DNA from: Ignavibacteriales bacterium
GTDB lineage: Bacteria; Bacteroidota; Ignavibacteria; UBA10030
Length of the DNA: 45,382 nt
Direction: 5' to 3'
Assembly: GCA_026390585.1 (NCBI GenBank)
Contig: JAPLFP010000212.1
Location: 1 to 45,382, forward strand
In this document: positions 1 to 45,382 of the stretch, piece after piece
How positions within the stretch are numbered: the first letter of the stretch is position 1
Layout: the number at the start of each line of letters is the position of its first letter
Notes under the pieces: generated by a model
The model's input: the letters and a program-made list of their open reading frames with translations, nothing else
What the model was told of the DNA's origin: nothing
Databases searched by the model: none
Translations under genes and position numbers: made by a program

Positions 1-1
1 C

Positions 2-745
2 AGGATATTGCTGAATCTGATCTTCCCTACCGGCGGCAGCGCAAGGATCATGGGAATGGATGTTATCAGGGACACGGAAAAGATCAAGCGCCAGGTCGGC
101 TATATCCCTTCAGATGGCAGTCCGTATTCTTCCATGGATGTACATGAATTCCTGAGCTATTGTATCCGTTTTTACCAAGTACAGAACGGTGCGCACAGGA
201 TAGCTGAACTCTCGGAATGGTTTGAACTGGACCTGAAACGGAAAATTGCCGAATTGTCCATGGGAAATCGGAAGAAAGTATCGATCGTGCAGAGCCTGCT
301 GCACAACCCTAGGCTTCTTATCCTGGATGAGCCAACAACGGGCCTGGATCCATTGATGCAGGCAAAATTCTTTGAGCTATTGCGTTCAGAGAATCGGAAA
401 GGGATGACCATCTTCTTTTCTTCGCACGTACTCAATGAGGTTCAAATGCTCTGCAAACGAGTGGCGATCATTAAAGAAGGGAAGATCATCAAGCTGGAGG
501 ACATTGAAACCCTGAGAAAGAAGCAACTGAAGAAGGTGCTCATCCAATTTGAAGATCAGGTGAATGAACAAAACTTCAGCATCCCTGGCATTGATCGTAT
601 CATCACGAAGCTCGGCAATATGCTCTCCTTTATGTACTCAGGCGATATCAATGAACTAGTCGGTTTGTTGGCGGGAAGGAAGATCGTTAACCTCACGATC
701 GAGGAACCGTCGCTGGAAGAAATATTTATGCATTATTACCAATAA
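2..745 (+). CDS. ABC transporter ATP-binding protein, 5' end outside the window
   Basis: This is the nucleotide-binding subunit of an ABC-2 type exporter. The reading frame is already open at base 2 and reads R-I-L-L-N-L-I-F-P-T, the stretch that normally follows Walker A, so the true start and Walker A lie upstream. Visible motifs are the signature LSMGNRKK, Walker B LLILDEP followed by TTGLDP, and the H-loop SSHVLNEV. The ~90 residues after the nucleotide-binding core are the usual accessory C-terminal part of drug or lipid exporter ATPases. The permease gene starts 15 nt after the stop, so the two form an operon. ATP would be hydrolysed at the cytoplasmic face of the membrane. The substrate cannot be read from the sequence. 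Confidence 0.93.
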   Translation, partial: RILLNLIFPTGGSARIMGMDVIRDTEKIKRQVGYIPSDGSPYSSMDVHEFLSYCIRFYQVQNGAHRIAELSEWFELDLKRKIAELSMGNRKKVSIVQSLLHNPRLLILDEPTTGLDPLMQAKFFELLRSENRKGMTIFFSSHVLNEVQMLCKRVAIIKEGKIIKLEDIETLRKKQLKKVLIQFEDQVNEQNFSIPGIDRIITKLGNMLSFMYSGDINELVGLLAGRKIVNLTIEEPSLEEIFMHYYQ

Positions 746-760
746 GAGGGGACAGAGCAA

Positions 761-1570
761 ATGAACATGAACCTGTTCTCAAAGGAGATGAGAAGAAACG
801 CGTTCAGTCTCATGCTGTGGATGATCGTAATAACCCTATTGATTTCGGTTACCATGTCGGTGTACCGAACATTTGTAGAAAACCAGTCTAAGGTCATGGG
901 GATGATGAGCCTGGTTCCAAAAGGTGCGCTGCAGTTCAAGGGCATTTCGAATTTCAACGATCTGCTTTCGGTACTGGGATTTTATGCTGCCAACAATGTC
1001 ATCTATATGATGGTACTCGGGAGCATTTTTGCCATCGTCCTTTCCTCCAACATCCTGCTCAAGGAAGAATACGATAAGACCGCGGAATACCTGTTGACGC
1101 GGCCGCTTAGCCGCAGCGAGATTTTCCTCAGTAAGCTGGCCGTGCTTTCCATTCATGTGCTTTTGTTGAACCTGGTCACTTCCCTGGCAGGCTTTATATG
1201 TATGGAACTGGTTAAGAATGGACCCTTCAGCTTCAAGGCATTTTTGATCCTGTCGTTGTATACCCTGTTGCTAAATATCTTGTTCGGTGCGATCGGGCTA
1301 TTCCTCTCAACCCTGGTTAAAAGGCCAAAACCGATCACCACATTAAGCATAGGGCTGGTCTTAGTCTTCTATTTTGTCTATACGCTTTCAAAGATCACAG
1401 AGAGTACCGAAGCAATAGGGTACCTGAGCCCATTCAAATATGTCAAGATGGACGCAATTAATCCGGCTTACGAGCTTGATCTCTGGCATCTGTTGTATTT
1501 TGTCGGCATCTCTCTGTTGCTTGTAGGGCTCTCATACCGGCTGTATGCACGGAAGGACATTTATACATGA
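761..1570 (+). CDS. ABC-2 type transporter permease
   Basis: This 269-residue membrane protein has about six hydrophobic segments: around residues 15-35, 70-95, 120-150, 160-185, 195-215 and 240-262. This is the layout of ABC-2 permeases that pair with the ATPase encoded just upstream. The ATG at 761 is preceded by GAGGGG with a 9 nt spacer, which supports the start. The motif YLLTRPLSRSEIFLSKL between the second and third segments is typical of the ABC-2 coupling helix region. The stop TGA overlaps an ATG (ATGA at 1567-1570), which suggests that a translationally coupled third gene once followed; it is now only a 22-codon reading frame. The substrate is unknown. Confidence 0.9.
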   Translation: MNMNLFSKEMRRNAFSLMLWMIVITLLISVTMSVYRTFVENQSKVMGMMSLVPKGALQFKGISNFNDLLSVLGFYAANNVIYMMVLGSIFAIVLSSNILLKEEYDKTAEYLLTRPLSRSEIFLSKLAVLSIHVLLLNLVTSLAGFICMELVKNGPFSFKAFLILSLYTLLLNILFGAIGLFLSTLVKRPKPITTLSIGLVLVFYFVYTLSKITESTEAIGYLSPFKYVKMDAINPAYELDLWHLLYFVGISLLLVGLSYRLYARKDIYT

Positions 1571-1635
1571 ACATCGCAAAAGCACGCAGATCAAATACGC
1601 ATACACTCTTTGTGTTCGGAACTCTGATGCCATAA
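1567..1635 (+). pseudogene. Remnant start of a second ABC-2 permease gene (22 codons)
   Basis: An ATG overlapping the permease stop by the ATGA arrangement opens a 22-codon frame beginning MNIAKARRSN and ending at TAA. In related exporter operons, as I recall them, a second permease begins with MNIA-like residues at this place. Here homology-like character stops after four or five codons and no hydrophobic protein follows. The likely reading is a deletion or rearrangement that removed the second permease. Alternatively the overlap is chance and this is untranslated DNA. Confidence 0.35.
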
Positions 1636-1800
1636 GTGCCAGAATGCCTTGCTGCTCAATTGGCTACTATAACTCCATTTCAAACGCACCATTTAGAGTT
1701 GCAGCTGGCCTAGATAGCCGGCCCCGGTCTTGAACTTTCAGGATAGCTGGCAGAAACCTGTAACCCGTTCGACCTCACGCCGTTTAGGTTCACCCGTGTG

Positions 1801-2046
1801 CTTTCCTTCGTTTTCTTCTCAATTGAGTGGATATTCACACACGATCGTGAACACGTCACCCTCTGAACTGCAGTAGTTACCGAATCTCGTTGGGGGTACA
1901 TAGAGATTTCCGATTGCTGATGGTTCGACACGTCGCTTCGCTCAGTGCAAGCTGCGCTCACCACAAGTTTTCGATGTGCGATCTAGCAGATGAGAGCGGC
2001 TGTAGTGCAAAATGAAGAGCCGATTCGGAAACGGGTCGGCTTTTTG
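1801..2046 (+). repeat. Direct repeat copy A (~245 bp), left of the kinase gene
   Basis: This stretch is repeated in the same orientation at about 5048-5295. The best block is 1919-2043 against 5169-5293 (constant offset 3250), with only four mismatches in about 125 bases. The 5' half is more diverged, with small indels. It contains TTCGAC...GCTTCGCTCAGTGCAAGC, a short motif family seen elsewhere in the window, and ends in a terminator-like hairpin. The rest of 1636-2221 shows no gene. Confidence 0.9.
2018..2046 (+). terminator. Rho-independent terminator-like hairpin in repeat copy A
   Basis: The arms AGCCGATTCG and CGGGTCGGCT pair (one G-T pair) around a GAAA tetraloop and are followed by TTTTTG. 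It could end transcription of the ABC operon. It could also act in reverse for the kinase gene, whose stop is at 2222, though the T-run on that side is weaker. Confidence 0.7.
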
Positions 2047-2104
2047 TGTTTCTGGTCAGTAATGACTTAGCGTGGCTGAGTTGAGGCGATATTGCTTCGG
2101 GAAA

Positions 2105-2161
2105 CCGCTTGGCGAAGCGGCATGAAACGATGCCGCCACTAGAGACTTCGACGTGGCGGCA
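2105..2161. repeat. Two adjacent perfect hairpins downstream of the kinase gene
   Basis: CCGCTT/AAGCGG pairs across a 4 nt loop (2105-2120), and TGCCGCCAC/GTGGCGGCA pairs across a 13 nt loop (2131-2161). There is no T-run, so this looks more like a REP-type element or mRNA 3' structure than a classical terminator. It lies 60 bp past the stop of the minus-strand kinase gene. Confidence 0.6.
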
Positions 2162-2221
2162 CGAAGCCGCACGCGTCTAGCATACAATCACATTCGACGG
2201 GTGATCTTCAAGTTTGTCCAA

Positions 2222-4627
2222 TCATTTATCCAACCTTATTTTCTTTAACAAAACAAAATAGCGAGAATCAGAACGAAGATTACTCCAGAGGGGGTCAATC
2301 TTAAGGTAACTAAGCTGCGTGTTATGTTCATTATAGCCTTTCTCAAGCCACTCGAACGCTTTCTCAGCATCACCTAACCCGACATAGACGCCAGCTATTT
2401 GAACTGCGACCATATAGCCATGTTTTGAAAACTCAAGTAATTGATCGAGATTTCTGATCGCCTCGGCCTTCTTTCCTGCCTTCGCATAAACGTAACCCAA
2501 GTCGCCAAGCACATAAGGACTATTCGCCCCAACGATCTGTCTGGCTTTTTCCAGCTCGGTGATCGCTTCATCAAACCTGCCCTGCTGTGTATGCACGAAC
2601 GCGATAGTTCCGTGTAACCCGGGCTGATTGGGATCAAGTTCAAGTGCCTTGTTGAACTGTTCTGTTGCCAGATCGTAGTGCTGCATGTAGGCAAGAATTT
2701 CTCCTACATTATTGGTAATAACCGGTGAGAGGGGGTCAAGTTCTTGTGCACGTTTGATTTCAGCCAACGCCTCTTGCAACTTGCCCTGGTTTTCCAGAGA
2801 ATTGCTGTACCAATGATGAGTTGTTGGACTATTCGGATCAAGTTCTATAGCTCGCATAAATTCTCTGTCTGCATCTTGCCAGTCCCATTGGTATGCATAT
2901 TTGATCAATCCTAACGCGGCATGAGGTTCAGCCAGCGTCGCATCAAGTTCAAGAGCTTTTCTTGCCGCCGTCTCTGTTTTTGAAATAAAACCTGTCGCCG
3001 CCAGGCCGGAATACTCCGGAAGAACAGCATAGGTCGAAGCTAATCCGGCATAGGCAAGTGCATAGCCCGGATCCTTTTCAATGGCTTGTTTGAAATATTC
3101 AACAGCTTTCTGGAGATCATCACCATTGCGCTTGTTCCAATGGAATCTTCCTTTGAGATAATATTGATACGCTTCTGCGCTTTCAGTGTAACGTTTTGCG
3201 AGCTTCTTCTCATCTTCGCCGACCAGTTTGAGGCTCAGCCGTTGGGAAATATCTTTGGAAATTCCTTCCTGAACGGTAAATATGTCCGAAAGCTTCTTGT
3301 TGTACTGCTCTCCCCAAATGTGGCTGTTGTTCGACACGTCCACAAGCTCCGTGCTGATCTGAAGATTGTCGCCCCTCTGAGTGACTCTGCCCACAAGCAC
3401 AGCCTTCACACCCAACTCTTTGCCTGCCTTTTGCGGATCAATTTCTTTGTTCTTGAACTGAAATACTGAGCTTCTTGACATGACGGTGAGGTTGGATAAC
3501 TGCGACAGTGTGTTGATGAGGCTTTCTGTGATGCCATCACTCAAGTATTCCGTGTTCGGGTCGGCACCGACATTGGTGAACGGCAGCACGGCAATAGAAT
3601 CGATCGATTGATGCCTACCGAAGAATGCGACGTACCCGATAAAGCCTACAAGGATGAGGAAAACAATGGTCCCCAACACGATGAACTGGCGAGCTCGCTT
3701 TTGCGGGTGATCAGTGGACCTGTGTCCCGGTGGAGCGTGATCAATTTCGTGCGTTTCGGGAGTCTTCCGGTCGGATGGTCGGGTGGACATCTCCCCAAGC
3801 GGTGTTCGGGAAACTCTCGCTGACTGTTTTTGTACTCTCCGCAACTCGCTCACCATATCATCAACGTGTTGGTAGCGGTCCTCGGGATCCTTTTCCAATG
3901 AGCGATTGAGAACATGCACGAGCTCGGAAGAAACGTCTGGCAGATGCTTCTGGAGCGGATCCGGCTGTTCATTGAGAATCGAATACATCATGGCCGCTTC
4001 ATGTTCGCCGCGGAAGGGAAGCTTGCCCGTCAGCATCTCGAACAGCAGGACCCCGAATGAAAAAATATCACTGCGATGGTTAATCTCTCCACCCTGGATC
4101 TGCTCTGGAGCCATGTACGCCAGCGTCCCCACCGTGCTGCTTGTCTTCGTCAGCTTCAGTGTTCCCTTCAGCTTGGCTAGGCCAAAATCCATCACCTTCG
4201 CCTGCCCTTTGGATGTCAGCATGACATTGTCGGCTTTGATATCCCGGTGAACGATACCTTTCGAATGGGCCTCCTGCAAGGCTTCTCCTATTTGAATGGC
4301 AATAGAAAGAGCGTCATTTACTTTAGGGAAGGGTAGCTTTTCCCGGAGAGTGCCTCCTTCAATGTACTCCATGACGATGAACAGAGAGCTATCGGCTTCT
4401 TCGATACCATGGATGGTGCAGATATGCGCGTGATTCAATGCAGCGGCCGCCTTGGCTTCCTGCAGAAAGCGGGCCTTGGTCTCCTCGCTGACAGAGACAT
4501 GGGCAGGGAGGAACTTGAGCGCCACGTCGCGGTCGAGCGTGGTGTCGTGGGCTTTATAAACGACACCCATGCCACCTTCACCAAGCTTCTCGACGATCTT
4601 GTAGTGAGATATTGTTTGACCAATCAT
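2222..4627 (-). CDS. Membrane Ser/Thr protein kinase with TolB-like and TPR domains
   Basis: This PknB-type (Hanks) kinase has 801 residues. Kinase residues are all present: glycine loop GEGGMG at 16-21, K38, E57, HRDIKADN with D129 and N134, and DFG with D147. A linker and one membrane segment (about 315-337, FIVLGTIVFLILVGFIGYVAFF region) follow. Next is an extracytoplasmic TolB/FlgO-like domain opening SIAVLPFTN and reaching about residue 470, then a run of about six or more TPR units to the C terminus. The family phosphorylates proteins on Ser/Thr; the outer part probably senses a partner. I chose ATG 4627 because MIGQTISHYKIVEKLGEGG is the common family start. An in-frame GTG at 4648 and ATG at 4636 are alternatives, none with a good ribosome site. 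The gene stands alone between two direct repeats. Confidence 0.93.
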   Translation of the reverse strand: MIGQTISHYKIVEKLGEGGMGVVYKAHDTTLDRDVALKFLPAHVSVSEETKARFLQEAKAAAALNHAHICTIHGIEEADSSLFIVMEYIEGGTLREKLPFPKVNDALSIAIQIGEALQEAHSKGIVHRDIKADNVMLTSKGQAKVMDFGLAKLKGTLKLTKTSSTVGTLAYMAPEQIQGGEINHRSDIFSFGVLLFEMLTGKLPFRGEHEAAMMYSILNEQPDPLQKHLPDVSSELVHVLNRSLEKDPEDRYQHVDDMVSELRRVQKQSARVSRTPLGEMSTRPSDRKTPETHEIDHAPPGHRSTDHPQKRARQFIVLGTIVFLILVGFIGYVAFFGRHQSIDSIAVLPFTNVGADPNTEYLSDGITESLINTLSQLSNLTVMSRSSVFQFKNKEIDPQKAGKELGVKAVLVGRVTQRGDNLQISTELVDVSNNSHIWGEQYNKKLSDIFTVQEGISKDISQRLSLKLVGEDEKKLAKRYTESAEAYQYYLKGRFHWNKRNGDDLQKAVEYFKQAIEKDPGYALAYAGLASTYAVLPEYSGLAATGFISKTETAARKALELDATLAEPHAALGLIKYAYQWDWQDADREFMRAIELDPNSPTTHHWYSNSLENQGKLQEALAEIKRAQELDPLSPVITNNVGEILAYMQHYDLATEQFNKALELDPNQPGLHGTIAFVHTQQGRFDEAITELEKARQIVGANSPYVLGDLGYVYAKAGKKAEAIRNLDQLLEFSKHGYMVAVQIAGVYVGLGDAEKAFEWLEKGYNEHNTQLSYLKIDPLWSNLRSDSRYFVLLKKIRLDK

Positions 4628-5047
4628 AGTTGGCATTTGGATAGACACTTGAATTCAGCCCAGGGGATCAGCGGTGGGATACACTCTGATACATAGTAGC
4701 TAAATTCGCCACGGTTGTCAAATTTGAGAATGCACGGTCTTCGTGAGTTCATGACTTCAGATTTCGACGCTGCACCTGAAACTTGTAGTTGTTGGCGGCG
4801 GGTCGCATAACTCGACAGCAGGCCGACCCGAATTCATGAAAGCTCTGCTTGATTCTCTTGCTGCTTGTCCAGCGCAATCGCAGATGCAGTAATCGGCAGA
4901 CAATCTGCGACCTTTGCTAGGAGAGTGGCAATTCGATGGCTCTTTCGAAGGTTGCCTCCGCCGCGAGTAGGCGGCCTCGGAGTTGAACCTGGTCGGCAGA
5001 ATCATCAAGAACCATTCGTCCTGAAGCCATTTTCGTGGGCTTGTGGG

Positions 5048-5295
5048 CTTTCCCTAGCCTCTTCATCCTCAACTGAGCGGGTATTCACACATGATTGTAA
5101 ACAAATCAGCCGCTGAACTGCAGCCATTGAGAATCTCATTGGGGGTACAAAAGAAATTTGCGATTGATGATGGTTCGACACGTCGCTTCGCTCAGTGCAA
5201 GCTGCGCTCACCACAAGTTTTCGATGTGCGATTTAGCAGATGTGAGCGGCTGTAGAGCAAAATGAAGAGCCGATCCGGAAACGGGTCGGCTTTGT
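5048..5295 (+). repeat. Direct repeat copy B (~245 bp), right of the kinase gene
   Basis: This is the second copy of the element at 1801-2046, in the same orientation. The pair encloses the kinase gene exactly once. Copy B also contains the GCTTCGCTCAGTGCAAGC motif and ends in the same GAAA-loop hairpin. Confidence 0.9.
5268..5294 (+). terminator. Terminator-like hairpin in repeat copy B
   Basis: AGCCGATCCG and CGGGTCGGCT pair around GAAA, followed by TTTGTTGTTTT. The single difference from copy A lies in the left arm (T to C) and replaces a T-G pair with C-G. No plus-strand gene precedes it closely, so it may insulate the GH67 operon from upstream transcription. Confidence 0.6.
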
Positions 5296-5518
5296 TGTTT
5301 TGTGACAAGTGGTCCTGTTCATCATTCCGCGCGCTATACATAATCTGCAGCCGAAAGAGCCTTGGGGAGTAGCCGAATTGACCCTTGCCTTCTTGCGACT
5401 CCCTGAGTACTATTAAACCAATTCGTGCGTCTACTGATGGCCAAACATCGCCAGATTTTTCCAGATTCATACATCCCCGATACCCAACTGTACGAAACTA
5501 TATCTCCCGGCCCGATCG

Positions 5519-7657
5519 ATGAGAACTCGCTGCAAAACGAAACTCCTCCCAATCATTCTGCTGGTTCTTCTCTTCTCCTGGGAAGCTCCGGCGGATGACG
5601 GATATGAATTGTGGATGAAGTACAGAAAGATCAACAACGAACATCTCCTGAAGCAGTATCGGGAGGCGATTGCGTGCATCATCGTACCTGGTGAATCGGA
5701 GACCCTCCGGATCATCCGCAGCGAATTGAAAAGGAGCCTCGACGTGATGCTCGGTGTCGATATGCGCTACCGGGCAGCGGCAACAGGAGAGAACGCACTT
5801 GTCATAGGGACACCTGCAAGGTCAGACATTGTCCAGCACCTGCAGCATGAAGGCAAGCTTCAAACCTTGGGAGTTGAAGGGTATCTCATCACGTCGGTCA
5901 CCAAAGGGAAGAACAAATTTACGGTCATTGCAGCGAATCGTGATATCGGACTTCTGTACGGCGCGTTTCATTTTCTGAGAACTCTGCAGACCCGCCAGTC
6001 GCTTGATCATCTCAACATCGTCTCAACTCCACGAATCGGATATCGGCTTCTCGATCATTGGGATAATCTGGACGGATCCATCGAGCGCGGGTATGCAGGT
6101 AAGTCCTTATGGAAATGGGATGAACTGCCTAAGAAGATTGACAAGCGATACCACGACTATGCACGCGCAAATGCTTCGATTGGAATCAACGGTGCCGTCC
6201 TTAACAACGTCAACGCGAACCCGGTGATCCTGAAGACTGAATATCTCCGGAAAGTCTCAGCGTTGGCTAACGTCTTCCGGCCCTACGGTATTCGCGTGTT
6301 TCTCTCTGTTAATTTTTCCTCGCCAATTTCGGGTAGGTTCGAGCAGGAAGGGAATCGAAAAGGGGGAATCGGCAACCTTCCTACTGCGGACCCACAGGCT
6401 CCGAACGTGAGGTTGTGGTGGAAAAACAAAGTGAAAGAGATCTATGCGCTTATTCCGGATTTTGGCGGATTCGTGGTGAAGGCGAATTCCGAGGGAATGC
6501 CTGGTCCGCAGGATTATGGGCGGACTCACGCGGAGGGAGCAAACATGCTCGCTGAGGCACTGGAGCCGTTTCACGGTGTTGTCATGTGGCGAGCGTTCGT
6601 GTACAACGCCGGTGTCGACGTCGACCGCGTAAAACGCGCTGCATTGGAATTCCTCCCGCTTGACGGCCTCTTCCGCCCTAACGTCTTTGTCCAGGCAAAG
6701 AATGGCCCACTCGACTTTCAACCGCGGGAGCCCGTACAACCACTTTTTGGTTCGATGACCAAGACGCCGATGATGCTTGAACTCCAGATTACTCAGGAAT
6801 ACCTGGGCCACTCGACTCACCTGGTGTATCTTGCTCCGATGTGGAAAGAGTACTTTCAGTTTGACCTGTTCGCTAAAGCGCCCGGTTCGACTCTCGCCGC
6901 CATTGTCGATGGTAGCTTGAGGAATGCTCACATGACGGGCATTGCGGGCGTGGCGAATACCGGCGATGACAGAAACTGGTGCGGGCACCTCTTCGCACAA
7001 GCCAATTGGTTTGCCTTTGGACGTCTCGCCTGGGATCATTCCATCAGCGCACAGCAGCTTGCAGATGAATGGGTCAGGATGTCGCTCTCGAACGATTCCG
7101 GGACTGTTTCAACCGTATCTTCGATCATGATGGGCTCCCGGGAAGCGTGCGTCAACTATATGACTCCGCTTGGATTGCATCATATCATGGAGGTTGACGT
7201 TCACTATGGCCCCGGCCCTCAGAATGACCGTGGAAGAGAAGACTGGACGTCAGTCTATTACCATCGTGCCGACAGCATTGGCCTGGGGTTTGACCGGAGT
7301 TCCGCAGGGAGCAACGCGGTTGGACAGTACCTTCCTCCTTTGCGATCCGCTTTCGACAATCTTGAGACGTGCCCCGAAAAGTACTTGCTATGGTTTCACC
7401 ACGTCAACTGGGATCATCGTATGAGTTCGGGCAGGACATTATGGGAAGAACTGTGCGTGAGGTACACTGCCGGGACAGACTACGTGCGCGAAATGTACAA
7501 CAAATGGCTCTCGCTTGAAGGCGCAGTGGACCCGCAGGTTTTTTCGAGCGTCAAGGAGAAGCTGAAAAAGCAGCTGGTTGATGCAGCGGCTTGGAGGGAT
7601 ACGTGTCTCGTCTATTTTCAGAAATTCAGCAAGCAGACAATTCCGGGTCGGCACTGA
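5519..7657 (+). CDS. Alpha-glucuronidase, glycoside hydrolase family 67, exported
   Basis: This enzyme removes (4-O-methyl)-glucuronic acid from the non-reducing end of xylo-oligosaccharides. It has 712 residues, the usual family length. A hydrophobic signal peptide (residues 8-25, LPIILLVLLFSWEAPA) precedes a small N-terminal alpha/beta domain, a TIM barrel (from about 165) and an alpha-helical C-terminal domain. Family catalytic residues align by spacing: acid E325 in KANSEGMPGP, and D399 (LDFQPREP) with E427 (ITQEYLG) as the base pair, the last two 28 residues apart as in characterised GH67 enzymes. ATG 5519 places the signal peptide correctly, though the ribosome site is weak. The GH9 gene follows after 37 nt, so the two probably share a transcript. 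An export signal on GH67 is notable because many relatives are intracellular. Confidence 0.93.
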   Translation: MRTRCKTKLLPIILLVLLFSWEAPADDGYELWMKYRKINNEHLLKQYREAIACIIVPGESETLRIIRSELKRSLDVMLGVDMRYRAAATGENALVIGTPARSDIVQHLQHEGKLQTLGVEGYLITSVTKGKNKFTVIAANRDIGLLYGAFHFLRTLQTRQSLDHLNIVSTPRIGYRLLDHWDNLDGSIERGYAGKSLWKWDELPKKIDKRYHDYARANASIGINGAVLNNVNANPVILKTEYLRKVSALANVFRPYGIRVFLSVNFSSPISGRFEQEGNRKGGIGNLPTADPQAPNVRLWWKNKVKEIYALIPDFGGFVVKANSEGMPGPQDYGRTHAEGANMLAEALEPFHGVVMWRAFVYNAGVDVDRVKRAALEFLPLDGLFRPNVFVQAKNGPLDFQPREPVQPLFGSMTKTPMMLELQITQEYLGHSTHLVYLAPMWKEYFQFDLFAKAPGSTLAAIVDGSLRNAHMTGIAGVANTGDDRNWCGHLFAQANWFAFGRLAWDHSISAQQLADEWVRMSLSNDSGTVSTVSSIMMGSREACVNYMTPLGLHHIMEVDVHYGPGPQNDRGREDWTSVYYHRADSIGLGFDRSSAGSNAVGQYLPPLRSAFDNLETCPEKYLLWFHHVNWDHRMSSGRTLWEELCVRYTAGTDYVREMYNKWLSLEGAVDPQVFSSVKEKLKKQLVDAAAWRDTCLVYFQKFSKQTIPGRH

Positions 7658-7694
7658 ACTGGATGCCTCGACCCGAAGCCAACAAGGAGTGATC

Positions 7695-10187
7695 GTGCTA
7701 TTCGGCCTGACATTGTTCTCTCTTTTGGTTCTTGTTCCCGATCAGCCGCGTGATAGCAGTCAAACTCTCAAGCTGAACGATCTCGAGTACTTCGAGACCC
7801 GTGGCCTGAATGTTCTGGTCTTCAGCAATTGGTACAACGATCTCTTCAGTGATTCCAAGATGAGCGGGATCGAGATCATCCATCACGGGGTGAGGAGTGC
7901 GACAAATGGAGATGTCAGGCTCAATCCGACGCCGGAACAGTGGGATCCCATCCCGCAATTTGTGAAGCGGAACGTCGACAAGAATGCCGGGTTCATTGAG
8001 GCGTTTCTTCGATACCCTACATACGATTTCGCGTACTCAATCAAAGTCGAGTTACATGAGGAGGGAATCGCCATTTCCGTCAACCTTGAAAAGCCGCTTC
8101 CTCAAACCCTGGAAGGGCGGGCCGGATTCAACCTTGAATTCCTGCCGTCTGCCTACTTCAAGAAGACCTATCTGATGGACAGCACGAGCGGATTCTTTCC
8201 ACGGTATCCCGGTGGACCGATGGAAAGACAGAACTCGGGTCTTGTCGAGCCAAAGCCTATTGCGTCTGGGAGCACACTTATCCTTGCGCCGGAAGATCCT
8301 ACGAGGCGTATCACAATACAGTCGAAATCCACGCACGTGATGCTGTTTGACGGCCGCAACAAGGCCCAGAACGGATGGTTCGTGGTTCGCTCGATTCTGC
8401 CTCCAAAGAAAGCCGGCAAAGTGATCGAGTGGTTCCTGACTGCCAGTACCATCCCGAACTGGACGCGCCCGCCGGTAATCACCTATTCGCAGGCTGGTTA
8501 TCATCCGGATCAGAAAAAGATCGCGGTCATCGAACTCGACAAGAATAATCGCCCCGCATCATCCGCTCGTGTGCTCAGAATCTCCGGGAAAGGGGAGGAG
8601 ACAGAAGTGTTTAAGTCGGAGGTGAAAGTATGGGGACGATATCTTTGCTACAACTATGCCACGTTCGACTTCACGCCTCTAAAAGAGAACGGGCTGTACG
8701 TCCTGGAATATGGTGCTCAGCGCACAACCGCGTTGAGGATTGCACCCGATGTCTACGAAAGCGCGTGGCACCCTACCCTCGATGTCTTCTTTCCCGTGCA
8801 GATGGATCATATGCGTGTCAGAGAAGCGTATCGAGTCTGGCATGGAGCGTCGCATCTTGACGATGCATTGCAGGCACCAGTGAATCACGAGCACTTCGAT
8901 CTTTATGCACAAGGTCCGACGACCGACACGCGATACAAGCCTGGAGAGCATATCCCCGGCCTCAATGTGGGAGGGTGGTTCGATGCGGGTGATTTTGATA
9001 TCCGGACGCAAACGCACTATGCGACCATTCTCAGCATGGTTCAGACCTGGGAAACCTTCCGTCCCGAGCGAGATGAGACGAGCATCAATCAGCGGAAGCG
9101 CTCGGTGGAGATTCATCACCCGGACGGAGTCCCAGATCTCCTGCAACAAATAGAACATGGAACATTGCAGCTCGTGGCCCAGCAAAGAGCCGTAGGTCAC
9201 GCCATCGCTGGTATCATCGAATCGCATCTGTCTCAATACAGACACCTGGGAGATGCAGTCACCTCGACCGACAACCTCGTCTTCAATCCAAAATTGGATA
9301 GCCTTGAGACAAATGGATCAAACAGCGGAGCGTTTGACGATCGCTGGGCATTCACAAGCAAGTCGAGCGCGTTGAATTACGGTTCCTCGGCTGCACTTGC
9401 GGCTGCGTCGCGGGCTTTGTGTGGCTACAATGATACGTTGGCATCGGAGTGCCTGGCAACTGCAAAACGAATTTGGGATGAAGAACAAAGCCACCCGCCA
9501 GATGTTTTTCGCCATGGGAACACGACTGGAGGCGTACTGGAGGACGAGGCGCTCAAAGCGGCTGTAGAGCTCCTGATTTGCTCGAAGGACGATCGATATG
9601 CACGGAAGATACGTGAGTTGTTGCCTCACATCGAAACCAATTTTGACCGGGTGGCGGCCATAGCTGTGCGAGCCGTTCCGTTCATGGACGGTCAGTACGT
9701 GAAGAAGATGGAGCCACTGGTGAAGGGATACAAAGAGCGAGGGGATAAGCTCTATGAACAAAATCCTTTTGGGGTTCCGATCTCAACCGGCGGTTGGGGA
9801 GGAAGCAGCTACGTGGTTGGCTTTGCCAACACGAGCTATCTTCTGCACAAAGCTTTTCCAAACATCGTTGGGTCTGAATTCACCTTGAGGGGGTTAGGAT
9901 ATCTCTACGGTTGTCATCCCGGCACTGCACTATCGTTTGTGTCGGGGGTCGGAGCTGATTCAAAAATGGTGGCCTACGGGAACAATCGGGCAGACTATTC
10001 CTTCATCGCGGGGGGTGTTGTTCCGGGTGTCGTCATTGTGCAACCCGATTTTCCGGAGAACAAAGAAGACTGGCCGTTCTTATGGGGAGAAAACGAGTAT
10101 GTTATCGGTCTTGCCGCCAGCTATCTCTATCTTGTCCATGCTGCAAACGACCTCATGAATGAAGAATCACGCAGGACTTCCCATTGA
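7695..10187 (+). CDS. Glycoside hydrolase family 9 enzyme with N-terminal Ig-like domain, exported
   Basis: The protein has 830 residues. The frame is open from 7578 inside the GH67 gene, but GTG 7695 is the likely start: it has AAGGAG with a 5 nt spacer and leads directly into a signal peptide (LFGLTLFSLLVLVP). After about 250 residues of unrecognised beta-rich sequence comes a CelD-type Ig-like domain (about 258-345, AGYHPDQKKIAVIEL), then the GH9 (alpha/alpha)6 barrel. GGWFDAGDFD supplies the conserved aspartates D430 and D433, and WGENEYVIGLAASYL supplies the acid E801. GH9 enzymes invert and mostly cut beta-1,4 glucans, but some act on other beta-glycans. The GH67 neighbour suggests a xylan- or glucuronoglycan-related substrate. 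The long N-terminal extension is unusual. Confidence 0.9.
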   Translation: MLFGLTLFSLLVLVPDQPRDSSQTLKLNDLEYFETRGLNVLVFSNWYNDLFSDSKMSGIEIIHHGVRSATNGDVRLNPTPEQWDPIPQFVKRNVDKNAGFIEAFLRYPTYDFAYSIKVELHEEGIAISVNLEKPLPQTLEGRAGFNLEFLPSAYFKKTYLMDSTSGFFPRYPGGPMERQNSGLVEPKPIASGSTLILAPEDPTRRITIQSKSTHVMLFDGRNKAQNGWFVVRSILPPKKAGKVIEWFLTASTIPNWTRPPVITYSQAGYHPDQKKIAVIELDKNNRPASSARVLRISGKGEETEVFKSEVKVWGRYLCYNYATFDFTPLKENGLYVLEYGAQRTTALRIAPDVYESAWHPTLDVFFPVQMDHMRVREAYRVWHGASHLDDALQAPVNHEHFDLYAQGPTTDTRYKPGEHIPGLNVGGWFDAGDFDIRTQTHYATILSMVQTWETFRPERDETSINQRKRSVEIHHPDGVPDLLQQIEHGTLQLVAQQRAVGHAIAGIIESHLSQYRHLGDAVTSTDNLVFNPKLDSLETNGSNSGAFDDRWAFTSKSSALNYGSSAALAAASRALCGYNDTLASECLATAKRIWDEEQSHPPDVFRHGNTTGGVLEDEALKAAVELLICSKDDRYARKIRELLPHIETNFDRVAAIAVRAVPFMDGQYVKKMEPLVKGYKERGDKLYEQNPFGVPISTGGWGGSSYVVGFANTSYLLHKAFPNIVGSEFTLRGLGYLYGCHPGTALSFVSGVGADSKMVAYGNNRADYSFIAGGVVPGVVIVQPDFPENKEDWPFLWGENEYVIGLAASYLYLVHAANDLMNEESRRTSH

Positions 10188-10281
10188 GGAGCTATTGATC
10201 TGAGACGAAATCGTATAGGATACTCCAATTAGTGTCCGCGGGATGCAATGAGTATAAACTGCCAGTGTCGTATTGTTCGTA

Positions 10282-11379
10282 CTATTCCACAGGTGACGAA
10301 ACAGAACCATCGCGGTGTAGGTAGCCGAACCATTCTCCATGTTGCGGATCCGGAAAATGGGTGAATGACCAAGCATGCACCCGCTCGTACCATTGCTCGT
10401 AAAGAGAATCGCCGGTCAGGTGATGAGCGAGGAGAAGCGCATAGAGAGCCTCGGTATGCGGCCACCAGAGCTTCATGTCCCATTCGAGTTGTTCCGTCGG
10501 CCTTCCCTCCACGTCGACGAAGTACAAAATGCCGCCGAATTCTTTGTCCCATCCCAGCTCGAGTGACCAGTTGAGCACGTCCAGAGCGCTGCGGAGAAGC
10601 GACTGATCATTCCTGTAACGGGCTTCATGCATCATGAACCAGCTCGTCTCAATGGCATGCCCCGGATTGATGCACCGCCCTTCGGGGGAGTCCAACCTTT
10701 CACCCTTTGGCCCGACGATCTCGAACAATGCCTTCTGCTCTGGTTTCATGAAGTGATGGAGCACTTCGTACAGCGATTGATCAACGACTTCTTTGTACAG
10801 CGGGTCATCATCGACTTTTCGAAGTTCCTGTGTTGTCGCGAGAAGGATCATCGGCATGGCATGAGCCTTCGTCACCCTGGTTTCCGGAATCAACTTTGGT
10901 GTCAGGCGACCGGGATTCCTGTACAACTCGATGATCATTCGATACATCTCTTTGGCTTTCCGAAGAGCTTGCTGGTCGCCGCTTGCCTTTGAATACTCCG
11001 CACATGCGATTGCACCAAACGTCTCCGTAAAGAGATAGCGACTCTTGCGCAGAGGTCGGCCGTCACGCGTCACCACGAAAAACATACGTCCGTCTGCATC
11101 GAAGCCATACCTGGTCATGAACTCATATCCACTTCGCGCAGCGTCGAGCCACTCCGAACGCCGCTCAACTTCATTGTACAACTTCGAGAATGTCCACACT
11201 GCCCGACACTGGATCCACATCGCCTTGTCGGTGTTGTAGACCGAACCGTCACGGTCGAGACAATTGAGGAAGCCACCATACTGCGGGTCAGGTGCATGCT
11301 TCAACCAGAAGGGGATTACGTCCTCCAGGAGCGAATTCCGATAGTGCTGTGTGAGCTCTTGTATTCTTTCGGTTCTCAT
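10282..11379 (-). CDS. AGE-family sugar 2-epimerase-like protein, apparently short at the C terminus
   Basis: This 365-residue protein belongs to the N-acylglucosamine 2-epimerase family, an (alpha/alpha)6 barrel that epimerises sugars such as N-acetylglucosamine, cellobiose or mannose at C2. Family features are visible: FWLKHAPDPQYGGFLNCLDRDG near the N terminus, GHAIETSWFMMHEA around residue 240, WPHTEALYALL, and FPDPQHGEWFGYLHRDGSV at the end. Family members normally continue about 25-30 residues with a KG..FKG.FH.PR-type tail that carries a conserved histidine. Here the frame stops after SSPVE, and another frame just beyond reads HCIPRTLI, so the tail may have been lost by indels. It is cytoplasmic and last in the minus-strand cluster, 46 nt after the previous gene. 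Confidence 0.88.
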   Translation of the reverse strand: MRTERIQELTQHYRNSLLEDVIPFWLKHAPDPQYGGFLNCLDRDGSVYNTDKAMWIQCRAVWTFSKLYNEVERRSEWLDAARSGYEFMTRYGFDADGRMFFVVTRDGRPLRKSRYLFTETFGAIACAEYSKASGDQQALRKAKEMYRMIIELYRNPGRLTPKLIPETRVTKAHAMPMILLATTQELRKVDDDPLYKEVVDQSLYEVLHHFMKPEQKALFEIVGPKGERLDSPEGRCINPGHAIETSWFMMHEARYRNDQSLLRSALDVLNWSLELGWDKEFGGILYFVDVEGRPTEQLEWDMKLWWPHTEALYALLLAHHLTGDSLYEQWYERVHAWSFTHFPDPQHGEWFGYLHRDGSVSSPVE

Positions 11380-11425
11380 TGAACTCTGTTGTGGTCAATC
11401 GCAGTGATATGGAAGCGACATTTGA

Positions 11426-13933
11426 CTAAGCCTTTTGAATCCTGATTGTGTAGCGTGATGCGGCGGGCAATGAAAAGAACCCCTGGCCGGTCGTCTGATG
11501 CCATTCTGCAAAGACCTTCCGGTTGTCGACAAACACGGCCGGAAGCTCAGGGGAGAAGAAAGCGACATCGACGAATCCTAATGGCTCAATTACTATCTCA
11601 ACAACATCGCGCCGGCGATCGGAGTTCAGCAGCTTTGCATTAGCTACTTCTGTGAAATGAAGAAGTGGCGTCTTGCTTCCGTAGAGCGCCGTTACGATGT
11701 GATCGCCCGGTGTCTGGTGATGGATCGGTATCTTCGTGCTCCCTTCGATGATCGTGTCGTTGACGACAAGACTCTCGAAGTGCGGTCCACCGTAAATGCT
11801 TTCGAAAGACCAAGATGACCCTCGCCACCGAATGTTTTCCAACCGCGCTGCCGGGACGGGAAGAGAAAGAGGAAGATGCGTGATGCCGCCAGGATCAAAC
11901 TCAAATCCCACGATGGATTCGCGAATACCACGCAACCACGACGTGACGCAATTGAGGTTTGACGCACTCCCGTGGCGCTCCCATGCGCGGCTATCATTTT
12001 CCCGGAATCCCTTCAGAGTGAGAAATTCAGGACAATAACCCAACCTGGACAAAGCCTCTTCGGCGCGTCCCAACCATCGCATAATGGGACCTGCGTTGCC
12101 AGCCCTTCGAAACAATTTGAGTGCGTACAAATCCCAATGCGGATACCACGAATCGAGAACGTCTTCTCCTGATGGCCCCGTCTCGGTCAACGGTATGACT
12201 CTCATCCCGGCGTCGGTGACCAATTCGCGGGCAATGAATGCAGCGGCTTCCTGGAGATGGGGTCTGATGAGCGGCAAACCCAATGACGATTGCAGGAACA
12301 GTAATGCAAAAAGAGGGTGGAAGCGACTCCGAGTGTTTGCATCTGAATTGATCGAGTCGACGAAAAATCCTGCTTCCTTATCCCAATAATTTGCGCTGAA
12401 GTTCTGTGCAATCATCGCGGCCGCAGCGCTGGTGCGTTCTTCGAGCTTGCCGTCACCGATCTGTCGTGCAATGTTTTCGAGAATCCGGCAGAGAGCATAC
12501 CAGCTTCCGACCTCCATGCAAACGGCGCTCTCTTCGCCTCTGCCGAAAGCAGATAACAGGTCGGGGTAGAAACCCTCTCCCTTCACCAGACCTTCTCTCA
12601 GTATCTGCTGTTCGGAGTCTTCGAACCGCGCAATGAACGATGGAAGTGACTGTTTGAGCAGATCGTCATCGTTGGTCTCGAGGAAAGCTTCGTAGACAAG
12701 AGCAGCCTGGAGAAACTCAATGCCGCCTGGTGATGGAGTATCGAGCGGGAGTAGAGCTCGAGTCCATCGGGCCGGGATTCGCCCGGCCTCATCTCGATGT
12801 TGCTCGATGAAACGCACGGTCCTCAAAACGTTTGAGTGATCTCCCCACCGCAGTGCCTCCTGCATGGTCACAAGTGCATCCCATGCCCAGATCCAGTAAT
12901 AGCGCCCTGGGCATGCTCGGGGAATTCCACAATCACGAACAATGCATGACTCAACGAGTCCGGGAACAGTTGTGGCGAACTCTTCAAGGTGTGGAAACCC
13001 CGGCAGTGCGAGTCTGGACAGAGCCGGTCGCTCAGGTGACGCCTCACTCTCTGCAACTGGGGCTTCAGCTTGGTCCGAGCAACGGATGGTGAATTGCGTT
13101 GCTCTGCCCGGCTGCATGGTCTGCTCAAAGATCCATGCTTCCGCCGTTTCGCGGAGAGAGCAACCAACACCTCCAAATGTAATGACCGCTCCCGCATCGT
13201 AGAGCGCGAGGTCAGTATTTTGAAATTCGGGACGCAGATCGTCACGCGTGGCAAGACCTGAGAGCTTTGAAGTGTTGAAAATCTTCTTCCGGACAGGCTC
13301 CGGGATAAGAAAGTCCCCCGCGTACGGTCCAGTCTGATCAAGCCATTTCTGGAGCATGATGCGGTCCCGAAAACCCGTTACCACCTTTCCACCTACGGAC
13401 CAAAGTGAACTCCAGGTTCTCTCCCCGTGGACTGCGGTGAACGTGCTTTGCTTATCCAATCGCATGCACAGCGTTGGGGTTACCTCAGTCGACGACGAAC
13501 ACCGAACCACCAGCGTTCGGCCTTTGGCGGCGATGACAAGCGAACAGATCCCATCCGGCAGAATCGTTTCCGCTTCAATGCGCGTCGGCCGCCAATCGAC
13601 ATCACTGGTCTGTAGCGTGTACTCTTTGTTATCAATTCGAACTGAGAAGGTTAGCACTCCGGACTCGCGAACTAGAGTCCGCGAGTTCTTGCTCACGGGT
13701 TGAAGCCCGTGATATCCCACTTCGGTGATTCCATGTTCTGCAGAGACGAACGCGTACATGCGGTCGTGCGAAATCCAGCAACCTTTATCCACGAGGTCCA
13801 CGTTCCATCGAAATCGGCCACAGCCCCATCCGGGAACATCCACGATACCTGAAAGCGCTTCCGGACTTGCAGTTCTGGCAGGCTCTCGGTAAAACAAATG
13901 CACCAAATGATTGTAGCTTTGTCGGTTTGACAT
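11426..13933 (-). CDS. Six-hairpin (alpha/alpha)6-barrel glycosidase-like protein
   Basis: This protein of about 835 residues resembles clan GH-G/GH-L type glycosidases (trehalase, GH63, rhamnosidase-like folds), but I cannot place it in a numbered family. An N-terminal beta-sandwich contains ITEVGYHGLQPVSKNSR. The barrel begins near CPGRYYWIWAWDALVTMQEAL, where the aspartate in WAWD is the likely general acid position by analogy with GH63. The C-terminal beta domain includes WRGSSWSFESIYGGPHFESL. There is no signal peptide, so it is cytoplasmic. The frame is open to a GTG at 14008; I prefer ATG 13933 because protein-like sequence begins soon after it, although no clear ribosome site is visible. 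It overlaps the upstream gene by about 241 nt in a different frame. It probably cleaves imported oligosaccharides. Confidence 0.8.
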   Translation of the reverse strand: MSNRQSYNHLVHLFYREPARTASPEALSGIVDVPGWGCGRFRWNVDLVDKGCWISHDRMYAFVSAEHGITEVGYHGLQPVSKNSRTLVRESGVLTFSVRIDNKEYTLQTSDVDWRPTRIEAETILPDGICSLVIAAKGRTLVVRCSSSTEVTPTLCMRLDKQSTFTAVHGERTWSSLWSVGGKVVTGFRDRIMLQKWLDQTGPYAGDFLIPEPVRKKIFNTSKLSGLATRDDLRPEFQNTDLALYDAGAVITFGGVGCSLRETAEAWIFEQTMQPGRATQFTIRCSDQAEAPVAESEASPERPALSRLALPGFPHLEEFATTVPGLVESCIVRDCGIPRACPGRYYWIWAWDALVTMQEALRWGDHSNVLRTVRFIEQHRDEAGRIPARWTRALLPLDTPSPGGIEFLQAALVYEAFLETNDDDLLKQSLPSFIARFEDSEQQILREGLVKGEGFYPDLLSAFGRGEESAVCMEVGSWYALCRILENIARQIGDGKLEERTSAAAAMIAQNFSANYWDKEAGFFVDSINSDANTRSRFHPLFALLFLQSSLGLPLIRPHLQEAAAFIARELVTDAGMRVIPLTETGPSGEDVLDSWYPHWDLYALKLFRRAGNAGPIMRWLGRAEEALSRLGYCPEFLTLKGFRENDSRAWERHGSASNLNCVTSWLRGIRESIVGFEFDPGGITHLPLSLPVPAARLENIRWRGSSWSFESIYGGPHFESLVVNDTIIEGSTKIPIHHQTPGDHIVTALYGSKTPLLHFTEVANAKLLNSDRRRDVVEIVIEPLGFVDVAFFSPELPAVFVDNRKVFAEWHQTTGQGFFSLPAASRYTIRIQKA

Positions 13934-15843
13934 GCGATGCGGAGAAATTTGTCTCTGTCGCCGCTGTTTGGGTACGCGGGGACGAAAGCGGACAAACCAG
14001 TCTCCCACGTCACCTTCTGCGGTGAAACGGAAACGAGGACGCTCGGGCGGTTGCTTCCTGCCCCGATTTTGAAACTGAGAGCTCGTCCGTTACCGAATTG
14101 GTTGAACTCTTCATGCGAATGCAGGTTCCATTCGATCCTCGCTGATTTGGCGAGAGTTACGACATCGGCTCCGAGGATGTATCGGTCGGGTTCCACAAAG
14201 ATGCTTCGACGGAGCAGTTGCACGCCAAGATGTGGCAGATACGAGCGAGCAAGGTCGACGGTGGCAGCAAGAGTACTTCCCGCTGTTTTGATGTCGGCCA
14301 TCGGTGCATGGCAAGACGGAGGGACAAAGTCCGGCATCCAAACAGCTGAATCTCCAATTTGCCCCTTGCCATCGATCGTGACGATGTTTTGCAGTGATGT
14401 GTCGCGCCGATAAACGGGCCCTGGACCGGAAATCACTAGCGAGCCTTTCTGATACAAGAGGAATGAACCGTTGCACGGGTCGCTGTGCCCGTATCCTCCG
14501 GTGATTCCTGCTTCATAGCGGTGATTGCCAAGCGGCAGTCCGGAACGAAAAGTGAAAAGGGAATCGGATGTTCGGACGAAAATCTGCATCCCGTCTAGGA
14601 AGGCAATTGTGCCGTCACGGGTGCGAACAGGCTGGACGTGTTCAGAGAGCCAGAGGTATTCATAAACTCTTCGTCTCGCGGGAGCGTTTCGGAAATCCAC
14701 GCCATCGACAGGCAAATCGCGCAGAAAATCACCCAGCCAACGAGCCTCTCCTGATCCGGTCTGTGCAGCAATCAGGTAGTGACACCAGCTGTCGCCCCCC
14801 ACGCGGTATTGCGGGTCGCCAAAGGTCACGCCACGCAGTCCATCCGGTGAGGTCGCAGCAGCGCGAAACACTGAAGCATTGCTCATCACAGTGGTTTGAG
14901 GCCAAAGGTTGAGGCCACCACCACTCCGCAGGAGCTCCAACCACCGCAGGAGGAAACCAAATTCATAAATCCAGAGATTGATGCCATGCGGGAAGAATCC
15001 ATCTTCAGGAAGCGTGGAAAGAACAAGCTTGAGAACGCCGGCAAGATGACTTGCCCATTCGCGGGCCCGCGGATGTGTGTCCCAGAAAAGCAGGGAGAAG
15101 GCGAGCAAACCCATTCCGCAGCCGAGGTAGTGAGCCTGTGCATAGTCTTCACGCTTGTAACCAAGATGATTCCAGCAGATGTCGGCAATTTCCCAAAGGC
15201 GCTTTCGGACACGCTGTTCGTCAACTGTGCTCAGATGGTGGAAGAGCCAGTCATATCCTACGCTCAAGAGGAAGAGCGTTTCTCCTGATTGCGTGTCGAT
15301 GGCGAGCGGAGCAAAGCCGGGTTGCTCAGTCAGAACGCAGTAGTCCAGTAGACTTTTGATCCCGCGCTCGACGTTTTCTGAAGATGGTTCGATGACAGCG
15401 AGAAATGCACCGATGAGGAGCCTGTCTTCCGGCGTGAGAGATTCAGGGCCATTGGGAATTTTTGATTCCGGTGTGACAACGAGCAATAGATCCCACCTTG
15501 AAATGAATTCGCGGATCCGTTCGAGGGGCTCGCTCCGCGCACCGGCTTGATCATGCTTCAGCGCTAAGAGATCGTTCTCGTTGATCAACAGCCGTGGGTG
15601 GCTCTGCAGCTTCTCTGCCGGAATGTCGAACAGGAATGGCGCAGGCTTGAGGGGACGGACTGCGTAGAACTGAGCTTCGAATGGAACAAGCTTGGGGTCT
15701 TCTATGCTCACGATGATTTGTTCTGAATGCACGGAGCTGATTTTCGTTACCGCGCGGAGAACATGCCGATCAAGCTCATCCCCCCAGAATTGGAATTCCA
15801 GTCCAGTCTCTGTCTCGCCGGCCTTGAGGTTTGCCAAAGGCAT
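13693..15843 (-). CDS. Heparinase II/III-like protein (putative polysaccharide lyase)
   Basis: This 716-residue protein has an N-terminal beta segment, an (alpha/alpha) toroid (about 85-370, with DWLFHHLSTVDEQRVRKRL and YAQAHYLGCGMGLLAFSL) and a C-terminal beta-sandwich. The second domain opens with ITGGYGHSDPCNGSFLLYQ, the GHSDP.NGSF pattern of heparinase II/III C-terminal domains. Such lyases split uronic-acid glycosidic bonds by beta-elimination; Y and H in the toroid are the likely catalytic residues, but I cannot assign them safely. No signal peptide is present. Both ends are odd. Protein-like sequence without any start codon continues upstream of ATG 15843 to a TAA near 15970, and the last ~60 residues lie over the next gene and look unlike a domain. 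Frame errors or decay are possible. Confidence 0.8.
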   Translation of the reverse strand: MPLANLKAGETETGLEFQFWGDELDRHVLRAVTKISSVHSEQIIVSIEDPKLVPFEAQFYAVRPLKPAPFLFDIPAEKLQSHPRLLINENDLLALKHDQAGARSEPLERIREFISRWDLLLVVTPESKIPNGPESLTPEDRLLIGAFLAVIEPSSENVERGIKSLLDYCVLTEQPGFAPLAIDTQSGETLFLLSVGYDWLFHHLSTVDEQRVRKRLWEIADICWNHLGYKREDYAQAHYLGCGMGLLAFSLLFWDTHPRAREWASHLAGVLKLVLSTLPEDGFFPHGINLWIYEFGFLLRWLELLRSGGGLNLWPQTTVMSNASVFRAAATSPDGLRGVTFGDPQYRVGGDSWCHYLIAAQTGSGEARWLGDFLRDLPVDGVDFRNAPARRRVYEYLWLSEHVQPVRTRDGTIAFLDGMQIFVRTSDSLFTFRSGLPLGNHRYEAGITGGYGHSDPCNGSFLLYQKGSLVISGPGPVYRRDTSLQNIVTIDGKGQIGDSAVWMPDFVPPSCHAPMADIKTAGSTLAATVDLARSYLPHLGVQLLRRSIFVEPDRYILGADVVTLAKSARIEWNLHSHEEFNQFGNGRALSFKIGAGSNRPSVLVSVSPQKVTWETGLSAFVPAYPNSGDRDKFLRIACQTDKATIIWCICFTESLPELQVRKRFQVSWMFPDGAVADFDGTWTSWIKVAGFRTTACTRSSLQNMESPKWDITGFNP

Positions 15844-16183
15844 GGGCGGGATGCCGTGCCACCCGGGCCAGGGACCGACGCGTAAGCCCGGAGGTTGTTG
15901 CTGGAACTGGAAATTCGGGAACGTGTATGGGCGCCTTGCATCACTGTGGACTGCATAGCGACAATGTTCTTACAGTGGATATTTCGAAGAGTTGAACGAA
16001 ATGAGAACTATCGTATCTGCACCCTCAGCGGCAGAGGCTGGAGCGACATACTGAATCCCCGTGTTGCTCGCAAGCGTTAGAGACGCAGTTCCGAGCAGCG
16101 TTACGGGGTCAACAGGGGGGATATTTGAGATGGAGTCGGTTATCACGAAAAGGTGTTTTGCTGTGATCCACCATAGATCGCCG
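15844..16183 (-). other. Interrupted coding-like stretch between two cluster genes
   Basis: No complete gene is seen here, but the minus strand reads protein-like in one frame on both sides of a TAA at about 15970-15972. From 16236 to 15970 the frame gives NIPPVDPVTLLGTASLTLAS and then IQYVAPASAAEGADTIVLIS, which resembles an Ig-like beta domain. After the stop the same frame runs into the heparinase-like gene with no start codon. The first half may be a frameshifted C-terminal extension of the 16184-18247 gene, or a fragment of a lost gene. Confidence 0.4.
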
Positions 16184-18247
16184 CTACAAATGCACCGGCT
16201 CGCCCACCGGAGGGAAGAGAATTCGTTCCAATCCATCAGTCTCAGGGAGGATGACAGATTGGGCCTCGATCTTTACCTCTCCTTCATAACGATATCCAAC
16301 TCTGGAAGGAACGAGAGAAACGATCGTGCCTTGTTTCGTTTGGGTCATCGTTACCCAGCACTGTTCCGGAGCTGTGACTGGTCGAAGTTCGCCCAACGAC
16401 TTGAGCCGAGCCAACACGTCGCCAGGCTCAGAGGGGTTTTGCCCCGAGAAAGTTGGTATTGACTTGCCGTCCTCAAAATGCGTTGGAGCTTCGTAAAGAA
16501 ACAGCACCTTCTCTTTGGCTGCGTTCAGGATTCGAAGCAGCTTGCGCTCCATGATTGCAGCGTGCGGGCACACAACGAAATCGTACTTGCCCGATCCGAC
16601 ACAATACTGCTTTCCATGCCAATGACCGTTTCGCGCAACAGTGGTCGCCAGGACATCGACATGAAAATGATTATCGAGAAGCGAGAGGAGAAGCGCAAAG
16701 ATCTCTCCGGCAGCTTTGTCAGCCCGGAGGTCTGCAAGCGCATACAGTGACTCCACTGGATAGAGAACAAGAAGATTAGCTCTTGGAAGTCTGCCGTTGA
16801 TCTTGTTCAGTTCTTTCGAAAAGAAGGCATTCCACGTTGGGAACGCGGGCCACGTTGAATGTTCCGGATAGCCTGGAAGTTCGGGCGTCCCAAGGAATGT
16901 GCGCTCCTGGCCAATCGTGCCGGCGGGCCCGTACGCATGGGCCAGCCAACGTGTGCCGAAGAGAGCCATGACCTTGACGCAATGCTGCATGACCTCTTTC
17001 TGCCATCCCTGCCCGTCGTCATCGCCGACTGTCCAGAGGTTGTTGTAGGCAAAGGGGCGTTCGTTCGATTTTCCGAGCGAAGCAGCGACAACTGACATCG
17101 CGGCGAAGTTAGAGTACCAGGGAGACTTGTGGTCTCTCAGCTTGTTCACCGCGCCGAGGTCCACGAACCCACCGCTTTTGGCGCGAGCCGTCTCCCACAG
17201 ATTCAACGATCCGTGGTTCATGTCGCACATATCAGCTGACTCGAAGTGCCAGGTGTCGTGAATGCCCACGACGGTTGCGGGACCCCAAAGGCGTCGGACC
17301 TTTTTGCGCAGATCCAATTCCGCCCGAGTGATGGAATTCTGAACTGAGCAGTAATAGGCAAGACGCACGGGGATGTGAGAAGAATCTTCTGCTTCGAATG
17401 CAAGCTTCCAGAGATCATGCTCGAGCGGTGATTTCTTGCTCGCCCGATATGATCTGCGGATCGAACGAGAATAGGGGAGAGAACCATACTGGCACGTGTA
17501 GCCCGGTTCGTCCCACATGATCCCGTCTGGACAACATCCTTCGGCCTTGAGCCGGTCGAGCAACTTGCCGTAACTCTTTAGGTGCTGACGGTTGGAGAAA
17601 TCAAAATGGTTCGTCCGGACGTGGAAGAACGCGACTGTCGACCATCCGTCGTCGATTCCTTTCGGCACACGACCAAAGGCCTCGACATATCTGTCGCGTG
17701 CATTGTAAAAGAATCGTGCTCCTGATGTAATATCGACGATATCTTTCTTTCCAAGGCGCGTCTTCCCGCGCCTGAATGCATAGACTCCTGCAAGTCCGAT
17801 CGGGAAAAATTCAACGGCGACGTCGGTCAGCGTGTGGACGTGTCGGGGTGAAAGCGTGCAACGAATGGCGTATCGGCCGTGTTCCACACTCACAGTGTTC
17901 GGCACGACATCGGCTTTCGCGGCGTTTCCAAAGAGCAGGAGTTCCAGTCCAGACGAGTCATGCGCGATCTTGTGCGAAACGAACCGTGGATCCGGACCCA
18001 GCCAGCATTTCATGCCGTGTTTATGGCATAGTTCATTGATATGACGCCAGGCCTCGACGGCCATCGGGTCATCCCAGGAATACCGGCTGCAGCGGACAAC
18101 CGCCGCCACGCCGCCAAAACTTGCGTCGGCAAGATCACAGAATTGCTTCTCAAGCAGCTCACGGTTCTCAATGACCGCATCGGTGATGGACCAGACCATG
18201 ATGGGCCGGATTTCGTCGTGTTGTTTGTGCAAAGGCGTGTGCTTCAT
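16184..18247 (-). CDS. Putative TIM-barrel glycoside hydrolase of unassigned family
   Basis: This cytoplasmic protein of 687 residues has no signal peptide. The N terminus (RPIMVWSITDAVIENRELLEKQF) resembles the opening strand of GH106-like and related beta/alpha barrels that begin P..WW.W. Later segments typical of such enzymes are GIMWDEPGYTCQYGSLPYSR, with candidate acidic residues D and E, and a GATase-like part near KYDFVVCPHAAIMERKLLRIL. The fold is inferred from these landmarks and the family is not certain. Its ATG overlaps the stop of the upstream gene (ATGA at 18244-18247), so translation is coupled. It probably acts on oligosaccharides delivered by the ABC importer encoded upstream. 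The C terminus may be cut by a frameshift, since a protein-like frame follows in register. Confidence 0.7.
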   Translation of the reverse strand: MKHTPLHKQHDEIRPIMVWSITDAVIENRELLEKQFCDLADASFGGVAAVVRCSRYSWDDPMAVEAWRHINELCHKHGMKCWLGPDPRFVSHKIAHDSSGLELLLFGNAAKADVVPNTVSVEHGRYAIRCTLSPRHVHTLTDVAVEFFPIGLAGVYAFRRGKTRLGKKDIVDITSGARFFYNARDRYVEAFGRVPKGIDDGWSTVAFFHVRTNHFDFSNRQHLKSYGKLLDRLKAEGCCPDGIMWDEPGYTCQYGSLPYSRSIRRSYRASKKSPLEHDLWKLAFEAEDSSHIPVRLAYYCSVQNSITRAELDLRKKVRRLWGPATVVGIHDTWHFESADMCDMNHGSLNLWETARAKSGGFVDLGAVNKLRDHKSPWYSNFAAMSVVAASLGKSNERPFAYNNLWTVGDDDGQGWQKEVMQHCVKVMALFGTRWLAHAYGPAGTIGQERTFLGTPELPGYPEHSTWPAFPTWNAFFSKELNKINGRLPRANLLVLYPVESLYALADLRADKAAGEIFALLLSLLDNHFHVDVLATTVARNGHWHGKQYCVGSGKYDFVVCPHAAIMERKLLRILNAAKEKVLFLYEAPTHFEDGKSIPTFSGQNPSEPGDVLARLKSLGELRPVTAPEQCWVTMTQTKQGTIVSLVPSRVGYRYEGEVKIEAQSVILPETDGLERILFPPVGEPVHL

Positions 18248-19599
18248 GTGAGAACCTCGAGGAACACATCATCAAACCACGTCGTTCCGCTCCCTTCCTG
18301 GATTAAAAGAAGATGAAGCCGGTCGGGGGCAGGGGAGATGGGCGGAGTAATCACCTTCAATAATCTCCAATCCGTATCCCCCTGAAATGTCTGGCCTGAT
18401 GTGAACGTTTCATAGTTTTGAATATCGAATACACTGCCACGGTTTCCTCTGTGGAGCCGTATCGCGATCATCGTTTTCCCTTCGAGCTTTGACGTCTTCA
18501 CTATCGCCGACAATCGATATTGTGATCCGTCAACGAAGGGCTTGCCGCCGAAGGCGGGTCCGAGCGTTGTGACCTTCCAGCAGGATTTCCCGGCGCCGCT
18601 TGAGTCGATTCTCAGGCACGAAGAGTCATCGAATCCAAATCCCAAATCGAACACCGGAGTTGATATCGAATCCCCCTCAGCTTCCCACGGCCAGACGTAG
18701 CGCCAATCGGCTCCAGCATTCTGCAGAGTCCTTCTAAAGTGATTGACGCCGGAGACGTACAGAGGAATTGTGGCAAGGTCAGGCGCCCGTCGGTCCACGG
18801 CCCGCTCAACAATTGGTTTTGCCGCGCTTTCGTCGAGCGATGTCAGCTCGTAGGAGGCTTCAAAATGCGATCCGGCGGGAAGGAGGACTTCTTTGCCTTC
18901 TTTGCAGATTTTGTATGCAAAGTGAGCGTCCCACATATACGCGCAAAGGCCAGCCGTAACAGTGCTTTCTGTGAGTATGGTGAGACACGGATTTTCATCT
19001 TCCTGCAGCCACAAAAATGCGTCTCCCCGGTTCATCAAGAGGTTATGTTTGTCCGAAGTCTCGAGATGATGATGAGGAATCCTCTCGACGCCTGACGGTG
19101 TGATGAGGTAACAGGCTTGGTACCTTTTCGGATCGTTCGGATTCGGTGAAAATGATCCCTCTGGCCACAGGTTCGCGAACTCGGCCTCACCCTGGGTTGG
19201 ATTCGGAGTCACCAGCCAGCCTTTTTCGGATGCGACATCGAGAGTCGCCTGGACGGTATAGACATACCGAACAGGATCTTGAACACGTCGGATCGTCAGA
19301 ACTACAGAGCTCGAACACGCACCGGAAGCAGTCGTCCCTGAGCACTTCAGCACAACTTGATCGGATCCTTGCGAAACGATCTCGACTTGTCCTCCTGTGC
19401 CGGCATTTCGTTCCGGGTCCTCGTGATTCGCATACTGCATCCAAAAAAGAAAAAGCGGGACAGTCTCACCGATGAGTGCCCTTCCATTCGGGCGAAAGCG
19501 CGCTGAAGTCAGCTTGAGTTCGCGAATCTCAGCAATCTGCTCCGCGCCATCAAGGACCGTGAGGTCCGCAGGTGCGGTCTGTTTAGCGTTGAGGCTCAT
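18244..19599 (-). CDS. Unknown protein with C-terminal carbohydrate-binding-like domain
   Basis: I do not recognise the first ~290 residues, which are beta-rich and contain WPEGSFSPNPNDPKRYQACY and HLETSDKHNLLMNRGDAFLW, a composition like carbohydrate-active beta-sandwich proteins. The last ~150 residues, from WRYVWPWEAEGDSISTPVF to TTWFDDVFLEVLT, look like a CBM4/9-type jelly-roll, with the usual ending in which an aromatic residue and aspartates lie near the last strand. There is no signal peptide. The frame is open to 19818, but ATG 19599 (MSLNAKQTAPAD) is the sensible start because it overlaps the binding-protein gene by only 17 nt. The protein has 451 residues. It may be a lyase, esterase or binding protein; the function is open. 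Confidence 0.75.
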   Translation of the reverse strand: MSLNAKQTAPADLTVLDGAEQIAEIRELKLTSARFRPNGRALIGETVPLFLFWMQYANHEDPERNAGTGGQVEIVSQGSDQVVLKCSGTTASGACSSSVVLTIRRVQDPVRYVYTVQATLDVASEKGWLVTPNPTQGEAEFANLWPEGSFSPNPNDPKRYQACYLITPSGVERIPHHHLETSDKHNLLMNRGDAFLWLQEDENPCLTILTESTVTAGLCAYMWDAHFAYKICKEGKEVLLPAGSHFEASYELTSLDESAAKPIVERAVDRRAPDLATIPLYVSGVNHFRRTLQNAGADWRYVWPWEAEGDSISTPVFDLGFGFDDSSCLRIDSSGAGKSCWKVTTLGPAFGGKPFVDGSQYRLSAIVKTSKLEGKTMIAIRLHRGNRGSVFDIQNYETFTSGQTFQGDTDWRLLKVITPPISPAPDRLHLLLIQEGSGTTWFDDVFLEVLT

Positions 19600-20938
19600 G
19601 GGAGGCCTGAAGGAGTTGTTCTTTGATCGCTTTGATGAATTCCTCTCGCAGCGCACCGCGCTGTATAAGGCGTTCGAGTTCCGTACGCGCAGCTCGATTG
19701 ATATCCGGCTGTGAAGCAACCAACGCTTCAATCGTTGTCTCGCGGGCCCACAGTTTGTCGAGCAAAGGCTGCAGGTGCTCCAGGATGGAAGCGGATGTCC
19801 AGCTTGAAAACCGCACAAAGAACCGCGGATCGCCGGCTGGGTGTCTCAGACTCCGTTGCCACACTTCGCGGAATCCGCTGCCAACGAGCCGTGGATAGCG
19901 GGCTTCCCACCCAGTGACGAAATCTGCATCCCTCAGGACCGGATTAGGCTGATAGATTGATGCGCCGGCGATGATCCATTTCAATGCCTTCCATGCTGCC
20001 TGGGCATTCGCCGTTTGAGAACTGATCGACAATCCGCCGCTCTCGGAGCGAAAACACCGGACGGGGCGAGTTCCAAAGCGCGGGATCGGAGCAACGCCCC
20101 AGCGGATCGTGAGCGTTTCGAACAGCACCTGGTGGGGCACAGCCTCGACGAGCATCGCCACCTTTCCGGTTTGCAGCAGCTGCGACGCTTGCATGCCCAT
20201 CGCTTGCATCCGGCGGAGATCCGGCATCAACCGGTCATTCATCAGCGCAAGATATTGCCTGTAGACTTCAAGTGAAGGCTCAGAGAGATTCAGAAAGAGG
20301 GACCGTTGCTGCACGGGGGCGCCGTTCATCAGCTCGAATATCTCGACGAAGTGACTTGGGATGTAGAGGCCGTAGTGCTCCGGCTCGCCGCTGGCATTCC
20401 TTTCGGCCGCAATGCGCCGCGCTGCGGCGAGGAGATCGTTCCATGTCCATGAGGTGTCAGGATATCGAAGGCCGGCTTTATTGAACAAATCTTTGTTGTA
20501 GTACACTCCTGCGGTGAAATTCCAGTTGCCGACGCTGTAGAGTCCGCCGTCAGCGGAGAAGCCCTGAGAGTACACATCGGGCCAGAGACGGCCCGTGAAT
20601 GGATCCCCGGCACTGAGAGAGCGCATGTCGAGCAGTCGGCCTTCTGCCGCCAGCCTGTCCCGCAGGACATTGTTCGTGTAGAAGATGTCCGGCGGTTGCT
20701 CGGCAGCGATCATCGCATACAGTTTCTCCTGCCCGGTGAACGGCTGCAGGTTGATCTCAACGCCCGTTGAGTCAGCAAAGGAAGGGAGCTCCTCCTGAAG
20801 ATGCTTGATCTCGACAGCATTTGCAGAACAGTTGTAGGAAATGCGTGCCTTGCCGGTGTTGGATTGCTCTTTCGTTCCGCACGAGGAAACGATGAGGGGG
20901 GCGAACAGAAGAAATGCGATCGACCGTTTCGAAATCAC
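19583..20938 (-). CDS. ABC sugar transporter solute-binding lipoprotein
   Basis: This 451-residue lipoprotein is the extracytoplasmic binding protein of a carbohydrate importer (family 1 solute-binding protein). The start is GTG 20938: GGGAGG lies 6 nt upstream, and the GTGA overlaps the stop of the preceding permease. The signal peptide ISKRSIAFLLFAPLIVSSC ends in a lipobox cysteine. Typical features are KLYAMIAAEQPPDIFYTNN, the stretch GLYSVGNWNFTAGVYYNKDL followed by TWNDLLAAARRIA, and the late GGLSISSQTANAQAAWKALK. It would bind oligosaccharides and deliver them to the two permeases. No ATPase gene is present in the cluster, so the importer probably borrows a shared MsmK/UgpC-type ATPase encoded elsewhere. 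Confidence 0.93.
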   Translation of the reverse strand: MISKRSIAFLLFAPLIVSSCGTKEQSNTGKARISYNCSANAVEIKHLQEELPSFADSTGVEINLQPFTGQEKLYAMIAAEQPPDIFYTNNVLRDRLAAEGRLLDMRSLSAGDPFTGRLWPDVYSQGFSADGGLYSVGNWNFTAGVYYNKDLFNKAGLRYPDTSWTWNDLLAAARRIAAERNASGEPEHYGLYIPSHFVEIFELMNGAPVQQRSLFLNLSEPSLEVYRQYLALMNDRLMPDLRRMQAMGMQASQLLQTGKVAMLVEAVPHQVLFETLTIRWGVAPIPRFGTRPVRCFRSESGGLSISSQTANAQAAWKALKWIIAGASIYQPNPVLRDADFVTGWEARYPRLVGSGFREVWQRSLRHPAGDPRFFVRFSSWTSASILEHLQPLLDKLWARETTIEALVASQPDINRAARTELERLIQRGALREEFIKAIKEQLLQASHEPQR

Positions 20939-21807
20939 CGTAAACCTCCCATGGCAATGCCTTTGACAAGATACTTCTGCGCGAGCGTGAACAACACAAT
21001 ATTTGGCAGCATGACCATGCATGCCGCCGCCATCAACAGGTGCCACTGGGTCATACCGGTGCCGACGATCTGCGACTTCAGCATGTTCAGTCCCAGTGTT
21101 AGCGTGGCATGCTCGGGGGAATTGATGTAGATCAATGGAGTGAAGAAATCGTTCCATGTACCGATGAACGTGAACAGCGCAACAGTGATCAGAGCCGGAC
21201 GAGCCAGCGGCAGAATGATACTCCAATAGACTCTGAATCTTCCTGCGCCATCCAGGCGAGCCGCTTCATCGTACTCCCGAGGGATGGTGAGAAAAAACTG
21301 ACGCAACAGGAAAATGTAGAACGGTGAGCCGAAGAACGAGGGAATGATCAGCGGCCAGAGTGTGTCTACCCATCCCAATCGGGAAAACATGACGTAGAGC
21401 GGGATCATCGTGACCTGTCCCGGCAGCATCATGGTGGAAAGGCAAAGGGCAAACAGTACCGTGCGTCCGCGGAAACGAATTCGCGAGAATCCGTACGCAA
21501 CGAGGCTGCACGAAAGAACCGTCCCGAGGAGGACAAGCCCCGTGACGACGACGGTGTTCAGGAGGTACCGTCCCAAAGGAATGAGTGTGGCGACGTCGGA
21601 ATAGTTCTCCCACCTCGGCTGAGGCGGTATCCACGCAAACGGCTGAGCGAACACACCACGTACGTCTTGCAGGGAGACGGAAAGCATCCATGCCAGAGGC
21701 AGCAGAAAGCCAGCGCTGATGACCGCCAGGATGACATAGACCGCACCCGAACGAACAAGTGTGCCCAACGCAGTAGGGCTTCTGTCGTATGATTGGAATC
21801 CGTTCAC
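20935..21807 (-). CDS. Sugar ABC importer permease, MalG type
   Basis: This inner-membrane protein of 290 residues has six predicted membrane segments and the EAA coupling motif EYDEAARLDGAGRFRVYWSI followed by ILPLARP (about residues 190-215), which docks the ATPase. The N terminus VYVILAVISAGFLLPLAWML and the downstream FTFIGTWNDFFTPLIYI fit the MalG/CUT1 family. The start is GTG 21807, preceded by GAGG with a 7 nt spacer and overlapping the previous stop as GTGA. It pairs with the MalF-type permease encoded just upstream. Confidence 0.95.
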   Translation of the reverse strand: MNGFQSYDRSPTALGTLVRSGAVYVILAVISAGFLLPLAWMLSVSLQDVRGVFAQPFAWIPPQPRWENYSDVATLIPLGRYLLNTVVVTGLVLLGTVLSCSLVAYGFSRIRFRGRTVLFALCLSTMMLPGQVTMIPLYVMFSRLGWVDTLWPLIIPSFFGSPFYIFLLRQFFLTIPREYDEAARLDGAGRFRVYWSIILPLARPALITVALFTFIGTWNDFFTPLIYINSPEHATLTLGLNMLKSQIVGTGMTQWHLLMAAACMVMLPNIVLFTLAQKYLVKGIAMGGLR

Positions 21808-22718
21808 TCACCAGCCTCGTAATAGACCCGGTCCTTGCTCAGCCGTGTTTGGAGCAGGGTGAACACGAGAATGATGAAGAAAAGAATCCACGCGAGTGCA
21901 GAGGCGTATCCCATCCGGAATTCCTGGAAGGCCTTCTTGTAGAGATAGAGAACAAGAAAGAGCGTTGCGTTATTGGGCCCGCCTTCGCTTCCCGGCTGCG
22001 CAGCGCCGGTCATGACAAACGCTTGGGCAAACACCTGGAAGCTTCCGATCACCCCCATGATGGAGCTGAAGAAGATCGCCGGTGAAATCATCGGGATCGT
22101 GATGTGGAAGAATCGCCTGGCCGGGCCCGCTCCGTCGAGCGCTGCAGCTTCGTGGAGCTCCTGGGGAATTCCTTGCAGTGCGGCGAGGAATATGATCGTC
22201 GTTCCGCCGATTCCCCAAAGAGACATGATCACCAGCGAGGGCTTTGCCCACGTTTCGCTTTGCAGCCACAGCGGGCCCTGGACTCCGAGCCAGCGGAGAA
22301 ATGTATTGAGGAGACCGAATTCCGGATTGAAAATCCAGAGCCAGAGCACCGAAGCCGCGACGATGTTCATGATCGAAGGGAGAAACAGCATGGTACGGAA
22401 GAACCCCATTCCTGGGAGCCGGTTGTGCAGAAGCATTGCCAGCGCCAGCCCGGCCGCGATGCAAAGCGGGACTGAGAAGAGCACATAGAAACCTGTATTC
22501 CAGAGACTCGTAAGGAACAATGGATCTTCGGTGATGATGGACTGATAGTTCTCAAAACCCACCCAGATTGGTGACGAGAGCATCGACCAGGAGTGGAGGC
22601 TGATGACGAGCGAAGCGATCATCGGGCCGGCGGTGAAGATGAGAAAGCCGACAAGCCATGGGGCGATGAACGCGTACCCGCCGAGCGATCGTCTGAATGT
22701 CATCGAGCCGCCAATCAT
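21804..22718 (-). CDS. Sugar ABC importer permease, MalF type
   Basis: This 304-residue inner-membrane protein has six predicted membrane segments. It opens AFIAPWLVGFLIFTAGPMI, the classical CUT1 MalF-family N terminus. The coupling motif is ELHEAAALDGAGPARRFFHI followed by TIPMISP. The C-terminal part MGYASALAWILFFIILVFTL is also family-typical. ATG 22718 overlaps the stop of the upstream gene as ATGA, so translation is coupled. Together with the MalG-type permease it forms the membrane channel for oligosaccharide uptake. Confidence 0.95.
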   Translation of the reverse strand: MIGGSMTFRRSLGGYAFIAPWLVGFLIFTAGPMIASLVISLHSWSMLSSPIWVGFENYQSIITEDPLFLTSLWNTGFYVLFSVPLCIAAGLALAMLLHNRLPGMGFFRTMLFLPSIMNIVAASVLWLWIFNPEFGLLNTFLRWLGVQGPLWLQSETWAKPSLVIMSLWGIGGTTIIFLAALQGIPQELHEAAALDGAGPARRFFHITIPMISPAIFFSSIMGVIGSFQVFAQAFVMTGAAQPGSEGGPNNATLFLVLYLYKKAFQEFRMGYASALAWILFFIILVFTLLQTRLSKDRVYYEAGE

Positions 22719-24640
22719 CGTTTCAGCCCTTCACTTCCGTAGAGTGTTTGAGGACAGAAAGGACCCTGCGACACTCCGGCCGCTGAGACATTCATGTCAG
22801 TGATTTCCTCTTCCATCCCACACCATTTACGTGAGAGGATATGTTCGCGGAATGGGTCGTAAAGAAACTCCATCATGGCGTCTCTACTTCGGGCGACGAT
22901 TCGCCGAGTGTGTGCCTCAACACTCGCCTCCACGTTGATGGTGCGTGCATGTTTCAGAAACTCCGCCCAATCACCCAACTGATCCTCTGTCCACACCTCC
23001 AGGAAGAATGCCGAACTCCAGTTGTTGACCTCCTCTCGCGTAAAATCTTTTGCAGGGCCGATATAATTGTATGTCGAAATGAGAAAGAAGTCCTTCTCGA
23101 TTGAAAGATGGAGCGGCGAAGTCCCGGCCGCTGGAACAGGTTCGAGTGGTATGAGCAGGATGAAGGTTCGGCCGTCGCGGATGCAAATGCGCGAACCAGT
23201 TCGCAATTGAACCGGGAAAATCTTGACCGCTCTTCCATCGACTGCGATGACATCGAAAGGTGCAGCGTAGGAGAATATGAAGTCCGTTCTGAAGCTCTCG
23301 ATTCCCTTGTGTCCGGCTCGTTTTGGCGAGTATGAGACGATCAGCCGGTTCTCATGCTGATATGTTGCGCATCGTCCTTCTTCCGAAAGATAGCTGGCAT
23401 CCACATGCGACGAGGTTGTGTGGCAGAAATTCGGAACGCCTGGAAGGGCTCCGTTGTACACTCCCCGAGTGAAAACGGAGCGGAAGTCAGTAATGGACTT
23501 AATTTCATCGGAACGGCGGATGCGAAGCATGACAGAGTCGGCATGTCCAGCATTGACATATGGTTTGGCTGCGGAGCCAAGTGCATATTCGTGTGTCATG
23601 AATGTCGTCAGATCAGTCCAGCCGCCCGGATAGACTTCTTCGTCGAACGCGAAAGGACGCTCATCGCTATTGGGATTGCCGGCAGCGTCCGGGGGCGGAT
23701 CCCTCCGGCTGTTTTCGTGGTAGCTTTCTCCGTAGGTCGTCATCCTGAATGAAAAGGGGAAAGGTTTCTCCCATGCGATCGCGGCGGCACGCTCGGGGAA
23801 ATGGTATGGCGTGACGGCAGTGAGCGCATTCTGGAGCAGGTCCGAAGGGTGATCAAATCGAACCGACAGTGAGGGATCAAGGAATATCTCCCTGCCTGAA
23901 GCGGCGAGGAGTGCACAATGAAGAACAGAATACCCGCCGAAGGAATCTTCAAGGTACGACCGCGAATGCGGTCCGGCGAACTGGCCGCTCGGAGCGTGAT
24001 AATGCATGGAGACGTTGATCCAGAGCGCTTCTTCGAGAAAACGTGCGAGTGACCTGGCTTCAGGATTCTGCGCGTACTCAGCGATCAAAGCGAGGAATGT
24101 AAGATCCAGCGCGGTGTAGGTCAGGCTGTTGTATTCGGACATCTCCGTCTGACGGAGCCTGCTCGACCGATGATCGCCGATTCGTTGTTGGAATCTCCGG
24201 AGGCGCCGCAAGCCTAAATCGATCGCCCATGACTCGGCGTGCAATTCGCCCCCAAGAATGAGCGTGCAGTACGCCCCCAGCGGATGGTTGACATTCCCGT
24301 CTTTCCATTCTGTTCCCGCAGCGTTGACAAGCTCAGAGCGGATTGCAGACCGAAGGGCGTCTCTCGTTGTTTCGTCAAGGCGATCGGGAACGCCGTGAAG
24401 GAGAGAAATCATAGAGGCGGGTGTATGCGTACCGTCGCTGCTCGTGAGCGATTGAAGGAGCTTGTTGCCGCGGTTCTTTCTTTCGGTGGAAAGATCGAAG
24501 AGAAGGCTCGTTGCATACCAGCACGTGTCTCGAACGATCAGACAGAGTCCGGTCTTTGGGTCAAAATGCCTGTCGCCGGCTTCGTGCGCAAGTTGAAGAA
24601 GCCGGAGACGTTGATCGGAGATCGGATTGAGTGCGGTCAT
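22715..24640 (-). CDS. Unknown cytoplasmic alpha/alpha-toroid plus beta-sandwich protein, lyase-like
   Basis: This 641-residue protein has no signal peptide and no family that I can name with confidence. The first ~300 residues are helical and contain DTCWYATSLLFDL, EWKDGNVNHPLGAYCTLILG and QFAGPHSRSYLEDSFGGYSV, resembling alpha/alpha-toroid carbohydrate-active proteins such as heparinase-like lyases. The rest is beta-rich (VYNGALPGVPNFCHTTSSHV, TYQHENRLIVSYSPKRAG), as expected of a lyase C-terminal sandwich. GPHSRSY and the H/Y-rich FCHTTSSHVDASYL are candidate active-site regions. It sits between the oxidoreductase gene and the importer permeases and shares an ATGA overlap with the MalF gene, so it very likely acts on the imported sugar. 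A lyase or hydrolase role is inferred. Confidence 0.75.
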   Translation of the reverse strand: MTALNPISDQRLRLLQLAHEAGDRHFDPKTGLCLIVRDTCWYATSLLFDLSTERKNRGNKLLQSLTSSDGTHTPASMISLLHGVPDRLDETTRDALRSAIRSELVNAAGTEWKDGNVNHPLGAYCTLILGGELHAESWAIDLGLRRLRRFQQRIGDHRSSRLRQTEMSEYNSLTYTALDLTFLALIAEYAQNPEARSLARFLEEALWINVSMHYHAPSGQFAGPHSRSYLEDSFGGYSVLHCALLAASGREIFLDPSLSVRFDHPSDLLQNALTAVTPYHFPERAAAIAWEKPFPFSFRMTTYGESYHENSRRDPPPDAAGNPNSDERPFAFDEEVYPGGWTDLTTFMTHEYALGSAAKPYVNAGHADSVMLRIRRSDEIKSITDFRSVFTRGVYNGALPGVPNFCHTTSSHVDASYLSEEGRCATYQHENRLIVSYSPKRAGHKGIESFRTDFIFSYAAPFDVIAVDGRAVKIFPVQLRTGSRICIRDGRTFILLIPLEPVPAAGTSPLHLSIEKDFFLISTYNYIGPAKDFTREEVNNWSSAFFLEVWTEDQLGDWAEFLKHARTINVEASVEAHTRRIVARSRDAMMEFLYDPFREHILSRKWCGMEEEITDMNVSAAGVSQGPFCPQTLYGSEGLKR

Positions 24641-24661
24641 GTTTCTGTGTGCCTCTCCGGA

Positions 24662-25639
24662 TCACAGTTGGATGGACTGGGGCTGTCCTGTTTTCATGGA
24701 CTCGACCGCCCTCAGCAAGAGCACCGTCGCTCGTATGCCGTGGCGCAACGTGGCGGATGGCTGAACCTTTCCGCCAACAACCTCAAGGAATTCCCTGTTC
24801 TCTTGCAGGAAACCGAGTTCTTCAGAGTCGGCGTAGTGCTGTTCTTGTTTTCCGTCCCACAAGGATACCTGCTTGAGTCTGTCATACAAATGAGCGGTGC
24901 GGGAACCATCCATTACTTGAAAAGAAAGCTTGGAGACGAACGGAGTGAGTCCCACATCGCTCACGACGAGGCTACCGGTTGCGCCGTTGGAGAATGCCAC
25001 GGACGCGGCCAGCGCATCAGTGATGTCGAGCCCTGGATGGTGGTAGTTACCTCCCGCTGCAGAGACTTTGACCGGCTCGCTTCCAAGAAGATGGCACAGT
25101 AGATCTGCTGCATGGCATCCCTGGGAGAGGACATTACCTCCGCCTCGAACGGGATCGTTCGCCCAGAACGAATCGGGCCAGCGCTCGTCGGTCATTTGCG
25201 CGATGCAGAGGAGGGGCGACGGAATAAACCCACGTACCCTCTGCACGGAGGGGTAGAAGCGGAGCTTGAAGGCGGCCATGAAGCAGATGCCTGACCGCTC
25301 GACTGCGCTCAGAAGTTCGTCACATTCGCGGAGGGACATCGCAACCGGCTTTTCCATCATAACGTGCTTGCCGGCTCTGGCTGCTGCAATGCCCAGTTGA
25401 GCGTGGCTGTCGTTGTGTGTGCACACGTAGACCGCATCGATGGAATCGTCGTGCAGGAGGTGTTCGGGGACGGAGCAGACGTATGCGTCAGGCGAGAACG
25501 CAAGAAGCTTGCGTGCCTGGGTCTCGTCGGTGTCGCACAACCCGCGGATGGTGGCTGTCCCGATCTCCTTGATGCAGCGGGCGTGGATTTGCCCCATTTC
25601 ACCACATCCAATGATGCCGATATTGATTGATGGTGGCAT
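24662..25639 (-). CDS. Gfo/Idh/MocA-family NAD(P)-dependent oxidoreductase
   Basis: This cytoplasmic enzyme of 325 residues oxidises or reduces sugars or sugar derivatives with NAD(P). The N-terminal Rossmann fold carries GCGEMG (G11, G13, G16), and HVMMEKPVAM supplies the conserved E96-K97-P98 with the catalytic lysine. GGGNVLSQGCHAADLL around residue 170 is the usual second signature with its histidine. It is the first gene of the minus-strand cluster, 21 nt before the next gene, so the promoter should lie in 25640-26136. In a uronate or amino-sugar pathway it could process the released monosaccharide. Confidence 0.93.
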   Translation of the reverse strand: MPPSINIGIIGCGEMGQIHARCIKEIGTATIRGLCDTDETQARKLLAFSPDAYVCSVPEHLLHDDSIDAVYVCTHNDSHAQLGIAAARAGKHVMMEKPVAMSLRECDELLSAVERSGICFMAAFKLRFYPSVQRVRGFIPSPLLCIAQMTDERWPDSFWANDPVRGGGNVLSQGCHAADLLCHLLGSEPVKVSAAGGNYHHPGLDITDALAASVAFSNGATGSLVVSDVGLTPFVSKLSFQVMDGSRTAHLYDRLKQVSLWDGKQEQHYADSEELGFLQENREFLEVVGGKVQPSATLRHGIRATVLLLRAVESMKTGQPQSIQL

Positions 25640-26136
25640 GCAAAATCAGAGTGATAGTGCCTGAAGATGTTGGGGGCCGGAAACTCGAAGCTTGGGCAAA
25701 ATAGCCCTGATTCATTACGAATGCAAGGGTGATGGGCAATTGTTCCTGGTGGGCAGGGGAGAAACCGGAATTGCTGAGTTGCCTGGAGATTTCGCGTTGT
25801 TTGCGTCTCCCGCTTCTGGGATTCCGCTCATAGGCGGGATTCAAAAAGCGGAACCGCTGACTTGTACCGGGATCGATTTCCAATGTCTGATAGATGATTG
25901 GGTCGAGGGCTTTTCAAATCATAGATCGAACATCGTAAATCAGAAATTATCATGCGCTTTTATGTGACCTTTTTTCTATCGGGGGGATGTTCAAGAAAGA
26001 CTCCGGAGTCCCGTGCGAAAATATTTGCAATCGATGCGATTTAGTTGTTGTTTTCAGACCAACGCTCTACAGCAACTCAGAAAAAGCCCTCTTCAAGCAT
26101 TCGGGGGGATCATCATGCCTCTTGCTGAGTGAACCG
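25640..26136. promoter_or_regulatory. Divergent intergenic region driving the two arms of the locus
   Basis: The oxidoreductase operon reads left and the alpha-galactosidase-like gene reads right from here, so both promoters should lie within these ~500 bp. I cannot fix a -35/-10 pair. A 25850-25950 AT-rich stretch contains ATAGATCGAACATCGTAAAT, a style of sequence often dispersed in intergenic DNA of this group. Minus-strand 25883-25640 stays open and reads protein-like (NPAYERNPRSGRRKQREISR), but it has no gene features and may be a repeat remnant. Confidence 0.5.
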
Positions 26137-26745
26137 ATGAATCGCATTCATTTCATTCGAGCCGCAGGCGTCTCGCTTGCCTCACTCCTTATGCGCGATG
26201 TTCTTTTCGCGAACCGGCTCAAAGGATCTATCATGAATCTTCCTGATGAGGTAACTGCCATCCTGAGCGACCAGCTCGTCACGTTGACGGGCAAGGGAGG
26301 GTCCTGGACATACAAGGATCTGATCGTCGAGTTGTTGGTCCAAGGCGAAAGCATTGCTGTAGACATTGAGTCTCCCCGGTCAAGTCTCACCTCTGTGACG
26401 CTGCGTTGGAAACAAAAAGCCCGCGACAATTCGAGGATCCTGAATGACCATTGGGAACGGACGTACGGTGATGTCTTGTGGCACGTACCATCTGAACCTG
26501 AACTCCTGCCCTGGTATTTCATGGAACATGACGGACGCCGCACGATCGGCGTTGGCGCGAAAACGGGAACTGCATCCTTCTGCTTCTGGCAGGTCGGGAA
26601 GGAGCAGGTGAGCTTAACGATGGATACACGTTCTGGGGGGAACGCCGTTCAATTGTCCGGCAGAAAGCTGCGGGCTGCTGAGATTGTCACGACGAAGAGT
26701 GATTCAGGTGAGTCTCCGTTCCAGACGGCCCGAAGGTTCATGTGA
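26137..26745 (+). CDS. Alpha-galactosidase-like protein, N-terminal half of a split gene
   Basis: These 202 residues form the N-terminal beta-sandwich of a clan GH-D (GH27/36-like) enzyme, with the export-like start MNRIHFIRAAGVSLASLLMR. ATG 26137 was chosen because the signal-like sequence begins there; the frame is open from 25987. The end, GESPFQTARRFM, matches the place where relatives continue into a segment with an NDWYYAYG-like motif and then the catalytic barrel. Here TGA comes instead, and the catalytic part starts at once in another frame. The two pieces overlap by 4 nt. The product alone should not be catalytic. Confidence 0.75.
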   Translation: MNRIHFIRAAGVSLASLLMRDVLFANRLKGSIMNLPDEVTAILSDQLVTLTGKGGSWTYKDLIVELLVQGESIAVDIESPRSSLTSVTLRWKQKARDNSRILNDHWERTYGDVLWHVPSEPELLPWYFMEHDGRRTIGVGAKTGTASFCFWQVGKEQVSLTMDTRSGGNAVQLSGRKLRAAEIVTTKSDSGESPFQTARRFM

Positions 26746-27692
26746 TGGCGCCGATGGCGGAGGGGTTGAGCAACCGACCGTTCTCGGTCATTGATGCTGG
26801 TTGGTTTGTGACGTCACCCTTTCTGCCAAATGATTCCTCCTGGGGAGATCGATTGGACCTCCCCAACGCAAAGTTTGGAGACATGAGCAGGGTTGCCGAG
26901 CGCATCAGAAAAGCCGGAATGCGTCCCGGCATCTGGACGCGCCCACTCTGTGGAAGCCACAACGATCCTTACTCCTTGATGCTGCCCCTGGTGAAGGGGA
27001 GAGATGCTAAATGTCCCGTGCTGGATCCTACGATCCCTGAAAATCTGGAACGGATTTCGAAACTCTTCAGAGTCTACAAGAACTGGAGCTACGACCTCGT
27101 AAAATTCGATTACACGACGTTTGATATTTTTGGGAAATGGGGCTTTGAAATGTTGCGGGATGGCGCCATCACCAGTTCGGGTTGGAGAATGCACGACAAT
27201 TCGAAAACGAACGCAGAAGTTATTCTCAACCTTTACAGAGCGATCCGGAAAGCGGCCGGGGATATGTATGTCTTAGCCTGCAATACCATCAGTCATCTCT
27301 CGGCAGGGCTCTTTGAGTTGAATCGCATCGGTGATGACACATCAGGGAATGAATGGGCGAGAACACACAAGATGGGTGTAAACACGCTGGCATTCAGAGG
27401 GATGCATCACGGAATATTGTATGCCGCCGATCCCGACTGTGTGGGCGTGACCAACAAAGTGGTCTGGGACAAAAACAAACAATGGATGCAGCTGGTGGCG
27501 AGTAGTGGTACGCCGCTCTTTATCTCAGCTCAACCTGAAGCGACGGGATCAGCACAAAAGGCGATGATAAAGAAATGCTTTGCGTTGGCCTCTCAGGATT
27601 TGCCTCTTGGAGAACCGCTGGACTGGATGGAAAGTCCTTTCCCGAAGAGATGGAAGTTGATGGGGGAGGAAGTTAAATTTGAGTGGGATTGA
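26742..27692 (+). CDS. Alpha-galactosidase-like catalytic domain, C-terminal half of a split gene
   Basis: This 316-residue frame encodes a clan GH-D TIM barrel. FSVIDAGWF, GMRPGIWTRPLC and LVKFDYTTFDIFGKWG give the nucleophile aspartate D123. NRIGDDTS gives the acid/base candidate D198 or D199. The C terminus EPLDWMESPFPKRW...EEVKFEWD is the expected end. The frame opens GTG ATG overlapping the stop of the N-terminal half, and no ribosome site is visible. Relatives as I remember them have about 35 further residues before MAPMAEG, including an NDWY-type substrate-binding motif, that are missing from both halves. A deletion with frameshift therefore probably inactivated the enzyme. An assembly error is the other explanation. 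Confidence 0.8.
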   Translation: MMAPMAEGLSNRPFSVIDAGWFVTSPFLPNDSSWGDRLDLPNAKFGDMSRVAERIRKAGMRPGIWTRPLCGSHNDPYSLMLPLVKGRDAKCPVLDPTIPENLERISKLFRVYKNWSYDLVKFDYTTFDIFGKWGFEMLRDGAITSSGWRMHDNSKTNAEVILNLYRAIRKAAGDMYVLACNTISHLSAGLFELNRIGDDTSGNEWARTHKMGVNTLAFRGMHHGILYAADPDCVGVTNKVVWDKNKQWMQLVASSGTPLFISAQPEATGSAQKAMIKKCFALASQDLPLGEPLDWMESPFPKRWKLMGEEVKFEWD

Positions 27693-28034
27693 GGCTACGA
27701 TGCCTCTGGGGCAAAGGGGGATCAAGGTGGGCTCAGCTGCTCGGGGATTCTCTTCGTATCTTCGATTTGTGATCTACCCGCTAATACCGACGATATTCAG
27801 GGATTTGATTCAACTGATTCCGTCTCGCGGCAATATCAGCAAGCATCATTTCACCACCGGCGAAAGACCCTTTGAAATCAGTGGAGCACTGGCAAGGCAG
27901 AGATATCAGCGTTTCCTCAAGCCCCAAACAAACGGTTCAAAGTGATGGCGAGTAGTAGAGAATAGTTCTCTTCATGTCAAAGTCATTCCGGGAGCGATCA
28001 ATGTTCTGGTTCCCAAAGGAAAAGAGCAAAGTCA
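27693..28034 (+). other. Gene-free stretch after the split alpha-galactosidase gene
   Basis: These 342 bases hold no convincing gene. A frame of 88 codons from 27679 has no recognisable features. Just before the phosphatase gene another frame reads KVIPGAINVLVPK, which is protein-like but has no start or context and may be a remnant. No terminator hairpin was found. Confidence 0.45.
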
Positions 28035-28685
28035 TTGAATAAACATCTTATAGCCTTTTATGCCTTAGTCGTAGTGAGTATTATTGGATTGACTATTTTT
28101 GTCCAAAACTATCCAATATCCACCTTTGATCTCGATGTGACGCGGGAAATTCAGGAACAAAGGGCTTGGGATCCTACGCTCTTGATGAAATTCGTTAGTA
28201 TTTTTGGCGATGCTGTAGTCGCGCCCTTGTCAATCATCATTGCTTCATTGTTCTTCTTTCTAACCTATCGCCGACGAGAAGGCTTCTTTACTCTCGCTGT
28301 CATTCTTCCCGACCTCTTCAACATGTTGATCAAAATATTGATCCATCGCCCGCGGCCAACATTGGAAAATGCTATGGTATTGTTACAATTTACTCAAACC
28401 GGTTTCCCCAGTGGGCATGTTGTTCATTATGTCGTATTTTTTGGTTTTCTCATAACGGTGATGATCGTCGATAGAAGCATTTCTTTGTTCTGCAGAATTT
28501 TTGTTGGTATGCTTTCTGCCTTCTTAATCTTCACTGTTTCAATCTCCCGGATTTATCTTGGCGCACACTGGGTCACGGATGTCATAGGGGGATATCTCTT
28601 CGGCCTGGCTTACCTGGGGATTATCCTTTGGTATTACTTTAAACATCCCAAGTTTCAGCGTCCTTCAACATCGAGATCCTCGTGA
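28035..28685 (+). CDS. PAP2-family membrane phosphatase
   Basis: This integral membrane protein of 216 residues has about six membrane segments and a complete phosphatidic acid phosphatase type 2 motif set: KILIHRPRP (KX6RP), FPSGH (PSGH) and SRIYLGAHWVTD (SRX5HX3D). The family removes phosphate from lipid phosphates such as undecaprenyl diphosphate or phosphatidate at the outer face of the membrane. The start is TTG 28035, the only start codon that keeps the first membrane segment (LIAFYALVVVSIIGLTIF); a purine-rich AAAGGAAAAGAG lies upstream. It stands alone. Undecaprenyl diphosphate recycling is one possible role; the exact substrate is not visible. Confidence 0.92.
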   Translation: MNKHLIAFYALVVVSIIGLTIFVQNYPISTFDLDVTREIQEQRAWDPTLLMKFVSIFGDAVVAPLSIIIASLFFFLTYRRREGFFTLAVILPDLFNMLIKILIHRPRPTLENAMVLLQFTQTGFPSGHVVHYVVFFGFLITVMIVDRSISLFCRIFVGMLSAFLIFTVSISRIYLGAHWVTDVIGGYLFGLAYLGIILWYYFKHPKFQRPSTSRSS

Positions 28686-29166
28686 ACTAGCCTGCTCGCG
28701 TCCAGAGGATCGAACAGATCTCTATCAACTTCCTCCCGCGTAAAACGCTGCGAAATACAATTGCTGGAGAGTGGGTGATGGACGCGCATTTCTGGGTCTT
28801 GACATCTTATCGAGCAATGAGCCGCACTAGCGAGGGTTATTCGAGGATCCGGGCTGCTTTTTGACGTGGAAATATTGCGGCAATTCTTCGGCAGCTTGAC
28901 ACTCAGCCAGAGTCTTTGTAAAATTGCCTTTAACGAAGCCGGGGAAGGCTTCAAGCAGCGGGGAATTGCGATGACCTCCGGATTCGCAGATGCGATGAAG
29001 GAGGTTTTTTGTTCCACCAACGACAGTTCGACGATGCCTAACCGTGGGTAGGTCCGGTTTACCGATGCCTTGGAGAGTGTGTCAATTCTCCTTTTGTCTT
29101 CAGTATGGGATCAGATTTTCCGAAGCGTGAGTTACACGACCAGGAAAAACTTGGGCGCCCTGTCCA
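28686..29166. other. Gene-free stretch before the response regulator
   Basis: About 480 bases without a supported gene. A minus-strand frame includes SQRFTREEVDRDLFDPLDAS, which looks protein-like but lacks a proper start and any family features. The response regulator promoter should be here, but I see no clear boxes. Confidence 0.45.
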
Positions 29167-29817
29167 ATGAAAAAGATCCGAATACTCATCATCGAAGATG
29201 ATCGCGTTTTGCGTGATGGACTCGCCGCCATGCTCAATGGACAGGCGGATATGCGTGTGGTGGCCACCATAAGAAGCGGTAATAATGTCTTGGAGAAAGC
29301 ACGCCAGACAAAACCTCAAATCGTTCTTTTGGATGTAGGTCTGGAACATTTTGATGAGCCGTCTGTTGCAGAATCCCTACGGAAGAACTTACCTGAAGCA
29401 AAAGTAGTAGGGATGGGTTTTGCTCCGACACAATCAGACATCGTTCAGTTTGTGGCAGCAGGGGCATCGGGTTTCATCCTGAAAGACGCGTCAGTAAAGG
29501 AGTTTCTCGGGACCATGCGAACGGTGGCTCAAGGAGCAAAAGTTCTTCCGCCATCAATGACCGATTCGCTCTTTTCTCATGTTCTTGAGCTTGCTTTCAA
29601 GAAACGGACAGGAACGAGAACCAGTGCAGTGCGAATGACGAAACGCGAGCGCGAAATCATAGTGCTGATTGCCGACGGTTTGAGCAACAAGGAAATTGCT
29701 CAACGGCTCAACATCGCCACCCACACGGTGAAGAGTCATGTGCATAACGTCATGGAAAAATTAGCCCTGCACAGTCGTCTACAAATATCAAACTTTCTCC
29801 ACGAAGAAAATTCTTAG
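29167..29817 (+). CDS. NarL/FixJ-type response regulator
   Basis: This 216-residue cytoplasmic transcription regulator has a receiver domain (1-120) and a LuxR-type helix-turn-helix (about 153-212). Receiver residues D11, D12, phospho-acceptor D56 (IVLLDVG) and K106 (FILKDAS) are present. The switch position that is normally Ser/Thr after the fourth strand is glycine here (AKVVGMGFAP, G84), which should weaken the normal phosphorylation response. The output domain is intact: MTKREREIIVLIADGLSNKE and IAQRLNIATHTVKSHVHNVM. No histidine kinase gene is adjacent, so it is an orphan. Targets are not visible. Confidence 0.93.
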   Translation: MKKIRILIIEDDRVLRDGLAAMLNGQADMRVVATIRSGNNVLEKARQTKPQIVLLDVGLEHFDEPSVAESLRKNLPEAKVVGMGFAPTQSDIVQFVAAGASGFILKDASVKEFLGTMRTVAQGAKVLPPSMTDSLFSHVLELAFKKRTGTRTSAVRMTKREREIIVLIADGLSNKEIAQRLNIATHTVKSHVHNVMEKLALHSRLQISNFLHEENS

Positions 29818-30165
29818 ATCTCGTTGAACCGCTCTTTCCATGCAACTACGTAATCCTCGCTTCATCCCTGACAATCGCGCCCTTGCCCCCGGGGGAGTCA
29901 GCGGTCCATGCCCCGCTTCGGCAAAAGACATCCGTATTCCTGGACTCTCTTCGCTTGAAATGGACCTTGTTCAACTCGTGCCCAGGTGGCGGGGGTTGTG
30001 TGAGGGATTAATTACTCTTTCATCCTTCTTACCTATTCCTGTTTAGCAGAATCATCGGCACGTTTCTACCGTTGAAGGGGGTCGTCCCCTACCGACATCG
30101 GATGATATCATGGGTGAGGAAAGCAATAGTGTAACACAATTACCGGATCATAAAAGGAGAGAAAC
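29818..30165 (+). other. Gene-free stretch upstream of the small lipoprotein gene
   Basis: About 350 bases with no supported gene. The end carries the lipoprotein gene's ribosome site AAAAGGAGAG. A 68-codon frame from 29840 has no features. GGGGGTCGTCCCC near 30075 can form a small hairpin of unknown meaning. Confidence 0.45.
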
Positions 30166-30573
30166 ATGAAATGTTCTTATTGTCTCATAATCGGTATGAT
30201 TCTATGTCTCACTTCTTGTCAGGATAATTCGACTTCAACGACAGTGCTTGATCTCCTCCATTCGCCCGTGACCACAAATGTGACCAATAGCTTCACATAC
30301 AGTATCGATGCAAAACAGTATTCCGATAATAGTTATAATGACCTTAGCTTTCTTTCAGATTCATTGGTTGTGACTCTTTCATCCAGTAGTTATTTGTCTG
30401 GGCAAGCAATTATTTCAGTGAGTGATTCGTCAAATGCCACGATCTTTTCCGATACGGTTAGATCGAATAAAACAATTGCGATCGCGCATCTTAAAACAAC
30501 GAAGCCACGACATTGCAGACTCAACATTACAAATCTGACAGCGAAACTTGCATTTGTGATAGCGGGTCAATAA
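30166..30573 (+). CDS. Small predicted lipoprotein of unknown function
   Basis: This 135-residue protein begins with a lipoprotein signal peptide, CLIIGMILCLTSC, whose lipobox cysteine is residue 18. The mature part is rich in Ser, Thr and Asn and beta-like, with no recognised domain. AAAAGGAGAG precedes the ATG with good spacing, so expression is likely. It should be anchored in the inner or outer membrane. The base composition is more AT-rich than the neighbours, which hints at fast evolution or recent arrival. No function is proposed. Confidence 0.75.
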   Translation: MKCSYCLIIGMILCLTSCQDNSTSTTVLDLLHSPVTTNVTNSFTYSIDAKQYSDNSYNDLSFLSDSLVVTLSSSSYLSGQAIISVSDSSNATIFSDTVRSNKTIAIAHLKTTKPRHCRLNITNLTAKLAFVIAGQ

Positions 30574-30599
30574 AAGAAGAGAAACATATCTATTCTGCC

Positions 30600-30730
30600 G
30601 CCTCACTAGTGCCGTTTCCAGAAAGTCATCTTGTGTTTTCGATAAAGAACATCCAATTGGAAACGGGCACTGTGCCTTTTTGACTACAAGATCTATTATT
30701 AGAAGTGGCACTAGCTGCTCAAAGTGAGGC
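30600..30730. repeat. Nested imperfect inverted repeats
   Basis: GCCTCACTAGTGCC (30600-30613) pairs with GGCACTAG (30707-30714) plus AGTGAGGC (30723-30730), with 8 bases between the two right-hand parts. A second pairing inside uses GTGCCGTTTCCA (30609-30620) and TGGAAACGGGCAC (30658-30670). The overlapping arms could form alternative structures. It may be a miniature mobile element or a structured RNA. The surrounding 30574-30951 has no gene. Confidence 0.6.
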
Positions 30731-30951
30731 TCCCCCGCCGACGCATACACAGCAACTGGCGTAATGCCGCGCTTCAATCCACTTCGGGAACGGGTCAGCT
30801 TTTTGCCTTCTTGTAGATACCGGAGCCGTCCGCCAAAAGTAATTGGCGACCGTCGCCGATGTTACCGCGTTGTGTTGCATTGTCTTTCATTGGCGACTGT
30901 AGTAGCTTGGTATAAACCGCCTCAGGAGCCACCGCATAAGAAGAGATTTCC

Positions 30952-31305
30952 ATGGAAGAAAAGTCAAAGAATCCGCAGAAGAAACTCTCGTCACTTTCCG
31001 AGCTCGGGCAACTTCTGACTGATTCTGAGAGGAAACAGGTCCTTCCTGAAGTCACAAGGCACGCGCACGACGGAAGAAACAAAACCGTCCGGGTGAGCAT
31101 CGACTCTAAACGAAGGAAAGGGAAATCTGTGACTCTCATCGAAGTACTACAGCACAATCCCGCAACAATGGCAGAGATCGCCCGGATCCTGAAGCAACAT
31201 TGCGGCGCTGGTGGCACGGTGAAGGGAGGGAAAATCGAAGTCCAGGGGGATCAACGCAATCGGGTGGTCGAAAAACTTCGGGAGATGAATTACGTGGTTC
31301 GGTAG
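30952..31305 (+). CDS. SUI1/YciH-family translation initiation factor-like protein
   Basis: This 117-residue protein ends in a SUI1 (eIF1-like) domain: KSVTLIEVLQ, MAEIARILKQHCGAGGTVKG, and GKIEVQGDQRNRVVEKLREM followed by NYVVR. The first ~35 residues are a charged, probably flexible extension with QLLTDSERKQVL. Bacterial homologues (YciH) are small ribosome-associated proteins thought to influence start-site fidelity. It is cytoplasmic. The ATG lies after GAAGAGATTTCC, a weak ribosome site. It is a single gene, closed by the strong terminator at 31455. Confidence 0.9.
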   Translation: MEEKSKNPQKKLSSLSELGQLLTDSERKQVLPEVTRHAHDGRNKTVRVSIDSKRRKGKSVTLIEVLQHNPATMAEIARILKQHCGAGGTVKGGKIEVQGDQRNRVVEKLREMNYVVR

Positions 31306-31454
31306 AGCGCAGATCTGAGTCACCCCCGCCTTCCGGTTCCTCGATGAACGCCCCGTCCTTCGGCTTCGTGCCTCGCTGTCGCTCGGCACTCGCTCAGGAC
31401 AGGTGCTTCGACTCGTTCCAGAAGAAGTGACTCGCTCAGCACAAGCTACAAAGC

Positions 31455-31488
31455 AAAACGCCCTGCTCGTCAGGGCGTTTTCGTTTTT
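31455..31488. terminator. Bidirectional rho-independent terminator between convergent genes
   Basis: AAAACGCCCTG and CAGGGCGTTTT form a perfect stem with a CTCGT loop, followed by CGTTTTT on the plus strand and a T-rich stretch on the minus strand. It sits between the SUI1 gene (plus, ends 31305) and the beta-helix gene (minus, ends 31563). Upstream at 31405-31447 are GCTTCGACTCG and CTCGCTCAGCACAAGCT, members of the short repeat family. Confidence 0.88.
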
Positions 31489-31562
31489 GTAGCACTTAAC
31501 CAAAGAGGAGAGGAATGCAAAGTGATCGTTGCGTCTTTGTGTCCCTTGCGTGTTGATCGACT

Positions 31563-33779
31563 CTATTTTCGCTCCCCGGTTTTGCGCGGTCCAATGTCCT
31601 CAAATGGGATACGCGCGAACCCCGGCAGCTCTTTGTAGACCACAGAATTGTCTTTCAATTGGAAGACCAATCGCTCCGCGTCGACGAACCCAGGATCTTT
31701 GTCCGTGATGTAGTTTTCGCCAAATTCGGTTTGCGCGTACTTCCCGACCAACCGAAACGTCTCCTCATACTTTACAAGGACATTCCTGTCAAAGACATTG
31801 CGCCGAGGACGCATTCCTACGTATGTATGCCCGTCGGGCAGGAAGTCGAGCCAATCCTTCAACAGGGGATAGCGCTCGCTGTAAGGAGGTTTCTTGATAT
31901 CCACATCCTTGGTGAGGCGACGCGTATATATTCCCTTTTCCCCAAAAAAGTAGGGGATTGAACTGATGCCATTATCGTACCACATGGATTTCAGTTGATA
32001 GGCCGGGCCATATCCTTCAATGAAGATATTGTTCTTCACCACAATATCATGCCCGCCGTTGCTGTAGACCGTACCATACGATGCAACATGATAGAAGACA
32101 TTGCCCTCAATGCGGACGTCGCACGTGGCATCGTCGCAGTAGACGCCCATCATCCATTTGCGGTCCGGGCGGCCGACATCGTGGAAGAAATTCCATCGAA
32201 CGATGTTGCCCTGATCGCTTGGATTGCGTCCGAGATACCAGGCAGACGCGTCATTGGAGTTGAGTGCAACGTGGTGAATGTGGTTGTATTCAAACACATG
32301 ATCGTTGCCATACACCAGAATCGCCTGGAGGTCCGCGTTGTAGATCTCGTTGTGGCTTACCAGATTGCCGCAACCGTCCACGATCACGCCGGCCGCTCCC
32401 GCCTTGTTCCTGCGGTTGAAATCGTGGATGCGGCTGTCCGTCACCACGTTTCTCCCGGGTATGAGAGTCTTCCTGCTCCCTCCACCCAATATGATTCCTC
32501 CTGAGCCGGTGTTGTATATTTCGTATCCCTCGATGACTTGTTGCTCGCCGGCGTTTCGATCCCAGACGCTATTGAGGTACATGTGCGAATGAAAGCTCCC
32601 AACCTCGCGTGAGGAGGGAACGCCCGCGTACTCGTCCGCGGTGACGTGCGGGAACGTTTGCCGTGCGCCCTGTCCCATCATGATGCCGACAGTTCCGACA
32701 TTGCGCACTACACAGTTCACGATCCGGTTGTGCGCTCCTCCTTCGATAGAAATCCCAAGTCCCCTTCCGTTTTCGATGATGAGGTCTTTCAGAATACAGT
32801 AAGAAGTGTTGTCGAGAGCGATCAGCGGTTGTTCAAGGATGGAGACGCACACTCGCGCAACCTTGATGTCCCCTGGAGGCCAGAGGAGGAGCAGGCCGGA
32901 TGCAGTGTCCACATACCATTCACCCGGCTGATCCAATTCCTCCAGTATATTGAGTGCGACATACTGGTTGAAGTTCTGTCCGCTCCCAAGACCATACATG
33001 TGGGGAGAAGCGAGGGTCACTTCTTGCCGTATGGTATCAATCAAGGCGATACGGATCTTGTCATCAGCGAAACCGTAATTGAAGAACCCCTGAAGCCAGA
33101 CATCAGAAACGCCTGCCCATCGTTTATGACGCGGGTCAGTGTAGCGGAATCTTCCGCCGCGATTCGTGTAGTCGCCATTGCGAGGCACGGAGCCGGTGTC
33201 AATGATGGGACCAATATCGATCGCCCCCGTATTGGGATAGCGAGCCAGCTGCATCACGGAATCATTCCAGAACAGCTCCATCGGTGCAGGAACCACCGGC
33301 AGCCCGTGGCCGAATTGTCGATGTTTGCCGAAATCGCGTATACCCAATGTTCGAAGATCCACCTGGAGGACATGCTGCCGCGATTCCGGCGGCAGACGCA
33401 GAAGTGTGCCGGGATCAGAAGCAGGGTGAAACGATGTAGAGGGGATGGTCATCCCGCCGGAAATGCGGACTGATTCGTGACCATAAGCCGCGTATGTCAC
33501 GGGGGCCCCGGGGAAACCAGCATCTTCCGCTCTAAGTTCGAAGGTGTCTGCAATGTCGTAGTTGCCACCGCGGAGCCAGACGGTGAAGGCCTGATAGCTT
33601 CTTGCCGGAGTTATCCGATGATACGTGCGAGCAGCATCTCGTGCGTGCACAAGGGTCCGAAATGGCTTCTCGATAGTGCCCGGGTTGCCGTCATCCCCTT
33701 TTGGGGAGACAAACACTTCTTGGGCTTGCACATGTGCGAACATCAAAGCAGTAAGAAGGAGCGAGAACAGGAGGTTCAT
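31563..33779 (-). CDS. Exported right-handed parallel beta-helix protein
   Basis: This 738-residue protein has the signal peptide MNLLFSLLLTALMFAHVQAQ. The mature protein starts EVFVSPKGDDGNPGTIEKPF, the DUF1565/polysaccharide-lyase-like opening, with RTLVHARDAAR after it. The central part (about 330-600) has many short N-rich rungs such as IVNCVVRNVGTVGIMMGQGA, LVSHNEIYNADLQAILVYGN and IVRWNFFHDVG, typical of PbH1 repeats. Such proteins are lyases, glycosidases or epimerases acting on acidic polysaccharides. I cannot assign the active site. There is no T9SS tail, so it is probably periplasmic or released by another route. GGA lies 8 nt before the ATG. The gene converges with the SUI1 gene. 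Confidence 0.88.
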   Translation of the reverse strand: MNLLFSLLLTALMFAHVQAQEVFVSPKGDDGNPGTIEKPFRTLVHARDAARTYHRITPARSYQAFTVWLRGGNYDIADTFELRAEDAGFPGAPVTYAAYGHESVRISGGMTIPSTSFHPASDPGTLLRLPPESRQHVLQVDLRTLGIRDFGKHRQFGHGLPVVPAPMELFWNDSVMQLARYPNTGAIDIGPIIDTGSVPRNGDYTNRGGRFRYTDPRHKRWAGVSDVWLQGFFNYGFADDKIRIALIDTIRQEVTLASPHMYGLGSGQNFNQYVALNILEELDQPGEWYVDTASGLLLLWPPGDIKVARVCVSILEQPLIALDNTSYCILKDLIIENGRGLGISIEGGAHNRIVNCVVRNVGTVGIMMGQGARQTFPHVTADEYAGVPSSREVGSFHSHMYLNSVWDRNAGEQQVIEGYEIYNTGSGGIILGGGSRKTLIPGRNVVTDSRIHDFNRRNKAGAAGVIVDGCGNLVSHNEIYNADLQAILVYGNDHVFEYNHIHHVALNSNDASAWYLGRNPSDQGNIVRWNFFHDVGRPDRKWMMGVYCDDATCDVRIEGNVFYHVASYGTVYSNGGHDIVVKNNIFIEGYGPAYQLKSMWYDNGISSIPYFFGEKGIYTRRLTKDVDIKKPPYSERYPLLKDWLDFLPDGHTYVGMRPRRNVFDRNVLVKYEETFRLVGKYAQTEFGENYITDKDPGFVDAERLVFQLKDNSVVYKELPGFARIPFEDIGPRKTGERK

Positions 33780-34195
33780 GGCATTTCCGTGATGTGAAAG
33801 CTATGATCGAGCGTGGTGAATCAAGGTAGGAGGAATGCTTTGGGAAATCAAGATCCGCTGGGTGGCAAGTTCATTGCTTTGCTGTAGGCAGAAGCTTTGG
33901 AAACCGTTGGTGCTAAAGCCCGGCTTGTGAAAGGACATAGATGTTTGTACGTCAGGTCTGAATTCAGTGCTAGTTGCTAGCAGCTGATAACGGTTCGTTC
34001 TGGATCAAATCTGCCAAAGAGCTTATTCCAAATGGTCTTTTCTGCTGCACTTGTGCTTCTGCCGATCGACCGCTCCTTCGCTGAACGTACCATTCTTTCC
34101 ATAAGTTGGAATCGAGAAAAGCTTGTCAGCTACCGACGACGGCGTAATACCACAAAACCTTTTTCCTCAGAGAACGATTGACTACATTTCAGAGC
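33780..34195. promoter_or_regulatory. Divergent intergenic region before the esterase gene
   Basis: The beta-helix gene reads left and the esterase gene reads right, so both promoters should be here. I see an imperfect palindrome around GCTAGTTGCTAGC (near 33969) that could bind a regulator, but no clear -35/-10 boxes. No gene is present. Confidence 0.4.
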
Positions 34196-36613
34196 ATGAA
34201 ATCGACACACATCATACTTCTTGCAGCAACGCTTCTTGTATCATCACTGGCGTCCGCGCAGTCAAGTCGGACGGAGCTGCGTTCCTTGTCCGTCCCTGGC
34301 GTCGGGTCGTGGGATTTCAACGTCTACCTTCCGCCGGGATATGACCAGTCGACAGAGCGGTATCCGGTTGTCTATCTCTTTCGTGGAGCGGTGGACGAGT
34401 GGCTCGATCGCACCGAAGATGCCAGCCGCAACGGCAGGAATATTCAATCCATTACCGACACGCTGATCGCTCAGAACAAGATGGGGGGTGTCATTCTTGT
34501 GATGCCAGGGTTCACCGCGATGACCGGAGCAGCGACGGAGGCCGACTATTCGTTCATCCTCAACACGTTGATTCCGTATGTCGATCAGCGTTATCGCACT
34601 CTCCCGACCCGGTGGCATCGGGGTGTGGATGGTTTTTCGCTTGGCGGGCTTCACATGGTGAATCTGATCTGGAAGAACCCGGAGCGCTTCGCCTCAGCGG
34701 GTTCATACGATGGGACGTTGAGCCTCTTCAACTTCAATCAGATGATCGCGGCCGGTGATCGGTACTTCGCACGCTTGCGCCCGATGCAGTTTCTCTTGCA
34801 TAGCGTTGCCGTCCCGCCAAGCAACTTGACAACGAATCGGCAATTCGAGAGTCTGCTCAACAGCTATGGGATCCACAATACGTTCGACGACCTGATCTTC
34901 TCTACCTCATCGCAGCACAATTGGTGGTATGCCGACGAACACATGATTCGCGCACTGCCGCTCCATTGGTCGAAGTTTCAGAATCCGCCCCACAATGTCC
35001 CACTTCGATGGACCTCTGCACTTGCTGCAAAAGTTGCCGGAACTGTGCACCTCGCATGGTCAATCGGAGCGATAACTGATTCTATCAAGTCGATCCTTGA
35101 CTACAGCAAGGATAATGGAGCGACGTGGCAAACGCTTTCACCCACGTTCTTGCGAGATTCGACGTTCGATTGGAACGCGCTCCTGGTGCCGGATGGCACC
35201 CGCTATCTTCTTCGCGTCCGGGCGTTCGGCGACACCTCGTACGGCATCGTTCAATCAGCACAACGTTTCACCGTTGATAATCCGGGGAATGGGGCGCCGG
35301 ACATATCGTTGCTCTTCCCGCAGAAAGAAGAGATCGTCTCAGGGACTTATGCTGTCCGATGGTTCGCTGAGGACCCGGAAGGCGCACCATTGCGGAATTC
35401 GATCTATGCTAGTAGTGACAATGGCGCATCGTGGCAACTCATCGCGGCAGATCTACCGAATAGCGGATCATACAATTGGAATTCGCGATTATCCCCAAAT
35501 AGTAGCTCTTTCCTGCTCAAACTGACCTCCTTCGATGGAAGCCTGACCTCCGAAACGGTTTCACAACGGTTCGAGGTGCGCAACATCCGCGAACCCGTGG
35601 GAAACATCAGACATGCAGCAGGACCGGGCGATGGGCGAGTCGTCGTAAACACGGTCGATCCTCTCCAATTGACCGGACATTCCTATAGAATGACGATTGA
35701 CGACACGGGCTCGACGAAAAAACGGTACAGCATTTTTGATGTCACAAAAAGCTCCTACGCACTTCAAAATATTCCGGTCGAGGGGAACGGCAGCGAGGGT
35801 CCGCTCTTTGATGGATTGCGAATTTCAATCTTCGACTATTCAGAACCCCTCAACAACAGAGATTCCACCCGATGGACAAAAGGGATTTCGACACTGAGCT
35901 CCCAGGTTTCGATTCCAACGATCTATATCGGAACGGATACAGTCAAGGGAATCGCATATCCTTCGGACTACGAGTTCAGAGTGGCCGGTCATATTGTCGA
36001 CACGGCCAGTACGTTTCTCGGGGCGCCCCCGACTCCGCTCTTCTATTCGGTGTGGAACACGACGGAAAACCGTCAGGTGGATGTAGTAGCCAACGAGATC
36101 GACGGTGACGGAAGAATCAGCCGGTTTGACGAGATCTATGTCCTCGAAAAGGATCGCCGCGGTCAGACTACGCTCACTTGGGTGGTCTTCTTCTCAGGAG
36201 ACGACAACGCCAGGCTGCCGTCTCCGGGTGATGTTTTCACCTTGAAAACATTCAAGCCTCTCCGGTCAACAGATGTTTTTGAGTTTTCAACGACGGTGAC
36301 AAGTGTTGCCGACGATAAACACATTTCGCCGGATCGATTCGAGCTGGGACAAAACTATCCGAATCCGTTCAATCCTTCGACCCAGATCAGATACAGTATT
36401 GCTTCAGAAGGACATGTTTCTGTGCGAGTCTATGACCTTCTTGGGAAAGAGGTTGCCGTGATCACCGACAATGAACCCCAGTTGAAGGGTTGGCACACCG
36501 CATCATGGAATGGAAGAGATATCAGTGGAACTGCAGTTTCTTCAGGAGTGTACTTCTGCAGAGTCAGGGCTGGAGCAGATGTTCAGACAATTCGATTGCT
36601 ATTGTTAAAGTAG
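34196..36613 (+). CDS. Exported esterase (CE1-like) with T9SS sorting domain
   Basis: This 805-residue protein has a signal peptide, MKSTHIILLAATLLVSSLAS, an alpha/beta-hydrolase domain (about 25-265), two Ig-like modules each beginning with a YSKDNGATWQTL- or YASSDNGASWQLI-like strand, and a type A T9SS C-terminal domain from QNYPNPFNPSTQIRYS. The nucleophile S148 lies in GFSLGG, and a histidine is available in SSQHNWWYADEH. Family 1 carbohydrate esterases remove feruloyl or acetyl groups from plant polysaccharides, which would suit the xylan-type locus. The frame is open from TTG 34178, but ATG 34196 fits the signal peptide. It should be delivered to the cell surface or released by T9SS. 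Confidence 0.9.
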   Translation: MKSTHIILLAATLLVSSLASAQSSRTELRSLSVPGVGSWDFNVYLPPGYDQSTERYPVVYLFRGAVDEWLDRTEDASRNGRNIQSITDTLIAQNKMGGVILVMPGFTAMTGAATEADYSFILNTLIPYVDQRYRTLPTRWHRGVDGFSLGGLHMVNLIWKNPERFASAGSYDGTLSLFNFNQMIAAGDRYFARLRPMQFLLHSVAVPPSNLTTNRQFESLLNSYGIHNTFDDLIFSTSSQHNWWYADEHMIRALPLHWSKFQNPPHNVPLRWTSALAAKVAGTVHLAWSIGAITDSIKSILDYSKDNGATWQTLSPTFLRDSTFDWNALLVPDGTRYLLRVRAFGDTSYGIVQSAQRFTVDNPGNGAPDISLLFPQKEEIVSGTYAVRWFAEDPEGAPLRNSIYASSDNGASWQLIAADLPNSGSYNWNSRLSPNSSSFLLKLTSFDGSLTSETVSQRFEVRNIREPVGNIRHAAGPGDGRVVVNTVDPLQLTGHSYRMTIDDTGSTKKRYSIFDVTKSSYALQNIPVEGNGSEGPLFDGLRISIFDYSEPLNNRDSTRWTKGISTLSSQVSIPTIYIGTDTVKGIAYPSDYEFRVAGHIVDTASTFLGAPPTPLFYSVWNTTENRQVDVVANEIDGDGRISRFDEIYVLEKDRRGQTTLTWVVFFSGDDNARLPSPGDVFTLKTFKPLRSTDVFEFSTTVTSVADDKHISPDRFELGQNYPNPFNPSTQIRYSIASEGHVSVRVYDLLGKEVAVITDNEPQLKGWHTASWNGRDISGTAVSSGVYFCRVRAGADVQTIRLLLLK

Positions 36614-36626
36614 GGAGCAGGCTAAG

Positions 36627-36758
36627 AGCTGTCCAAGATAGAAACCCTTATCGGGCCCGGACCGAGCAGAGAGTTCGCAAACAGGACGGTGAGCACAGAA
36701 ACCGCTTGTCCGGCAGGATACGTTGACTGAGAACCGGCCGTTTTCTGCTTGGACAGCT
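36627..36758 (+). repeat. 11 bp perfect inverted repeat enclosing the leader between two T9SS genes
   Basis: AGCTGTCCAAG (36627-36637) and CTTGGACAGCT (36748-36758) are exact reverse complements 110 nt apart. The right arm lies 20 nt before the ATG of the propeller gene and 11 nt before its ribosome site. A long-stem leader structure or the ends of a small mobile element are both possible. Confidence 0.55.
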
Positions 36759-36778
36759 TCAATTTTCCAGGAAGAATC

Positions 36779-38962
36779 ATGAAGCAACTCGCGTGCCTGT
36801 TGGTCATCATGACCATGCCCGTTCATTCGCAGAATCCTGAATGGATCAATCTCACCTATGGCGAAATGGTTTTTGCACTGGTGAGTAGAGGTAATGATCT
36901 TTGGATAGGTACCGATGGCGGTGTAGTGAAGTTCAACAAGAGGACAGAACACCTCACTTTCTACACCAAAGCAAGTGCCAACCTTCCCGACAATCACATC
37001 AGGTCACTCGCCTTGGATTTTTCGGGATATCTGTGGATAGGGACGCAATATAGCGGCGCAGGGAAATTCGACGGGATCAAGTGCCAAGTCTTCAACTCAG
37101 GAAACTCTGCTCTTCCAGTCGACGGCGATATTAATGAGATTGCAGTCGATTCTGTCGGCAATGTCTGGATAAGTTCAGAGAAATATCTCTCGCGGTTTGA
37201 TGGAACAAACTGGAAGACCTATATCACGGCTCCTCGGCCACTATCCTCTGTCATCAACAAGGTTGTGTTTGACAAAAACGGCACTGCATGGATTGCGACG
37301 GACTGGGGATTGACGAAGTTAAAAGGCGACACAGTGATACAGAAGTATGATGGTTTTGAGAGGCAGATTACCGCCCTCGCTGTTGACAGGAACAATACTC
37401 TGTGGATTGGTGAATATGGATTGACTAAATATGACGGAATCACCAAAACTAACTTCAACACCAGCAATTCGCCTATACCAACCAACTCGGTTTCCGACAT
37501 CAAACTCGATTCAAAAGGAAATGTCTGGTTCCCAAGCGGGCCAAATCTCGTAAAGTTCGACGGTTTGAATTGGACTGTTTATCCGTGCAACTTTGCGGTA
37601 AGTGCTATCTACCGATTTGAAATAGATCCAGATGATGTCATATGGATGGCATCGTTGGGTGATGGGTTGATCAAATTTGATGGCAGGAGCTGGAAGAAGT
37701 ACAGGTTGAGCAATGCTGGCTTGCTCGGTCAAACCATTTCATCGTTCGCATTGGATGCCAGAGGTAACAGATGGATCACCTGCATAGGAGGGTCAAATGC
37801 TCAACTCATAAGATTCGATGGAATGAGTTGGACATATTTTGACACAACCCAGTTCAAGTTCGTTGACACCTATTTCAAACGTGTTTATTCCGATAGTTCC
37901 AGGAAGATTTGGATGGGGTCGGATGTGCTCGTGAGTTGTTCCAACGCCACTTGGACAGCACATAGCATCAATAATCTGCATCGGGGAAGCACGATGAAAG
38001 TTGACAAAAGGGGCAATATTTGGGAGGCGAGCAATCAGGGGTTGGGGAAATTTGATGGAACCAAGTGGACTGTGTACAACACGAGCAATTCACCACTGCC
38101 AACCAACAATGTTGCACGACTTGCGTTCGACTATCAGGACAATCTATGGCTGAGCACGCTGCCATCAACTTCTTCTGAAAAAGGGAGGTTGATGAGGTTT
38201 AATGGAACGAATTGGACGACGTTCTATGTCACCGACGCCGGAGCACATTGGATCGCGGGTCTCGAATTCGATTCGACAGGGAATATCTGGATCGGCATCC
38301 TGAGCAGGAACACGATCGGGCTTGAATATGGTGGTGGTCTCAAGAAATTCGACGGACTGCAGTGGATAAGCTTTGACGTTTACAGTTCCGATCTCCCCAG
38401 CAACTCAGTTGTTGATGTCTGTTTGGACAAGGACTTGAATCTATGGATTGGAACTTACGGAGGAGGCTTAGCAAAGTTGGGGACTAACGGCACTTGGAAA
38501 GTGTATGATGTGAACAACTCTGGCCTTCCCTTCAATAGCGTCGAGGAGATTGAGATTGACGCGATGAACAACAAATGGCTAGGTGTGCAGATTAGTGGAC
38601 TCACAGTTTTTCGCGAAGGCGGTGCGATTCTCACTGAAGTCCACGACAAGGTAACAGGACACAATCCTCGAGACCTCTCCCTGTCACAGAACTATCCGAA
38701 TCCGTTCAATCCGACAACCAATTTCGAACTGCGAATTGCCAATTTCTCCGCCAAAGGCGGATCCGCCTCCGGCGGAGAATTGGTGACTCTGAAAGTGTTC
38801 GACGTTCTCGGAAGAGAGATTAGCACACTCGTGAACGAGATGCGTCCGGCCGGAGTATACAAAGTCCGTTGGGACGCCTCATCGCTTCCGAGCGGCGTGT
38901 ACTTCTATCGACTTCAGGCTGGGGCGTTCACAGAGACAAAGAAAATGGTGCTTATGAAGTAA
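36779..38962 (+). CDS. Secreted beta-propeller (Reg_prop-type) protein with T9SS sorting domain
   Basis: This 727-residue protein has the signal peptide MKQLACLLVIMTMPVHSQ and about a dozen tandem repeats of ~42 residues. Each has an LWIGT-like strand and a KFDG.nW.-like strand, for example LVKFDGLNWTVY, LIKFDGRSWKKY and LGKFDGTKWTVY. These match two-component-regulator propeller repeats and should form one or two beta-propellers. The C-terminal domain begins QNYPNPFNPTTNFE. Unlike hybrid sensor kinases with this repeat, no membrane segment or kinase follows, so it is a surface protein, perhaps for binding or display. ATG 36779 follows AGGAAG with a 4 nt spacer. A palindromic insertion is translated in the tail (38744-38779). 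Confidence 0.88.
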   Translation: MKQLACLLVIMTMPVHSQNPEWINLTYGEMVFALVSRGNDLWIGTDGGVVKFNKRTEHLTFYTKASANLPDNHIRSLALDFSGYLWIGTQYSGAGKFDGIKCQVFNSGNSALPVDGDINEIAVDSVGNVWISSEKYLSRFDGTNWKTYITAPRPLSSVINKVVFDKNGTAWIATDWGLTKLKGDTVIQKYDGFERQITALAVDRNNTLWIGEYGLTKYDGITKTNFNTSNSPIPTNSVSDIKLDSKGNVWFPSGPNLVKFDGLNWTVYPCNFAVSAIYRFEIDPDDVIWMASLGDGLIKFDGRSWKKYRLSNAGLLGQTISSFALDARGNRWITCIGGSNAQLIRFDGMSWTYFDTTQFKFVDTYFKRVYSDSSRKIWMGSDVLVSCSNATWTAHSINNLHRGSTMKVDKRGNIWEASNQGLGKFDGTKWTVYNTSNSPLPTNNVARLAFDYQDNLWLSTLPSTSSEKGRLMRFNGTNWTTFYVTDAGAHWIAGLEFDSTGNIWIGILSRNTIGLEYGGGLKKFDGLQWISFDVYSSDLPSNSVVDVCLDKDLNLWIGTYGGGLAKLGTNGTWKVYDVNNSGLPFNSVEEIEIDAMNNKWLGVQISGLTVFREGGAILTEVHDKVTGHNPRDLSLSQNYPNPFNPTTNFELRIANFSAKGGSASGGELVTLKVFDVLGREISTLVNEMRPAGVYKVRWDASSLPSGVYFYRLQAGAFTETKKMVLMK
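38744..38779. repeat. 36 bp palindrome translated inside a T9SS domain
   Basis: The two 18 bp halves are reverse complements at 16 of 18 positions, centred on GGCGGATCCGCC. It is in frame and encodes FSAKGGSASGGE between ELRIAN and LVTLKVFD, where other T9SS tails run directly from one strand to the next. It looks like a small palindromic element tolerated in a surface loop. Confidence 0.85.
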
Positions 38963-39331
38963 CGATATAGCAGACGGTCTTTGAGAGAAAGGCTCAGCAA
39001 GCGCTGGGGCTTTCATATTTCTGGGTGCCAATATACTTCCACACCAAACAGCTCTTCCGATATTCCAGAAGATCCTGCCGGCACATGTTCCAATTTTCAG
39101 CGCTTTGACATGGCTTTCGCGCCAACTACTACTGGGATTGCTCCAAGGCTGTCCATTGCACGTTGACATTCAAGCAACACTGCGTTACGTTCATGATGTT
39201 CATCCCATCGAAGCACCGTTTTCCTCAGAGCCTACCGAAACCGCGCCACTCTACTCTGCAAAAGAAAGCGGAGCGGCAGCTCCCAGGCAGGGAGGAAATA
39301 CTAAAGTCTTTCAGAAACGATGAGGTCGATC
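38963..39331 (+). other. Gene-free stretch holding a terminator and the next gene's leader
   Basis: These 369 bases contain the hairpin at 38988-39013 and no supported gene. GGAGG at about 39292 is too far from either possible start to serve as the ribosome site; TGAGG at 39321-39325 is better placed for ATG 39332. Confidence 0.5.
38988..39013 (+). terminator. Imperfect rho-independent terminator after the propeller gene
   Basis: AAAGGCTCAGC and GCTGGGGCTTT pair around AAGC with one G-G mismatch and one G-T pair, ending in TTTCATATTT. Its sequence resembles the terminator at 42161-42192, so both may derive from one element. Confidence 0.65.
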
Positions 39332-40594
39332 ATGAGCAGATCTTTGGCTACCGTGTTTCTGGCGGCTGTCTTGGTCACGTTGTCTCTTTCCCCGTCATTC
39401 CTTCAAGCGCAAATTCCCCGAATCATTTCCTACCAAGGTGTGCTCACGGATACGACTGGGCATCCGAAACCAGATGGAACGTACAGCTTCACCTTCGCTC
39501 TCTATGCTGTCGCGACAAACGGATTGCCCATCTGGTCTGAGACAAAATCGCTTCCAATTCACGATGGTCTTTTCGCCACGCTACTTGGTGACCACGTGGC
39601 CTTCCCGGATGCCGTAGGATTCGACAAATCCTATTGGCTGAGTGTTCAAGTCGGGAATGACCTCTTGTCTCCGAGGCTCCAGTTCAGCGCTGTCGCATAT
39701 TCTCTAAACTCTACACATGCGTCTCACTCAGACACATCGAGCTATGCCGCGAGCGCAACGCGCGCCGACACGGCTCTCTTTGCAATGAATGCCGCGGCAA
39801 CATTTGGTTCTGCAACAACCGACCTTGCGGTAGTTGAGAACTACAACAACATTGTTGCTCTCGGTGTAAACAACCCAGTCTTTACATCGGGACTGACTCT
39901 CAGGAACAACACAGCCTCCGGTCTCGGATCGTCGCAGAATTCTCCCGCATTAACATTTTCCGCAACAAGTTGGAATCCTACATCGTCCAGAAGCGAGATC
40001 TCGACATGGAGCCTCCATCGCTGGGGGTTCAGCACAGGCGGCACGTCGGGAGCTGTGCTTGCATTCACGGTCCAGCGCCCGGATCCTTTAACGATTACTC
40101 CCGTTGCCTTTGATGAAGGCGGCAGAGTTCTCTTAGGCCACACAAAGCCGGTTACCACAACGTATCTTGGGTTCAGGGGGGAGGATTTTGGTCAATGGAA
40201 TGTGATCCTGGCCGGACCGACAGTTGTGGGATGGCCGGAGAACAATATTGCGTCCGACTTTCGGGTGACAGGCGCGACTAGGATTGACGGAGGGTTGACG
40301 GTGGGATCTCCGGAGAAAGGCGGCAAATCCGATCTCCGTGTCACTGGCAACACGACAACGGATGGATTCATCAGTTCGTCCCACAATGCCGGTTTAGCGA
40401 CGTTGGGCGTTGGAGACAGCGTTGTCGTGTTTATCGATGGCTTGACCACTTCGGCTGGAGCAGTGGCGACGTTTGCCGGGGCTCCCACGGTCAATAATCC
40501 GATCTTCACGGACAACATCCAAGCCGGCCAATTGACATTCAAGTCAATGGGCAACAACGTGAGAAAATTCTGGTACTGGATTGTAGCGCGATGA
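39332..40594 (+). CDS. Exported surface protein of the IPRIISYQG type
   Basis: This 420-residue protein has a signal peptide (SRSLATVFLAAVLVTLSLSP region) and a mature start IPRIISYQGVLTDTTGHPKP. That opening and the following YSFTFALYAVATNGLPIWSE recur in many secreted proteins of Ignavibacteria-like genomes. The centre is rich in Ser, Thr, Ala and Asn, with SDFRVTGATRIDGGLTVG and SDLRVTGNTTTDGFISS as a two-fold repeat reminiscent of phage-tail-fibre-like stalks. There is no T9SS tail. ATG 39332 is chosen because TGAGG lies 6 nt upstream; ATG 39320 is the alternative. Its stop overlaps an ATG at 40591 (ATGA), so the next gene may be coupled. The function is unknown. Confidence 0.8.
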   Translation: MSRSLATVFLAAVLVTLSLSPSFLQAQIPRIISYQGVLTDTTGHPKPDGTYSFTFALYAVATNGLPIWSETKSLPIHDGLFATLLGDHVAFPDAVGFDKSYWLSVQVGNDLLSPRLQFSAVAYSLNSTHASHSDTSSYAASATRADTALFAMNAAATFGSATTDLAVVENYNNIVALGVNNPVFTSGLTLRNNTASGLGSSQNSPALTFSATSWNPTSSRSEISTWSLHRWGFSTGGTSGAVLAFTVQRPDPLTITPVAFDEGGRVLLGHTKPVTTTYLGFRGEDFGQWNVILAGPTVVGWPENNIASDFRVTGATRIDGGLTVGSPEKGGKSDLRVTGNTTTDGFISSSHNAGLATLGVGDSVVVFIDGLTTSAGAVATFAGAPTVNNPIFTDNIQAGQLTFKSMGNNVRKFWYWIVAR

Positions 40595-40698
40595 TCTGGA
40601 TACTTTCAAATTATCGATTTTTATTTGTGTCGCGAGCTCGCCGCGAGCCTCGTTATCAGTTACTCTGTCATTTGATACTTACCGACAGCCGTGATCAT

Positions 40699-42138
40699 TT
40701 GAAAACATGTGGAATACTCATAGCGCAGGCACTACTCCTCATGGCCGCGACATCGACGGCGCAGAATGTTCGGGGGAGCATGTTCTCCTTCGACACCGGC
40801 TACTCTGTGTCGATTTCCTCCAATACACAACTTCGTGCTACGGTGGGCGAGCCAGTAGTTGGAAACATGAGGGGGTCTTCGTTCGCAATAGGCTCAGGGT
40901 TTCTTATCGATTCTCTGATAGGCATAATGCTGCCTCAGTATTTCACATTGTCTGGAACGATTAGCTATGGTACTCCGGGAGGGCCTCCCGTCGGAGGTGC
41001 GAGTGTCAACCTCGCTTCATTATCGCACGGAAGTCAATTGACCTCGACTAGCGACAACTCAGGCGCCTACCAGTTCGGAACGCTTACTCCTGGGAACTAC
41101 TTGCTCACGACTTCTAAGGTTGGGGGGTTCCCCGTTGATTATGTAAATGCTGCAGACGCCCTCAAAGTTCTATTGTACTCAATCGGCTCAACAACGCTGA
41201 CAGCAATTCAACAAGCCGCCGCGGACGTCAACAATGACGGCGTGGTCAACGCAGCCGATGCGCTACAGATTCTGCTGCGGTACATTGGTTCCCGAACTTC
41301 ATTTGCCAAGGGCGACTGGGTATTTGGTATGGCGAGCAGCAGCTTCACTGCCGGAACGGCTGCGATGGTCGACAATATCACAGCGCTTGCGGTGGGCGAC
41401 GTCAATATGGATGCTTTGCCGTCAAGTAGTGCCTTCTTCGCAAAGACAAATGGCGCAAAGCAGTCCGTTGTTGCTCTCACTGGACCGGCGATAAGGATCA
41501 AGAGCGCTGACGTGATTGAGGTTCCCATCCGAGTAAAGGCTGCTATAAGTTTTGGCTCCATGTCGCTTTCGTTCCAGTTCCCGGCAACATCAATGGTTTT
41601 TGTTGATGTCATTGGTCCTGAAGGCGTGGTGAGTTCAGCGAACAACGGCGTTGTCAAAGTTGCGTGGTTCAGTGCAGACCGTACGCTGGATCTGCAAGAA
41701 AATGATGCCGCAATCACTCTCCGGTTCAAACCGAACGGCAACTTCAAAACCTTCAGCGTGGCACCTGATCCATGCAGCCAGGTAACAGATGCCAAAGGGA
41801 TTGTCCTTACCGGTGTTGGTCTGAAGATTCCTACAATTGACGTCTCGCTGCCAACCTCATTCGCAATTGGCCAAAACTATCCAAACCCATTCAATCCAAG
41901 TACGACAATCAGCTATCAGTTGCCAATGGCATCGTGGGTCTCTTTGAACATCTTTAACACACTCGGCCAGCTTGTGGCAACCCTGGTGGACGAACACAAG
42001 GAACCTGGCTACTATCAAGCGAAGTGGAACGCAAACGTCGCCAGCGGTGTCTACTTCTATCGCCTGCAAGCCGGAGATGCTTCGACAGGCTCAGCACGAG
42101 GATTTGTGGACACGAAGAAGATGATCTTGCTCAGGTGA
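40699..42138 (+). CDS. Secreted protein with dockerin-like and cohesin-like domains and T9SS tail
   Basis: This 479-residue protein starts at TTG 40699, which gives a clean signal peptide (LKTCGILIAQALLLMAATSTAQ). The frame is also open from ATG 40591, which overlaps the previous stop as ATGA, so that start is possible. After a small segment comes a carboxypeptidase-regulatory-like fold (FTLSGTISYGTPGGPPVGGA). A dockerin-like pair of repeats follows (VNAADALKVLLYSIG and DVNNDGVVNAADALQILLRY, about 150-195). Then comes a cohesin-like beta domain (about 255-375, EVPIRVKAAISFGSMSLSFQ) and the T9SS tail from QNYPNPFNPSTTISYQ. Dockerin-cohesin pairs assemble cellulosome-type complexes, but here both lie in one chain. 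Whether they bind each other or other proteins is unknown. Confidence 0.85.
   Translation: MKTCGILIAQALLLMAATSTAQNVRGSMFSFDTGYSVSISSNTQLRATVGEPVVGNMRGSSFAIGSGFLIDSLIGIMLPQYFTLSGTISYGTPGGPPVGGASVNLASLSHGSQLTSTSDNSGAYQFGTLTPGNYLLTTSKVGGFPVDYVNAADALKVLLYSIGSTTLTAIQQAAADVNNDGVVNAADALQILLRYIGSRTSFAKGDWVFGMASSSFTAGTAAMVDNITALAVGDVNMDALPSSSAFFAKTNGAKQSVVALTGPAIRIKSADVIEVPIRVKAAISFGSMSLSFQFPATSMVFVDVIGPEGVVSSANNGVVKVAWFSADRTLDLQENDAAITLRFKPNGNFKTFSVAPDPCSQVTDAKGIVLTGVGLKIPTIDVSLPTSFAIGQNYPNPFNPSTTISYQLPMASWVSLNIFNTLGQLVATLVDEHKEPGYYQAKWNANVASGVYFYRLQAGDASTGSARGFVDTKKMILLR
42079..42101 (+). repeat. Short GCTTCGACAGGCTCAGCACG element translated in a T9SS tail
   Basis: The sequence is in frame and adds ASTGSARGF between YRLQAGD and VDTKKM, where relatives read YRLQAGxFVETKKM-like. 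The same motif style (TTCGAC...GCTCAG.....) occurs in non-coding DNA at 1923-1951, 5173-5201 and 31405-31447. Confidence 0.7.
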
Positions 42139-42160
42139 GCTCACACCAGTCAGTTATCAC

Positions 42161-42192
42161 AAAAAAGGCTCAGCAATCGCTGGGCTTTTTTT
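42161..42192. terminator. Bidirectional terminator between convergent genes
   Basis: GCTCAGC and GCTGGGC pair around AATC with one G-T pair, extended by AAAAAA and TTTTTTT. It lies between the plus-strand T9SS gene (ends 42138) and the minus-strand lipoprotein gene (ends 42283), serving both. Confidence 0.85.
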
Positions 42193-42282
42193 GCTTGTGT
42201 CAGGCAAGTGAAAATGCACAAGCCCCGGTCACATGCCATCTGATCGGGGCCTGCGAGATTGAACCACGATGGGTGTTGCTCG

Positions 42283-42714
42283 TTACTGGACCGTGAAGTC
42301 GCGCGTTGCGACAGTTTTGTTTCCGGTGGTCAGAATCCCCGTTGCGCGATAGCTCCCTGCGGTACTCCATGGGAAACTCGAAAGCATGATGTGGCCATAG
42401 CTCTGCGGATTGGGAAACGGATACGATTGCACGGTACTGAATGTGCCGCTGACGTTCTTTTCGATCTTTATCGTGACAGATGATCCCGCCATGTCGTCCT
42501 TGCTTTCGAGCCTCCAGTAGATCATGTTGTTGGGAGTGCCGATGAATGTCGTTGTCTCTCCGGAAACTGTCATGGCGGAGGCATTAATGCCGGTGCCAAG
42601 CTTCAGGTTGTCGGTGAACTGGTCGCTGTTCGTGCTGGCATCATCTTTTTTGCAGCCGGCCAGGAGTGACATGAGCAGTACGGCGGTAAGGATCGAGAGG
42701 AATGATCTAGTCAT
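42283..42714 (-). CDS. Small predicted lipoprotein of unknown function
   Basis: This 143-residue protein has a clear lipoprotein signal peptide, SILTAVLLMSLLAGC, followed by KKDDAST. The mature part looks like a single Ig-like beta-sandwich (NNMIYWRLESKDDMAGSSVT, WSTAGSYRATGILTTGNKTV). AAAGGG lies about 8 nt before the ATG. No family is recognised. It should be anchored in a membrane facing the periplasm or cell surface. Confidence 0.8.
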   Translation of the reverse strand: MTRSFLSILTAVLLMSLLAGCKKDDASTNSDQFTDNLKLGTGINASAMTVSGETTTFIGTPNNMIYWRLESKDDMAGSSVTIKIEKNVSGTFSTVQSYPFPNPQSYGHIMLSSFPWSTAGSYRATGILTTGNKTVATRDFTVQ

Positions 42715-43173
42715 TGGTTTGCACCCTTTCTTATTGGGGAATCAAGTGCAGAGTCTTCTGTATGTGTTCTATAGAGTTGAGCACAAATTCTCCACCAATT
42801 GCACAAAATGCAAGATCGTGAGATGCTTTTTCTGGACGAGATGGTCCTCTTGTTGACACCGGTCACAATACATCTGTTGCGGGAATAGGAATGGTGAAAA
42901 ACGGTACGAGTTCGACCGTTTCAGAGAAATATTGTGTGGTATTGATTTTAGAAGTACTATATGTGGAGTCCTTGAAATTCCTGATTTCAGCTTTGATTTG
43001 GATCTCAAGAAAACGCTCTGGATGTTCCTACTGGGAATCGTCTACTTTGAGACTGGAAGACTTTAGCAAGCACGACGATATTTCCGTCTTTCAAATCGTA
43101 AGTGGAAAGATTCTGTCTGCCTTGATTACCTCCAGCACACCGAGCGGCTCATCAACGAGCACGGGCAACACAG
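42715..43173. promoter_or_regulatory. Divergent intergenic region, lipoprotein gene and GH18 gene
   Basis: About 460 bases with genes leaving in both directions and no supported gene inside. An AT-rich stretch at 42930-42965 (ATTGTGTGGTATTGATTTTA) could hold a promoter, but spacing of boxes is not convincing. A plus-strand frame at 42891-43229 overlaps the GH18 start and looks like a chance frame. Confidence 0.4.
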
Positions 43174-44616
43174 ATGAAACACTTTGTTCTTATCCTGCTC
43201 TTTCCGATGGTTGTTTCTGCGCAGAATGACATCGGGCAGAAGAGCATTCATCAGGTGGAATACGAGCTCCATCGGCACGATGCTGTGGACCGGACCGCTC
43301 AAGGCGAAGCAGTTCCCCCGCTTCTTTCAAAGGCCGGAGGGAGGACGATCCTCACGAAAAAGGTGTATGGCTGGCATCCCTACTGGGTCTCTTCAAGCGC
43401 ATATCTTTCCTACGACTACAATGCTCTCTCGCATATTGCCTACTTTGGATACGAGACTGACTCCGCAACGGGCGGATACACAACCATTCGCGGTTGGGAT
43501 ACAACACCCATCATCGCTTATGCACATCAGCGGGGAGTGAAAGTCACTCTTACGGTGGTCAGCTTTGGCTATGACGAGAACGACAAACTGCTGAGTGACA
43601 CCGTCAGGCAACAGCGAATGATCAACGCTCTGATATCGCTGTTGAAGTCCAGAAGCGGCGACGGCGTCAACTTTGATATTGAATCAGTGCGCAGTACGCA
43701 GCGGACAAATCTTGTTGCGTTCATGCGGCAAGCGACGACACAGATCAAATCACAAGTACCGGGCGCGGAGATATCGATGGCAACTCCGGCGGTCGATTGG
43801 TCCGGCGCGTGGGACTTCTACCAGCTGGCCCAGATTTGTGACTACCTGATCGTGATGGGGTACGATTACTACTGGACCGGGTCGTCGACCGCCGGTCCAG
43901 TGGCCCCTTTGGAGGGGGAGAACTACAATATCACAAGGACAATTGACACGTATATCGCCAATGGTGTGCCGCGCGAGAAACTTCTCCTTGGCGTTCCGTG
44001 GTTTGGATTGGATTGGCCGGTGCAAAGTGCCGCCCGCAAATCAGGTGCCACCAGTACTGCATCGTCGCGAACATATGTCGTGGCAGAGCAGATGGCAGGT
44101 TCCTACGGAAAGACATTCGACCAGGCGACAAAAGTGCCCTGGTTCAGCTATCTGAGTGGATCTTCCTGGCGCCAAGCGTGGTATGATGACAGTCTAAGCC
44201 TGGCATTGAAGTACAGTCTGGCGAACTCTCGCGCACTCGGCGGCATTGGCATCTGGGCCTTAAGCTACGAAGGGGGAAGGGCGGAGATTTGGAATGGCAT
44301 CAGGTCTGCTTTCGCGATGACAGCTGTCGAGATGCCAGTGGGTACTAAGCCCGACAGATTTCAGCTTCTTCAGAACTACCCAAACCCGTTCAATCCGACG
44401 ACGAATATCGAATATCGAGTTGCCAGTCGTGGATTTGTGATCTTGAAGGTATTTGACGCGCTGGGACGGGAAGTTGCAGCGATATTGAGTGAGCACAAAG
44501 AACCCGGTTCCTACGTCGTTCGATGGAATGCAACAGGAGTGCCAAGCGGTGTCTATTTTTACCGGCTGACTGCCAGCAACCTTGTAGAAACGCGATCGAT
44601 GATCATGGTACGGTAG
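43174..44616 (+). CDS. Exported GH18-family protein with T9SS sorting domain
   Basis: This 480-residue protein has a signal peptide (KHFVLILLFPMVVSAQ), a GH18 TIM barrel (about 62-380) and a type A T9SS tail from QNYPNPFNPTTNIEYR. The active-site strand reads DGVNFDIE, with D168 and catalytic acid E170. The DG.D.D.E consensus has N at its third acidic position, as in YaaH/SleL-type enzymes that cut peptidoglycan rather than chitin. The strand end LIVMGYDYYWTGS and GIGIWALSYEGGRAEIW are also typical. It should be exported and fixed to the cell surface. Peptidoglycan, chitin-like glycans or binding only are possible roles. No strong ribosome site precedes ATG 43174. Confidence 0.9.
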   Translation: MKHFVLILLFPMVVSAQNDIGQKSIHQVEYELHRHDAVDRTAQGEAVPPLLSKAGGRTILTKKVYGWHPYWVSSSAYLSYDYNALSHIAYFGYETDSATGGYTTIRGWDTTPIIAYAHQRGVKVTLTVVSFGYDENDKLLSDTVRQQRMINALISLLKSRSGDGVNFDIESVRSTQRTNLVAFMRQATTQIKSQVPGAEISMATPAVDWSGAWDFYQLAQICDYLIVMGYDYYWTGSSTAGPVAPLEGENYNITRTIDTYIANGVPREKLLLGVPWFGLDWPVQSAARKSGATSTASSRTYVVAEQMAGSYGKTFDQATKVPWFSYLSGSSWRQAWYDDSLSLALKYSLANSRALGGIGIWALSYEGGRAEIWNGIRSAFAMTAVEMPVGTKPDRFQLLQNYPNPFNPTTNIEYRVASRGFVILKVFDALGREVAAILSEHKEPGSYVVRWNATGVPSGVYFYRLTASNLVETRSMIMVR

Positions 44617-44679
44617 CCGGGAGGAAACCTGTCGTGGAGGGGAGAAAGCGCAGACGCGATTCTTCTTCGATTATTTCTC

Positions 44680-45036
44680 TCAAGCCTTGGTCGGTTTGTC
44701 GCGGTCAAAATGTGGCATTGTTTCGGGAATCGGTAGCGAGAGCTCCACAAACCCGGCATACCTGCCATCGATGAACCAGGGGGACTGGTAGATGAGTTTT
44801 TTGACTCCCCCTTTCTGGATCGTATAGACGTCAGGGGACCCCGATTCCAGCATCTCCACAACCTTCGTGCGCGCAGGCTCCGGGTGGCAAGCAAGCAGAT
44901 TTGTTCCGATCAGAGCCGCCCCGCCGTCGGATTCGAAAGTCGAAACTGCCTTTTCATTCATTGCCAGCAGCACTCCCTCGGAGTTGCACACGGTAATCGC
45001 TGCGGGGAATTCGCGAACCCATTGATCATTGCTCAT
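44680..45036 (-). CDS. Small PAS-domain protein
   Basis: This cytoplasmic protein of 118 residues is a single PAS fold: FPAAITVCNSEGVLLAMNEK, then AALIGTNLLACHPEPARTKV, a core helix, and IQKGGVKKLIYQSPWFIDGR with YAGFVELSLPI as the last strands. PAS domains bind ligands or cofactors or mediate dimerisation. No output domain is attached, so it would act by protein contact. ATG 45036 was chosen because GAGG lies 8 nt upstream; the open frame to TTG 45060 has no support. It follows the acyltransferase gene by 30 nt and probably shares its transcript. Confidence 0.85.
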   Translation of the reverse strand: MSNDQWVREFPAAITVCNSEGVLLAMNEKAVSTFESDGGAALIGTNLLACHPEPARTKVVEMLESGSPDVYTIQKGGVKKLIYQSPWFIDGRYAGFVELSLPIPETMPHFDRDKPTKA

Positions 45037-45066
45037 CGATCCATCCTCTTTCTCTTTCAAAATCTC

Positions 45067-45382
45067 TTATGCGGGGACGTCGGGGGTTTTCTGCGGAGCC
45101 AGTCCGTCGACCGCCTCGATGGGCACCGACCGCCACTGTGCAATCTGTGTCATGATGGTCAGGCGAACCTTATCTCGCAGCGCTGCCACATTGTCCAACG
45201 TCATCGACGAGGTATCGATGGGAGGAAGGACTTTCAGGTGGATATCAGATGGCTCGCCGAATTTCCAGCTGTTTTTGGGAATGCAGTTGCGGGAGCCATC
45301 AACAGCGAGAGGAAGAACCGGCACCTTTGCTCTGATCGCAAGATGGAATGCTCCGTCAGTGAACGGGCGAACGCGACCATCA
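45067..45382 (-). CDS. PlsC-type 1-acylglycerol-3-phosphate acyltransferase, N-terminal part outside the window
   Basis: Only the C-terminal ~104 residues are inside the window. They begin DGRVRPFTDGAFHLAIRAKV and continue PVLPLAVDGSRNCIPKNSW, the region after the EGTR motif of PlsC acyltransferases, where acyl chains are added to lysophosphatidate at the membrane. The HX4D catalytic motif lies upstream of the window and cannot be checked. The end, from IHLKVLPPIDTSSMTLDNVA, is a typical last beta-strand and tail. The PAS-domain gene follows after 30 nt. Confidence 0.88.
   Translation of the reverse strand, partial: DGRVRPFTDGAFHLAIRAKVPVLPLAVDGSRNCIPKNSWKFGEPSDIHLKVLPPIDTSSMTLDNVAALRDKVRLTIMTQIAQWRSVPIEAVDGLAPQKTPDVPA

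Follow-up and report, generated by a model that had tools for sequence, protein, structure and literature searches.

Ten genes on the minus strand of a 45,382-nucleotide stretch of an Ignavibacteriales genome (GCA_026390585.1, contig JAPLFP010000212.1; the whole stretch is called the window) read as a single operon from 25639 to 10282, based on open frames and gene order. We lean towards the interpretation that this operon is a catabolic module for an oligosaccharide containing uronic acid, which would be imported by an ABC transporter and then cut in the cytoplasm. The gene set, its order, its recurrence in relatives, two predicted folds and one heparinase-family sequence were observed.

Organization of the operon

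The gene order is Gfo/Idh oxidoreductase (GFO), P641, permA, permB, SBP, CBM-ended, TIM687, hepar, sixhp and AGE, as seen in Table 1. The junctions P641/permA, permA/permB, permB/SBP and CBM-ended/TIM687, which were read directly, each overlap by 4 nt, and SBP and the CBM-ended gene overlap by 17 nt (19583-19599). Gaps of 21 nt and 46 nt separate GFO from P641 and sixhp from AGE, respectively. A previous reading of the sequence only had proposed one operon on the strength of overlaps joining the genes from 24640 down to 16184, and the order and the 4-17 nt overlaps confirmed this.

Table 1. Genes of the operon and the divergent gene beside it.
Gene	Description	Position	Strand	Pfam match or remark
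GFO	Gfo/Idh/MocA-type oxidoreductase, 325 aa	24662..25639	-	PF01408, 1.8e-26
P641	without sequence family; predicted alpha-toroid and beta-sandwich like uronate polysaccharide lyases	22715..24640	-	
permA	ABC sugar permease	21804..22718	-	PF00528, 1.1e-11
permB	ABC sugar permease	20935..21807	-	PF00528, 8.7e-23
SBP	lipoprotein sugar-binding protein	19583..20938	-	PF01547, 6.9e-23; leader
CBM-ended	451 aa, without family	18244..19599	-	
TIM687	without sequence family; predicted TIM barrel and two more domains as in GH42/GH164/GH106	16184..18247	-	
hepar	heparinase II/III-like, PL15 nearest by profile	13792..16101	-	
sixhp	six-hairpin (alpha/alpha) glycosidase-like; frame open from upstream	11426..13798	-	
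AGE	N-acylglucosamine 2-epimerase family	10282..11379	-	PF07221, 1.9e-57
GHab	divergent gene, weakly alpha-galactosidase-like	25987..27692	+	split by deletion

The sequence-only reading had also counted a GH67 gene as part of the locus. This gene was dropped together with a GH9 gene: both are on the opposite strand to the operon, neither had a match in 13 related loci or in locus L022, and DNA similarity to a related genome, G002, ends at 10293, where AGE is truncated.

Recurrence in related genomes

A scan of 84,980 species genomes yielded 13 TIM687 loci, 12 of which had further module genes adjoining, and the five signature proteins were present in 10 of 100 searched genomes, including the source genome. 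The gene order was the same in the relatives' loci, and dN/dS ranged from 0.08 to 0.24 across the compared gene pairs (SBP and the sixhp pairs with genome G001 were left out). Because of this shared order and these dN/dS values, the module is more than a chance arrangement. Absence of the gene set from relatives, which had been named beforehand as a refutation, did not occur in the 13-locus scan; the set is kept. The operon is common to a few uncultured relatives, and the loci found in their lineages all come from metagenome-assembled genomes.

GFO also adjoins the module in two of the 13 loci (L041 and L047). GHab, which had no credible Pfam match, is conserved beside the module within the same genus only. 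Locus L051 had no recognisable hepar or SBP within 22 kb, an observation that counts against the uronate interpretation. Among 72,556 plasmid records, no relatives of TIM687, P641 or sixhp were found, and eight records held hepar relatives with 21-25% identity, four labelled DUF4962 and one labelled alginate lyase. A sixhp piece in genome G007 stops at a contig end and so does not count as a remnant. Among the open-licence PMC papers listed for this subject, none was seen to describe the module; the accessible part of one paper on KSB1 (PMC9012183) contains "ABC transporter" once and does not contain "heparinase".

Proteins without a sequence family

The sequence-only reading could name no family for at least three enzymes, and P641, TIM687 and the CBM-ended protein indeed had no credible match in Pfam, NCBIfam or PDB sequences, with 13 CBM-ended members searched against Pfam; the best value in the PDB sequence searches with the three profiles was 0.77. 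No lyase family was among the Pfam matches of 11 P641 members. The 14 TIM687 members scanned had no Pfam GH42, GH106 or GH112 match, and the Pfam entries listed for them were AP_endonuc_2 (0.012, three members) and RsaA_NTD (0.27). The CBM-ended protein had weak matches elsewhere in the relatives' genomes, covering its C-terminal part only. It is possible that there are new CAZy families among these three proteins.

The predicted model of P641 has an alpha-toroid followed by an antiparallel beta domain, as in PL8 and heparinase-type lyases. All 19 Foldseek matches with E <= 0.001 were polysaccharide lyases by title, with moderate TM values of 0.25-0.39. Of the 50 VIA rows for the model, 36 were polysaccharide lyases and the other 14 were hydrolases, an epimerase and others; a dermatan-sulfate epimerase was among the fold matches. 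The best Z score was obtained with 4ojz (Z 12.0, rmsd 8.6, 449 aligned), 1n7p gave Z 11.6 (rmsd 5.3, 455 aligned), and the structure tool warns that a Z below about 13 may reflect an arrangement common in helical proteins. P641 resembles uronate polysaccharide lyases by predicted fold, with moderate scores. Profile comparison gave no sign of kinship between P641 and either hepar or PL8 (hhalign probability 0.2% against hepar and against three PL8 proteins, the latter a weak test with proteins from two of 148 genomes). Profile signal was also absent between hepar and PL8 and between sixhp and P641. The moderate fold scores and the missing profile similarity of P641 to hepar and PL8 count against the uronate interpretation.

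The active site of PL8 or heparinase-type lyases is formed by Asn, His, Tyr and Arg. In P641, the spacing of Y175 and R227 is 52, compared to 54-55 in the three PL8 proteins, and there is no His 11-12 residues ahead of Y175. Genome G272 encodes a distant relative of P641 (27-29% identity, E 1.2e-37), and SusD, KduI/IolB and GH88 genes occur within the same 20 kb. Of these, KduI and GH88 lie on the strand opposite the relative, some 9-11 kb away from it, and its two large neighbours had no heparinase match; both observations count against the uronate interpretation.

The TIM687 model matched 3tts_A (Z 20.6, rmsd 4.1, 505 aligned) and 5e9a_A (Z 20.4, rmsd 3.5, 505 aligned). Its predicted fold is of the three-domain GH42 type and resembles GH42, GH106 and GH164 enzymes. 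As in the GH42/GH164 glycosidases described in part in PMC7105311, a barrel, a mixed-sheet domain and a beta domain are predicted, with a Glu after apparent beta-4, which is invariant here (WDE247). Unlike these enzymes, TIM687 has no sequence match to them, a beta-rich stretch inserted ahead of beta-4 (about 97-215), and no Glu at apparent beta-7 (AYNNLWT, 400-406) in any of 14 members. In clan GH-A, the nucleophile is a Glu on beta-7, according to the same source. Instead of a retaining glycosidase of clan GH-A, TIM687 may be an inverting enzyme or a phosphorylase, an idea we hold tentatively and with some doubt, and one compatible with the interpretation favoured here. The missing beta-7 Glu and the lacto-N-biose phosphorylases and rhamnosidases among the nearest folds, which also include galactosidases, are consistent with it. 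However, retaining enzymes of GH42 and GH5 are just as close by fold, the further invariant acids D331, E336 and D363 could serve instead, and we assigned the strand numbers ourselves on a predicted model whose pLDDT is < 50 at 440-461.

Heparinase-like and six-hairpin proteins

Hepar_II_III_C (PF07940) was found in 10 of 10 hepar members at E <= 0.01, with a best value of 3.7e-11. The window's hepar is exactly at the cut-off (24 of 24 bits), and that of L041 is under it (16.9 of 24 bits). The hepar profile was nearest to the PL15 oligoalginate lyase Atu3025 (3.3e-14) and also matched a heparinase II/III-like chain (4.6e-11), another alginate lyase (5e-8), a PL35 chondroitinase, heparinase II and dermatan-sulfate epimerase. 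In a hand-counted profile alignment, the invariant His and Tyr of hepar are one and three columns off, respectively, the catalytic His311 and Tyr365 that the accessible part of PMC11921355 gives for Atu3025; this offset counts against the uronate interpretation.

The sixhp family matched MGH1-like in seven of 10 members (best 1e-8) and rhamnosid6H in two of 10, with the window's sixhp below the Pfam cut-off, and was weakly similar to rhamnosidase and trehalase chains.

Importer and cellular site

Two BPD_transp_1 permeases and an SBP_bac_1-type lipoprotein in the operon bear out the ABC importer of the sequence-only reading; we take this importer to be of the CUT1 type. SBP has a GTG start at 20938 and a hydrophobic leader ending in LIVSSCG, and its best solved chain was Lmo0181 (4.8e-15). 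There is no ATPase gene within the window's operon. The modules of L051 and L053 do include an ABC ATPase gene, as recognised from its sequence. Contig G000:C164 encodes a full-length ATPase that is 62% identical, and the next match is 41% identical over half the length. The importer may depend on an ATPase whose gene lies elsewhere in the genome, with the one on C164 as the putative partner.

A crude N-terminal hydropathy score, with touching ranges for SBP and the enzymes, was used as a leader test. SBP scored 1.8-3.2 (six members) and GH67, which has a hydrophobic N-terminus, 3.0, compared to 0.5-1.2 for P641, 0.5-1.8 for CBM-ended, 0.8-1.8 for TIM687, 0.0-2.0 for hepar and -0.1 to 1.0 for sixhp. 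By this test the module enzymes are probably cytoplasmic, in line with the sequence-only reading; the crudeness of the test counts against the uronate interpretation. Import of intact oligosaccharides, the accompanying claim, is indistinguishable here from import as short products.

Lesions in the source assembly

Four genes, GHab, hepar, sixhp and AGE, are damaged in this assembly, which counts against the uronate interpretation. Two plus-strand frames of 252 and 316 aa make up GHab, whose G002 counterpart is a 564-codon open frame, and comparison with G002 places a net 112-bp deletion at 26740-26742. The hepar start is well upstream of 15843, and an in-frame TAA lies inside the gene at 15970-15972. 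A net 39-bp deletion at 13792-13796 removed the hepar stop codon and likely the sixhp start; therefore, the 860-aa sixhp frame has no conserved start. Compared to L022, AGE is short of about 30 C-terminal residues.

These lesions, together with the retention of TIM687 alone in genome G003, could mean that in the source organism the operon is falling into decay and has lost its function, its use being left to the relatives. We consider this rather unlikely. The frames of P641, the permeases, SBP, CBM-ended, TIM687 and GFO are all open, and a metagenome-type assembly of 379 contigs can hold errors of such kinds. Any loss would also be recent, since the dN/dS values of hepar (0.23-0.24; G001-G002 0.24) and sixhp (0.22) are those of constrained genes.

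Discussion

The favoured interpretation is that the lipoprotein binding protein and the two-permease CUT1-type importer, driven by an ATPase from another locus, would bring the oligosaccharide into the cytoplasm. There, hepar and P641 would use beta-elimination to cut beside uronic acids, and other sugars would be taken off by TIM687 and the six-hairpin protein. The products would then pass to the oxidoreductase and epimerase, joined in some relatives by a GH4 enzyme. We infer the cytoplasmic site, the lyase chemistry, the substrate class and the ATPase partner. The uronate part is suggested by the PF07940 and Atu3025 matches of hepar, the lyase-like fold of P641, the stretch shared by its distant relative with KduI and GH88 genes, and six GH88-family matches in the window's genome. 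None of nine module neighbours scanned was GH88/105, which counts against it. The importer parts, the ATPase candidates and the recurrence of the module point to an import module. As a guess, a substrate that pairs uronate with galactose, rhamnose or hexosamine would suit this enzyme set.

Alternatively, a neutral oligosaccharide could be degraded, with TIM687 and sixhp doing most of the cutting, perhaps of an alpha-galactoside or rhamnoside, and with the lyase-type folds of P641 and hepar serving an epimerase, hydrolase or phosphorylase reaction. GH4 genes occur in three of the 13 loci (L047 and L049 by Pfam, L043 by sequence only), and all three proteins have CHSV, which we take to be an alpha-galactosidase motif; with an NCBIfam alpha-galactosidase cut-off of 486 bits, the L049 protein passes (623.7) and the L047 protein fails (454.6). 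The rhamnosidase and trehalase likeness of sixhp, the galactosidase, rhamnosidase and phosphorylase folds near TIM687, and the dermatan-sulfate epimerase matched by both P641 and hepar would also fit. We judge this unlikely, as a heparinase/PL15-sequence protein and a protein of lyase-like fold share one operon and KduI and GH88 genes accompany the distant P641 relative in its locus.

A bolder form of the uronate interpretation is that the import-and-cut pathway is undescribed and that three new enzyme families are represented by P641, TIM687 and CBM-ended, one by each. P641 would be a lyase of PL8-like layout without the usual His. TIM687, which has a GH42 fold but not the nucleophile of clan GH-A, would work on the imported acidic oligosaccharides either as a phosphorylase or as an inverting hydrolase. 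We regard this as possible, its chances falling somewhat short of even. The module presents a small set of linked enzymes that are uncharacterised and whose substrate class can be tested, and if P641 and TIM687 act as proposed, one intact operon could yield new enzyme families and their substrate.

The kind of system is known; the enzyme set looks new. The alginate "pit" system of Sphingomonas A1, as excerpts of PMC8286568 and PMC11921355 describe it, combines the AlgQ/AlgM1M2SS importer with cytoplasmic lyases, PL15 enzymes included. Both systems, the operon by prediction, take up an acidic glycan through a binding protein and ABC transporter and then cut it with lyases in the cytoplasm, and hepar is nearest to a PL15 lyase. 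The operon differs in adding P641, TIM687, CBM-ended and six-hairpin proteins, in having no ATPase gene, and in that its substrate is putative. Smon0120-0123 of Streptobacillus moniliformis is a glycosaminoglycan importer for uronate disaccharides that is clustered with degradation genes, according to the accessible part of PMC5430744. A binding protein and ABC transporter are likewise clustered with degradation genes here, with a ligand that is only presumed. The comparison covers the importer, and three proteins here have no family. Like the SusCD loci of Bacteroidota, the operon is a gene cluster for glycan degradation; unlike them, it holds an ABC importer, and the sole SusD match in the whole genome is on another contig (SusC was left out of the search). 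This fits the departure from the SusCD strategy noted in the sequence-only reading, and the module suggests that members of this branch use ABC import and intracellular cutting where Bacteroides-type bacteria would use SusCD.

The operon and its recurrence in relatives

The window, the entire contig G000:C309 (45,382 bases), comes from a 4.7-Mb genome in 379 contigs; it yielded neither a tRNA nor any Rfam family reaching the gathering score. Ten minus-strand genes, whose junctions were inspected in the sequence, read as a single operon; the sequence-only reading had claimed this for the genes from 24640 down to 16184. The operon is a conserved import-and-degrade module, probably serving acidic oligosaccharides.

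Coordinates of the operon, side genes and related frames
Sequence	Positions	Strand	Feature
Window	25639-10282	minus	Gfo/Idh/MocA oxidoreductase, P641, permeases A and B, lipoprotein binding protein, CBM-ended protein, TIM687, heparinase II/III-like protein, six-hairpin protein, epimerase
Window	15970-15972		TAA in the heparinase-like gene; Glu in relatives
Window	5519-10187	plus	GH67 alpha-glucuronidase, then overlapping GH9-like frame; adjoins the module, not a member
Window	31563-33779		Right-handed beta-helix protein (PF13229, 5.5e-15), also matching the GH141 insertion domain weakly (PF21231, 0.034)
L042 (G003:C45)	10001-12055		Lone TIM687 gene, 67% identical, amid unrelated genes
L069 (G007:C9)	2-8590		2863-codon open frame beside six-hairpin piece, containing 29% GHab match
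L021 (G001)	6713-9784		Binding-protein and CBM-ended genes in one 1023-codon open frame
L048	1-2430		~800-aa protein beside glycerate kinase, upstream of P641

Co-occurrence was counted in the same 100 genomes, G000 included, at E < 1e-20. P641, TIM687 and the CBM-ended protein each matched in 12 genomes, the six-hairpin and heparinase-like proteins each in 11, and all five in 10. G022 lacked only the six-hairpin protein, G096 had two of the five and its module contig runs out, G003 had TIM687 only and G007 a six-hairpin piece at a contig end. The TIM687 gene of G003 is either an orphan copy or a remnant. When 395 genomes from the phylum were searched, four had a P641 match, strong in G000 and G036 and distant in G272 (1.2e-37) and G241 (9.4e-5). 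In pairs among G000, G001 and G002, dN/dS was 0.08-0.24 for the oxidoreductase, P641, both permeases, the CBM-ended protein (78 codons unreadable in G001), TIM687 and the heparinase-like protein. The six-hairpin protein, the epimerase and the first half of GHab, a divergent plus-strand gene split in the window, fell within this range in pairs with G002 only.

A TIM687 profile scan over 84,980 species genomes gave 49 pattern matches, of which 13 were confirmed; this is a lower bound, since the scan detects only loci with short conserved peptides in common. The loci were labelled Ignavibacteria(e) (6), Bacteroidetes/Bacteroidota (4), KSB1 (2) and "bacterium" (1). All came from metagenome-assembled genomes, with isolate names suggesting fen and soil among other sources. 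By tblastn, the CBM-ended protein was present in 12/13, P641, the permease pair and the binding protein in 10/13 each, the heparinase-like and six-hairpin proteins in 9/13 each, the epimerase in 3/13, the oxidoreductase in 2/13 and GHab in 1/13. Contig ends cut several loci, including L041, L044, L046, L049 and L052, and TIM687 is in two pieces in L050. The set stays together even in the KSB1 loci (L049, L051) and L053, where its order is shuffled. GH67 had also been assigned to the locus; this was not borne out, as neither GH67 nor GH9 was found by tblastn in any of the 13.

Three loci have a GH4 gene adjoining the module, identified by Pfam in L047 and L049 and by sequence in L043. An ABC ATPase gene follows TIM687 in L051 and L053; of the 44 ABC matches to it in the window's genome, the best has 62% identity. 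A GHab relative (29%) adjoins the six-hairpin piece of G007. The ~800-aa protein of L048 had no Pfam or NCBIfam match, and by eye a similar pair with glycerate kinase occurs in L032 and L034.

Several window genes are damaged. Besides the internal TAA, blastn segments showed a net 39-bp deletion at the heparinase-like/six-hairpin junction (34 missing plus 5 shared bases) and a net 112-bp deletion in GHab (109 plus 3), both identical with G001 or G002 as reference. The early end of the epimerase coincides with the end of similarity to G002. These lesions reflect either decay or assembly error.

Family assignment and localisation

Pfam and NCBIfam placed the oxidoreductase, permeases, lipoprotein and epimerase, and the heparinase-like protein exactly at the cut-off. 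For N-acyl-D-glucosamine 2-epimerase, with a threshold of 600 bits, the epimerase scored 408.8 and its full-length counterpart in L022 437.8, so this assignment does not fix its substrate. GHab showed weak alpha-galactosidase likeness (0.0089). No credible Pfam match was found for P641 (11 members scanned, best stray value 0.14), TIM687 (14, 0.012) or the CBM-ended protein (13, 0.04); the window copies had no NCBIfam match, and a PDB sequence search gave nothing credible.

Leaders were assessed as maximum hydropathy within the first 45 residues. Values were 1.8-3.2 for the binding protein (6 members) and 3.0 for GH67, and 0.5-1.2 for P641 (n=9), 0.5-1.8 for the CBM-ended protein (n=12) and 0.8-1.8 for TIM687 (n=14). 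The heparinase-like (0.0-2.0, n=9) and six-hairpin (-0.1 to 1.0, n=7) proteins were scored in relatives only, the window copies being without natural starts. The ranges of the two groups touch. In G049, a protein with a leader-like start has a stretch near its N-terminus resembling the C-terminal end of the CBM-ended protein.

Predicted folds and lyase evidence

The P641 model (pLDDT 77, pTM 0.73) gave 19 Foldseek hits with E <= 0.001, all titled polysaccharide lyases and led by chondroitin AC lyase 2x03 (7.6e-7), but at TM values of only 0.25-0.39. VIA structure comparison returned polysaccharide lyases in 36/50 rows; the best aligned 449 residues at rmsd 8.6 (Z 12.0), and hyaluronate lyase aligned 455 at rmsd 5.3 (Z 11.6). 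The predicted resemblance is moderate by its scores. The heparinase-like protein matched oligoalginate lyase Atu3025 at 3.3e-14. The distant P641 relative in G272 (27-29% identity) has an N-terminus judged leader-like by eye and lies within the same 20 kb as SusD, KduI/IolB and GH88 genes, the latter two on the opposite strand, 9-11 kb away. Neighbours there that had looked heparinase-like gave no heparinase match in Pfam.

The TIM687 model (mean pLDDT 82.8, pTM 0.87) gave 27 Foldseek hits with E <= 0.001. The top hit was 5mqm (BT_0986, a GH106 enzyme; 4.7e-14, TM 0.51/0.35), followed by GH42 galactosidases (TM about 0.43-0.56), lacto-N-biose phosphorylases, a GH167 enzyme, alpha-agarase and GH164. 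VIA aligned 587 residues with rhamnosidase 6q2f (Z 21.5, rmsd 6.3), about 505 with GH42 chains (Z near 20, rmsd 3.5-4.1) and about 300 with GH5 barrels (Z near 19.6, rmsd 3.5-4.0). Read from the DSSP line of the model, WDE247 would follow beta-4, AYNNLWT would form beta-7, and a beta-rich insert would separate beta-3 from beta-4.

Searches of open-licence PMC papers turned up no account of these enzymes as a set; the kind of system they represent is already known.
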